Positions 1 through 64,000 of a stretch of DNA of 64,000 nucleotides are shown piece by piece. Numbering within the stretch: the first letter of the stretch is position 1; every line of letters begins with the position of its first letter. This DNA is from Letharia columbiana (Eukaryota > Ascomycota > Lecanoromycetes > Lecanorales > Parmeliaceae): the NCBI RefSeq assembly GCF_014066305.1, contig NW_023501036.1, forward strand, positions 1,437,501 to 1,501,500, in the 5' to 3' direction. The notes under the pieces are model-generated. The model was not told the DNA's origin. It saw only the letters and a program-made list of their open reading frames with translations, and did no database searches. Made by a program: the position numbers and the translations under genes.

Positions 1-1634
1 ATAGAATTATCCAAGCAGAAACCGAACAACCAGGCTGTTTCAGTTACGTCCACCCAGGAAGGACCTACTAGAGAATCCGCGGCAAGTATTGGCGCCCATG
101 CGGGGAATAGGGATCAAGTCGCTGATCAGACTGTGGATCTGAGTCAACCATGCTCAAGATCGGGGCAGCATTGGAAGACTGAGTATGAGCAATACCACAA
201 GAGGTCGAATCGCGAAATGAAGAAGATCATCATGTATGGCCAGAATGTGAAGTCGTATGCCGTTAAAAAGGACTCTGAAGCTACTGGCCTTGGCGAGAAG
301 CTGAAGAAGGAGCTGGCCAAGGTTGCTGCAATGGAAAAAAAGTATCGAAGCTAGCCGCGCAGCTAAACAACTTTCACGCGCAAGGTCCAGAAGGGGAGAG
401 CGAGCAGACTAGGCTTGTCAGTGAGCTGGCACAACAGACAGCCTTGGCCATACGATACAAGCAAAAAGCCGACCAGTACAGAAGAGCGATGCAGAAGGAG
501 AATCGTGCTGATGGCTCAGTTGGCGAACGACATGATATCCAGGCAATGGAAGAGACTGATGAATGGTCAACCAAGGAGGCAAATTCTCCAGAAATTGTTG
601 CTCGGTCCGCAGAAAAAGATATGTTACACGCCCAACTGGAGAGCTTGCGTATGAGTGCGAAAAAAGCAGAAGATCAAGCCGCAAAGCTCGAAGCTGAGAA
701 CGGTGCACTCAAGCGAAGCCTAGCGAGAGTCAAAGGGGAGATGATGAGCTATGAATCACGGCGGCAAGCAAGAGAAGAGAGGCTCAAGAGAAGGGAAGCA
801 AAGTGCAAGGCCGATCAGAAGGTATGCGAAGCTCAACTTGCGAAGCTTACCGTCGAGCATCAAAATCTCCTGCTTGCCTCTGGTCAGCCATCAAAAGCCG
901 AAGGTCTAGCTCAACCACAACCATCGGCGTGCTCGGACGATCTAAGAGGACTTGATGGGAACCCAAAATCATCAGAAGGGGCGCTCGCAACTGGCGATGA
1001 AATGGATCATGGGCCTGTTGAGCAGAATCGCGTCTCCAAGGTATACCTTTCGCCTCGCAAGAGCAGATTGCAAAAGTCTGTGGTCGATATATGGACATTG
1101 AGCAGTCCCAGAGATGCCGTTGACGGTGGATCACTCTCGAAATTACCCCCGGAGCTTCCTCCTTCCAGTGTCAGACACGACATACAACGGACGCTAAAGG
1201 AGATTGATCAGAACCTTATCCCTGAACAGCATCCGGGGACCAAGTCGTTTCCTAAGATCCATCTCTCGCAGGCAAATGATGCCCACAAACCACCTACACA
1301 AACCACGCCTCAGCCTCAATCAGGCGTGTCATCACCAATCCACCGCACGCATAATCGGAGACCCACCATCAGCTCGCCACGACCGGCCACGCTTGATCTC
1401 ACCTCAAGTCCTGCTGAACTCGAGCCGTCAAAGGCGATCCTTAGGCCCAGTGTCAAACCCTCGACGGCGACCCTGGGTCGATCGTCGAGCTTCACGTCAA
1501 GGGTAGGCAGTCGGACCAGCACCATGACCTCGGCCAGAGGTTCGGCGTTGTCGGCTGAGAGGGCAGCGGCTGCAAAGGCGAGGTTGGCGGCGAGGAGTGC
1601 CGAGAAACGGAAGGGGCGGGAAAGGGAAGGGTAG
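1..1634 (+). CDS. cut12: Spindle-pole-body protein Cut12-like, 5' partial, one frame break
   Basis: The gene enters from the left edge, so its start is missing. The product is a coiled-coil protein of the Cut12 family, which anchors at the fungal spindle pole body and promotes mitotic entry. The visible part has a conserved basic/coiled-coil block (window residues about 50-125, with WKTEYEQYH and LGEKLKKELAKVAAMEKK), a long Lys/Glu-rich heptad region to about residue 290, and a Ser/Pro/Thr-rich tail ending KGREREG. The frame is open from base 1 to the TAG at 352-354. It continues as ...VSKLAAQLNN in another frame from about 339 to the stop at 1632-1634. One extra A in the A7 run at 335-341 joins the two halves exactly (AMEKK+VSKLAAQ). 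I read this as one gene with a one-base deletion or sequencing error. The family call is from memory of conserved blocks. Confidence 0.75.
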
Positions 1635-2165
1635 GTTGCCTCGCTTGGACTTTGTGCACAGTGGGTGCAAACATCGGCTATCCAAAACGACGAGCAAGGT
1701 CAGCTGGGTGGTTAGAATTGGGATATTTTGAGTAGCACTCTTTATCAGTAGTAGCGATTGAAAAGTATTCTATTCGTTGTGAAGAGACCTAGTTTCAGTC
1801 GCTGACATCCAGGAGAGAAGATATTCGTGAGCATCAACGACATTGAATGAATGACTGCACTGTTGGGGTGTCTGATTGTGTTAATTCTATGCTATTAGAT
1901 TTGATCGTTCAGGGTAAGGCCCAGGTAAGTCGAGCATTCCACCAGCCTCCTGCTGTGACTCCAATTTGGCACGACCTTCAGCGCCATGTATGTGGACTCC
2001 GTCCGTGATAATGACCCACCAATGATATGCAGGGACAAGGACCACCAACGCCTTGTGAACACCGTTCGCTATGCCGCGATCAAAGCAAATGTCTAACAAA
2101 GGCGAGTAAGGAGGGGCGAAGTTTGCAGGTTGGCGATCTGTAGCTGAGTTTGTGCTGCCCGCTCC
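1635..2165. other. Convergent intergenic region between cut12 and ubc3
   Basis: This is the 3' flank of two convergent genes. Only short open frames without recognisable protein character are present, on both strands. AT-rich stretches near 1700-1780 and 1860-1910 could hold polyadenylation signals. Nothing else was seen. Confidence 0.5.
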
Positions 2166-2933
2166 CTAAAGGGTTTCATCATCCTCGTTCTCTGGATCTT
2201 CGTCATCACCCTCTTCTTGATCATCGTCGTCCGGAAGACCATCATTCCCATCCTCCGTCATCTCGGCATCGGTGTCACTTCCCCCAAAATCATCCTCCTC
2301 ATCGCTATCGACCCAGAACTCTCGATCATCGACAGGTTTTTCCGGTATCCTCGCCGTAGATTCGTGTGTCGGCATGACGAAGCCTGCTGGGATATCCTCT
2401 TTACTCTTCTCCACATCTGCCTTGGCCTTTTTCTTGAAACCTTCTGTGTTCTTCCGCAGCATCACACCAGCATCGACATTGGCTGGAGAGGAGCACTCGG
2501 CGTCATCGAGGAGCGAGATGATGGAAAGGAGGATGGATTCCACCCGTTGTGCTGGTGACCAGCGTTCCCCAGCACTCTCGCCGGACATCTCATCGTCGCC
2601 TGGGGCATGTAGGATGGAGATGCAGAGTTTCCCATCCGCGTAGATATTTGGGTGGAAGAGGGCACGGTTGAACTGGAAAGAAGGAGGGGTGTAGGGGTAG
2701 TTGTGGGGAAAGTTCATCTTGGCTTTGAAGTAGCCACCGTAATAGAGGGAACCAGGGTTGATAACAATAAGAGCAACGTTCCAGTTGAAAATGTCATCGT
2801 TGTTGAGCTGCAGAGAGGTTAGTGAGGGTTCATTGTGGGTTGATGTGATTGGCCGAAGGCTGACCTCAACGTTGACCCATTTCTCTTGGGATAGAGCCTT
2901 GTACTCGTTTTGAAGGATCTTGCTTGCTGCCAT
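2166..2933 (-). CDS. Ubiquitin-conjugating enzyme E2, Cdc34/Ubc3 type
   Basis: This E2 passes ubiquitin to substrates, classically with SCF ligases at the G1/S step. The UBC fold covers about residues 7-175, with FNWNVALIVINPG, the HPNIYADGKLC active-site segment (catalytic Cys about residue 85), and the acidic loop between CISILHAP and GERWSP that marks Cdc34/Ubc7-type enzymes. The tail is strongly acidic (DDDDQEEGDDEDPENEDDE), as in Cdc34. Exons are 2865-2933 and 2166-2807 on the minus strand, 236 aa. The 57-nt intron (2808-2864, GTCAGC...CTGCAG, branch CACTAAC) is a multiple of three with no stop, so an unspliced frame stays open. Removing it gives the conserved VNVE-LNNDDIFNW junction. 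The tail length fits Cdc34, but the exact orthologue is inferred. Confidence 0.9.
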   Translation of the reverse strand: MAASKILQNEYKALSQEKWVNVEVSLRPITSTHNEPSLTSLQLNNDDIFNWNVALIVINPGSLYYGGYFKAKMNFPHNYPYTPPSFQFNRALFHPNIYADGKLCISILHAPGDDEMSGESAGERWSPAQRVESILLSIISLLDDAECSSPANVDAGVMLRKNTEGFKKKAKADVEKSKEDIPAGFVMPTHESTARIPEKPVDDREFWVDSDEEDDFGGSDTDAEMTEDGNDGLPDDDDQEEGDDEDPENEDDETL

Positions 2934-3556
2934 CTTGACTCAACGGATGGCGTGAAGCTGACTGGTCAAGAAGGGTAGAGTGCAGGTGGGAGCTCAGTTG
3001 CTAAAGGATGAGTGTCTTTGGTGTATCGGTTGCGGTGATGCTGAAGAGGAAGAAGAGGGATGAAGGAAAGGAGGAAGATGGTCTGCTGGTTTAAGTACTT
3101 GGAATGAGGGTGTGTGTTATCGATTCATACATATTCATGGTGTTGTTTGTGTGAAGTCGGAGTAATCTTTGACACGGTCAGCCTAGACCAGTGAGGATAA
3201 GTACGTTCAAGAGGGCACCCGTTTCAGTCGGATGACGAAAGTCACACCAGAGCTTTCGCCGCTGGATTTATGGAAGACACGCTAAAGGTAGGCTAAGGTA
3301 TGCTAATCCCCGGAACAGGGTTTTGAATTTGTTATACTCTAAAGTACGGAGAGGTATTTGTTCTTTAAAGCAGCTTTGGCATGTTATCAAGCTGCCGGAA
3401 TACAGGTACGTACATATGTACATTGCTTTACATGTAATTTATATTCCTAGTGCATTTCATATCATTGCTGACCATGTTTTGAAAGCAGTGATTAAGTGTT
3501 TTTGAAAATAAAGTCTTTAATGAATTGTCGGGAGAGATGCCTTGCATCGGGTATCT

Positions 3557-3582
3557 GGCATCCGGCATCCGGCATCCGGCAA
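3557..3582. repeat. Tandem 7-mer GGCATCC, about 3.5 copies
   Basis: The heptamer GGCATCC is repeated head to tail, starting inside TCTGGCATCC and ending in GGCAATGG. A related GCATCGGGTATCT lies just before it, suggesting a slightly longer decayed array. Confidence 0.85.
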
Positions 3583-3854
3583 TGGTGAAAAGAATGACCG
3601 AATGACGGATTCTGTCTAGTGTATGTCTACTTTATCCTTATGGCTTATGCCCTTCCTCCCTCGTCGCTCGAATTATTGACTGCCGTGACTTGTGACTGTT
3701 AACGATTCTCATCAACTTACTCTATCAGCTTGCTCTACCAACTTCTTTGGTAGCGTCAAACAATCGGCAATGCTATGCTCAGTCACGGATACACATACAG
3801 AGCAAGGCCACCTGCTTCCAAAGAGACTGCCTCGAGTGCTTTCCATCTCTCTCT

Positions 3855-3872
3855 CTCTCTCTCGAGAGAGAG
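3855..3872. repeat. (CT)n(GA)n perfect 18-bp palindrome
   Basis: A CT dinucleotide run from about 3847 flips into a GA run at CTCGAG. Nine bases on each side of the centre between 3863 and 3864 pair perfectly. It lies about 230 bp upstream of the MRJP start codon and could form a hairpin or bind GAGA-type proteins. The role is unknown. Confidence 0.85.
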
Positions 3873-4099
3873 TCTAGACCCAAACCCTTCCGACGACGCA
3901 ATGATGATGCAAGGGAAGGAACGTACGGCTCTTAAATAATTCCATACTTGCTAATGGCAATGCTGTCTGCCATCTCCTCTCGCTTTTTGCTTCTACATTG
4001 CTTCAGACTCTTCGCTTGATAGCTTCTCTTCTAGCAAGCAACGCTTTCATCAGCATACTCTCCATACTCAACACCTCAATACTGCATCAATTCGGCAGT

Positions 4100-5734
4100 A
4101 TGAAGCTCAATATCCTCTTGGCCGTCGGCGGTCTGTCATGCTTTGCAGCTGCTCAGTCAACTCAGTCCATTACATATCAGAATCTGACATATGCAAATGT
4201 TCGCCGCGATTCTGGCTTAACCGGTCCACCAGTTGAAGAAGTCCATTATTACTATGATCAATGGCCAATCGGACTGGCGGTTTCAAAGCAAGGTCGCATT
4301 TTCGTCTGTTATACAAGGGGAACATACGTTAGTGAACCTTATCGCCTTACCATATGCTTCAGATGACTGAGTACCTTCTAGGCATACACCTTGGGCGAGG
4401 TCTTCAATACTACAGCCGAAGTCCCCTATCCAAACCTAGAATTAAATACTCCTCCCGGAGGCCTGTCTACTTCACTTAACGGTATCCCTTTCGGTAGCAA
4501 CTCTACGGACAGCTTCATTAGCGTTCAAGCCCTGTTCATTACTCCCGATGATACGCTCTGGGTTCTCGATACTGGAAGACCCAGCACGAACGAGACAGAA
4601 ATGCTTACCATGCCATACGCGTCTCCTGGCGGGCCAAAGCTGGTAGCTCTCAATCTGACGAGTAATTCAATCATTCGAACCTACAATTTCCCGTCAAGCG
4701 TTCACTTTCCAGATTCCTACATGAACGACCTCCGATTTGATATGCGTGCGAACGCCACGGCATCAGGCAAGGGCATAGCGTACATCAATGACAGCAGCAA
4801 CGAGGGCCGTACGGGCTTTATCATGCTCGATCTTGGTACCGGACAGTCATGGCGCCAGCTAACCCAGCATCCAGTACGTGTATTTCGAGTTTATATATCC
4901 TCTTTTGGACCAGATCTTGAGCCTTTAGACATATCTTGAGAGTGTATACTCTGTAGACATGTTCCAAGGCTCAACACACCCTCTCGGATAGGCGACGCTG
5001 ACTCTGAAACCATGTCCTAGTCTACACTCCGAACTTTCGAGGATGTGCCTTCATATCAAGGAATGCCCTTCTATCAACGCAGTCCCGGCTTGGCTCTGAC
5101 CAATATCCAGGAAGGGCTCGATGGCATCGAGCTCTCCTTGTACGGCGACGTGATGTACTATTCACCTCTGACAAGCGACTATCTCTACAGCATTGAAACG
5201 CAGTATCTCCGTTCGAATCCCATGGATGACGTCCTAAGCTCGCAACGAGCATCGAATAATGTCAAAAGCCTTGGCCAGCGAGGCGGGAACGCCAATGGTT
5301 TCAGCGCCGACAGTAACGGAGCTGTGTACATGCGTAAGTTATACTTTCCGAGGCATTTCTTCCCCATCCATGCTGTCTTATGAGTCGTCAGACGTGCCTA
5401 AAGAGTTCTCTGCTCCTAAGACATGTCTCGCGACTCAGAATTCCTTCCTAAGGACTAATGCTGACTCCAAAATCATCAAGTCATGCCGGAGCAGAACGCC
5501 ATTTACATTTACAACTCCACGACGTTGCAGGCGGAGCCGTATGTTCGGGATCCACGAATCATTTGGCCCGATTCATCGAACGTTGGATTCGATGGCTACA
5601 TCTACTTCAACATCAATCAGTTGCCTTACCAGCCTGATTGGAACAACGGCACTGATTTGAGGCAGTACCCGGGACTAATACTAAGATCCAAATTGCCAAA
5701 CAATGGAACCAAAAGTACTGTGCTAGCAGCTTAG
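4100..5734 (+). CDS. Secreted major royal jelly/yellow-family protein
   Basis: Exons 4100-4327, 4382-4873, 5021-5333 and 5481-5734 join to 428 aa with no internal stop. Residues 1-19 (MKLNILLAVGGLSCFAAAQ) form a signal peptide. The rest has the six-blade propeller blocks of the MRJP/yellow family: QWPIGLAVSKQGRIFVCY, LWVLDTGRP, the SYMNDLRFD strand, GTGQSWR, DGIELS...YYSPLTSDYLY and NANGFSADSNGAVYM. N-glycosylation sites (NxS/T) are frequent, fitting secretion. In fungi the substrate of this family is not known. The first intron is an ordinary 54 nt. The second and third are both exactly 147 nt and belong to the introner-like family described separately. The start was chosen because it opens directly on the signal peptide; an upstream frame to 3998 is also open. 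Confidence 0.88.
4874..5020 (+). repeat. Introner-like intron, copy 1 (147 nt)
   Basis: The GT-AG intron begins GTACGTGTATTTCGAG, carries two GACATR-TT/CTTG core motifs, and ends GCTGACTCTGAAACC...CCTAG. It shares start, core and branch-region words with the introns at 5334, 55921, 57553 and 60720. It sits between phase-0 codons of the MRJP gene. Confidence 0.75.
5334..5480 (+). repeat. Introner-like intron, copy 2 (147 nt)
   Basis: This GT-AG intron is the same length as copy 1. It contains AAGACATGTCTCGCGACTC and, near the 3' end, AATGCTGACTCCAAAATC. The 5' end (GTAAGTTATACTTTCCGAGG) is more diverged than in other copies. It interrupts the MRJP gene after the first base of a Leu codon. Confidence 0.72.
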
Positions 5735-5872
5735 AAGTGTGCTCATGGAACAGCAGCATGAATATTGTACATAAATCCAATCAGAAAGAAGCTAATGCTG
5801 TACTTCTACATGTGCATTGATTGTCAAACCTGAAATGGCTCCAACCAATCTTGTAGCGAAACACCACGGCTT

Positions 5873-8574
5873 TTATTCGATATGAGCAGAGCTCATGGCG
5901 TTTGCAAACATCTCTCGACATCGAACTCTAGCCCCCAATTTTGCACACAGCAAAAAAGCCCCACTCAGTTTCCGATGCAAACTATACGTCTCCTCCGGTG
6001 GTGGCGCCAGCCTTTCCCTTACCATCACGGGTATGAACCCCCTCACCCTATCCGTAATCGTCTGATCCCGAAAATCGTAGACCTCTGCTGCATTCTCGGC
6101 GAACGGTTCCGCAAGCGTCAATACGGAACCGACATGCGCGTTGAGCATAGCCTGACTTTCATGCCCCGTCAAATACCCCAATTGAATGCTCAAGTCGCGG
6201 ACGGCAGCGCGGTCGCAGCGAGAAGCAGCGAGCAGGGTGCGGATGTAGGGCTCTATGAAATGGTCCGGAAATTCTCGGCTGGCTCCGAAATCAAGGAGCT
6301 CGAGTTTGTGAGTTGAGGCGTTGTAGAGGAAATTTGTCCAATTGGGATCGGTCTGCATGAACTTGAACTCTGTGATCTCGCGCAGGCAGAGACGTAGTAT
6401 CTGGGTGCCGATCCAGTCTCGTTGCTCTTGAGTGAAGTTTTGGACTTTGGTTACACCGGTGCCGTGGAGGAATTCTGCGGTTAGGACTTGTGGGCCAGAG
6501 GCTTCGGATATGATAGTTGGTACGTGGAAGACATCTTCTTCATCAGCGAGAAGACCACGAAAGCGTTCGCCCATCTCGGCTTCGCGGACGTAATCGCATT
6601 CCCAGGCTAGTTCGGTTCGGGCGTTCGCAATCGTCTTGTCTAGGAAGAGGCCTTTGGGGAGAAGGCGGGACGCGGTGAGAAGTATGGAGAGGTTCGAGAG
6701 GTCGCTATCGATGGAGTCGGCGACGCCTGGGTATTGGACCTTCACTGCGACACGCTGGCCTGAGGATTTCAGAATAGCGCTGTGGACTTGGCCAATGGAT
6801 GCGGCTGCTAGAGGCTTTTCGTCGAAAGAGGAGAAGAGATCGCGCCAATCTGCGCCGAGGTTACTTGCAAGAACTTTGTTACGTTGAGAAGCGGGCATGT
6901 AGTCGGCGCTGTCTTGGACTCGTTGCAAAACTTCGTTGATCGGTCCTGGCAGCATTCTCGAATCTTTGGCGAGCATGAGCGATTGTGCAGGGAGTAGTAG
7001 GTGGTGACCGACCTTGAAAGCTCATCATCTGCCCCAATTTCAGGGCCGCACCTCGCATCCTGGATAGCTTGGCCACGAGTCTTTCCATATTGCCAGCGCT
7101 GAGCATCAAAGACCCAACAGCATCACCACTGCCTCCTGTAGCGCGACGGAGGCTTTCGCCAACTGCCCCAAAAGCCATGGACGTGGCTAGACCTCCGTAT
7201 TGCCAAAATCTGCCAAACCGAGAAGACGGCACCCGAGATTCTTGCATCCTGTATGGAGGTTTTGTTGGACCTGGTTCAAGGTCTGTTGGTAGCTAGGAAA
7301 ACGCTGTCAGTCAATCAGTATCCAAATTATGAATATGTCTCGTACGAAACTTGCCTGAGACGGATCCGCGGACCTGGCTTCCGCGTCTTCGGCCATGTCT
7401 GTGATTAGGTCGTGCATATCCTCGCTGCTCTTGGCTTGAGAAGGCGTTGAATCTACGATCCCGGCTGGCGGATTTTGAGCTCCGTCTTGACTCTCTTGTC
7501 CTGATGTCCGAACACTGGATGAGACCTGGTCCTTCTCATGTAGAGGCTTGCTCGGCTTGGGGTGACCACCCAACATCCTAGCTACCCTTGGACTGTGAAA
7601 CAACTCGGTGTACGCTTCGTCGGAAAGTCGCTCTTGCTCTGGAACAGCTTGTGCTTGCGGAACGGGCCGTTCTTCATTTTTAGAAGATGCAGAGGAGAAG
7701 ACATCTTGATTGATTTGAGCATCAGAGACATGCTTATCACTTTCTTGGGCGTCTTCCGTATCCTTTGGCACTGTGACACGCGGCAGAGCTGAATGTACCT
7801 GTCCATCTGATGACAAAGGCGTGTAGAAGACATCCCAATCTTGATCTGCTTTCAAATCTAGCTCCTCAGAATGGGCGGGAAGGTGAAAGCTCAACAGCCT
7901 GAAATAGGGTCCGCTTTTCTGCCTGCCGTTGTAGGGTTTTAGATTTCTCAGCGATCACAGGATCTGTTCCCTTTTGGATTTGGAATACTCGTTCTGCCTG
8001 ATAGAGTGGGCTGTAGGCCCTCGTCTGTCTCCTCTCTTCCATCAGCTAACGGGGCTTTCGCGGGTTCTGTTTGCGGCAACTCGTTGTATGAGTCTTTATC
8101 TCGCTCTGGCACTTCAGCAGTATCTGCTGGAAGCATTGATCCATCGGGTAGCGGGTATCTTTTCGCCTTTTCTTGCCTCACACCTAGATTAGCATCTGGT
8201 GGAGGATCCGCAGCAGCATTCTGGTCTGGTCTTTCGTAGAAATGATCCTGGGAAAGACCATCCTTCTTCACCGATCCCTCGGTTGTCCCAGAAGCCCCAT
8301 CTTGACTGGGTATGGGCGCACCCTGGGTAGACTTTCTTGGTTGCGAAGCCTGCGTAGAATAATCGGGTTCGGGTCCATTGAAACGTTCTGCCAAAACCGA
8401 GGCAGCTTTCACCGTGAGGGTGACTCGGTCAGTCTGTGACTTAACAGCTTTAGCAAGAGAGGATGTCTTGCTGTAAACGTCCAACTGGTGTTGGCGGAGG
8501 GCGACATGCTTTGCAGCAACGCCTTGGGAAGCCTTGAATATGGCTGCTATATCAAGGAGGCGTCTTCCGGTCAT
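5873..8574 (-). CDS. coq8: COQ8/ABC1-family atypical kinase (ubiquinone biosynthesis)
   Basis: The product is the mitochondrial UbiB/COQ8 kinase-like ATPase that supports coenzyme Q assembly. Exons on the minus strand are 7346-8574, 7013-7292 and 5873-6963, with introns of 53 nt (7293-7345) and 49 nt (6964-7012). The N-terminus ([13 protein letters not shown]...) suits mitochondrial import. Core motifs are the KxGQ helix [11 protein letters not shown], the Ala-rich loop AAASIGQVH, the catalytic Lys in VAVKVQYPG, and [21 protein letters not shown] and [10 protein letters not shown]. Exon 1 contains two one-base frame breaks, near 7961-7976 (after NPKG) and about 7873-7915 (before [11 protein letters not shown]). 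Each is cured by dropping one base, giving about 865 aa. Both lie in the variable linker, not the kinase core. They could be errors or true lesions. Confidence 0.9.
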
Positions 8575-9003
8575 CGCAGAGCGCTTCCAACGTAATACGG
8601 CCTGTATAGCGTCTCCATGGAAATCTCTGCAATCATGAAAATATGCAGTTCATGCAAGCTGTTCGACCATGGTCTCTACTAATTAGTGACGGTCAATAGT
8701 GCAGCTTTGCCGACAGCAGACAGAACTTGAAACAGCAAGCGGAGCCGGCGTAGATCATCTCAGGTTCCAACAAGTATAAAAGTATCAACGTCTGTCTGTC
8801 AGCACTAGAATTCCAACAACAAATGTTCCTTTGAGCATCTCTCCCTACGCCGTTTCTGATAGCAGCTTGGACTGTGGGCACTCTCATCTCGATGTTGCCG
8901 TCTAAACCGTCAGCTTCCTTGCGCACTCGCCATTGCCAGTGCCTTTGAACCGACGCTCGAGGTTCCACTGCTGGGAGAGCGAGCTGGCCTACTCCCTTCA
9001 CCC
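8575..9003. promoter_or_regulatory. Divergent promoter region, coq8 and mid1
   Basis: 429 bp lie between two divergent start codons. No clear TATA box or repeat was seen. Short open frames here are not convincing. Confidence 0.5.
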
Positions 9004-10924
9004 ATGCGACTACCTAGGAGCGCGTATCTTCCGCAACGAACAGTGCCCTCGCCCCTTGCCTCTTTTCCCCTTCTTCTCGCCTCTACAGCCGCTCTGTTCA
9101 CTCAACATGCCTTTGCAGCACACGAGGACTCGATAACCCATAAGGATGACAACCACCCACGATCACATAGTGCTTTTGAGGTTGATGTAGGACATAATCT
9201 AGAAAGATATGAGCCAGAGTTCGCTGGCGCTGATCGAAGCATCATCGGCAGAGCTGGAGAAGTCATTCCAGCATTGGGGAACAATGCCCCAGGCATCCTG
9301 AATATTGGTCAAAGCGCTAGCCAATACTGGACTTTTCCCAGTACAACGTTATTTGGACCCAACTCGCCTCAGACACCTGGCCTTCCATCATACTTCGAGG
9401 GGCAAAACGTCTCTGTCACTCCAGATGCCCCAGGCGAAATCGAACTCTACATAAGTCTTACGACTTGCGAGCAGCCGCTTGCGACAGACCCTAATCAAAC
9501 TGCTGCCCCAGATCAGTTGATGCTCTACGTTTCAACATCTTCCAACAATCAACAGCCTGATCAGAAAAATTGTGATCATGTCGTGCTAATTGTTGGGGGC
9601 TTTGGCTGGTTGAACATATCCGTCAAGAATGATGTATATTTTGGGGTCTATGCTCCTGCAAATGAGGGCTATGATGGGGTCTATAACTATCAGCTCACGG
9701 CATCTATTGATGGCTTTTATGCCTCTTCATACAGCGACCCCAATGTTAAACTTGTTGATAGCGACACAAATTCCGCGCTCCTCTACACGAACAATACAAC
9801 CAGTACCACGAATTCCTCAAATTCTACGTTTCAGCAATGGATGAACAGACCACCAGTGTTTAGCTTGTTCGTGCAGAATCAGGACAATCCTTCCATACTC
9901 GGCGTGCAGAACTCAGTATGCGGATTGCAAAATCTGGCACAGATCCAAGGTCTCCCAGATGTCGAAACTGTTATGACAGCAGCTGGTGATAGCCTACCAA
10001 AACAACAATTCTATGTAAAGAATCTTAACTGGAGCTCGACATATTACGCCGTAGCAGCTATGATTGGCAACTCCACAGACCAAGGGTCCGGCGTCGTGGG
10101 TGGTGGAGGCACAGTGTGGAAGCCATCAAATATCACGACCAAGTCTTGTTAGTCCTTCGACATTCACCTGCCCTATTGCTGAATCTAACAGCGTTATTCC
10201 AGACGACAATTGCGCCCTTCTCTTCAACCTGCCCTTTTGCACTTCCGTTGCATACGCTGCTCCGGCTAATCCTAATACTTTCAACTCAACAGAACTTCTC
10301 GCTCACCACTACGATCAATACGCTCTTGGTATCTATCAAAACTTTACGAACTCACTCCAACAAATTCCGTGCAACACTACATCCTCCGCTCAGTATTCGC
10401 TTGCCAGAAACTGTAGCGATTGCGACGCCGCTTACAGACAGTGGCTTTGCGCGGTCACTATACCCAGATGCGAGGATATCTCGAATCCGGCTCCGTACAT
10501 GCAGCCCAGGGCGGTGAATCATTCATTCATCAACTCATCCTACGCAATTGCTGGGATTAATGGGGACTTGGCATTCAGCCCGCATAACCGCAGTAGGATC
10601 TCCTTCAACAGCAGTCGTAACCCCATGATTGATGCTGTAATCCGACCTGGTCCGTATAAGGAGCTGCTACCATGCAAAGACATATGTTATAACCTCATCC
10701 GGAGTTGTCCCGCTGCTTTGCAATTCGCATGTCCCTTAGAAGGGCATGGCTTGAATTACAGTTACGGAAGTCCTCATCCCGGGGGTGAGGTTAGGTGGTG
10801 CAACAGCCCATGGACGGGCATAAGTGGAGCTGCTGGCCTGAGGGTGACGAAAGTCGTGACGTTCTGTGCAGCTTTGGCTGCGGCGTTCTTGGCCACGACG
10901 TTATCAAATGGGTGTAGGATCTAG
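9004..10924 (+). CDS. mid1: Mid1-type stretch-activated calcium channel subunit
   Basis: Exons 9004-10147 and 10203-10924 join to 621 aa; the 55-nt intron is 10148-10202. Mid1 pairs with the Cch1 channel in the plasma membrane for high-affinity calcium uptake during stress and polar growth. The N-terminus has a hydrophobic signal segment (about residues 15-38). The middle is a Ser/Thr/Asn-rich extracellular region with many NxS/T sites (e.g. NNTTSTTNSSNSTF). The C-terminal third is the Cys-rich Mid1 domain (DNCALLFNLPFC, RNCSDCDAAYRQWLCAVTIP, LPCKDICYNLIRSCP). A hydrophobic tail near the end resembles a GPI or membrane anchor. The second of two AG acceptors was chosen because it restores the conserved DNCAL block. 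Confidence 0.92.
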
Positions 10925-11788
10925 CCCGCAAACATCAACTTTCGACCGAGACTCTGAGTTTTGGCGGCGCTTCGACTTTCGGATCGGGAGGATATGGTGC
11001 AAACACTAGGATGGTCATCACCATCATCAGCAAGGCTTTGCTCTTTGCTCCAGGTTGGTCCCTGTTGTCGACAGATACCTCGCGAATGGTCGAAGTGTGC
11101 TCGAGTTCTAGCTTGAGCTACTATTTGTGGGACTACAATGCTGAAGGTTGCCTGCCACCCTTAGTTGTGTCCGGCTTGAAAGTACTCGGGAACTCTACTT
11201 TGATCCAAAGCCTGCGTTTGGGGCATTTCCGCACCTAGAGAGCTTCGATTTAGGGACGCTCTTAGGGTTCCAGCCACCCCGATTGCCGCCCGTGGTCCGG
11301 GACCTTTCTCCTCCAGGTTGCTCACGACCTTAACGTTACCTCTTCGCTCAACTGGTCATGATTCGCAATATACATGATGAAGTACGATCTTTGCGTTTAC
11401 AATCATGAGAGATCCTGTCACCTAAGACGTTGGCAATTGATGGATTTGAAATCAAGACTCATCCCGTCCAGCCAATCCTTTAATCCTAGACGTGAAATCA
11501 AGTTCCGAGACTTGTGGCAGGATATGTGGAAAGGCAAAGGCAAGCAGGACGGTCATGGGCTACCATTCCGGCCTATAGTGCCTCTGACAGACTCTTTCCT
11601 GGACACGAGACTTCCGTCACTGCCGGATTGGCTGGCTGCTAGAGCATTTTAATAATTTGACTCCTCCCTACTCTTGTATAGGCATCGTGCCTTGTACTTC
11701 CGAAACCCATACCGTCCAACTTCTCTCATTCAACATCGTCTTCTTTCTTCTCCCTCCCTCTTCCTCCATCTTGCTATCCACTTGAACA
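10925..11788. other. Intergenic region, mid1 to Pth11-like gene
   Basis: Short open frames at 11011-11333 hint at Leu-rich, F-box-like sequence split over two frames (GCLPPLVVSGLKVL, then FPHLESFDLGTLLG). Another open frame at 11374-11652 (92 codons) has no recognised motif. I cannot support a functional gene and regard this as a possible decayed gene. A pyrimidine-rich leader follows at 11700-11785. Confidence 0.35.
11700..11788 (+). promoter_or_regulatory. Pyrimidine-rich leader before the Pth11-like start
   Basis: CT-rich sequence (CTTCTTTCTTCTCCCTCCCT and similar) runs into the start codon at 11789. Such tracts commonly mark the transcription start region in filamentous fungi. No TATA box was seen. 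Confidence 0.4.
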
Positions 11789-13166
11789 ATGTCTGTCCCA
11801 TTGCCCCCAAACGAAAGTCGTGGACCCAGCCTAATCGCTAATCAATGGATCACCGTGTCCATTGCATCATTGCTCGTTTTGTTGCGTGTGTATACTCGAG
11901 CATTTCTCCGTAAAGCAGCAGGCGCCGATGACTGGACGATCGTGATTGCTATGGTAAGCTGATCCACAGGAAGTCCCTCCGAGACAGTTGCCCGCTAACG
12001 GCATCCTTCAGGGCTTTGCTGTTGCCCAGGGCATCGTCACAACCTTTGGGGTGGACAACGGGTTTGGACGACATATCGAGTACTTACAGCCTGACCAGAT
12101 CAGGAATGTCCTTCTCATGACTCAAATCCTTGAGGTTCTCTATACTATTGGGACCTTTCTCGTCAGAGTCTCTGTGTGTCTCTTGGTTCTACGTATGGTA
12201 CCTCCCACACACCGGGAATTCTTCAAGTACACATACATCTTCCTCGCATTCTTCGCCGTCATGAGCACTGCTACTTTGCTGTCCATCCTCCTCGCATGTA
12301 TCCCGATTCAGGGTACGTGGGACAGGGAAATCAAGGCGCGTTGCATCCCACCCTTAGATTTGACCATCATCGCCAAGACCCAGTGTGGCATGTGGCTCCA
12401 CATCTTGGAATCTGAATAAACACTGATGCGGACTCAGGTGCCGCGGCCTTGATGGACTTCCTGTGCGTCGGCCTGCCCATATTCTTCCTCCGGAATCTAC
12501 AGGCGAAACTCGGCCGGAAGATCAGTCTTTTCGTCCTCCTCGGACTTGGCCTCTTGTGAGATGCCACGAGACACCGGTCAAAGCTGCGAGACTGACATCC
12601 TAGAAGCACTGCCGCATGCGCGATTCTCAGAGCCACGTCCGTCGACTTCGCAGACAAGGACTTTACCTGTAAGCATTGCGTCTCGTCCAGACCTAAACCA
12701 AAAGCATCAAAATCCTGTCTCGATGTTGACACGTCGTCTCTCAGGGCACACCGTGCCCGTGGTGTTCTGGTCTTGCCTCGAACAGAATATCGGCATCATC
12801 GTCGCCTCTACCCCCGCCGCCCATCAGCTGTATACCCTCATCCTTCAAAAATACTTCCCCCACTGCGTCAACAACCAGCCCTACCTCCGCTCCCTGGGAC
12901 TTCGTACCTCGTCCGGTTACGCAAACACGAGCGATGGATCGCACCATTATAAGATACGGCTCGGTAGCCGAGGTAGCCAGAGTATGGGGATGATGTCGAA
13001 TGCGGGGAGTGGTGGTGGTTGTGGTGGAACGATCTTACCAGGGCCGCCAAGCCCGACAAAGAAGGAACCTAGGACGGATTATGATAAAGCTTTGTTGGAT
13101 ACCAGTCCCAAGTTAGGGCAAGCTGCGAAGCAGGATGAGGAGTCTTCCTATCTAGGTTTATGCTGA
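11789..13166 (+). CDS. Pth11-like / rhodopsin-domain integral membrane protein
   Basis: Exons 11789-11953, 12012-12384, 12438-12555, 12604-12668 and 12745-13166 join to 380 aa. The order fits the fungal SAT4/Pth11-like seven-helix family: ANQWITVSIASLLVLLRVYTR, GADDWTIVIAM, FAVAQGIVTTFGVDNGFGRH, then helices around ILEVLYTIGTFLVRVSVCLLVLRM, IFLAFFAVMSTATLLSI, AALMDFLCVGLPIFFL and IGIIVASTPAAHQLY. The cytoplasmic tail is Gly/Ser/Pro-rich. Members are linked to surface sensing and host or nutrient signalling, but the ligand here cannot be told. Four small introns (48-76 nt) were placed by frame and conserved helix continuity. The donor at 12385 (T|GTGGCA) is weak, so the third junction is the least certain. 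Confidence 0.8.
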
Positions 13167-13823
13167 GTTCGGCGCAGGAGGTACATAGATAAATTGGAAG
13201 GAGGCGTGGAGGGGGAGGCGCCAATGGTTGAAGCTTGAAGCTTGAAGCATCAAATGTTAAATTGACTCATGGTTAAACGTCCTTGTACCAGCATTCGCTG
13301 CTCCTCGGTACCGTGTTCCCACACTCTGACCCACCTCGTGCGAAAGCACCTCATTGATGCCTCTTCTTCGTTGCTCTTGCCCTTTAACTCCTGCAGCCCT
13401 CAACGGAAACCTCTCCCAAAGAGTCGATTGTTGAGTCTCTCAAGCGCTACAAGCCGTCCACAACCTCAATGCAAAATTGCATCAGTGTAATCAATGACGG
13501 CGTAGTGATGGAAGTGCCGTCGCAGACATGACTGAGAGGTTAGAGAGTCTCAGAGACTAGAGATACTCAAGAGAGGAGCCTCGCAGATGACGACGTTCTT
13601 GACTGTTACGGCTCAGAGATCAGATAAAATTGGTTGCAGGAAAGCGAAGTTGGAGCCGGTATCGTTCGGAGATTCTTCGAACTCTCGGACAACAAGGGCA
13701 TATAGCATCACGTCAGGAGCCGTATACCGTATGTTCTTATGCGTGGGTATTTTTCCTTCAATTGAAGATAGACATGGTTGCTCGCTTGCTCAGAGAATCA
13801 TGCCCATGTCAGAGTAGCATCCA
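13167..13823. other. Convergent intergenic region, Pth11-like gene and GABA transaminase
   Basis: The region holds the 3' flanks of two convergent genes. A short tandem TTGAAGC repeat (about three copies) occurs near 13228-13247. No convincing gene was found. Confidence 0.45.
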
Positions 13824-15428
13824 TCATGTCGAAACCAGCTTTTCAGTCGCCTCAAGGAGGATGTCCGCTAATGAAGAATTCGAATGTCAGCTTCGTGCCT
13901 TTCCCAAGTCGCCCGGTTCAGGACGACAGAAAACAAACTCACCATGATGCTTTTGGAAAACCAACATTGGCCTCAACCTGACGGCCCTCTCTCCGCTGCC
14001 TCCAATGTTAATTCCCAACCCCTTCGCCCTCTTCAAAGTGTTATCCCTCCTAGGGCTGTCCCATGCAAGGAATGTGCCCTGGCCCTTCCCACGCAGATTC
14101 TGAATCTCGTTGGGATAGCGCTCCGCCAGTCTCTCAAGTCCCGAGTAGAGGTACTCGCCAACTTGGGCAGTGGATTCCACCAGGTTGAGTCTCTCGATTT
14201 CCTGAATGATGGCTCTGAAGAGGATGGCTCGGGCTGGATCTCCCATCCAGGTATTGAATTGACGGTATGGTTTATTAGGTCGGAGATCGGGGTTTGCGAA
14301 GTAGTAGCCGGCCGTTTGAGCTTTCTTCGAAAACGTGACCATATCCGGTGGGTCGGCCATGTTCCAATGGTCGTGCGCCCAGAACTTCCCCGTCGCACCA
14401 ACACCAGTCTGTACCTCGTCAACGATGAACATAACGTCGTGTCGTCTTGTGATTTCGCGAAGGCCCCTGAAGAATGTTGGAGAGGCGTGATTGTCTCCGC
14501 CTTCGGACTGGACAGGCTCGACTACTACAGCTGCAACAGGATTGTGGAAGGTCTTGATCAGGTCTTCGGTCTCGGCAAGGCAGCGTGCCTCTTCGGCCGC
14601 GTTCTCACTTGCATTCTCCGCAAGAGGGTACTTGAGGAGAGGAAATGACGCTTGAGGCCAGTCGAAGGCTGGGATGTCGAGCTTGTGAACTGGTTTGCTG
14701 CGAGTAGTAGAAAGACTTCCGAATAGGCGACCATGGAAGGCGGATTTGAAGGAAAGGATTGACATGTGAGGAGAGCCGGGAGACTTATTATTCATGGCCG
14801 AGGATATCTCTTCGGCAGAGAATTCAACATCGGCGCCACCACGTTCTTGGCGGCGTTTCCACATGAAAGCGGCCTTGTATGCCACCTCGTTGGCGTCGGA
14901 ACCTGCCATTGCTGTGAAGACCTGGTCAAGACCTTTTGGTGCAACTTTAAGGACGCCAGTCCGGAGGATTTCTGCCCAGTCGTGCTGGGGGAAATTGCCT
15001 AGGGCTGGGCGGTTGATGATTGCGCTGGCCATCTCTGGCGAAGTTGCGGTTGCAAGCAGTGTCGGGTTACTGTAGCCTACTGGTATTGAAGCGATTTGTG
15101 CATATACGTCAAGCAAGACGTTCCCATCCAGATCGGCAATGTAATTTCCAAAGCTGTTCTGGTAATTGACCATCATGTTCAGACTTCTCGTATCAAAGAC
15201 CTTGTCTAAATCCTCGATGGCCTTCTTACTCTCCGGACCGGGAATTGCAGTACGCATGTGTGGTTTGAAAGGTTCGTCAGGAAAGAAAGGTCTCTCAGAG
15301 CCCGTCTGCTCAGCTACCTGTGCAGTCGCCATACTGGCCGCGGGTTTCGTCGTTGTTGTGATGGGCCTTATGATAGAGAGACAAGTGAGAGGCCGGAGGC
15401 GAGACGATGCCCGAAGGATGGAAGACAT
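13824..15428 (-). CDS. gatA: 4-aminobutyrate (GABA) aminotransferase, mitochondrial
   Basis: The exons are 13943-15428 and 13824-13867 on the minus strand, giving 509 aa. The 75-nt intron (13868-13942) is needed to reach the conserved end FQKHHADILLEATEKLVST; without it the frame runs into unrelated residues. The enzyme moves the amino group of GABA to 2-oxoglutarate, giving succinate semialdehyde and glutamate (GABA shunt). It is a class-III PLP transaminase: AGSDANEVAYKAAF, EPVQSEGGDNHAS, the IVDEVQTGVGATGKFWAHD cofactor segment, and the PLP lysine in VTFSKKAQTAGYY (about residue 368). The N-terminus is rich in Arg, Ser and Thr without acids (MSSILRASSRLRPLTCLS), which suits a mitochondrial presequence. 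The symbol follows Aspergillus; yeast calls it UGA1. Confidence 0.95.
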
Positions 15429-16133
15429 GGCTGAGGTTATCCTGGGGTTAAGGAGGCAGAGAGGTGGTGTTGTGATACACTATGGCCTGCTCTGTTTGAC
15501 CAAATGCGGGGTCGGTTGCAGAGGGTTCAGGTAGAGGGGTTTTGGTTTATGTCCTGTCTTGCGGAATTTTCCAAGATGATTACCTCCTGATGGCAATTGG
15601 ATGGCAATTGGATGGCAATTGGATTGCAGTCGGATGGACAAGAATACGGGTTACCTAGGTCCAATCCATTCAATATTGACATTTGTGGGACGACTTGGGA
15701 GGGTGGGGGCGGGAAGTGAAGGAGCTCGAGGGGCAAAGTTTTGGTGGTTGGAAGTTGGCGCTTAGCAACGGTGGTGACCGCTCTGAAGCTTCCTCATGTT
15801 GCACGAGTACTACTGTAGTACCTAAAGTATTAACGTTGCAGGGTTACTCTACCTTATCCGTCGTCTTTTTTGTTACTTAACCCTTCAGCTACCTTGTTCG
15901 CTTCTACTTCCTTTTGTCGAGACTTTCAAACGGAACGTATGAGTAGATACAGACTCAGCAGCAAGAAAAATTGATATTTGCAAACGTAACCGAGGCTGGC
16001 TGCGAGAAATGCCCCTCCTGCCCGCCTGGTCTATTGTCATTCGGCCTATTTTACAAGGTACCTTCGAGATACCCTGGAAGCTGCTCCCACCATGGCCCAA
16101 GTCAACGTCCTTTTGAGGTACGTTGATAGATTC
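15429..16133. promoter_or_regulatory. Upstream region of gatA and 3' flank of set2
   Basis: Both neighbours are on the minus strand, so this holds the gatA promoter and the set2 terminator region. A three-copy 11-bp repeat (15591-15623) lies 163 bp before the gatA start. A GGGTGGGGGCGGG stretch is near 15703. No gene was recognised. Confidence 0.5.
15591..15623. repeat. Tandem 11-mer ATGGCAATTGG, three perfect copies
   Basis: Three exact head-to-tail copies are followed by a decayed fourth (ATTGCAGTCGG). Each unit contains CAATTG, an E-box-like palindrome. The spacing of about one helical turn puts the sites on one DNA face, upstream of gatA. Confidence 0.9.
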
Positions 16134-19100
16134 TTACGCGGCCCCATGTACCTCGATATCAGAAAGATGCCTCTGCCCATGGCCACCAAAAAGTCGTTCA
16201 TGCTCATCATACTCCGGGTCGCTCGGTGTATCTGGAGTGTGGGCATTGCCTGAGATATCAACATCATCTTCGACCGCTCTTGTGGTATCGTTTGAAGTGG
16301 ATCGGTGTGGGAAAACGTCACGATTGTTTTCTGGCGACACTCCCATTGACTCTATGTAGCTTAGCGATCTATTGGCCTCATAGTTATGTTGATTAACATC
16401 ATCCATTTCTCCGTTGGAGAAAGACATTGGATCCGGAGGTGTGCCATCGGCTGGGGGCGGTGGCGGCGGCGGCGGCGGCGGCGGACTCTCGGATTTGAGC
16501 CGCTTGCTTGGCGTCGCTTCATTGTACTCGAGCTTCATGCTAGCAGGATCCTCATCGTTGACTCTCTTACGCTTGAGTCCCTCGGCTTGCAACAGTTGGT
16601 CTGATGGTGTCACAGGTGTTGCTGACTCCAGCTTCGGCTTCTCATATTCCTCGTCATCCGACATTGCCATATCCTGATCCCCATCGCTTTCCTCTTCCTC
16701 CTTCTTCACCTCAGCAACCGTTGCCGAAGTAGGTGATGCTGCCGACTCTCCTTCCTTGCTCCTTCGCTCGGCTTTGTTCTTTTCATGCTCTCGTTTCTTG
16801 GCAACCGCTTTGTCAAAGTAGTCTTTGACATACTTCTTCACGTGCTTTTCTTGTCGAGACGAAATCTTGGTGGGATCTTCTACCCTATGGTTCTTAAAAT
16901 CCGAGCTCACAAGCTTCTTCGAAATCTTCGCACGCCGTCTGTTAGCGAACCATCTACGGTGCATCCATCAGTACGGTCTCACCTCTTTCGCGAAACGCTT
17001 CAGATCGTCCTTCGGTAGCTTGCCCTTGAATTTGTCCATTACATACTTGATATGTGGAAACAGCTTTGTCTCTATTAGCATCTGCGTAACATTTCACGCC
17101 TAGTCATTCTTGGCTTACCGTGTTCTCATATAATTTCTTCTGCTTCTCTTCCCCGTAAGTACGCCACTTTTCTGGGCCACCTTTGGTATCCTTTTTTGCG
17201 TTGCCATTGACGGCCTGCGGGGTCGCCGAGGGTGCTGGTTTCTCTTTCGGAGTATTGGCTTTCGCACTCGTGATCTGGTTGATTATGTCTTCAAGCGCTT
17301 TGTTTGTAGAAGTAGGTTTAGGAGGGGGGTGGTGGCCGCGCTACCATCGTGGGTCTCTGCCACGTCGTTTTGCCACTCAGATCGTAGTAATACGTCCTGC
17401 CGTCGTCATCCTGCGCCGCAAACCAGCCTTCAGGCAACGCACCGAAAGGTCGCGACCGATAGGAACCTCTGGGCCCATTATAGAAACCAGGACCTCGCTG
17501 AGGGAAGTTTGACCGTGGGCCATTGGGTGCTGCTGGTCCTTTTGGAGCGTCGATTGATCGTGAGCGTGACCTGGACTTCGATCGTGAACGGGACCTGGAG
17601 CGCGCCTTTCGTTCTTCGCGACTTGAATCCCGCCGTCCCGAGCGATTCGTAAATTCCGGGGTGGTGGTAGTCGTGTTGTTTAGTACATCGCGCTTCTTAC
17701 GAGGTATGCGGTAAGCGACTTCGAGTTTACTCCATGCATCCAAGAGCCCCTGAGCTTGTGAATTCACCATGTCATCGCCACAATCTTTCAAACTCTCGAC
17801 AGTTGCTTCTATCTTGGAGTCGTTGATCTTGTTTCGTGTTAGAAGAGGGAATTTGCCGAGGATATCGAAGACTTGTAGAACGACGTTGAAGTCCTCTTTC
17901 CATAGAATTAGGGTCGAATTGAGGATTTGATACCCATGCATCTTGACGACCCGATTACGCACTCGTTCGTCATCGCAGCGCTGGATTCGACCTAGCAGCT
18001 TGACGGCGATCCATTTCTCCCTGCATTGCATTAAGGTGGCCATGACCTTGGTGACGCCATCCTCATCCAGGGATTTGGGTTGGACATTGTTGACGTACTC
18101 TTCATCCTCTTCCCCAACCTTCTTCTTGCGGGACTTCTTCGCGACGGCGGTATCCCAACCATCGCCATCTTCGATACCGAGGGCCTCGATTGTTGTATTT
18201 GACAATTTAGTTGCACGCTCGGTTTGAGTCTTACCACCGATGAAGCCAGTGCAATTGGGCTCACCACAATAGCAAGGCTGTGGATCAGTACCATACCTAT
18301 CAACGTTGTAATTGAATACAAGTTCTTCACCGGCTTTGATTTTCCGCTCAGCAAAGATACCCATTCGAAGTTTTTCACCCACCACCCACTTGTCCACGTA
18401 ACAATTTGGATTACAGGAATGGTTGCAGAATCTCCCCAAGTTGCCTTTCTTAGTGGCATCGACGAATTCACCTTTCGTGAGGGACATGAAGTAGAAATGC
18501 TTTATGCCTTCTTCGTCGTATTGGACCATGCGGCGGCGGAAGCGGGCTTCGTCGATGACCTCTCCAATATACTCGTAAATGAAATCATCAGGATTAAGAT
18601 CTGTATCAGCTCGTAGACCATAACCTTTCTTCTCTGTTTTGAAGACCGTCACGTCTGCGAATTGTCGTCGTTGGAATCTTTGGTTTTGGCACTCAGCTCC
18701 ACATCCACAATCGCTGACACATTCCATCTTCGTCGCACGATTGATGCAGTCTGAGTCGTTCCCACATGCTGAGTTGGTCTTCGTGAAGCTATCTATACCG
18801 AATATTCAGTATGCCTGCACAAACAGGGTTACAAGCATGTGGAGTTGGCTTACCCCACTCCTCTGCGCAGTCGCAATCCATAGAGCCATGCTCCGTAGAC
18901 CCAATGTACTTCGAGGTGTAGGAACATTGTTCTAGCACCTGGAAGGTATGTCTGGACTCTTCGGTCTTACTCGGGTGATCGTGAAATAAAGGAGCTGGCT
19001 TAGATATAATCTTGTGGGAGGTGCTGCGAGCGAGCTTGGGGGGATGACCTGGCTCCAGCTTCACAGTCACTTCGCCACCCACGACCTCCTCATGCTTCTC

Positions 19101-19337
19101 GCTTGACGTAGAAGGTGACTGCGTAGGTATTTCTGTCTTTATGGGCGATTGTGAAAAGGATTTCATGGAAGTATCCTTAGGTGAGGACCCGTCGCTATTT
19201 GTAGCCTCCTCCTTGATCTCTTTCCCCAACCTGCCCGGGGCATCTCCATTCTCCAAATGTAGCTCTTCAACCCTATTCTCCAAGATCTTATGTCTTCTTG
19301 ATCGTTTGGGTTCCGTCATGGTGGTGGGCCTCGGCAT
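16134..19337 (-). CDS. set2: Histone H3 lysine-36 methyltransferase Set2
   Basis: The enzyme methylates H3K36 during transcription elongation. Exons on the minus strand are 18854-19337, 17119-18792, 16983-17063 and 16134-16925 (introns 61, 55 and 57 nt). The order is an AWS Cys-rich block ([35 protein letters not shown]), SET ([47 protein letters not shown]), post-SET ([11 protein letters not shown]), an Arg/Ser-rich linker, WW ([20 protein letters not shown]), and SRI ([20 protein letters not shown]...), which binds phosphorylated RNA polymerase II. A Glu/Lys-rich and poly-Pro tail follows. A one-base break sits in the C6 run at 17324-17329. Dropping one C gives about 1009 aa and all exons sum to a multiple of three. 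The start is uncertain: in-frame ATGs lie at 19319, 19337 and 19589. Confidence 0.93.
16451..16487. repeat. GGC/GGT trinucleotide tract coding poly-proline in Set2
   Basis: A run of GGC/GGT triplets on the plus strand encodes eleven consecutive prolines in the Set2 tail. The triplet pattern suggests slippage-prone length variation. Confidence 0.8.
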
Positions 19338-21137
19338 AAGGCGGTACGATGAAAGGAGTGTTGAGGGTGAGGTTGCAATACGGTGAATGATGAATGGCGA
19401 TTGAAGGGTCGCTGAGGATGATCCCCGCACATGGCAAACACAGGATAGTGATCCAGACTCTACTGACAGGTAACCGCGTTTGTGAGGGCATACGATCTTC
19501 TGCAAGCTTCTTTTCTTTCCTTGCTCACATGCCACTGGAGGGAGAGACCGTGATGATACGAATGAAGGACGGGCAATGTTGCCAAGCAAATAACTACAGC
19601 CAACTCTGATACATTCACGTGTCGAAAAGAGTGAATGCAGTAGGTAGCTTTGAAAGAACCAGTATTGCTTCCCAGGGCCGTCTCACCAGGTCTCTAGCCC
19701 CATTAAATGTAGGTAGATCTCACCCAAATCCCACTGGAGCACACAGCAAAGGCAAACTTTCTATCGCATTCACTGTTCACAGTCCCACAACTTTTCGATC
19801 TCTGGTGGTCAGTTCAGTTCACGGGTGAGTTCGTGATGAAGGTGAATTGGGAAACGCTTCGGCTTTTTTGAGATTCACACCTCCTCGGCAAGTACGGCCT
19901 AGCAGTTCCAGAATATTGAAATTTATAGAAATTGATTTATTTTCGAAATCTAAATACAGGAACGAGCCGTGTTCATGGCATTTCAAGAAGCGCATAATGG
20001 TAGATGCAAGGCAAAGCACCACACACATAGCCAGCGCTGCGCTTCAACTAAGCAACATGGATTTCAGAAGAAGAATAGAGCAAGTGCAATGGCTTCAGAA
20101 CGATACCTGATAGTACTCATAGCACAGGCAACAATCGCTCGTCTCAATCGCACCGCCTGGCCAAACACTTGACGGATGAGGATGAGGGAGGTACATGGAC
20201 TAAGACTTAAAGGAAACCACGTTGCATGATGATGATGTGTCTCGATACTGTTGGTCGCGACCATTTTCGCGCATTCTCCCGTGGGGAACCAGTAGTATAT
20301 AATAATATGACCGAGGGAAGCAGAAATTCTTCAACTTGTAAACACTTTGACGATTCCAACCATGCCATCCTCCATCCTTTGCATCTTCCAGCACGTACAT
20401 ATGGAAGCCATGTACTTTCATTCAGAACGAGGTCGAGGGCTCGAGGGTCTGATCGTTCAAAGCTAGTCAGGGGGGCTTGCAGAGGACTCTCTTCTCCGAT
20501 TCGGCAGATGGGTTGACCAATCCTACCAAGGCATTGGGATACTTCTTCCGGATACCCTCAAAATCCGACACGCTTCTCGAGGCCGAGTTTGTCCGCGACA
20601 CATTGAAATGTTCCATGTGTGTTGCTGAGAAAAAGCAACGAAGCAAACGAAGCTTCAAGAAAGGGAAGCTTGCATCGGCCACGTTTCTTAGGCAGAGAAT
20701 AGCGGCTAAAAATCTAAAAAATCCCGTTGGTACTTGGTCGTGCAGCGACAGAAAGCTACTTACGAGGTAAAGGGAGCTCTCATGGCCAAAGAGCACTTTT
20801 TAACTTGCAACATCCTATAATCCGCGTGACCCATTTTCTCTTTAATTCTTCTCTCCTTCTTGTCTCTTTGGCCACGTCTCAGCTTTCCTTCTTTTGGAGT
20901 CTATTGAACTTCGCCGTGCCTTGTCACAACAACAGTCGTTACTCCCAATCTTTAATGCACTTTACTTCCATGACCTTTGAGGACAAATCAAACCCTCAAT
21001 CACTTTCCTTCCAACCGTACTATCCGTAATACTCTTTGAATCTTCATTTCTATTTCCTCAGTTTTGCACCCTCCTGCGCTTTCTACACACGGCTCAGGCC
21101 CTATCAAACCACAATCAAACCACAATCATTATTCGCA
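19338..21137. promoter_or_regulatory. Divergent intergenic region, set2 and AT-hook gene
   Basis: This 1.8 kb gap is long for the window. It should contain both promoters and long leaders. The stretch 20800-21130 is CT-rich with many short open frames, typical of a leader. I see no conserved protein, RNA gene or repeat. Confidence 0.45.
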
Positions 21138-22244
21138 ATGGCTGCTATGGAGCAGCCTTTTGGCGATAACGAAGTAGTAAGTGACCCTACAAGCCCCTCA
21201 GATTCCTGTTGCTGTTCCATCATGTCCTCATACGCTGACCTGCTGTGGTATGTTCTGAGACTAATGTGGGACAGCGTTACTTTCTCGCTGAGATCCTCAA
21301 GAGCTCTTCGATAAATCCTCTTGACCTAATGAACCTCATTCAAGAAAGAGGTATTCAGCCTAGCTGGTACGAGATAGCATTGCCAAATGGTGCGCAGGGA
21401 ATGGACCGTGAAGAGTTGGCAGGGGCTGAATATCTTGCTTACAGGTCGCTCCGTCTCCTCATGCATAGTAGTCTGGCAACACCTCCTAGCAAACGCCCGC
21501 GTTCGATTCACGGTCCCTGTCCAACCTATGGTCGCTTTCGAACAACCGTCCCCGCAGAGTGCTTCGAAGCCAAAGACAAAGCGTCCAGCTCCCGGCGAAA
21601 ACGTTCCCTCAGTAGCGGACCGAGTGATACAGCCATTCAACTTTCCTCCAGTAAACACTTCGAGCGATCCTGCCACTGGTCAAGGCGCTACAGCTTCGAT
21701 TTCTGGGGGACCACCGAAGAAGAAGCGAGGACGTCCAAGTAAGGCAGAATACGAAGCCAAGGTTGCAGAAGCTGCAGCGCGCGGAGAAGAATATCAACCC
21801 CTTCCAAAGAGGAAGAAGACCCCGCGACCATCACTACAGGGTGCGCCAAACCAGGGCATGGCCTCCCCTAGCATGACCGAGGTTGGCGCTGCAGGCGAAG
21901 GTTCTACTGGCAAGGAGAAAGCTCAAAAGCCGGGAGTAGCACCTGAAGAGGCAAGCAGTCTAGCTTCTGAGCCTTCTGCTAGGAGTCTTGCTCTTGAGGC
22001 AACAGCGCGTGCTGCGGATCAGATGCGAATCGACGAGGGCAAACCCGTCAAAAGCACTATTCCCGAGACCCAGGTTTCGGAGGTCGAGGCCCGGGAGAGA
22101 CTTTCCGCTGATATGCGAGAGCATGCAGAGCCTACTGCGCCAGATACTGTTCAGAGCACTATGACACTCCAGCACGACTTCACACCACAGAACGACTTCA
22201 TATCATACCAGGGGCCAATAAGAGACCCAGCAACAACAGGATAA
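21138..22244 (+). CDS. AT-hook-like nuclear protein, uncharacterised
   Basis: Exons 21138-21176, 21275-21389 and 21445-22244 join to 317 aa. The first exon is only 13 codons. The N-terminal block (EQPFGDNEVRYFLAEILKSS, NPLDLMNLIQERGIQPSWYE) is one I associate with a conserved Pezizomycotina family of unknown role. It is split across the first intron, which supports the splicing. An AT-hook-like motif KKKRGRPSKAEYEAK lies mid-protein, followed by PLPKRKKTPRPS, so DNA binding and nuclear location are likely. The C-terminal half is low-complexity (Ala, Glu, Ser). It is divergent from set2 and convergent with spt4, both chromatin-linked, though this could be chance. Confidence 0.78.
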
Positions 22245-23117
22245 CAGCAAGTTCTATGAGAAAGAGGCGGGAGCGACTATTCGGGGTCAACGACTTTCCA
22301 CGACACTATGCATTTTATGCGGACCGAAATAAGATAGCGGCTATTGTCCTGCAACTTTGAGCGTAAGACAACACACTCATAAATATCAGCGTTGGCGGCT
22401 ATCCATCTAGCATTTCGTTCGGTTTTCTGCCTCGACCCTTCACACGGCCAATTTACTTTAACGTCTTGGAATACGCTTATGTATGGCCTTACGACGCTCA
22501 CGGCTATCAAGCCTCGACAGACCATTTCTTTCTTTTCTCTCGATGCATGAAACCCCAAATTCTGCAGCCATTAAAAGGGTTTCTTTCGCAGCTTTTACAT
22601 AGATTAGACACCTTTTTGACCTGCACTGTATAATTAGAAATAATCGAATCTCACGAGAGCTTGGGCCTGATTGTCACAGAACAGCAGAAAGTGTGTCCAT
22701 CGGAAGGAAGATATTTGTCCGCAAAACAAGGCCTAACGGTTCAACATGAATAGGTGTCGATTTGACGAAAAGCTCTTAATCTGCCTACTGGATCAACAGC
22801 CTGATGAGAAGCTACGGAGAGGTGGCCCGTAGAAAACATCGCGGGTATGAAATCCCAGTGCTCAAGCGAGAAAGATGGTTCTCTGAAAAAGTCCTGTCAA
22901 TGCTTGCCTTCGCGAACGCAAAAATCCAAGCCAATCAGGACCCTTCTTCGTTAGCAGCTTTTAAAGGATCTATTCCGGGTATACGCTATGAACCACGCAA
23001 TCAATGTATCCATGCCAAAGCGCCTTGCATAGTGGTCCAAACCCATCAGTCTCTTGATCCTGGACCTGATCATCCTGTGTCATCATCATCGGCAGTACCA
23101 TCTCTCCTACATCTGGA
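22245..23117. other. Convergent intergenic region, AT-hook gene and spt4
   Basis: About 870 bp of 3' flanks. An open frame at 22804-23247 overlaps the last spt4 exon in antisense and has no recognisable motif. Nothing else was seen. Confidence 0.45.
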
Positions 23118-23719
23118 TCAGCATGCTCGCCCAGTAGGTTCAGAGAGTCTCGTTACATACGGAATATATCTCGCTCCCGCATCCTCAATGTTTTGCTTGA
23201 CGTCATCTGGTAACTGTAGCAAGGAGAAATGTCAGCATTGCTCGTAATCCTCTCTTACTGTTGAGCTATAGATTTCCTGCCTTTGCCTCTAGCCTGCCCC
23301 ACAAGACCAGGGGCTCCGACGCTTTTTTATGCTCCCACTCACCGTTCCAACGACCTTGACAGCATAGACCCCACTTACACAGCCCTCCAACCTCTGCCAT
23401 CTAGCCACCCAGCTAGTTGTGGGATCCGCGAGCGTAATTAGTCCCTCAAAGACTTGCGATGTGCATTCTTGAACGGCGTCGGAGGAGTTGGCGAGACCTA
23501 GGAAAGACTCGCAGTTCGGGCAGCCGTCACGTAGGAAGCGCTAGAAACACGCGGTCTTCAGTATAGTTTCTCACTGAGGGTAGAAGTAGTGCCTCGTTCC
23601 AGACGGACAAGGGACCTAGCCGAGCGTAGTGAACTCACAGCATGGGTTTGAACGATAGAACAGACCATACAAGCACGAAGGTAGCGTTGTTGCGACCCTG
23701 GAACGAAGGCGGATGACAT
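23118..23719 (-). CDS. spt4: Transcription elongation factor Spt4
   Basis: Three small exons on the minus strand, 23639-23719, 23343-23540 and 23118-23213, give 124 aa. No single open frame shows this gene; it appears only after splicing introns of 98 nt and 129 nt. Spt4 partners Spt5 to keep RNA polymerase II processive. The zinc-binding cysteines are C17 and C20 (RACMVCSIVQT) and C34 and C37 (DGCPNCESF). The conserved core follows: ECTSQVFEGLITLADP, SWVARWQRL, GVYAVKVVG, then LPDDVKQNIEDAGARYIP. Length and motif order match the family. It is divergent from the PP5 gene with 269 bp between start codons. Confidence 0.95.
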
Positions 23720-23988
23720 TATGAAGGTTTAAATTCTCCCACGCAAAACGTGGTTCATCAAGAATTAAGGTGTCGCTCACCGTAGGGAGTAAGAGGCTGA
23801 AAGGAGAAGGAGAGCACGCCTGCAAAGGGTTAGCGGCATTTAACCGAAGAATATCCGATCTAGAGTACAAGAATGGTGGAAGACTGGGTCTCGGAGTTGC
23901 TCGTTATTGTAAAACTTATCCACTTCTTAATCTATAAAATTGGCTTACTTCAGACCATCCATTCTTACGAGTATCACAACCTCACAAA

Positions 23989-25587
23989 ATGGCTCCGAAA
24001 GACGAGTCCGCCGAGCTGAAAGCAAAGGGCAACAAATACTTTGCGAGCCATGAATGGCTGAATGCTATAGATTCCTACACAAAAGCTATAGAGATGTACG
24101 ACCAAGATCCATCCTATTACTGCAATAGAGCGCAGGTTATTTCGCCCAGAATCGCAGACTTGTTGGACTTTCTTCGCTCACGTGAATGATTCTCAGGCCA
24201 ATATCAAACTCGAGCAGTATGGCTATGCCATCACTGACGCAACCAAAGCCATCGAGCTTGATTCAGGCTACGCCAAAGTATGTGATGTTTCTCATCGAGA
24301 AAGAAAGTGACAGTTACTGATCATTACAGGCATATTATCGGAGAGCAGTCGCCAACACCGCCATCCTCAACTCCCGTGCCGCCGTCAAAGATTTCAAAGC
24401 CGTCGTGAGATTAGAGCCGAGCAATAAAGATGCGAAGCTCAAGCTTGCAGAATGCGAAAAAATGGTCAAGAGGGTGGAATTCTTGAGGGCGATCGAAGTT
24501 GGGGACCCACCATCTGCATTCGAGGGACTGGACATAGATTCTATGGTCGTAGATCCGAGTTACGATGGAGCTAAGCTGGGGAAGGAAATGACGCAAGAAT
24601 TCATCGATGACACGATCTCGAGATTCAAGAATGGCAAGAAGTTGCACCGGAAGTACGTCTACCAAATAATAGCAGCGGTGAGGAAGATCGTCTATGATGA
24701 ACCGACAATGGTGGAGATGGAGGTGCACAAAGGACATCAATTAACCGTCTGCGGAGATACCCATGGTCAATTCTTCGACTTGATGGAGCTATTCAGGCTC
24801 AACGGCTTTCCTACCGAATCCCACTACTACCTCTTCAACGGCGACTTTGTCGATCGAGGCTCTTGGTCCACGGAAATCGCTCTCCTTCTCTACGCGTACA
24901 AATGGTTACATCCCAAGGCTTTCTTCCTAAATCGTGGCAACCACGAGACGGACGACATGAACAGGGTATATGGATTCGAAGGCGAATGCAAAGCCAAGTA
25001 CTCAGAACGAGTGTTCAAATTATTCTCAGAGTCATTTTCTGCTTTACCTCTTGCGACTCTGATCGGCAAAAAGTTCTTCACACTACACGGTGGTCTGTTC
25101 TCTGATGACAAGATCTCACTTGACGACGTTCGGAAACTCAATAGACATCAGCAACGGCAACCTGGACAACAAGGCCTAATGATGGAGATGCTTTGGACAG
25201 ATCCACAGCCCATGCCTGGTCGGGGCCCTAGCAAGAGAGGCGTGGGCTTGCAATTTGGTCCGGATGTCACCAAGAGGTTTTGCGAGGCGAACGGTCTAGA
25301 AGCTGTCATCCGAAGCCACGAGGTCCGAATGGAAGGGTATGAGGTGGAGCATGATGGACACTGCATTACAGTCTTTTCAGCACCCAAGTACTGCGATAGT
25401 ACCGAGAACAAAGGAGCATATATCAACATTGGGCCGGAGCACAAGCTCGAATTCCACAAATTTGATGCCGTTCCGCATCCTGATATAAAGCCCATGGTAT
25501 GTCATTCTGTCGATTGCTGCCTTCCGAGTAAAACTGACAGTGCCCCAACAGGCATATGCCCAAAGCTCACTTATGTCCATGATGTAG
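23989..25587 (+). CDS. ppt1: Serine/threonine protein phosphatase 5 (Ppt1)
   Basis: Exons 23989-24135, 24197-24277, 24330-25496 and 25552-25587 join to 476 aa, the usual length of PP5. The N-terminus has three TPR repeats (about residues 8-110), which dock Hsp90 and hold the enzyme inactive. The metallophosphatase domain has the metal-binding signatures GDTHGQ, GDFVDRG and RGNHE, then LHGGLFS, VIRSHEVRMEGYE and SAPKYCDSTENKGA. The last exon, 11 codons, supplies the conserved C-terminal helix (AYAQSSLMSMM), which helps autoinhibition. The 55-nt last intron ends ACAG just before it. Introns are 61, 52 and 55 nt. Confidence 0.95.
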
Positions 25588-25850
25588 ATGGTATATCCTA
25601 CAACATATGGAGCACTGGTTGGTATCATCATCGTTAGCGAATCTGCATCAAAATTTGGCGTTCCATCTTGCATAACTGGTGGTTGGAGTAGATATGAGTG
25701 GATCATGCATTCGAGATGTAAAACTTACACGACATCACGGATACCAATAGAATTATCAATCATAGGATTCCACTCTCAGCTATGATTTCAGTGCCAAAAG
25801 CTCCTTAAGCCCACATTGCCCAGAACCAATGTCTCGAATACTCGGCATCT

Positions 25851-26249
25851 TCAAGGTTGGAAGAGTTCATGCCCGTCCTCTGCGGCAACTAAACCCAGCC
25901 ATTGCCCTTTCCCCTTCACCCTCCAACTAACTCCACCGTCCTTCCCAACCCACTGGCTCAGTGCACCCACAACAGCAGCTGCATCTTCCCTTGGAACCCT
26001 TATCCACACGTCTCTGCCCTCATGTTTGAGAAAGTCAATCGGGATAGCTGTCCCCGTGATTCCGAGAAACTGACTGAGAGCAGAGGTGAGGTGCGCTCGA
26101 GCTGTGAGAATGTCTATAGGGGGCGAGTTGGAAATTGGAAGCGGGTTGCTGGAGGACAGGAGGACGAGGTGGAGGTATGTGAATGGTGGATTGCGGATGG
26201 TAATCCTTCCTTTTGGCGGTAGTGGTTCGGCCTCTAAGACAGATGCCAT
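25851..26249 (-). CDS. pop8: RNase P/MRP protein subunit, Pop8-like
   Basis: A single-exon frame of 132 aa. Conserved-looking blocks are RNPPFTYLHLVLL, DILTARAHLTSALSQFLGI, TAIPIDFLKHEGRDVWIRVP and EDAAAVVGALSQWV, then WRVKGKGQWLG. These match my memory of fungal Pop8, a small subunit of the RNase P/MRP complexes that process tRNA and rRNA precursors, but the family is short and diverged, so this is a moderate call. The frame is open upstream to 26522, which would overlap the divergent ess2 gene. I chose the ATG at 26247-26249 because conserved residues begin soon after it. Confidence 0.65.
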   Translation of the reverse strand: MASVLEAEPLPPKGRITIRNPPFTYLHLVLLSSSNPLPISNSPPIDILTARAHLTSALSQFLGITGTAIPIDFLKHEGRDVWIRVPREDAAAVVGALSQWVGKDGGVSWRVKGKGQWLGLVAAEDGHELFQP

Positions 26250-26463
26250 TGCTGAGTACAAATGGTGAGGATGGCATTGAGTTTGGTGAGGGAGATCGAC
26301 GAGATGCATTAGCGCCGGATGCCTAGCGTGCTCGGCAGCGGCTGCCCTTTCTATCCTCACGTTGAGTTGATTAGTTTTCACCAACCAAACCGACTCAACT
26401 TCTGGGACTGGCTCTCCACCCCTTGAACTGCTCAGTAGGAGAACAGAGAAATGCGGCAATATC

Positions 26464-27837
26464 ATGGCATTGACTTCCCATTCAAAGGCGCTCGCCAAGC
26501 GTTCCTTCGACACCTCGCTCATGCCCCCACCGCCACCTCCAAAGCGAATAAAACGCCCCGCAAAGGTTCTTGACGAGGACGATTACACGGAGGCTCTATC
26601 ACACATCATAGCTCGAGATTTCTTTCCTGGATTGTTGGAGACAGAGTCGAAGCAAGACTATCTCAATGCGCTGGACTCGCAAGATCACGAATGGATTGCG
26701 GCTGCGGGGCGGAAGCTCACTGAGGTTATGACACCTGGACCAGATGGGAGAAGACTGCGGGGAAGAAGAGGCACGAGCATGACACCGGCGTCTGGACTTT
26801 ACGGGAGGGGTGGTGAGACGCCGAAAGCATGGCAAGGTGAGACACCTATGTCAATAGTGTCCACGGCCGAAAGCACCGCCAGCACTCAATCCAACGGACC
26901 AGAGGTCGACACGAACATGAGTCTCAGCGCATTTCAGCAGAGGTATACAAGTGAAGACAATGAAAGTTTTTACAAACTCCTGGACAAACAGAATCTCAAG
27001 AGAGCAGAAAAGTATGCCTGGATGTGGGCTGGCAACAAAATCCCTGCTGCCCGCCAGATCGCCCACCGGAAACGAGAGCGGCTCCTTGCTGCCAACAAAG
27101 CTTCAGAAGAATCTGAGGACGGGAAGGAGCTTGCTACTATCGAACCCCGAGACACACGGAAAGCCATGCCTGACTCCTGGCCATCTCGTCCCGACAACCC
27201 GTTCATGTTCGCTCCTGGATCTATTGAAGACACAACCCAGACAGTCACCCAGAAGAACGAAGAAACCTCGAGGGCTCCCCCAAGAACGGTAGTCTACGAC
27301 AATACCCGTATTCCCCCTCCAATTACCACAGAATCCTCACATGATATCCCTCCATCACCGTCCCTCTCCGCAGTCCAGGACGCCATAGCAGGTCGCCCTC
27401 GCCCCACCGCCTCTGAGGCATCATTTAACGGCGCGTCTACGCCTCGCGTTAACGGCTACGCATTTGTCGACTCCGAGCCAGAGCCGCCCCCATCATTCGA
27501 CAGCCCCTCTCCCCTCCTCCTTGGCAGTGGAGATAGCAACCCCAACCCGTTTAAGCTCCACGAAAACAGCAAGCGAGAAGCACTGCATCATCGCATGGTA
27601 GACAAAGTGGCAAAAGGAAAGCGAGCTGCAATTGGGAAAAGAGAAGTAGAGTTGAAGACGCCAGTACCACGGTTTACAAGCAGTCCGCGGATTAAAAAAA
27701 GTGGGATGACTCCTGCGGCGCAAAGGTTGATCACTAAGATTGGAGGCATAGGCGCAACGCCGCGGGAGGGGAAGACACCACGGATGAGTGGGTTGAGGGA
27801 AGGGTGGACGCCGAAGACTGCAGGGAAGGGAGAGTAA
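26464..27837 (+). CDS. ess2: Splicing factor ESS-2 / DGCR14-like
   Basis: An intronless frame of 457 aa. The ES2/DGCR14 family is nuclear and associates with spliceosomal C complexes. The recognised features are an N-terminal proline run followed by KRIKRPAKVLDEDDYTEALS and IIARDFFPGLLET, the central NESFYKLLDKQN, EKYAWMWAGNKIP, RPDNPFMFAPGS and RIPPPIT blocks, and the C-terminal SGMTPAAQRLITKIG...TPRMSGLREGWTPK. Its start codon is about 215 bp from the divergent pop8 start, so the two may share a promoter. Length fits the fungal family. Confidence 0.92.
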   Translation: MALTSHSKALAKRSFDTSLMPPPPPPKRIKRPAKVLDEDDYTEALSHIIARDFFPGLLETESKQDYLNALDSQDHEWIAAAGRKLTEVMTPGPDGRRLRGRRGTSMTPASGLYGRGGETPKAWQGETPMSIVSTAESTASTQSNGPEVDTNMSLSAFQQRYTSEDNESFYKLLDKQNLKRAEKYAWMWAGNKIPAARQIAHRKRERLLAANKASEESEDGKELATIEPRDTRKAMPDSWPSRPDNPFMFAPGSIEDTTQTVTQKNEETSRAPPRTVVYDNTRIPPPITTESSHDIPPSPSLSAVQDAIAGRPRPTASEASFNGASTPRVNGYAFVDSEPEPPPSFDSPSPLLLGSGDSNPNPFKLHENSKREALHHRMVDKVAKGKRAAIGKREVELKTPVPRFTSSPRIKKSGMTPAAQRLITKIGGIGATPREGKTPRMSGLREGWTPKTAGKGE

Positions 27838-28408
27838 CCGAGATCGCAGATATTTTGAAAGCATGATACCCCATTTCATCTAAATCCGATTTTAACCATT
27901 TTTCAATACCTGTCTCGGCCAAATCTCCGATCCGCCTTGTCATCGGGCCTAGTCAATACCCGGATCCAAGATACGTCTGACTGTACTAGGGGAGCTCGTC
28001 TTTACCATATACATGATTTGTTCTCCGTCGTAAGCTTAAGTCTATCTGATTCCGAACCCCAAGGGCAGGATCCATGCCAAATATTCCCAGCAATATTCCC
28101 AGCACACATGGCAGGAAAAGGTCAGTTGAAAACCCCAAAGCTTTGTGAATCGCCGAATCCTCCAAAGGGTCGGTCTCGCAATCCTGCATCAATCTTAGGA
28201 CGCAGTGGCCGCTTGGAGATGCTTGTCCTGTGCCTCGATATCTGGTGCTGTGAAGAGCAACATCAGTTCGACGATAAGTTCAGCCGTCTTGACTGGGTGG
28301 ATATAAACCACACACCTGTCCCACTAATACTCTGCTCTCGATGACAAGGCAGTAAGTCTCAATCTTGATATGAATTGAACTTTTGATTGTCCATTTAATA
28401 CCAGAGAA
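27838..28408. other. Convergent intergenic region, ess2 and pth1
   Basis: 3' flanks of two convergent genes. A short direct repeat (AATATTCCCAGCA twice) lies near 28080-28102. No gene recognised. Confidence 0.45.
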
Positions 28409-29065
28409 TCATTCTTCCTGCATTTTCATGAGAATCTCTACTACCTCCTCCACCCCTTTGATGACCTTCTGCACTTCCACCACACTCATCTTCTTCAGAA
28501 CATAGTTCGCAACATCCCTGCTCTCCCTACTCTCTGGTCTACCAATCCCAACTCCAATCCGCGAAAATGCCATGCCTCCCAGGCTGCTTACACAACTCTT
28601 GAGCCCGTTATGCCCCCTCGCGCTCCCACCAACCTTGAGCTTTATTTTCCCCAGCGGACTCTCTAGTTCATCGTGTACAACGACCAACTTCGCCCTTGTG
28701 CGATCTTCGTTTGGCAGGTCTCGTAGGAAGGTCTTCCAGGCAGTAGCAACGGCTGGGCCGCTGACGTTCATCAGAGTGGGTGATTGCCAGAGGGTGATAT
28801 CATTGCCACTAGAGAAAAGACCGTTGCCGTGAGGGCGGCTTTTGGCGAAGGGCGGGTAGGAGAGATACTGCTGGAGGGAGGATAGTAGTGTGTGGCCGGC
28901 GGAGTGAAGGGTATTTTTGTATAGTGGGGGTGGATTGCCGAGCGAGGCGACCAAGAGGGGCCGACGGAGCATGCGTTGTGGGTCAGCTACACTTGGAGGC
29001 TTTGGAATAGGTGAGGGCGTTGAGGGAGGCGAGGATGCTTTTGTCCACTTGTTGGACTTTGTCAT
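28409..29065 (-). CDS. pth1: Peptidyl-tRNA hydrolase (Pth1 type)
   Basis: A single exon of 218 aa. The enzyme frees tRNA from stalled peptidyl-tRNA. The bacterial-type Pth fold is visible from about residue 37: VASLGNPPPLYKNTLHSAGH (substrate Asn and catalytic His region), TLMNVSGPAV, KLVVVHDELESPLGKIKLK, GSARGHNGLKSCVSSLG and FSRIGVGIGRPESRESRDVANYVL. The Ser/Pro/Lys-rich first 35 residues could be a mitochondrial targeting segment, which is usual for the eukaryotic Pth1 type; this is inferred. The family signatures are complete. Confidence 0.93.
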   Translation of the reverse strand: MTKSNKWTKASSPPSTPSPIPKPPSVADPQRMLRRPLLVASLGNPPPLYKNTLHSAGHTLLSSLQQYLSYPPFAKSRPHGNGLFSSGNDITLWQSPTLMNVSGPAVATAWKTFLRDLPNEDRTRAKLVVVHDELESPLGKIKLKVGGSARGHNGLKSCVSSLGGMAFSRIGVGIGRPESRESRDVANYVLKKMSVVEVQKVIKGVEEVVEILMKMQEE

Positions 29066-30561
29066 CCTCTCGGCTCAATATTCAGTCTCGGCGACTTTTT
29101 TAAGCGCGATAGGCGCCCTGGGTAATTCAGGAGCAAGCAATAATGCCAAATCAATTGACAGAATTGTATTTGTACTACAAACCAGCAATGAAGCAGTGTC
29201 TCCTTCTTATGTTTGCGAAGTGCTTTCGGAACAAAGGTGGACTTGCTCAGAGTCCCTTTGTCTACTCTGCGGCCAGCTTCTACATCCATCCCTTATCTTC
29301 AAAAAGCAAGCCGTCACAAAGCGTTCTCGTCCCTTAGCTTTGATCTGTCGCTCGTGGCTCCAAAGGCCATGGACCAGACCTGATGTGTTTTAATCAAACT
29401 ATGATGAGAAATACTTCCTCGCCAACCTCAAGACCCTCCCAGCCTGTAGGCAGTCTCTATCTCGATCCTTCGAGCCGTCAAACCTCTCTTTGAAGCTTGA
29501 TGGAGCTTCCTAAGGCCAAGGGGAACATAATCTGCGGAATCGGCCGGGACCTTGTTGCAGTGTACACGGAATTGGGGCTTCGGCTCGGGCACTCCGCTCG
29601 AAGACAGAAAGTAATGTTGAGGACTACAAATTACGAACCACCATCGCGGCGATCTGAAAGCATGTCAGTGGGGTGATTTCTCAACCTTCGATGCTCGTAT
29701 CCTTGTATCGCAGACTGTTGCCTACTTACGCCTCATGAGTGGCCCCAGCCTTCGTATAAGCTCTCACGGTTCGCCGGTGTGATTCGCAGGGGCAAATCTG
29801 TTCAAGACTACTCCAGTAGGACTTTATACCTGTCGCCGCTAGTTAATAAGCTGGGAAACAGAGATAAATAGCGTGCTGCCTACCAAATTGATCCGCGTAG
29901 AGACGTAATTCTCAGGTATCTTCTCCATCAACACCTCAACTTCTATCTATTCAGCTACTTCCACTACTTTCACTATCTCAATCGCATCACCCTTCATTCA
30001 ATAAGTCTATTCCTATAGATATCGAGTCTATCTACTGTATGGACTATATCGAAGAGGCTCTACTTAATCCTGAGTCAGATGTAGAGAGCGAGGATAATAA
30101 ATAGTGGTGGTAGAAGCATGGCAACTGGAGGGGGTACTTGATTGGCTATATAGATGACTAAGTAATATATATACCGTCTCAGAAATACCTACGGGTAAGG
30201 TACCTTATATGACCAAAAACCCCAGTGGTTTCAAAATAGTCATTTGGAACCATACTTTATATGCAATACTACATTATAAGTCAATTAATTCGGTAAAGCT
30301 GGTACTACATACAAACAGCCTCCATATGCATGGCGCGGAACACAACATTTACGGATACTTGTAAATGCGGCCCGCGCCGTCTGACATTCGGAATATTCCA
30401 CAACCTACTTACCTTGGCTACCTTACCTTTCTCATTTTCTGCGGAGCCAACACTCTGTCCTTTGTTTGCCCGTATGACCTTCTCTTTTTGCTTTCTGCTC
30501 TTGTCTTGCAGTGTGTAATGATCGTTCTGTGTGGTCCTACCTGAATGGCAGTGCTACTGCG
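29066..30561. promoter_or_regulatory. Divergent intergenic region with an AT-rich relic
   Basis: 1.5 kb between the divergent pth1 and UBA/UIM genes. It contains both promoters plus a distinctly AT-rich segment (about 29940-30330) described separately. No intact gene or RNA was seen. Confidence 0.45.
29940..30330. other. AT-rich segment, possible decayed mobile element
   Basis: Base composition drops sharply from the surroundings, with TA-rich words (ATATATATACC, CTATATAGATGAC). A short acidic open stretch at 30018-30104 ends ...EEALLNPESDVESEDNK and resembles the tail of a degraded transposase. No terminal repeat was found. This is suggestive only. Confidence 0.3.
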
Positions 30562-33505
30562 ATGGCGTCCAGTTACGAGCCCAGCGACGAAGATATCCAA
30601 GGCTTCGTCGCTGTCACTAGTGCTCACCCCAGCAGAGCCATACAATATCTAAAGGTTCGACTTCAGGAAACTTTTCGAGCCATTGTCAAGCTGATGCGGC
30701 CATAGGCTCACAACAAAGATCTCGCAAGGGCCATCAATGCCTACTTTGACGACCCTAGTGCTGTTTTTGATCAGGTAAGCTCTCCTCCTTGCATGCGCCA
30801 AGTCTGGTGGCTTACCAAAAATCAGCAGAGCCAGGTCTTCTATGATGAAAGTCAATTTCATACAGATAAGGCGGAGGGCCCCCAAAACCAGGGCCAACCT
30901 TGTAAGCCTCCTTAGTCACACATAATGCATGCAAATCATTGGGCATCTATTTCAGATGTGTAACAACCAAGCTGACTTGTGCCCGAAAGCTCTTACAGTC
31001 CATCCTCCCGATACGCTCAAGCCCAATGTCTTCAGTGATACCGCACCCTCAAGACCGCCTTCGAGAGTAAGCACACGGGGTAATGACATTGGTTAGAACA
31101 TTTGTTTCAAATTGTTTCGCGAGAAGGCTGGCTGACCAGTTCGACCCAGGGGCGTCTCAGAATATGAATTTTGACGAGCCGGAAGATGAGGAGTTGAACC
31201 GGGCAATGGCGATATCGATGAGCGAGAGTCAAACTCTTCCTGGCCAAGAGACAGGGACGATTGATTATGGCAAGCAGACGTTTGGTCCTGCAAATCGAGA
31301 ACACTACGAGGCTGATAAGTGGGCGATGACCTACCCTGCAGCTCAAACTCAAGAGATACTGCTCAATCCCGAGCCTCATGACCGTAAGCGGCAGCCAAAC
31401 ACCCCAGCCTTCTTCAAGACACCTTCGACGGGTCACCGTCTATCAGCTCTCATCAAGATACTTCACACAATACCAATTGCAAGAGAGGCTCTGCTCAACA
31501 GAACTCGGACGCTGCAGGACTACGGTCACGAGAAAGACTGGTGGGATGGGACTCCGGTGAAAGTGCTGAGGATCGTCAATATGGATGGTGATGGGCGAAA
31601 TACCAACGAGGATGAGGTTATCCATGAAGCCCAACGCCTCATGGCTTTCCTTGACAAAACCGATAGAGCTTATGGCAGCACCAACGCCTTGGCAGGGTTG
31701 GAAAGTGTCGGGCTGCAAGACGATGGGAAGGCCTCGAATTTTATGAGCATATGGCAAGCGGCCACAGCTCGCTCTGGATCACCGTTGGCCAATATTTTTG
31801 AGTCTGTTGGGACCAAGCTGGATCCCAACAATCCAGAAGACGCGCGCTCAGAGCATGTCCCTTATCTTACTGTCAGCGTCGATAATGAGACCTCAGGCAA
31901 GGGGCTGACGCTGTATGAGGCTTTGGACCACATATTGTGGGTAGACGCTAGAGAAGACCACGAGGTCTATCTTGAGAAAGTTGGAGAAGTTTTTATACTG
32001 GAGATTAACAATCAGGTCGAGAATGTTTCTGGACTCGGCATTGAGATCCCACCCATCTGGTATGCTGATCGGTACCTGCCGTTACACACACAACAAGCGA
32101 AAGATATGCTGGCTCGTAAGGCTGCCGTGACGACCCAACTCCAGAACGAGGAGAAGCTCCAAACGGGAATCTCAAGATTCCAAAAGCCCGGGAGTGGCGC
32201 ACAAATGGACGTTGCCAAACTACTTGCAAAAGCAGCTGCATATTTCGAGCGGAAGAAGGCGTACCAAGATGCCGCCAAGGAACCATCGTTGACACAGCAG
32301 CGTTCTCAAGAAGGTCTTGAGCAGAGCCAGGCTCATACTGACCCAGTATCCAAAGAGCTCAGAGCGTTGACGGCTCGTATATCGGACAGGTTGAAGAGTA
32401 TGTAAAGCTCGGTGATCACGACTTGTCTGCTGACTAATGTTGATTAGCTTACGAAGAAGGCCGAGATCGTGCTCAAGAAAAGCTGAAAGAGATTTCGCAA
32501 CTGTACACGATGGCCTCCAATGATCCAAAGCAGCCTCCTCATGAGAAGTACACACTTCGAGGAGTCTCGACAGGTGCAAACATAGTTTACGTTCTCGAAA
32601 GGACGAGACCAGATGAAGAAGATGATATGCTCAGCACAGAAGCCAAAGACTGGCAGTGGTGGAAGATTCAGTATTTGAGCACGGAGACGAAGCCAGTGGT
32701 ACCCAAGGCAAGTTACCTTCCATCATGGTCAAGGTCCCGATGTCCACGCCGGAAGACAATAGACTCGTGAGCTTAGCTGCTACTCCACCGACCAAATGCT
32801 GACTTGATGGTCTGCAGAAGGTGACCGAAGCCAATGTTCTTAAGGCTGCGAGTACCGACTCCCAGAGTGCTCTCTTAGTGTACGCCAATGACAAGGCAAT
32901 CTCTTATGATTCTGGGGATCTGCCGTCCCCGCTCTATGTATGTCTATGCTAATTCCAACCGTCTCTTCACAAACTGACTGTGCCAGAACTTCGTCCGGGC
33001 AGACAATCTCAGCTTCAGCGCAGAGCTGGATGGGTTGGATCCACCGGCGCCTGCCACGCCAACAAAAAGAAAGGCCGACGATGGTGAACTTGACATGAAC
33101 AATCATCGATCTCCTCCGTATGATAGGACCTACGATGCGATCTCGAATGACAACCCTGATCCCAATCCACCTGGCTATGATAGTAGTCCGTCCCCTCCAC
33201 ATATGCCTATCTACCCACGCATCAGTCCTCGCAAATCTGGCGTGACTGGAAGTTATGATGATGTGATTCCAACAAGTCTCAGAGCCACTGGACCAACGAT
33301 CGACCCTACCTCTATGGCGCTTGACCCGGATGGGACAAATGACTACGGCCAAGAGATGAAAGAACGCGGAGGCCAGAACGGCCTACTACACCGGCAAAAG
33401 AAGGTCCAAGAAAAGCAAGAATACTCGCTTGGGAGCTATATACCCGAGATTACTATGGAGGACGACGAAGAAGATGAAGATCAGAGAGGCAGTAGGGACA
33501 GATAA
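30562..33505 (+). CDS. UBA/UIM-domain ubiquitin-binding protein, Rup1-like
   Basis: Eight exons (30562-30654, 30706-30774, 30826-30901, 30999-31066, 31140-32397, 32448-32707, 32818-32937, 32987-33505) join to 820 aa. An N-terminal UBA-like helix set (DEDIQGFVAVTSAHPSRAIQYLK, ARAINAYFDDP) is followed by a ubiquitin-interaction motif (DEELNRAMAISMSES). Then comes a long conserved region (TPAFFKTPSTGHRLSALIKI, YGHEKDWWDG, EAQRLMAFLDKTDRAYGS, YLTVSVDNE). No ubiquitin-protease Cys/His box is visible, so I do not call it a peptidase. A coiled coil and a charged tail end it. Yeast Rup1 has a similar layout, but orthology is inferred. The sixth intron is GC-AG (donor GCAAGT at 32708). Small N-terminal exons, especially those at 30826 and 30999, are the least certain part. 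Confidence 0.78.
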
Positions 33506-34003
33506 GCGCGCGAGCATTTGATTTTGTTGCTGAGATACCCCGTCCATAAGCGGACTGTAAGCGTGGAGGAATTGCATTCCTTTGGAGCATCTTTGGAGCA
33601 TCTTTATCACTAGTGTACACTATCTGAAAACCTGGCTTTGAGTACTTGACTGATGTTGGCTCCAAGAAGCTGAAAGACATGCATCCCGAATCCCGAGTAG
33701 TGTGTATTTATAGTATACTGTACTGTACGGCAAGGTATCCAGGAAAGCCGACTGCTGCCGGCAATTGGTCAGCCTTACACTAATGTATGGAATAAGCTGT
33801 GGGTTTTGCGTCACTTTAAACTTATTTACTCTACCACCATAGAGTCGCAATTATCATACACACGACCGCTGCAGGATATCTCCTAACCACGTTGATAAGG
33901 TGCATCCGCTAGTGGAAGGCTGGTGAGGCAATTCGAAGAAGAGACGGGAGGCCTTGGGAGCTGGGACGAGACAGCCAAGTACAGGTACAACGACTGACTG
34001 CAC
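33506..34003. promoter_or_regulatory. Intergenic region, UBA/UIM gene to ycf1
   Basis: About 500 bp, both genes on the plus strand. A direct repeat TTTGGAGCATC occurs twice near 33581-33602. No gene was seen. Confidence 0.45.
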
Positions 34004-37000
34004 ATGAGCATGAGCATGCGGTCAGCAGCAGTGCCGCAGACGGTCCTCTCTACAAGTGTTATTCAGGAGCCGTTTCGGCCAGATTACCTCGGTGCGGCAG
34101 CCAGAGACGAGAAAACACAGCCTTTTTGCGGTAATAAAGAAGGATGGGGCCCAATTAGCCCCTTCCGGTACGACTTTACACCCTGCTTCCTCGACGTGTG
34201 GATCAGTGTTGTGGCGGCATTTGGCATCATATTTGGCGCAATTGCCATCTGGTGGCTCCTGAAGAAAAGAAGTCCGTCACCCGTCACTCGAAACTGGCAT
34301 TTCTACACCAAACTCGCAGTCCTCGCTGCTTTGCTCGTCACCACCGCACTTCAAGCGTGCCTACAGATCAATGCGCTTCCTGGGGTATGGATCGGCGACT
34401 TTCGCTTCTGGACCTCAATCATCACGTTGGTCTCGCTGGCAATCATTGGCGGCATTCAATACATTGAGCACTGGCGGAGTCGGCAGCCAAATGGCATAGT
34501 GCTATTCTACTGGCTGTTCCTGCTGATAGCTTTCGGTGTGAAGCTTCGGTCGCTCATCTCACAGCAAGCGTTCCGAACCCGGCTACCATACTTTGTCACA
34601 TTCTGTGTCAGCTTTGGGCTTGCTGTGTTGGAATTCGCTCTGGAGTACCTGGTTCCGAAGAAACAGTCCGCATACGATGCGCTGGGTGACGAAGACGAAT
34701 GTCCAATTGAATATGCAGATATTTTCAGTATCCTTACATTCAGCTGGATGACCCCAATGATGAAATATGGGTATAAGGAGTACCTCACGCAGGATGACCT
34801 ATGGAATCTTAGAAGGAGGGATACTACAAAAGTGACTGGGGATATATTGGAGCAGACATGGGCTGATGAGCTTGAAAAGAAACGCCCGTCTTTGTGGATA
34901 GCTCTATTCCGGGGTTTTGGTGGGCCCTACTTCTGGGGCTCCGTCATCAAAACTTTTAGTGATACTTTATCATTCGTACAGCCACAATTGCTGAGGCTCT
35001 TGATTTCTTTCGTTGACTCCTATCGGGGTGGCAATCCTCATCCTCAGCCTGCGATCAGAGGAGCGGCGATCTCGCTTGCTATGTTTGCCGTGTCAGTAGC
35101 ACAAACAGCTTTGCTCCACCAGTATTTCCAGCGTGCTTTTGAAACAGGCATGAGGGTTAAGTCGTCATTGACTTCCATGATATACGCCAAGTCAATGCGA
35201 TTATCGAACGAAGGCCGGGCCTCAAAGTCTACAGGAGACATTGTTAACTACATGGCTGTTGACACGCAACGACTACAGGACCTTACGCAGTATGGACAGA
35301 TGCTATGGTCCGCACCATTTCAGATTGTTTTGTGTATGCTGTCATTATATCAATTGGTTGGTATTAGCATGCTAGCAGGTGTCGCTGCTATGTTACTCAT
35401 GGTACCTATCAACGGGTTGATTGCCAGGATCATGAAAAATCTTCAAAAGAAACAGATGAAAAATAAGGATGCGAGGACACGGCTTGTGACGGAGATACTA
35501 AACAACATGAAAAGCATTAAATTGTTCGCCTGGTCTCAAGCATTCATGAACAAGCTCAACTTCGTCCGCAACGAGCAGGAATTGAAGACTCTCCGCAAGA
35601 TTGGCGCTTCCCAAGCTTTTGCGAACTTCACTTGGTCGACGACTCCTTTCCTGGTATCGTGCTCTACTTTCACCGTCTTCGTTCTCACGAGAGACGAACC
35701 TTTGACAACGGAACTTGTCTTTCCGGCTCTAACGCTTTTCAATATGCTCGGCTTCCCTTTGGCCATCCTTCCCATGGTGATTACGTCCATCATCGAGGCC
35801 ACGGTAGCAGTAGGGCGCCTTACTAGCTTCTTCACGGCAGAGGAATTGCAAGCCAATGCCGTGCAGACGAAGGATGCGGCTGCAAATAACGGGGATGAAT
35901 CAGTCCGTGTCCGGGATGCTACTTTCACATGGGATCGTAATGAAGGTCGCCACTGTTTAGAGAACATCAATTTTGTCGCGCGCAAAGCGGAACTCAGCTG
36001 TATTGTAGGTCGAGTTGGAGCAGGAAAGTCGTCTTTCCTAGAAGCCATTCTCGGAGACATCTGGAAAATTCATGGCGAGGTCGTTGTACATGGTCGTACT
36101 GCATACGTGGCGCAGCAAGCATGGGTCATGAATGCAAGCTTCAAGGAGAATATTGTATTCGGCCATCGCTGGGATCCACACTTCTACGAGCGAACAATCA
36201 ATGCCTGCGCTTTGACTGAAGACCTAAAGACACTGCCGGATGGAGACCAGACCGAGGTGGGAGAACGAGGAATATCTTTATCTGGGGGACAGAAAGCTCG
36301 TCTGACTCTGGCAAGAGCTGTGTACGCCCGGGCTGATGTCTACCTTTTTGACGATTGTCTTTCCGCTGTAGATCAGCATGTGGGAAGACACTTGATCGAG
36401 AACGTACTCGGATCGAAAGGTTTGTTGGCGGGGAAAACTAGAATACTAGCGACCAACTCAATTCCAGTACTTTTTGAGGCGGACTTCGTTACCCTAATTC
36501 GTGATGGCAGAATCTTAGAAAAAGGGACGTATGAACAGCTCATCGCAATGAAGGGAGAGGTTGCAAATTTGATCAGGACCGCCAATAATGAAGAAGACCA
36601 AGAGACTCCATCTCCTAGCGTGGAAGACAGCAGAGATTCCACAAGCTCAGAGAGTGAGGAATCCAACACTGTCTTTGGTACAGGCACCGGCGACTCATTG
36701 ACGGAAGAGAAGGACGAAGCTCAAGAAGGCATCACTCAACTGGCCCCCCATACGAGCCAACGCAGGCACTGGGCGAAGAGCGAGCAGCAATACGTTAAGA
36801 CGCGCAAGCACAGCATCATTCAAGGGCCCCCGTGGCAAGGTGACCGATGAGGAAGGAGAAGCCGTCAAATCAAAGCAGAGCAAAGAGTTTTCTGAACAAG
36901 GCAAAGTGAAGTGGAACGTATATTTGGAGTATGCAAAGACCAGCAATCTGATTGCTGTGTGCATCTACCTGATCACACTCATTGGCGCACAAACGGCTCA

Positions 37001-38838
37001 AATTGGGGGTAGCTTATGGTTGAAGCAGTGGTCCGAGGTCAATCAGGAATACGGTGGCAATCCCCAGGTCGGCAAATACATCGGAATCTATTTTGCCTTT
37101 GGAATTGGTGGCGCTGGTCTTGTCGTGATACAGACGCTCATACTGTGGATATTTTGCTCGATAGAGGCTTCGCGTAAACTCCACGAAAGGATGGCCTACG
37201 CGATATTCAGATCCCCAATGAGTTTCTTCGAGACCACCCCTTCCGGACGGATCCTGAATCGTTTCTCCAGTGACATTTACCGAGTCGATGAGGTGCTGGC
37301 GAGAACCTTCAACATGTTGTTTGTCAACAGTGCTCGGGCCTTTTACACACTCATCCTGATTGCTGTCTCCACCCCAGTCTTCGTAGCGTTGATCATTCCT
37401 CTCGGAGCCGTCTACCTCTACATTCAGCGTTACTACTTACGTACATCAAGGGAGCTGAAACGCCTCGATAGCATTAGCAGAAGTCCGATTTATGCACATT
37501 TTCAAGAGTCTTTGGGCGGCATCACAACGATCCGTGCTTATCGCCAGCAGAGCAGGTTTGCTTTAGAGAACGAATGGCGGGTGGATGCAAATCTTCGGGC
37601 GTACTTTCCGTCCATCAATGCAAACCGGTGGCTTGCAGTTCGACTCGAGTTCATCGGTTCCTTTATCATCCTGGCGGCAGCTTCTTTTGCTATCATATCT
37701 GTTTCTACAGGCAGTGGCTTGTCAGCAGGCTTAGTGGGTCTAGCAATGTCATATGCCTTGCAGATTACCACTAGTCTGAATTGGATTGTGAGGCAGACTG
37801 TGGAGGTAGAGACGAACATAGTCTCGGTCGAACGTGTCTTGGAGTATGCTAGGCTACCGAGCGAGGCGCCTGATGTTATCTCAAAGCACAGACCCAAGAT
37901 CAGCTGGCCTGGGCAAGGGGCTGTCAAGTTCAACAACTATTCGGCAAGATATCGACCAGGATTAGACCTGATCCTCAAAAACATCAACATCCATATTAAA
38001 TCCCACGAGAAGATCGGCGTCGTCGGCCGTACTGGAGCGGGAAAATCCTCCCTTACCTTGGCTTTGTTCAGGATCATTGAGCCTGACGCTGGAAACATCT
38101 CGATCGATGACCTGAACACATCGACCATTGGCCTTCTCGATCTCCGAGGCAGGCTGGCTATCATTCCTCAGGATGCAGCTCTCTTCGAAGGTACTATCCG
38201 AGACAACTTGGACCCAGGTCACATTCACGATGATACGGAACTTTGGAGCGTGCTAGGTGAGTCTGCTGCCTTGTCCGATGACTTGTTCCTGCTCGCGCAC
38301 TAATACGTGCAAGATCACGCACGGCTCAAAGAGCACGTCTCAAGCATGCAGGGTAGGCTCGAAGCCGGTGTGAATGAAGGAGGTGAGTCTGCAACTAACG
38401 TTATCCGATAAAGTAGAGTCTCCAGGAGTATTTTCTGACGTATCGGAGCAGGCTCGAACCTGTCAGCAGGACAGCGGCAACTGGTCTCCCTAGCCAGAGC
38501 ACTGCTAACACCTACGAGCATTCTAGGTAAGTTTGATGATGTGTCAATCATGTTACGTCTACTGACAATCCTTGGCAGTGCTTGACGAGGCGACCGCAGC
38601 GGTAGACGTGGAGACAGATGCTATGCTGCAGACTACCCTGAGAAGCAATATGTTCAAGGACCGCACTATTATAACCATTGCGCATCGGATCAACACCATC
38701 ATTGACTCGGATCGGATCGTCGTTTTGAACCACGGGACTGTTGCAGAATTCGATACTCCCTCGGCTTTAGTCCGTCATAGGGGACTATTTTATGAATTAG
38801 TCAAAGAAGCTGGCTTGCTCGACAGTGTTGAAGCATAA
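34004..38838 (+). CDS. ABCC/MRP-type transporter, Ycf1-like (vacuolar), one frame break
   Basis: Full-length ABCC pump with an N-terminal TMD0 (five helices, residues about 60-210), TMD1, NBD1, TMD2 and NBD2. NBD1 has Walker [10 protein letters not shown], signature LSGGQKA and Walker [16 protein letters not shown]2 has [18 protein letters not shown] and [12 protein letters not shown]. Such pumps export glutathione conjugates and metals into the vacuole. Exons after the long first one are 38314-38382, 38452-38526 and 38579-38838, with introns of 57, 69 and 52 nt. The reading frame changes at a C6 run (36744-36749) in the regulatory linker. With C5 the linker reads [20 protein letters not shown], then [20 protein letters not shown], the expected phospho-regulated region, and the total is 1551 aa. 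Both halves are fully conserved. Confidence 0.9.
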
Positions 38839-40572
38839 GGAATGCTTCGGCAATAAATCACATGCATCAGTAGCGAAGTTTTCTGGGACTTCATATTGGC
38901 GGCACCAGGCGGGGTTTTCTCTCCACATTTGCAAGGAAGATAGGGGCTACAATGTGTGTGCATGTCTCCAATGAATGAGATCTCGTTCAAATCCGGGTTT
39001 GAGGTACTAGCAGTAGTACGCCTCGAGGTTCTACGGATTCCGTCGCCCGTCGCCGAGCCGCGTACCCGTTGACCGTTGTTCCCGTTCTAAAATTGCCTTC
39101 TTTTAAATTGGTAGAAAGATGGATCGGAAGCAGGGTTCCGATGGTCCCCAAGCGCTAAGCGCTCGCACTCGCTTACTAGTACGTCTTTTGCCTCATGTGA
39201 CCATGTCTCATGCAAAAGTCCCCTTTGGGCTCCTTTGGGGATATTCATCCTGCTGCTCGGCCGATTGGACAGAATGCATATTTACGCACTCTCAGATTTG
39301 GTCCCTCACAGAAAACGCCTCGTTGTTCTCCTTCAGCCGTGGGTCTTGCTGCTGAGCTTCGAAGTTATGACTTGCATTGCGATACAGGTAAGCTCAGGTT
39401 GGTGCACGGAAAAGCTGCTTGCTTCTAAAACCATGACCATCTCTCAGTCTCACTTCGTCATTGGCTAATGACTTTCCGCGGATATGCTCGCATGGAAGAC
39501 TGGGGTATTACCCGACCCCGCATACGGCAAAGGCCGCCAAAAAGGGCTTGCATGCCATGATGCACATATTCACTGGTCTTATTTTGAAATCCTTGTCCAC
39601 AACTAACAACCATGACCATGTAAAATGAGTTTGTTGCTTGATAGCATCTCCTGTTCCTACATGACGGCCGCGGGAGCTCAAAATTGCAGTGTTTGACGTT
39701 GACGGATGCAAGCCGTCTTCCCCTAGTGCGCCCTCAGTCAGATGTTGTTTCAAGGATCTGAGATCGCTGCGAATTGATCGAGATGCAATCTCAGCTCATC
39801 TTGCTTGCATATCAAGTCCTTTCCTCGCCCAATTTGCTTCCTCTTTATCCAAGCTCTGCTCTCTCCCCTTATTCCTACTATTGGACAAACTCTGGTAATT
39901 CCATGATTGCATTTTGCACACAAATATGTCTTTCGACCGTCAGATGTTGGGGTTGTTAAAACGCCAATGGTAATTCGTTTGCTGGGAATAACCGGCGTCC
40001 CGCAAAACATTACTATACAAATCTTTTGTGGACTCTCTGTTTTGGTTAGTCCCGCTCTACCTCTACTTTTCCGATTTACTTCCTATCTTGAGCTCTTGAA
40101 CTTCTCTGCCAGCAAAACAACAGACTAGGTCTTGATGTGGAACTCTGCTGCTTCGCTACTTGTTATTCCCAACACAAACGATGCTCTCTGTCTCTCCTGG
40201 CTGGGCCTTGGGATGGTATCGCGTCGGCGAGACGCTCGCTCCATATCTCGGTCTTCGCCCGAAAATCATCATTGGACTGCACTTGTTGCTCGATGTTCCA
40301 ACTAACAGATACAGTATGCTTTAGGTGCACCAACAAAACCCGAGCATATCCAGTACCGAACAAGTCCAACAAACTCTTTCGAGCCTTTAGCTCGCCAGAG
40401 AAACCGTCGAACATAAAATCGTTACAACCTTTGCTTCGATTCCTTTGCCCAAGGGACTTCACTGAACGTCGCCTGACCATTGCACTCGACATCATGGTCC
40501 AGCGAGTACTTGGGGACAGGGGTCCCTGCAGACCAGTTGTGGCACTTTCGAAGACGACCATCGACTCATTCA
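38839..40572. promoter_or_regulatory. Long upstream region of the YDR124W-like gene
   Basis: 1.7 kb without a recognised gene. Open frames are short and overlap in several phases. CT-rich stretches (39820-39900, 40040-40110) look like leader sequence. It may be a long promoter plus 5' UTR with upstream ORFs. Confidence 0.45.
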
Positions 40573-42914
40573 ATGATGATGCAAATCGGACTTCACGCCT
40601 CCCAGTCACAGAAGGTTCTTCGAATGCGTTGTCAACGGTCTGTAACCGATACTGCTCATTGATTGATCAATGCTGATGTGACAGTCTCCAGCTTCCCCTA
40701 CAGGCTCTAATAGATCACTGCAACATCCACGCCTGTGAGATAACGTTCCGTCTCGACTCCGGCAAGGTGTTTCAGGCCACCACAACGCGCCCGGAACCCC
40801 AAGAAGTTCACGATGAGGAGCTCCTGACACGCCAAGTTTCTCGCTCATCCGTGTATACAGTTGAAGGTCAGCATTTCCGTATCCTCACACGGTCTGTGGT
40901 GAACGGTGAGCAATCTCACTGACACGCTCGTAGATTTTGATCAGGAAGAAACTGCTTCCGGAAGCGGAAAGGCTCGCAGCCTGCCAATTGCAGATCGTCG
41001 TAGTCAGACCACGAAGAGGAAGAGGAAAGGCTCCAGCTCCCATACTCCTGCTTCACGCATAAAGCGGAGACCTGCTGAAAACCGCCGAGCCGCAATTAAA
41101 TCAGGTTGCAACTCCGAATCCGTGGACGAGAACGAGAACGATGACGAGGACGCGGACGAGGACGCGGACAACGCCGAGGACGACTCCGACTCCGACTCCG
41201 ACTTTGAGGACGAAATCGATGAGTTGGAAGGTGCCGAAACGGAAATGGAACAGTTCAGGATAGACGAGGTATTCCTTCGCTATTACGAACCTGCCTTCCG
41301 GTCGATCAACCAGCTTGTCTGCAAGGACATTTCGAAGTTGTGGATCCGCTTTTGTCATCCAGGAAAGCAGACTACCCACCCTTATAATGGTGGGAAGTCT
41401 ACCAGTGAGAAGTCTACCAGTAAGAAGTCACAGGCAGAGCATGGATACTTAGGGCACTTCACCAAACCAGATTACTGGCCATCCGATGCAGGTTGGAAAG
41501 CGTTTACAGCGTCACCGCGTCGGCAAACAGAGCCAGCGTGTCGGCACATAGAGCCAGATCACGAGAAGAAACCTGGTCAGTCTACTTATGAGCTTGCCCC
41601 GATGTTGGAGCTAATTTCCCATCCAGAAAGACTTTTACTTCTTGTCCACCTTCTCCGAAGTCAAAATAGAGGTTTCAAGGATGGCGTTTTCACTCTTGAC
41701 AAGATGGCGAAAAGCACCAAGGGTATTCATCTGGAGTATCCAGGGCGCTGGACCACGCAATGTGTCGAACGCCTTAAGGAAATATATCGGGTGAGGGCTA
41801 TGGAGATGAAATATGAGGCGGGTGAAATTGGTAAGTTTCACTAACCTGGTGGCACTCGTGGTGTGCTAATACTGCGTCAGATGGAAGTACTCTGGTATCT
41901 GTCCGGATGCTCAGAACCCGACGTAAAATTCGCAAGGTACCAAAGTCAGCCGTCAAGGCCTCAGGACTACCCCGCGAGCAGATCAAAAAAGAGCCTCAGC
42001 CAGAGGTGATGAGCTCTACAGCATGTCATGCGCCTGTTGCAAAAATGGGCATCAATGTGCAAATCGGGGATGAAGACCTGGCATCTTCGTCGTCTGAAAG
42101 GGTTGCTCCACAGGCGAGTTCCCCTAAACCTAGGTTGTGCAAAGCTCGCACAATTCAGCATGGGTTGCCTTTCTATGATTCGCCATCGCCAAAACAAAAA
42201 CGCCACAACTCGGCCCAGGAAAACTGGAGTACGCAACCAGCAGACCTAACGCAAGACCCTACCGTCTTTACGCACCCAAACTTTTTTGGCTCCTGGATGC
42301 AGAGCTTCCCCAGCCAAGAATTCGTACGCCGCCAGTACGATCATGAGTCGACTGCCTCTCAGGTAGTCGCAAATCCAATGCGTCCGAACGGAGCATTTAC
42401 CCGCAGCCCTCCAGCCGGGCCCGTCGCAACAAGGGTGGAACACGCCCGTCCCCCAACGTTTGTCGCGTCTTCATCAGGCCTGGTTGGAGCTTTCTCCACA
42501 GGTACGGAGTACTCGAGCTGGCAGACTGACGACCCCTGGAACCCTCAAGCGGAACCCTCAATGTATTCGGCCGTCCCTGGTCCCAGCACCTCTCTTCTGC
42601 CATGTACGAATGGCTCCTTTAGCAATGGCTATAGCGGCGCAAATTTCTCCAGCGGCCTGCCGTTGGACATCTGGAATGATGGGAACCAGACTGGAATGCC
42701 ACCGTACCATCAAGGCGTTGACGAGGACGTACAACACTGCCTCAACCTACAGGCAGTCGGTATGCCATGGTACGAGCCCTTGAGCTTGAACACACCATCC
42801 AGTGGTAATCCAGCTCTGGCAAACCAAGTCTTGCCCACTGGCTTCCGCCCCCATACCTCGTTGGACGCCGAGCACAAGTTTGAGCCGGTCTTCCAGGATC
42901 AACAACAGCTCTGA
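40573..42914 (+). CDS. AFUB_079030/YDR124W-like helical-bundle domain protein
   Basis: Exons 40573-40637, 40685-40866, 40934-41830 and 41881-42914 join to 725 aa. The first two exons (IGLHASQSQKVLRMRCQR then LQLPLQALIDHCNIHACEI) appear only after splicing introns of 47 and 67 nt. Next comes a Lys/Arg-rich and acidic stretch (DEDADEDADNAEDDSDSDSD). The conserved domain follows, residues about 200-385: RYYEPAFRSINQLVCKDISK, HPGKQTTHPYNGGK, KPDYWPSDAGW, HIEPDHEKKP, HPERLLLLVHLLRSQ and RLKEIYRVRAMEMKYEAGEID. This matches the family once called DUF2841, found in the subtelomeric HrmA-associated clusters of Aspergillus fumigatus and in yeast YDR124W. The molecular role is unknown. The C-terminal half is low-complexity. 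No hrmA-like neighbour is in the window. Confidence 0.8.
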
Positions 42915-45444
42915 TTTTGTCATGTGATCTTTCCCTCTCACGGTCGATTTAACCCACGCTCTTTTGACCCGGCTGGCTCGCTGAGAGTTTTCGGACCGGA
43001 CTTTTACGACTATATGATTCGCGTCGCTTATTGTTCCACCAAAGATGGATTCTAATTACGATTTCATATTTATTGCTTCGCTTCTGTTCACCCTCGAGGA
43101 TATTTATTTGGAATTTCGATTAGGTACCCCAGCGCCTCCATACGCCAAACGCCACGCCCTACTGTTAATACGTGACGCTGGTTCACAAAGCGAGTATCTA
43201 CGGATGACAATTTTTTTGGAATCACGGTACTTTGAAGATCACAGAGGGTAGTTGGGACAGTTGGCTGTTGACTGGTTTTTCCTTTTTTCCTTTTCTTCTT
43301 CCTATTTTTACGAGTACCTTGCTTCATCTTGTCTTTCATTGGAATAGGTAGTGCGTGAAAAGTATTGGGTAGCTTAAAGTCACGATAAATGAAAACACGT
43401 CTCTCCTTAGGCATTCGCCCCTTTTCTCTTTTCCTCTTTCTCCCCTCTCTCTGTCGCTAGACGGCGTAAACGAGTGGGAATGCTCTGCTACCTGTCTTTC
43501 ACAGTCCTGCTCCTGCTTCTTTTTAACAGCACATGCACGCACAAGTGACGCTGGATAAGGTATGAAAAGGGACGTTAGCCGGTTCTACAATCGGTATGCG
43601 GAACTCCGTAAAGTAAGGCGTGCAGATTCCCATGCAGGGTACTATTTATATTGGGTCGGCTCTCGGCTCGGCAAGACCCACTTTCACTTACTCCTTCCTT
43701 CTCTCTCCACACCCACTCTTTCGATTTCCGCGAAATCGATAGACTAGGTGCCTCGCATCATGCCCTACCACTGATTAGTGCACATGCACGATGCAGGTGA
43801 TTTGGGTGCCTTTGCTAGGTATAACCTCACATTCAGTCTGCAGGGCAACAGACCTTGCAGGGCTAGGCCATCACCTTATCAAGGAAGGAGAGGTGCATGT
43901 GTATCAGTGATCAATGGCACTGATTGATGCCATACCAAACCCAGTAATGATCACACTGAAACCGGAAAACAGAGCGGAAATGCACGCCGACAGATGCAGG
44001 TAATTGATTTGATTGTTGAGTAGTGTGCATGCTCGTCTTCCTTCCATGTCAACTTGTGCAAGGGGCTTTGCGCCACCATGCTCGACCGAGTATGTAGAAT
44101 TCGATCCTGCGTCTACTCCCTAACAACCTGGGACACCTTACTCCACTCGATTGACTTTTCGATCTTCCTATGTGTCTCACCGCGTCCTGCTGCTACCATG
44201 GCATTGGCGGTCAGTGGGGGTCGAGTCCTGCACAGACTTCTTCCATTACCTATTCTGCATCCGTCTGCTTTTGAGGCTCGGAGATACCACCGTCGATTAT
44301 TCGTACCTCCCAGCATCTGATGCCGTGGAACACATTTCTGTACGTCTCAACGGTCGAGCACGGAAACTTGTGGCCCATCTCCGTGACAGTGTTTCCAGCT
44401 CTCCTCCCGACTTGTCCAATCACGAATAGTATATGGTATTCCCATGCCGAAATTCTAAAGCTTTCTCCTTCTACAAAGGCCCGAGTCTGCCGAGAATTAA
44501 CTTAGTCGCCTTCACATGTATCATTGATCCCATGAGAAGCTTTTGACTTGCGCTAAATGAAAAATCCAAAGAGAGAGGTACAAGGTGGAATAACACGCCG
44601 AGAGATGCAACAGGCTTGAAACGGCTCCACACGATTTCCAATCACTGGAGAGGTTGAATACCAGGTGGTGGTGGTGACAGTGGGTTTGGCTCCAACAAGC
44701 AGCACGAAAGGTCAACAAGAACGAATCACAGCACTGCTCACCCAAGATATAGACGCGTTCGAACTGCACTTTGCATAGACATCAGTGTCTTTGGGAGCAA
44801 TGTTATTGACGGCATTTTGGTACCTAGGGGAAGAGGTTGTACGTCATTTTGTGCTTCTGCTCTTTGTCAATTGTGAAGAGTTGAGACGGATGTTAGGGGA
44901 AGCTGTAAAGCTGTGGGCATTTGGAGAGCCTGTCGCAGATAATTGTTCACTTCGAACGAGTCATCAACTAGTAGAGTGGGTGATGGCACATGTTGTCAGT
45001 AGACTCTCTCGTACGATTGTGCAAGAAGGGGCAAGGTTTCTATCATGAGTTGGTGAGGTTGGTGAATGGAAATGAAGGTAAAGCCTTTTAGGAGCTGCTG
45101 ATCTATTTGTGATGGCTTTTCACCTCTTCGTCGCCTGAGCTAGCGACGAGTAAATATGTACTTCGGTACAATGATAATCGCCTCTCCATCCACAAGCAAC
45201 CATCGTCAATTGAACCAGCAAATAATGCGTATGGTTAGACTGTTTGAACAGGATTCATCAGGCCTTCGGGCCGTTTAAGCTCCGTAGGTTCAGCCTTGCC
45301 AAGACATACCAAGCGTTCCGCATTTGGCGGCATCAAAGCGTTCGTCTCTCCGTAACGCGAATCAACATCGCATTCATCAACACTCGTCGAGAATTGCACC
45401 TTGATGTACTCTGCCGCGTGGTCACCTGCTGGACGACTGGCGCA
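42915..45444. promoter_or_regulatory. 2.5-kb gene-free region upstream of sac3
   Basis: The longest gene-poor stretch here. Many short open frames on both strands overlap in conflicting phases, and none has a recognisable motif. A pyrimidine tract lies at 43272-43312, and a GATCAATGGCACTGATTGATGCC imperfect inverted arrangement occurs near 43911-43933. Repeated TGCATG/GTGCA words occur at 43780-44035. I cannot support any gene. Confidence 0.4.
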
Positions 45445-48400
45445 ATGTCAGCGCCTCAAGGGCCACGTTCCAGGAGTGGTAGTAGAGGACGTGGAAATGC
45501 ACGGCCAGGCGTTAGATCAAGAGCAGCTGCTCATGGGGGAAGAGAAAGGCAGCCTCTTAAGGGGGCGCCTACCAATGCGACAACAGACCGCCAATCCTCC
45601 CATCATCTCAAACCACCTCCCAATCAGGATCTCCACCACAACAACTCATGGACGAACTCGTCTTCCCTCTCCACGGCGTTCCAGAGTCACGCAGGCAGAA
45701 TGTCGAACCCGTCGAGCCAGACTTGGCGCAACCCAGCCGTGGAAGATAGCCGGACCTACAAGCAGCGCATGAGCGATCTCTATCAGACGGTACGTATTCC
45801 CTCCTACAACTACTAACACGAAGACATACATAGTGACATTTGGCCTTCCGTCGTGCCCACAGCTCAAACAAAATCGAGAACAAGAACGGAAAGATGCAAT
45901 CAAAGATGGCTTTCTCGCGGACCCGGACAAGCCAACTTCGCTGGCCCATGCCATCACACCAGTAGGGACTTGCCAAGATATGTGCCCTGAATATGAGCGT
46001 GTCGAGAGGATTGTACAACTCATGGTCGATGGAAGCGAGAAGGTATGGGCAAAGATAGGCAACAGGTCACACGGGGATAATGGTGCTGATTTTTGGCATA
46101 GATATCACCGTCGTCGGATTCGGACACCATGGTGCCCTCCGAAGAGATTATGGTCAAGAGGTTTCGACGATCTGCAGCTGGCTACGACGAGCAACTTCCA
46201 TCTGATATTAGACCCCCAGCTGTTCTCCAAAAGACTTTAGATTATCTCATCAACGATGTCATTGGTGGACCAGAGTCTCTTCACAAAGTGCACAAATTCG
46301 TATGGGACCGTACGCGAGGCATCCGGAACGACTTCTCCATCCAACAAGTCACAAAGGTAGACGACTTACGAATTGCTATTGATTGCTTTGAGCGCATCGC
46401 ACGCTTCCACATTCTGTCCTTACACCAGCTGTCAAAATCTTCGGGCACTGGCTTCGACCATCACCAAGAACGCGAGCAGCTGAACAACACCCTGCTCTCT
46501 CTAATGTATTACTACGATGACAGTCGGCACAAGTTAACCTCGCTCAATGAAGCCGAATTCCGGGCCTACTGCATCATCTTTGAGATCCAAGACCAACGAC
46601 CAGACTTGGAGGACCGCGCACAGAATTTGCCAAGACCTATACTTAAGGATCCACGGGTTCAGATCGCGCTCAAGCTGTATGCTGCGGCTGGGAATACGTC
46701 AGACGAACAAGGACCCTTACGGCCGCGTACTCTATTCCTAACCGCGCAAGCAAATACCGGAGGCTTCTGGAAGTTGGTGCAGTCGAACGCGGTTTCCTAC
46801 ATGATGGCATGCGTTGCAGAGATATACTTTGGGCTTGTGCGAAGAACAGCACTGCAAGCTATCTCGAAGGCGTACAGGGCAAAACGACTTGGTCAAACGA
46901 GAATGGATGACTGGACACTAGAAGATCTGGCGGAAGCTCTCGGTTTTGATGATGAGAGTGAGACGCACAAGTACTTCAGGTTCAACAACGTTGTTATACA
47001 CAAGAAAGAGGATGGTACTGAGTTCATAGATGTTGGATCAGTGATGGACGATATAGGTTAGTCCTCGCACTTTACATACCTCGATCATTTGCAAACCTCT
47101 TCTAGGTGACGATGCTTGGGAGAGTCACAAATTCTCCATAAGATTGGTGGAATCAAAACGGCTCGGTCGAAACTTACCAGCCGTGATCAACGGATTAAGT
47201 GCTGCTCAAGCACAATCGCAAGGATTCATTGAAGTAGCCTCAGATGCCGATACTGCTTCTATGGCGAATAGCGAATCTCTTTTCGTTGGCGAGTCCGATG
47301 ATGAAAGCACATCATCCCAGTCGAGATCTGGAAGTCCGCAGAAGATTCGAGATGTCAATGGCAAGGCTCCTCAGCTCAACGCTACAGCAACGCCTTTCGA
47401 TCCGAAATCAACCGGATCCGCAGCTCCTGCCCAGTCGAACCCCTTTTCAGCCGCGGCAACTTTTGGCAAGCCTAGCAGGCCGCAGATCCAGTCCAACTCG
47501 ACACCTGTTTTCGATTTCAACTCCAACCCTACTAATCAAGCAGCTCATAATCCTTTCGAGAGCAAAGAACCCCCTAAATTCAAATTTCCCCCAAATGCAG
47601 ACACGATCAAAGCCGGGGAGTCCAAAGGCACCCCTGGTATTTTGGGCAGCAAAGAAACCCCAAAATTCAATTTCTTTCCCTCACAGTCGGCTCCCAAGAC
47701 AGAAGGAAACAGCAACAGCTCTGTGCTTTCACCATTTGCTCCACCCGTGGAAAAGAAAACCACCTTTGGTCAACCCTCAGCCAAATTTCCTGCTACGACG
47801 ACCCCAGAACCAACGAAGGCCGTCGCCGAAAAAGCACCAACCTCAAATGAAGCAGCTGTACCTCCGAAACCAAATGGTATTTTTGATCAACCAGCAGCCT
47901 CGTCAGCTTCCCCTGTCTTTTCGTTTGGAACCTCTCCATTGTTCGAATCAGCCGGAATAGAGCCAAAGGCCCACGATAGCAAGGCCAACCCGTTTCCAAC
48001 CTTGGAAGAAAAGACTCCCAACATTTCGGCTCCACAGCAGAAAGATGCGGCAATCAAGCTTCCGACTTCTACGACTCTACTGGCCCCCAAATCAACTCCT
48101 TTCGATCTATTCCCACCGTCAGATTTACTCACCAAAGAGACAAATCTCCCTCCAGCAGCACCTCTCAAATTTCCTCCATCCAACGATACTCTGCTGCTAA
48201 CGCCAGAATCTCAATCCAATTTGAGGTCTTCGCAACCCTCCTCAATCTTTCCTTCATATACCGCTCCTACCTTTCAGTCGCCTCTTTCTTCGTCCTCCAC
48301 CAGACCTTTCGCAGAAATCCAAAGGCCGACCTCAGTATCAGAGCCTACCACTTCGAGTTCACGAGCTTTCCCCGGCTCGACATTGATTAAGTCTTCAGGA

Positions 48401-49958
48401 TCTCAACCTAGCCAGAAAAAATCAACTTCCGCCCCTTCGCGACTAGATCCAAGATCTGTAGCTTTAAACAAGCTCTCCAGAAATATGCTGCTTGAAGATA
48501 ATGGAATCATACAGCATTTCATTGAATTCACTGTCGGACCTATCATCAAGGCCTCGATTACTCAATTCGACGACGAATCGTCTTGGAAGGAATCAAGTCA
48601 GTCTTCGCCATCTGGGTCTCGGTGTGGTGAGCGAATGCTGATTGGGAGTAGGGGAATGTCGTGCTATCTTGTTGGCCAAGAAGTTTTTTAAGAGGTGGAA
48701 AGCCAATGCCTGGAATATGAGTCTCATGCGCAAAGCCAAACAACGAAGAAGGGATTTTGCGAAGTCGATCCAGAATTCCGTCAAGGCCGAGCGCCAAAAG
48801 CACAATGATCGTAATTCTTCACTCTCCTCGCTCGCATCGAGTATGGGAGGCTCAAAAAGCCCAATTGGGCACCAAAGTCACCCTGGAAACATGATGCCAC
48901 CGCCCCTGACTCCGCTGCAGAAGCGACAGAGCTTACCTGCAGATTTCGACAATGAGCAAAGCCAACTAGAGAACTCCACAGGGACAAAACGCAAACGAGA
49001 AGACCCCACTAGAAGCGTTGATCAAGGCACTCCAAGGCGTACGAAAATTCATCACAAGAGATCCCGCACTATTGGGGACCCGACCATGTCTGCTCCTCCA
49101 CATCCTATGACACGTCCGCCTTACAAGTCCCGAATGGATGTCTCGAAGATAAAGGATAGGTCGCTTCTCAGCGACATACTCATGAAGCAAGCCCGTCGCC
49201 TAGCTCCCAAGGCTAGATCAGACACAACACGTACAGACTATTTCCAGCTCAAGGCTCTTGGCATCGATCCAGACACTCCCGTTATACCGTCAACGAAGAA
49301 GCGAACGAGGGGTAAGATGGAAATTGATGAAGTCGATCGCTCGATGGAGACAACTTTATTAAGCCCTCCTCCCAGCTATGGCACGCGACTATCCGTCTCT
49401 CAACCAGATACACAGAATCAGCCCAGTTCAAGTAGAGTTTCAAGATCAGTGGATGATGACGACGAAGAGCTCTTTGCGCAGATACGTTCTGTCCGCGAAG
49501 CATTGGCAGAGTCAGAGCAATGGTGTAGATCCGAACGACAAAGTATCGAGAAGAGTATGACACCTCAACCCGAAAATTTCCCGCCTAACAACGAGACAAC
49601 GGCACAGCGTAAACTCAGGGAAATTAGGGAACGAGGGACGACACCTTCGAGAACGGAGCTTAGGTTGAGAGCTATGGGCGACAAAGCCCTTCTGCCGAAG
49701 GGCTTTTGGGATGGCGAAGGGATGGGGATGAGTTTGGTAGGGAAGGGGAAGCAGAAGGAAGTGGCTACGCCTCTTCCATCAAGTCAACAGCGAGAGCAGG
49801 TCGGAACGGCGCCAAGGGGATTCGCAGCCTTGGAGAGGCAAACGCAGATGAATGGGTTCATGAGTGGTCCATCTCGACCTGCACATCATCTGAAACAGCA
49901 AGCGGCAGAGGCGCAGAAGCAGGCGGGCTCGAGTGCGGAGGATGCGATTGAGCTTTGA
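45445..49958 (+). CDS. sac3: Nuclear mRNA export factor Sac3 (TREX-2 scaffold)
   Basis: Exons 45445-45789, 45863-46042, 46102-47056, 47106-48596 and 48652-49958 join to 1425 aa. Sac3 scaffolds TREX-2 with Thp1, Sem1, Sus1 and Cdc31 at the nuclear pore. The Sac3/GANP domain covers about residues 130-500: TPVGTCQDMCPEYERVER, SEEIMVKRFRRSAAGYDEQL, DLRIAIDCFERIARFHILSL, LNEAEFRAYCIIF and KAYRAKRLGQTRMDDWTLED. It is followed by a nucleoporin-like region with NPF, FSFG and KFKFP repeats. The last intron (48597-48651, 55 nt) avoids an apparent frame stop and creates SSWKES-RECRAILLAKKFF, the start of the helix that binds Cdc31/Sus1 (FFKRWKANAWN). The tail is charged and coiled. The start ATG was chosen because the upstream open frame lacks conserved character. 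Confidence 0.93.
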
Positions 49959-51107
49959 AGGAGGAAAAAATTGTGCACGCTTTGGAAGGTGCACATGGAA
50001 TTTTGCATAGCGATGGCGCAAAGAGTGTGATATGCCAAGAGCCGCGCTTTTATGTACAGTACCGTTAGATCTTCTTGGGTGTCAATGCGAGACTCCGGAT
50101 CGAGAAACGAAGGCCCGAGCAGCTCGCTTGAGCTGCACCAGACACTGTTGAAGCTCGAATCCGTCCATCCATCCGAACCGTGACCTACCACCGCCTCCGC
50201 TTCTACCCCCCCGATGGAAACCTACCCGATCTCAGCCACCTCTCCGTCCCTCTCCGTCCATGATCCCGTTGGATAAGCGGCCGTAAAGTTCGAGCTACGC
50301 AGCAGGTGTTGACAAGTTGTAGAACCGGCCGGTATAGAGAGCTACTTGTAGTCCGCACGGCCAAGAATTCCCGCCCGCGTTCTTGGAGGCCACGGTGCCC
50401 CGAGTCTTGTCCCACTGAACGTGCGACGCCGTGCCCGGATTGGCGGAACGATGATCCGCATCCGGGGCTGAAGTTGGTGTTTCCTTCCCATGCGCAAGAG
50501 TCGATTGATTTCGGTGCCCGTTTTGGCCATCCGTTGTTGCTGAACGAGGTCTTTGCGCGGTGGGACGACGTGGTCCATTGACCGTGGCGTGGGGGTTGCT
50601 AGCAAAGGGCTGGGTGGACCTGGTAGCTGCGGATGAAAAAGAAGGATCGGTGGTTTTGGCTACATGGTACATGGTTATGATCCCGGAACTCGGGTTCGTG
50701 CGATAACGGGAAAGAAGGGTGCAGGAACGTGGCGCTGGTGGTGTTGACGAGGGTCCGTGAAGCTGGCGTGTCTTCGCTTTTGGGAGGTTCGTTCGCTAGG
50801 GATAAGAGGGAGCTGTTGGAAAGGGGAGAAGGATTGGGTGCTGGTCTCTGTCGTTTTAATGGTTCGTTTTTGGGTATGGAACCGTCTGGATGTGTCATGG
50901 ATGGACGGAAAGCGATTGGTGTTTCATTGAAGAGCTGCTATTGTCTATGTCTTGAGGATCTGTATCGCACTGCTGCCATTGTTCTCTGGCATCTCGCCTG
51001 GCGCAAGTCATTCGTTCTCGATGCTCTAAACGTACCCCGTTCACAACGCCCTGTTCACCGTAATGGAAACCGAGACCGCAGGGAAACGCCAGCTAGCCGA
51101 GTCCTAG
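49959..51107. other. Convergent intergenic region, sac3 and BTB gene
   Basis: 1.15 kb with several mid-length open frames on both strands (for example 50729-51166 plus, 50295-50672 minus, 50599-50898 minus). They are Pro/Ser/Arg-rich, show no known motif and cannot be joined by good splice sites. I treat them as chance frames in GC-rich sequence. Confidence 0.4.
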
Positions 51108-52079
51108 TCATTCCCGTGCCATCGCTTTTCTATCCTCCAAGTAATCTTCAGTCAGATCGCAGCTAGCTCCCTCGTGCTCGTGAAAAGAGCAGATAGCTCC
51201 TGTTTTGGTCCAGTCGGTTGGGGGGAGATCATTCACCCACCGGTAGGCAAACAAATTGGCCATAGACAGCACAAAACCTGCATGGTAGCTTATACCATCT
51301 CCAGCGTCGTAGATGCCGTCGGTGTTGTCGCAGAAAAGTTGCAGAAGTAGTTGACAGAAGTTGGACTCTTTCGGCAAGGTCTCCCAGGCCATGTTTATGC
51401 CTTCCATAGGTCCTCCCACATCATCCGGCCCATCCGCTGCCCAGTACATCTTGCAATGGCCTTTATCAGTAGAGCTGAAACCGTAAACCTCAACCAATGC
51501 CGTAATGCCAGCATCTTTCAAGCGTGGAACCTGAAGTGCGTCGGCCAGAATGTACAGAGCGATGAGAGAAGCGAATGGAAGGTCGCGATAGTTAGCATGC
51601 TCCCACAACTTTCGGTGTGGATTAGTGAGTGGGAGCCATTCTGCATGTAGCAACTTTCGAGATATCACTTCTGAGCGCACTTTATTTGTCAACTCCTTCA
51701 GAGATGGATTGAGCGACTTTGAGTAATGAAAACCTCTGAGACTGCCGGTGTACAGCCAATAGACGAAGTACTTGAAGGTCGCAGGATCCTCCTCAGGAAG
51801 CGTGAGTGTTCCATCGTCGGCCTCCTTGAAGTTACCGGTGAATGCTGCCTTAAAGAAGTCGGATCGACTGCAGATGAGGCGCTTGTGTATTTCAAAGCGT
51901 TGCTTTACAGGACCGACGAGCACGACCACCATGGTGTCATAAAGGAACCTTGGTATCGATTAGCGTTGTTCGAAGATGGCCTTGGCCAGAATCCAGATAA
52001 CTTACGGGGTTTGCTCATCGGCGCTCTCCTGCTTTGGAGACCCTTCGTCGGTCGCTGCTGCTGATTGCGTTCCGGTCAT
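51108..52079 (-). CDS. BTB/POZ-domain protein
   Basis: The exons are 52006-52079 and 51108-51948 on the minus strand, 304 aa. The 57-nt intron (51949-52005, GTAAGT...CCAAG) joins a Ser/Glu-rich leader to TPFLYDTMVVVLVG, the first BTB strand. The BTB fold (about residues 25-105) shows RFEIHKRLICSRSDFFKAAF, GNFKEADDGTLTLPEEDPAT and FKYFVYWLYTGSL. The C-terminal region (LIALYILADALQVPRLKDAG...LFAYRWVNDLPP) resembles the helical extension of many fungal BTB proteins. These often act as cullin-3 adaptors or simple dimerisers, but no partner domain (MATH, Kelch, zinc finger) is present. The function is unknown. Confidence 0.85.
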
Positions 52080-52413
52080 GTTGTGTTGTCGCTGAAGATT
52101 GCTTCGTATTGGAAGGCAATCTAGTTGCTAGGTCGGAATCAGGATCATGTAGGATTGTGAACTTGTATGCTGGTATCCGAGGCCTGAAACGGCCGTTATC
52201 AATATTTGTTCATGGCGACGCCAACGACCCTACGCCTTTATGACACTCAGTCTGGCTTCACGAAGTCCCTAGTTTGCTAATTTCGCGAACAGTGTTTCTG
52301 AGGAACCTGCTGCGGAAGGCCGTTGTAATTGCTCAAGGTGTGTAATATCCTCGGTCACGCCCCTTCTGGAAGTCTAATGGAACCCGTAAAGGAGCAAATG
52401 GATGACCTCGGTC
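52080..52413. promoter_or_regulatory. BTB gene promoter and nta1 3' flank
   Basis: 334 bp between two minus-strand genes. Nothing distinctive was seen. Confidence 0.45.
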
Positions 52414-53446
52414 TCATTCTGCGAGCTCTTTATCACGGGATTGCAACCGTAGAGCCCACTTCGGCTCCTTCTCCGTATCTGCAACAACGACACCCTCTTC
52501 CGCTCTTCCCATAATGTCCCAGATCTTGACAACCCCGTTTCCTACTTTCCCAATCCAGGAACTTCCAGCATACCTCACGCCCTCCTCAATGCCTAGTGGG
52601 TTCTTGCCCGCTTCTTGCCCGCATCTGTTCCCAAATACTGCAATCACTTCCTTCTCCGCTTCCACAAGCGGTTTCAGCCTTCCCACCCAATAGCTCAATG
52701 TAGATAAATCCGGTTCCTCTGCATGAGCAGCCAACTCTAAGGCATCCAACCCTGTCAGCCAGGCCATTGAGAGTACAAGCAACTCCGACCCAGAAGCCAG
52801 AGCGTGAGATGCAAACTCATACGCTTCCCACGGAGCCTCGAATTTGTGTGGGTTCAGGTCCATGCATATGCCAAAATTCGCCCGTACACCCCGCTCTGGG
52901 CAAGTCTTAGGAGCGAATGTCAAAGAGGTTGAGAGCCATCCTGACGGTGATTCTTGAGCCCATGTTTCATCCGTGTAGTAAAGATGCGTCTTGCGGTAAT
53001 GGGCCAAAATTTGGCTGGTGGGGGAGACAGTGACTGTGGAATTATAGGCTATGGCTTCCCCGGCAGGCGAGAGGTCTTGAGTCTTTGTGCTGGAAGCAGG
53101 GGGTGGGGTGCAGAGCTCGGGGTAGCCGACTGTGACAATGCAATTGAGACGGCTGGCGGTCGCCCTGGCCCAATTTGTGGAGGGACCAGAGGCGGTGGGT
53201 TCGAGGTGGGGCAATATGGACGAGAAGGAAGGGTAATTGTACCCTGTCTAGTAATCAATGAGATGAACATTGGGCTCGGAATAGAACAGGACGAGGTGAA
53301 GAGGTAGTACCTGTGAAAGCGAGCTCGGGAAGAACTAGTAGGTCAATGTTTTGCGGAGATGCTGCCTCCAGTAGGGCGTTAACGCGGGCGATGTTCTCAG
53401 GAAGCCTGCCTAGCTCAGGGTTGAATTGTAGGCAGGCTATGCGCAT
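52414..53446 (-). CDS. Carbon-nitrogen hydrolase, Nta1-like N-terminal amidase
   Basis: The exons are 53311-53446 and 52414-53243 on the minus strand, 321 aa. The 67-nt intron (53244-53310) joins LPELAFTG to YNYPSF. The nitrilase-fold Glu-Lys-Cys triad is visible: Glu in LLVLPELAFTG, Lys in AHYRKTHLYYTDE, and Cys in ANFGICMDLNPHKFEAPWE. The DLNPHKFEAPW context and the length suggest Nta1, which deamidates N-terminal Asn and Gln to feed the Arg/N-degron pathway. The conserved SWIGKVGNGVVKIWDIMGR end agrees. The start at 53446 (MRIACLQFNPELG) matches the usual first strand; an upstream ATG at 53524 is also open. Confidence 0.87.
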
Positions 53447-53979
53447 GTTGCGCGAAACCCTGGAAGAAGAGAGGATGAAGCTTTGGAGTTGAAGATGAAG
53501 ATCAAAGGATCTGCTGCAGCCCAAGTTGTAGCTACCTATCTACTCTCACCATCACCATGATAGATGTCTATAATGAAGCTCTAATATGTATGCTATCATA
53601 GCCCAAAACGAGCTTACCAGATTTCTTTGGAACATCTTTTGGTGCGTTCAGTATAGTTGGGAAGGAAAAGCACTAGGAACGGACGACCATAGGTCTGGTC
53701 ACACCAATGGAGACTTTACTTTGCAATTCTACCACTACTCTCCGGTCTATTTGTCTGATAGGCACCCTCGGAATATTGTACAATGTAGACCATAAGCTAC
53801 GCCTTCAAAGCCGATATAGGCATGCTTTGACCCCAACTAAACGTCTTCCCCCGTGCGGCTCCATTCCCCGTATAGGCTTGCTCTTGCACGCTCCTCAAAG
53901 CATCTTCTACATCCGGTTCACGAAGCTGCTCCCTTGAAGGTATAACATATCGTGGAGTACCTTCTACCTCCACGGAAGG
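53447..53979. other. Intergenic region between nta1 and the F-box-like gene
   Basis: 533 bp between minus-strand genes. It contains the nta1 promoter. No gene or repeat was recognised. Confidence 0.45.
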
Positions 53980-55361
53980 TCAGACTAATGGTGCAGTAGT
54001 TGACGGCCATACGTTCTTCTTTATTTGGCATCGTGCCTCAATTCCGACCAGTCTGCAATAGAAATTTAGCTTTGAAACACGGTGCAGACTCCCTAAACAT
54101 ACCCTGGACCCACGAAACCAGAATTTCTCAAGCGCTTACTATCCCAAAAAGCGTAACCAAGGCTTCGTGTAGTGTGTCGAATTCCGTGCGGAGAAACGAA
54201 ATGAGTATTACCATACACGCAAAGCCAACCTTCGTTTGATCCATCAATGGTGTCTTTAAATGGGAAAAGGTTATTGCGGGCAACTGCGTGAATGTAATTG
54301 TGAATCAGATTGCTATCTTTGCGGGACATCTCTTTCCAAAATCCTTCCAATGCAGTTGATAGAGAACGCTTCTGCCCGTCGTAATAGATATGAGAAGACA
54401 TCTCCCGCTGCATATTCAAACGGTCGAGTCGGAGAGCATGGTGTAAGAACGGTAAGCTCAAATTCGATAGGTAATCCGTGTATAGGCTATGGATCTGGAA
54501 TTTGGCTTCACGTAACGCTGCTGACCGCTCGTAGGATCGAAAACTGGTGATTGCCGCAGGTTCCAATGGCGGCTCAGGCAACTGGATGCCTACGAAACTG
54601 GACTCGATCCGATCGAAAGAGTTGGAGAGCAGGGAGCAGCGGTAATCTTCGACGCAAGCTAGCTCCTCGATCTCCCACTGCTGATAATTTTCCAAGAAGA
54701 AGTGAGAATCTGACGGAAGTTCCCACAATTTTTCTCCGCTGTACTCCATGTCCGAACTAAAGATATTTGTGTATAATTCGTACCGAAAGAACGCTCGCTG
54801 AAGGCGGCCCTCCTCCACATCGGAAAGAGGGGCATAGCAGTGGTCTCGGTCTATAGGATGGCTTCTCCAGAGGCCGTTGGATTTCGGTAGGACAATGCAA
54901 CCATCTTGTGGCGAGGTGTGGTTCTGAACAAATGCGGTGTCTCTGCATCGACGAAGGTAGTAATTCGACCGACTAGTCAGATCCTCGATGAAGTACTGCG
55001 TGGATTGGTACAGCTGGCACAAGGGCACCGCTATAGGTAGTGAATAGTGCTGCCCTTTTTGTTCAACAGTTTTGTGTCTCTTGTTCTCATAAGTTCGCAG
55101 AAAAGCCAGGACAGCCTTTCGGTCCGGGCCTACGTCTTTGAGTTGCGAGGCTTGCACAGCCGCCAAAGCATCGATGAATGCTGCAGGTCTGATCCTTCGG
55201 CGCATAAGTGAGATGAGGATTGTTTCTTTTGACGCCAAAAAGACTTGATAAGCTTTGGGCGAGGCTCGTATCAGCGAGTAGAGAGTTTGAGTGGTGGGAA
55301 GCTCAAGCAGTATTGGCGTGATAAGCTCGGCGGAAAGCCTATCAAAATGGTTGCGTTCCAT
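53980..55361 (-). CDS. F-box-like fungal protein, uncharacterised
   Basis: The exons are 54103-55361 and 53980-54052 on the minus strand, 443 aa. The 50-nt intron (54053-54102) has a strong GTATGT donor and TTGCAG acceptor. If it is unspliced the frame stops after GPGYV. The N-terminus (DRLSAELITPILLELPTTQT, LYSLIRASPKAYQVFLASKE) has the leucine/proline pattern of a degenerate F-box, which would dock Skp1 in an SCF ubiquitin ligase. No known substrate-binding repeat follows. The body is a long conserved-looking region with many aromatic residues, such as GLGYAFWDSKRLR-type endings seen in expanded fungal families. The specific role is unknown. It opens the accessory stretch to the right. Confidence 0.68.
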
Positions 55362-55854
55362 GTTGCTGGTGAGAAGAGTGGAATGGGAAAGGAAGAGATG
55401 CGAAGACGTAGGTCAACTGAGGCAGTGTTGAGGAGGACAATAGTTGGAAGCGCCAGAATCAAACATAGACGCGTTCCAAAGAGTCGGTCTGTTGATGTGA
55501 CCAAGCCTGCGTAAGGAAGAAGATTTTCGCGGTCGTCTGCTGAATCTGGACCTGGATCAAATGGTATGGACTTGATTCACAAGAGTGTCGAGGGCACCAA
55601 CACAGCAGGCTAGAATACCAAATTAAGAGCAGCATAAAGGCTCAGCACCCAGCACTGTCCAGATTGCCCAAACCGGTTGGCGGCAAGTACTTCGATCGTT
55701 GCTAAGGCGCCAGTTACAGTTCACGAAGGTAGCCCATGTTTTTACTAAATATTGGCGGCTATTTTGGCAACATATTTACACAATGAATATAGTGAGATCT
55801 CAGATCCGCTGATCAGCCACATCTCAACACCCACCTTGTGTTTTCACAAGAGAG
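55362..55854. other. Intergenic region, F-box-like gene and GH5 gene
   Basis: 493 bp between minus-strand genes. A near-palindrome AGTGAGATCTCAGATCCGCTGATC lies at about 55790-55813. No gene was seen. Confidence 0.4.
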
Positions 55855-58243
<2,389 letters not shown>

Positions 58244-58940
58244 GTTGATTTAGAACGGTGAAACGAAATTTGCCTTGAGGGACAAATGATATATTTACAG
58301 GCACTGCCTGATTGTAAATGAAGGAGAAGAATTGAAGGCTTGATGACAAGGTAATGACCGTGGTATTCGAACAGCGAAAAAGTGACCAAAAGCAAATAGA
58401 CCAATCACAAAGGACAGTGGGAAGCTCAAGAGGCAAAGAAAGAGGATTCGCGAAAGGATTGAAAGAGGGAGGAAGTAGAAAAGGAGACGGAGTGAGCGGC
58501 CATGGTATCTGATACCAGTGCATGCAGCATCGCCGCACGGTCAGCGATTCTGGTTGACCTGAGACGATGACCCCTCAATTATTATCAGCATGCTGGCTCC
58601 TTCCACAAGCCTTGCTGTCCCTTAATCTCATGGAATAGATACCTTGTTTACCTTAGATAAATTTGTCAAGCAAATCAGGCGTGTTGGAGGGAGAGAGAGA
58701 GAAGGGCGGGAAAGTGAAAGTCATCTCCGACGAGGCGCTGAGAGCGGCCTCTGCCCCTGAAAAAAGAAACTTCGGCGTCGTTTCGTCCCCCAGTCAATTA
58801 ATTTTCTTCTTTTTCTGCTCCAGCTGTCGAAATTCTGAGCCAAGTGTGGCATTCAGTACCAATTACTACGAGTAACCCTCACACATATCATCCGTCTTGG
58901 GACGACTCTTTGCAGCTGCCCGCCTTGATGCTTGTGCATG
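58244..58940. promoter_or_regulatory. GH5 promoter region up to the transposon
   Basis: About 700 bp upstream of the GH5 start. It is A/G-rich on the plus strand near 58430-58490, with a GAGAGAGAGAG stretch at 58690-58702. No gene was seen. Confidence 0.45.
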
Positions 58941-58953
58941 CCAGAACGGCTAT

Positions 58954-58997
58954 GGGATTCTTACAAATTCATACCCCATCTTACATTTTCATACCCC
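58954..58997 (+). repeat. Left 44-bp terminal inverted repeat
   Basis: It begins GGGATTCTTACAAATTCATA and contains two inverted copies of the 18-bp motif spaced 20 bp apart. It pairs with 59427-59470. Confidence 0.85.
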
Positions 58998-59010
58998 TCA
59001 CCAAAAAAAT

Positions 59011-59088
59011 GGGGTATGAATCTGTAAGTTGCCAGTCCTTGGGGTATGAATTTGTAAGTTACCATTTCTTGGAGTATGAAAATATAAG
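59011..59088 (+). repeat. Left subterminal 30-bp tandem repeats, three units
   Basis: GGGGTATGAATCTGTAAG, GGGGTATGAATTTGTAAG and GGAGTATGAAAATATAAG start at 59011, 59041 and 59071. Each is followed by a variant of TTACCATTTCTT. Confidence 0.85.
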
Positions 59089-59132
59089 ATACCATCAACT
59101 TGTAGATTTAGTTATCCTTACACCGGCTGAGA

Positions 59133-59207
59133 GGCTAAAAAGCTATACCTGGGGGTGTCTACACTTCACGCTATAGATAAGATACCCCCGGGTATAGCTT
59201 TTTAGTC
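59133..59207. repeat. Central inverted repeat (26-bp arms)
   Basis: The arm GGCTAAAAAGCTATACC... at 59133-59158 is repeated in reverse complement at 59182-59207 with few mismatches. It should form a strong hairpin in the middle of the element. Confidence 0.8.
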
Positions 59208-59426
59208 TAGCGGTAACTCGGGCTGCTAATAGGCTATCGGGTTACCGGCTCAAGGCGGGTATTATGCTACCTACCTACCCCATTACGCCCCGAAATCTTA
59301 CCCCAAAACTCCGTCCCTATTTGATGCTAACGCTACCCGCGAGAAAAAGATAATAATTCCAGGTTACTATGGTAACTTACAAAATCATACCCCTATTAAT
59401 GGTATCTTACAAATTCATACCCCATT

Positions 59427-59470
59427 GGGGTATGAGAGTGTAAGATGGGGTATGAATTTGTAAGAATCCC
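59427..59470 (-). repeat. Right 44-bp terminal inverted repeat
   Basis: It ends TGAATTTGTAAGAATCCC and is the reverse complement of the left repeat with two mismatches. A further 30 bp with one more motif copy (59478) lies between it and the flanking repeat. Confidence 0.85.
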
Positions 59471-59772
59471 ACAGTTTGGGGTATGATTTTGTAATTTGCC
59501 CCAGAACGGAGCCTTGACATTAATCCTTTAGATCATGACGCATGAATAGAGGTGGTGGAGGGAAACCTTGGAAGGCAAGGAGTTGAACCGTCGCAAGTCC
59601 CACAGATCGTTGCATGAGGATCACTACATTTTGAGCGTTAAACCGGGGGGAAAACAAATTCTCGTCGGTCTGAACTGGCAAACTAGCCGCAGTGGGACTT
59701 GAATATTCGAGGTTCCCTCTATTCACGACTTCTCACTTTTAACCCATTATCTTACTACCCACGACTCTCGCA

Positions 59773-61071
59773 ATGGCCAAAACAGGCTTTATTGAAGTCG
59801 ATGAAGGCCGGCTCTTCTGGAAATACGATCCCCCAGTGGACCACGAGGACAGCGCCGACAGCGGCCCTCGTCCACGCCCAGTATTGCTATTGATTCATGT
59901 AACCACCCTTTCTGGTTCATGTCTTCCACTTTTTATTCCTTTTCGAGTCCAAAGACAAGTTTGAGGAGTATGTACACATGGTCTACTCCTCGGAAAGTCC
60001 TTCAAACTCAAGAACGCGTCTGCAAAAGGGAATGCTGATTCTGAATTGCTGTAGTCGGGTGTCTCAGACCATACAGTGTCAGCAAACCCGATTCCCAGAC
60101 CGAGAATCCGTCCAAACTCATCTTCTGCAGATGGGATGAGCAAGTAATATACTACACAGCTAGAGGTTGGTATTTGCTAAGATTCGACCTGCTCGGATAT
60201 GGCCAGCCGCTACCCAGTGAGAGCTATGTCCAGAGAGGCTGCACTCCTGCTGTGAAGCATCATGATCATGCACTGGCGGTTATAAAAGAGTATAGTCTTT
60301 GCAGAGGCCGTGCAGCTATTGATGATAAATTCGTAGTGATCGGACTGAGTCGAGGCGCGAGTACGGATCTCAACAAGACTATATTGGATTCGCCTGACAT
60401 GAGACAGATCACGCTGTCGACTTCGCTTTGCAACCTCCGCATCTCATTGCCGGGCTTGTTTTATGCGCGGGTGGACTAGGGGGCTTTGACTTCGCCGATA
60501 CCACGCAGGAAATTTCAATGTTTGAACGCTATGACGATTTTATAGGTAAAGGAGACGCTCACAGCGCTGCGATGATGAATGTGATGATTTGGGGTCGAGG
60601 TACTCAAAGTCATAACGACGGTCGGCTTTCGAGAGTGGTAGCAGACAAACTCTTTGACTGGTATAGAATGATAGCTCAACGAGAGATCGCAGGGAACGAA
60701 GGCTCCGCAATTCCTGCTGGTACGTACATTTCGGAGCTGATCCTCTTCGTTTGATTGAAATTGAGTCCCAAGACATGTTTTGGGAGCAAGAGGACCTTTC
60801 TACTTGTGGGACTTGTCTTGCTAACCCCAATATTCACGTAGAGGACCTCAAGCCAGCCGCAGCAGGAAGACTGTCCGACATCAGCGTCCCAAGCATGGTG
60901 GCATATGGAAGGTACGATGAGACCAGCACGAATGAAGCAATGAAATACGCTGCTCAACGAATACCTGGCGCGAAGCTGAAAGAGTTCGACATCGCGCACA
61001 TGATCAACTTGGAAAGTCCCTCGGAGTTCAACAACTGGTTAGAGGCATATCTGGATCAATTTCTCCTTTAA
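59773..61071 (+). CDS. Alpha/beta-fold hydrolase
   Basis: Exons 59773-59898, 60055-60077, 60131-60360, 60408-60719 and 60842-61071 join to 306 aa. The fold is clear: LLLIHSGVSDHTVWDEQV (oxyanion strand), RGWYLLRFDLLGYGQ, the nucleophile elbow VVIGLSRGAN (Ser about residue 123), LIAGLVLCAGGLGGFD, MVAYGRYDETS (acid) and FDIAHMINLE (catalytic His). It is a typical single-domain fungal hydrolase without a signal peptide. The substrate cannot be told. The second exon is only 23 nt. The first (156 nt) and fourth (122 nt) introns resemble the introner-like family, while the second and third (53 and 47 nt) are ordinary. It starts about 260 bp from the right end of the transposon. Confidence 0.88.
59899..60054 (+). 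repeat. Diverged introner-like intron, copy 7 (156 nt)
   Basis: It contains CGAGTCCAAAGACAAGTTTG, similar to the core of copy 8, and ends AATGCTGATTCTGAATTGCTG TAG. The 5' end (GTAACCACCC) has lost the family word, though GTATGTACACATGG occurs inside. Probably an old copy. Confidence 0.5.
60720..60841 (+). repeat. Introner-like intron, copy 8 (122 nt)
   Basis: It starts GTACGTACATTTCGGAGC, identical over 18 bases to copy 3 in the GH5 gene. It continues GAGTCCCAAGACATGTTTTG, GCAAGAGGACCTTTCTACT and CTTGTCTTGC, then ends CACGTAG. The 3' third is shorter than in copy 3. Confidence 0.8.
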
Positions 61072-62327
61072 CCGTATGCATATTTGTGCTCATTGAGGTG
61101 CAACTACACCACGCTTTAATGAGACGGTGACCGGCGCCTAGTGCGAAGCAAACGGCCCGCGTCTTGAGATGACTCGCATAAGCATTAAGCCGGAAAATCT
61201 AGACCTGTATTTACACCACTTTGATGTTTCGGAGCTCACGCTTGGTGTCTATCTTCCTCTAGTAAGGTAGGAGTTCGTGCACACCACTCTCAAGGCCCCG
61301 CACTGTAGTCAAATTCTTAGTCAATTTGTCGAACGTTCGAGCCAATCACAGAACCCCAAGAGACCGTCGAGAAAGGCAACATGTGACCTTGTTCGATTCG
61401 TTGAAAATCACTTCGTACATACGGTCCATATCGTAGGGGAAAAGGAGTGTTGAAAAAGCAAACATCTTTCAGAAGTGATCACACGCCAATTTCGCTCCTC
61501 CAAATTCCGTGCCGAGACATGCCCCAGGGTTTTGCACCCCACCTTGAATCCCGTGACTTTGATCTCAGGACTCGACCACCAAGCGCGTGATCCACCAAGT
61601 GAGTAACCCCCCACTCTGTCGATCCAGCACTACCCCATTGTCTGTTGCATGATGTACTCACCGACGAATTCGTTGTGTATCCTTCGCTGGCATCCTCCAA
61701 GGTTCTGGACCAAGAAGTCTCGCTGGATGCTGTGCTGCCATACTACAAGTGCAACATTCTGTGACCTATCCATCCATGACAAAGGCTTCCTGTACATATT
61801 TGCCAAGGGTAGACCGGTGCTATAATGACGCCATGATGCTCGAGAGTTGTGAGATAAGACATGGATTGTTTAGAGCATTTTGATTTCGGTATCGCGCTCA
61901 CTTGCCTCGTGATGCTTTCTTTGCACATGACCGCGTGTTGAGACCCGCTGACCATGGCTGTCAACAGTTCCATCGGGACCTACTTCACTGCTCCTCAATC
62001 GCGCTCCACCACGAGCACCTTGAGTCTTACATGAACGAGACGAGAATCGCTCATCAGCCTCGAGATCACGGATCCAACAATCACTTCATTCCACGGTCGA
62101 CAGTCGTAAGAGGCTCCAGTGTAAGAGGAACGCTGTGCAAAGCAGGTGTTTGTTTGTCTTGGCCTGTCGGTCCTGGTACTTAGCAAGCCGGCAGATTCTG
62201 GTGTTAAGAGCATCAACCGGTAACCATAGTCGTGGTAGCGCTACCGAGCCTAGCGATACTGATTCTCTCAATTAGACTCCTTCTCCGCTCCCAAATCCAC
62301 CGGCCGCCTTTCACTCTGATTGCCTAA
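61072..62327. other. Intergenic region with an introner-core relic
   Basis: 1.26 kb between plus-strand genes. Minus-strand open frames at 61408-61973 have no recognised motif. On the minus strand, a GTGAGTACATC donor-like start near 61655 is followed by GGTCGAGTCCTGAGATC and GGGGCATGTCTCGGCACG (about 61500-61580), resembling the introner core. This may be an intron of a decayed or unrecognised gene. The cbf1 promoter lies at the right end. Confidence 0.35.
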
Positions 62328-63288
62328 ATGTCTACACGCGGCTATCCTGACCACGAGGGTATGCAGCACGTCCACCACCACAAGTCATCCAATAAGAGGA
62401 AACGCGAATCTTCGGACCACACTGGTAGCGTGAGGCAGCCTGGCTCACGACATGCACCTGCTTCAAACAACGTTCATGGGAACGGACAAGATACCTCGAG
62501 TTCCTCGCACGATCCATACTCCAACGACTCGAATAACCACGACTTTGCCAGCATGTCTGAGCAGCTCTCTCGACACATTGCCAATGTCAATGCCAATGCG
62601 GCTCCCACTACAGCAGCTGCAGCACTTGCTGCGAGTATGCCTCAATTAACGGTACCGCAGCCCACGGACTTTTCATTCTCTAACTCAGGCTCTGGCACCG
62701 ATCCGGACCGGCAATTGGATTCTTCGTTTGATATGGGCGGAGGGTCAGATGAGGGTCAAGCCCATCACACCCAAGGGACTCCATACAACCTTGACGCCTA
62801 TCAAGGTGGGGCTGCCGCACACGGACAGGATGCGGATAATGGCGGGAAGCCCCCTGTAGGATCAGAGGAGTGGCACAAAGTCCGAAGAGACAACCACAAG
62901 GAAGGTGAGTAGTCGAGTAGCTCAATCAAGATCTGGACTTACCAAATCAATAGTGGAACGAAGACGTCGAGAAACCATCAATGAAGGCATCAACGAGCTC
63001 GCAAAGATAGTCCCGGGCTGCGAGAAAAACAAGGGCTCGATATTACAACGCGGCGTCGAGTACATTACACAGCTGAAGGACAATGAGACACGAAACATTG
63101 AGAAATGGACACTCGAGAAGCTGTTGACAGATCAGGCCATTTCGGAACTGAGCTCCAGTGTCGACAGATTGAAAGACGAGCTACAACGCACGCATGGAGA
63201 AGTTGCGCGTTGGAGGACGGCCTGTCAGAACGCTGGCTTGGAGCCGAAAGATGAGGACGGTGGTGGCACTGACGACGGCGAAACCTGA
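62328..63288 (+). CDS. cbf1: bHLH transcription factor, Cbf1-like
   Basis: Exons 62328-62904 and 62954-63288 join to 303 aa; the 49-nt intron splits the basic region (HKE|VERRRRET). The bHLH domain (residues about 185-250) reads WHKVRRDNHKEVERRRRETI and INELAKIVPGCEKNKGSILQ, then RGVEYITQLKDNE. The E-box-contacting His, Glu and Arg residues (H, E, RR) are present. A leucine-rich coiled coil follows (NIEKWTLEKLLTDQAISELS). In yeasts Cbf1 binds CACGTG at centromeres and at methionine, sulphur and respiration gene promoters. The N-terminal 180 residues are low-complexity (His, Ser, Asn, Ala), as usual. The conserved half is nearly invariant in fungi, so the call is firm. Confidence 0.93.
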
Positions 63289-64000
63289 ACTACTCGTTAA
63301 GGCACAGTCAGTGCGGTAGTATTGATATGATTCATCGCATACTACTACTAACGAAGCCTACCACGACACCAACACTCGCCGTAATTACCCAAGCATTGGT
63401 CATTAATTGATAGTCCGACGCTTGTGGTATGCCTTTGGCCGGTGTCCTCAGCTTTGAATCCGATCCTCGCGTGTATATGCTTCACCTACGCTGCTACGAG
63501 ATAACCGATTTGCTCCTCTACTACTTCGATTCTGGCTTGCTCGTTTCACGAAACACATTCACATGCTTCCTACGGCATTAGTAGTTTTATTTAACTAGGC
63601 GTCGGCGGCCCTGGGTGGTAGGTCTTTCTTTTCTCACATTTCGAATGATGATGGTTCGAACTGCAGTTGGGAATACTACGGCGTCTAAAGCTGATGAGAA
63701 CGCCCTTTCCAGGGGCGTACACAGCTCATGTCTTACAGTAGAAAACATCTATACACTGGTTTGCCTGACTTCACAAGTGGAAGAAGTCTTGCGCCATAAA
63801 ACGTGCATGATGTGATATTAAGACTGCCGTATTCTGGGCTTGGCAGCTCTAGATGCCTTCTAAGGATTAGCGCGATCCGAAATGTGTCCTCTCTAAAATC
63901 CCACGACCACCACGGTTTTGTATACAGACATTCTTTTACCACCCTGCCACAACCATTCGGACAGCACATCGCTAGAAGTGACGCGAAGCTGGAACTATCG
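63289..64000. other. Right edge, downstream of cbf1
   Basis: 712 bp with no recognised gene. A minus-strand open frame (63733-63969, 78 codons) has no known motif and could be chance or the end of a gene beyond the window. Confidence 0.4.

Follow-up and report, generated by a model that had tools for sequence, protein, structure and literature searches.

Related long introns, very probably introner-like elements, in the genome of the lichen-forming ascomycete Letharia columbiana

Long related introns in three genes of the window

The window, a stretch of 64,000 nucleotides of the Letharia columbiana genome, contains three genes that are interrupted by long, mutually related introns (Table 1). 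The spliced model of the MRJP-family gene encodes 428 amino acids (PF03022, 4.7e-27) and that of the alpha/beta-hydrolase gene 306 amino acids (Abhydrolase_1, PF00561, 2.4e-13). The catalytic part of the GH5 product comprises 404 amino acids after splicing and matches Pfam Cellulase (PF00150, 1.4e-13), while residues 19–403 of this part align to solved exo-1,3-beta-glucanases (3o6a, 7.6e-66). The start of the GH5 gene is uncertain, as there is a frame break near position 57780. An Rfam scan of the window gave no matches.

Table 1. Host genes and putative introners in the window
Feature	Coordinates	Strand	Length (nt)	Phase	Description	Profile score (bits)
MRJP-family gene	4100..5734	+			contains i1, i2 and ordinary intron 4328-4381	
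i1	4874..5020	+	147	0	putative introner, MRJP gene; GTACGT...TAG; diverged	45.6
i2	5334..5480	+	147	1	putative family B introner, MRJP gene; GTAAGT...AAG	149.8
GH5 exo-1,3-beta-glucanase-like gene	55855..58243	-			contains i3-i6 and ordinary introns 56854-56933, 56125-56182	
i3	55921..56080	-	160	0	putative family A introner, GH5 gene	140.5
i4	57081..57198	-	118	2	putative degraded introner, GH5 gene	12.3 (model 69-155)
i5	57279..57432	-	154	0	putative degraded introner, GH5 gene	17.7 (model 5-149)
i6	57553..57699	-	147	0	putative introner within RGVNIGGW motif, GH5 gene	34.5
alpha/beta-hydrolase gene	59773..61071	+			contains i7, i8 and ordinary introns 60078-60130, 60361-60407	
i7	59899..60054	+	156	0	putative introner, hydrolase gene	31.0
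i8	60720..60841	+	122	1	putative shortened family A introner, hydrolase gene	85.9

A sequence-only reading of the window had proposed these eight introns as relatives of one another. Indeed, all eight of its positions proved to be exact intron ends in the spliced gene models, and excision of the eight introns restores the MRJP, GH5 and alpha/beta-hydrolase proteins. The reading frame is restored by a single excision for each intron, so that the nested two-intron layout of a [D1,2] stwintron does not apply. We scored the introns with profiles built from other loci, using 100 dinucleotide shuffles of each intron as the control. Every intron scored above all 100 of its own shuffles, contrary to an outcome that the earlier reading had named as refuting, scores no better than those of shuffled introns; five short introns (47–80 nt) of the same three genes scored 0. 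By profile score, i4 and i5 were the weakest of the eight. Genomic matches, each count including the intron itself, numbered 11 for i6, while 40 were scored for i2, i3 and i8 among 59, 77 and 47 candidates, respectively; the remaining matches of i2 were 82–88% identical to it.

A genome-wide intron family and its insertion sites

The words that the earlier reading had described as shared by the eight introns are present in the window with 0–3 mismatches. They are real, but they turned out to be segments of a single inverted repeat that spans the element, and to come from two or more sister families that differ at their ends, A (~155 nt) and B (~147 nt). With 1–3 mismatches, the core and 3′ words are also found at a few sites beyond the eight introns. 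Genome-wide, the 3′ words of families A and B gave 138 and 68 matches, respectively, at up to three mismatches, versus 0 and 0 for the reversed controls, in agreement with the predicted tens to hundreds of hits. The 5′ word gave 167 matches at up to two mismatches versus 11 for its reversed control; in some of these matches the word falls on the other end of the same element, as read on the opposite strand. The retrieved genomic segments held 153 unique copies, 117 of them near full length, and we estimate that the genome carries about two hundred copies of the family or more. The exact 3′ word of family A had no match in a viral and none in a prokaryote collection.

Similarity among the copies starts at GT and stops at AG, and the flanks beyond are nearly random. 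The donor (mostly GTACGT), the branch word GCTGAC and the acceptor (mostly TAG or CAG in family A, AAG in family B) are carried in the element; both donor and acceptor words lie inside the conserved part, and no splice site is co-opted from the target. Mean identity was 78% in family A (50 copies) and 84% in family B (39 copies), values by which the copies appear fairly old, while the best pair in each family was 97% identical with unrelated flanks. A portion of the copies have diverged or depart from the usual length. Neighbouring copies less than 1 kb apart shared the strand in 31 of 31 cases. The accessory genes to which the family had been assigned, MRJP, GH5 and the hydrolase, are indeed hosts, but this description was too narrow, since copies also reside in the genes for aconitase, NOG1, photolyase and phosphomannose isomerase. 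Repeat-induced point mutation was rejected as a contributor, as C-to-T changes at CpA were not in excess (5.5% versus 9.2% in A; 3.4% versus 6.2% in B). The joined flanks of eight copies (of 16 flank pairs prepared), compared with this assembly, revealed no empty allele.

The coding context of the copies bears on their splicing and on the earlier reading's expectation that nearly all of them fill introns exactly. With 60-nt flanks an open-frame test was weak (122 of 138 copies versus 106 and 99 in shifted controls), and we therefore adopted codon scoring and longer flanks. Codon scoring with 60-nt flanks assigned 31 of 138 copies to the sense-same and 18 to the sense-shifted class. With 120-nt flanks, the coding frame across the junction was continuous in sense for 42 of 90 copies and in sense but shifted for 6, the other 42 being without a call; the 42 to 6 division differs from an expectation of one in three (binomial p 1e-14), and the random control for frame continuity gave 274 versus 305. 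In addition, ten spliced pieces, hand-picked from 86 for long frames and a familiar look, all contained a Pfam domain, and in 8 of the 10 a listed domain match spans the junction. Judging from these reading frames, the copies are presumably spliced.

Furthermore, relatives were compared at the protein level, through translated frames and proteins. The i1 and i2 sites are unbroken in P0153, P0152, P0154, P0162 and P0201, of which P0153 also translates the ordinary intron neighbouring i1. Likewise, the i3 site is unbroken in P0075, which also translates a nearby ordinary intron. Unbroken sites in frames that read through an ordinary intron show that i1, i2 and i3 were gained at new positions. 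The i8 site is unbroken in P0126, P0127, P0128 and P0130, which are likely raw frames, and is thus probably empty in these relatives. For i7, inspection by eye indicated that protein P0142 of Letharia lupina picks up again, in another frame, at the same acceptor or beside it. The relatives P0001 and P0148–P0150 were uninformative on introner sites, because they cross the sites of ordinary introns as well and may be spliced predictions or transcripts. The presence/absence pattern suggested by the sequence-only reading was thereby borne out at the i1–i3 sites and probably at i8. Its proposal of introner-like elements is likewise supported, in view of some two hundred or more copies in unrelated genes with internal splice sites and empty sites in relatives.

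Inverted repeat, predicted hairpin and a proposed route of copying

Along its entire length the element forms an imperfect inverted repeat, with imperfect terminal repeats that read TACGTACATTTCGGAG at one end and TACGCAGATTTCGGAG from the other. Among copies drawn from those above 100 bits, self-complementarity exceeded z = 3 in 29 of 30 A copies and 23 of 30 B copies versus 2 of 60 controls, and the folding z-score was below -2 in 24 of 30 A, 13 of 30 B and 1 of 60 control sequences. The family A consensus is predicted to fold as one hairpin of 55 pairs; RNAalifold on A1 returned another fold, which was weaker and had 23 pairs, of which 1 was compensated. When the hairpin pairs were counted on 27 copies, 8 were compensated versus 9.1 expected, which is no excess. 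Compensatory cells numbered 18 versus 14.3 expected (a count reached by 79 of 500 shuffles), and the covariation score was 0.139 versus 0.131 (reached by 40 of 500 shuffles). In slid versions of the hairpin, as many as 15 pairs showed changes on both sides. These counts therefore lend no support to selection on the fold. At the junctions of 61 A and 40 B copies, no target-site duplication of 2–8 nt was clearly above the permuted expectation; the largest excess, seen for duplications of 3 nt, was 2 versus 0.9, and z rose to 3.5 at a single isolated pair of positions.

Introns of filamentous fungi commonly carry the splice motifs GTACGT and CTGAC, and ordinary introns might resemble one another through such signals and base composition. 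This reading is hardly credible, and we rejected it: none of the 100 shuffles reached any of the eight scores, the ordinary introns of the same genes scored 0, and the long words were matched 138 and 68 times versus not at all when reversed. Insertion of a repeat into introns that already existed, the likeness then being that of the repeat and not of the intron, would account for diverged copies and odd lengths. However, similarity is bounded by GT and AG between nearly random flanks, which makes this very improbable in general, and for i1, i2 and i3 it was rejected, as relatives lack any intron there.

A non-autonomous DNA transposon, that is, a MITE-like introner whose repeats are transposase-binding ends and whose splice signals are incidental to the movement of DNA, deserves more weight. 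Its terminal repeats would be at hand, pairing that is conserved without covariation is as expected for inherited transposon ends, and most non-ascomycete introner families bear signs of DNA transposition, according to the available parts of a survey (PMC9860276). Nevertheless, we consider it rather unlikely, given that no clear duplication is found at the junctions, both splice sites lie within the element, the symmetry spans the full length and close neighbours lie on the same strand.

We therefore favour the view that these are, very probably, introner-like elements, mobile spliceosomal introns that multiplied in this member of the Parmeliaceae; an RNA-mediated route of copying is the likeliest and seems somewhat more probable than not. 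Each copy carries the whole intron, with donor, branch word and acceptor, and would insert into an exon without target duplication, in sense wherever a call was possible, to be presumably spliced out and later to decay. Since the inverted repeat is full-length, the excised RNA should form one long hairpin, in which the terminal G's would be brought together. This RNA may then enter the genome, either through reverse splicing or through being captured at a break, and be turned into DNA.

Relation to known introners and implications

Introner-like elements of Dothideomycetes were reportedly described by van der Burgt in 2012. The sequence-only reading had taken that class as its setting, but the host here is a lichenised Lecanoromycete. 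As far as the accessible text of Collemare 2015 (PMC4457414) goes, elements of Fulvia fulva, Dothistroma and Zymoseptoria are likewise spliceosomal introns that recur in unrelated genes and exceed ordinary introns in length, with a predicted stable structure, several families per genome, several copies per gene and new positions. The likeness is at the level of description, and identity is 97% at best here (mean 78–84%), whereas 98–99% is cited there for active families. Symmetrical sister stwintrons and cropped sister introns are known in Hypoxylaceae (Fekete 2021, PMC8469720; 2025, PMC12403724). In the portions available of these papers, they share terminal or near-terminal inverted repeats, a fold that joins the terminal G's, and seamless insertion without target-site duplication. 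Unlike nested twin introns, those of the window are single; the fungal class differs, the likeness again being descriptive, and copies number some two hundred or more versus a cited total of 48 related introns in Hypoxylon sp. CO27-5. The DNA-transposon introners of Micromonas, Aureococcus and others, as excerpted from PMC9860276, also have terminal inverted repeats and create an intron upon insertion; in contrast, the elements described here show no clear target-site duplication, carry both splice sites and borrow none.

In the open-access literature we found no report of introners for lichens or Lecanoromycetes. A large introner family in a lichen fungus offers a new lineage for the study of intron birth and bears on the long-standing question of the origin of spliceosomal introns. 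It also provides an ascomycete example of an inverted repeat that clearly spans the full element; the large 2022 survey, in its accessible parts, reported ascomycete introners to be without terminal inverted repeats (PMC9860276). As other Letharia genomes are in print, according to the available text of PMC10512270, the presence or absence of each copy is directly scorable. Tentatively, and with more doubt than confidence, self-complementary hairpin introners might represent a shared ascomycete route of making introns without DNA transposition, the hairpin RNA being the mobile form and leaving no target duplication. If this hairpin-RNA reading is true, the description of ascomycete introners as devoid of inverted repeats would have to be revised, and lichen fungi would be a further reservoir besides Capnodiales and Xylariales.

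Long introns of the three window genes

The sequence-only reading had proposed a family of introner-like elements in three genes, and each of its eight intron positions proved to be an exact intron end in our rebuilt gene models. In Pfam, the spliced proteins matched MRJP (for a product of 428 aa), Cellulase and Abhydrolase_1. Solved exo-1,3-beta-glucanases aligned with the catalytic part of the GH5 protein over its length, and the RGVNIGGW motif of this gene is interrupted by i6. The signal-peptide/serine-rich part and the catalytic part of the GH5 gene lie in different frames, which could stem from a misassembly, from an intron that was missed or from a gene that is broken. The window also holds a MITE-like stretch with outer inverted repeats of 48 nt (94% complementary) and more inverted copies of the word GGGGTATGAATTTGTAAG internally.

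Features of the window, with the symmetry z of the long introns
Feature	Gene	Position	Strand	Symmetry z
Long intron i1	MRJP	4874-5020	plus	4.8
Long intron i2	MRJP	5334-5480	plus	3.3
Ordinary intron (54 nt)	MRJP		plus	
Long intron i3	GH5	55921-56080	minus	4.4
Ordinary intron	GH5	56125-56182	minus	
Ordinary intron	GH5	56854-56933	minus	
Long intron i4	GH5	57081-57198	minus	1.7
Long intron i5	GH5	57279-57432	minus	2.4
Long intron i6	GH5	57553-57699	minus	2.8
Frame break	GH5	~57780	minus	
MITE-like stretch		58950-59474		
Long intron i7	hydrolase	59899-60054		3.5
Ordinary intron	hydrolase	60078-60130		
Ordinary intron	hydrolase	60361-60407		
Long intron i8	hydrolase	60720-60841		1.5

For scoring, profiles were built from 49 copies of one family (A) and 38 of another (B) from elsewhere in the genome, with the window copies left out. 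All eight long introns scored 12.3-149.8 bits, lowest in i4 and i5, and for each of them 100 dinucleotide shuffles all scored lower; the likeness noticed in the sequence is thus better than chance. The five ordinary introns of the three genes scored 0.

Two sister families across the genome

The search of the genome (52.24 Mb in 161 contigs) extended the family far beyond the window, into unrelated genes. Searches with three family words yielded 138, 68 and 167 matches, against 0, 0 and 11 for reversed-pattern controls. The 138-match word marks A and the 68-match word marks B, and since none of 134 fetched copies examined carried both, these matches represent ~206 places, a few duplicated segments included. 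Of the fetched copies, the two words caught 51 of 87 in A and 35 of 47 in B, so the true total may exceed 300, a figure extrapolated roughly and from copies that were in part selected by the same words. A 3'-end pattern gave 91 matches at 80 distinct places (manual count) versus 0 in the control, and the core word, with at most one mismatch, gave 195 matches versus 32 for its reversal; as the word is almost a palindrome, many places were scored once on each strand. When window introns served as DNA queries, matches were obtained for the best 40 of 77 candidates (i3), of 47 (i8) and of 59 (i2), and for 11 of 11 candidates with i6, each query itself included.

The fetched DNA contained 153 unique copies: 101 belonged to A and 52 to B, 117 were near full length, and a few may be halves of one long copy. 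The A and B consensus sequences are 66% identical, and we therefore regard A and B as sister families. An intron was definable in 138 of the 153 copies; the donor was GTACGT in 95 of them, and 96 had the branch word GCTGACT. The acceptor was TAG or CAG in 53 of 61 better-preserved A copies, whereas 34 of 40 well-preserved B copies had AAG; median lengths of better-preserved copies were 155 nt (A) and 147 nt (B). Three fetched pieces (L053, L082 and L088) hold a longer A version (~210-220 nt), apparently with a repeat of, or an interruption in, the middle part of the model. At L053:1278-1653, the TAG end of a long A copy (~220 nt) is followed directly by the first base of another A copy, which is better preserved, leaving no intervening exon.

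Contig C34 of the assembly carried many copies at ~100-110, 210-230 and 281-291 kb, possibly a hot region. In two cases (L059/L060 on contigs C109 and C77; L106/L107 on C145 and C9) two contigs shared an introner together with its near flanks; either a segment was duplicated or two haplotypes were assembled separately. Triploid-like Letharia thalli have been described (PMC10512270).

Insertion into coding sequence and empty sites in relatives

Codon scoring of 120-nt flanks, taking the best of six frames on each side, was possible for 90 copies. Of these, 42 had a sense frame that ran on across the junction, 6 a sense frame that shifted, and 4 a continuous antisense frame; in the remaining 38 the two sides disagreed otherwise. 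Among 2000 random junctions, 274 were sense in the same frame and 305 sense but shifted, and the ratio of 42 to 6 departed from a one-in-three expectation (p 1e-14). The open-frame test undercounts, as illustrated by L052, the piece with the worst open frame: by eye, its copy appears to lie within a 21-nt exon of what we take to be a LYR-motif gene. Ten spliced pieces, hand-picked from 86 for long frames and a familiar look, all contained Pfam domains (photolyase, aconitase, MFS and sugar transporters, FMO-like, kinase, NOG1, phosphomannose isomerase and symporter). A listed match crossed the junction in eight; that of the symporter did not, and for the kinase the listing gave the first stretch. 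All 31 pairs of neighbouring copies with less than 1 kb between them shared a strand; six of these pairs, with gaps of at most 30 nt, may be halves of one copy. One opposite-strand pair, in L077, was 1065 nt apart.

Among named organisms, the closest relatives are lichen fungi, namely Pseudevernia consocians (Lecanorales, Parmeliaceae), Alectoria, Usnea and Letharia lupina. Part of the protein entries, those from certain unannotated sources, were translated without regard to introns, as raw open frames. Entry P0153 starts with exon 1 in another frame and a translated ordinary MRJP intron, and is therefore such a raw frame; it runs unbroken across the i1 and i2 sites, over which P0152, P0154, P0162 and P0201 are likewise continuous. 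P0075, with the ordinary GH5 intron translated at residue 368, is continuous over the i3 site. P0126, P0127, P0128 and P0130 start just past an ordinary intron, and are thus probably raw frames as well; they are continuous over the i8 site. No residues were gained or lost within 10 residues of the i1, i2, i3 and i8 sites. P0001 and P0148-P0150, which also cross ordinary intron sites and may be transcripts or spliced predictions, were set aside as uninformative, as was the named gene model P0170. At the protein level, the i1, i2 and i3 sites were empty in relatives and the i8 site probably so. Of the eight long introns, i1, i2 and i3 were thus gained rather than inherited and, by way of the probable raw frames, i8 probably was as well. 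L. lupina entry P0142 showed 2 differences over ~147 residues (by eye) from the unspliced stretches of the hydrolase gene and resumes at or beside the i7 acceptor, pointing to the presence of i7 in that species.

The copies are fairly old, with a mean divergence from the consensus of 13% (A) and 9% (B). The closest pair in each family was 97% identical but lay in unrelated flanks, and eight joined flank pairs (of 16 prepared) revealed no empty allele in the assembly.

Predicted hairpin architecture and proposed mode of insertion

Copies that had not been oriented matched other copies in reverse complement. When compared with shuffles, 29 of 30 A copies and 23 of 30 B copies had a self-complementarity z above 3, as did 2 of 60 random controls; folding energy fell below z = -2 in 24 of 30, 13 of 30 and 1 of 60, respectively. 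Among the window introns, symmetry was not seen in i4 and i8, both of which are shortened. The predicted fold of the A consensus is a single hairpin with 55 pairs and a pairing sum of 152-154, so that it covers the whole element; the B fold is less regular (42 pairs). In 27 aligned A copies, 86% of cells pair in this hairpin; both-sided changes, at 8 pairs versus 9.1 in shuffles, were not in excess. The symmetry is therefore most simply an inheritance from the founders, which does not imply its upkeep in each copy.

The element brings both splice sites and inserts seamlessly at the protein level and in sense where resolvable, and its RNA would fold into a long hairpin. RNA-mediated insertion, whose copying steps we infer, fits these features; it could proceed by reverse splicing or by capture of the hairpin RNA at a DNA break, and has been proposed for the symmetrical introns of Hypoxylaceae (PMC8469720, PMC12403724). 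A DNA transposon that leaves no target duplications is a possible alternative. No duplication of 2-8 nt at the junctions clearly exceeded the permuted expectation (61 A and 40 B copies; largest excess 2 versus 0.9). The A sites had G at exon position -1 in 38 of 61 and A at +1 in 35 of 61, and the B sites had C at -2 in 23 of 40 and C at +2 in 22 of 40; no other base within six positions of the element was enriched at p < 0.001 in these copies.

Introner-like elements have been described in Dothideomycetes by Collemare 2015 (PMC4457414). According to Gozashti 2022 (PMC9860276), ascomycete families have neither inverted repeats nor target duplications; the family described here resembles them in the latter respect, but differs in having inverted repeats. 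Fekete 2021 (PMC8469720) notes, by citation, that the elements of Torriani and co-workers have inverted repeats and that those of van der Burgt have a stable structure; introner symmetry in itself is therefore not new. The literature searched, mostly by listings, yielded no published report of such a family in a lichen-forming Lecanoromycete.
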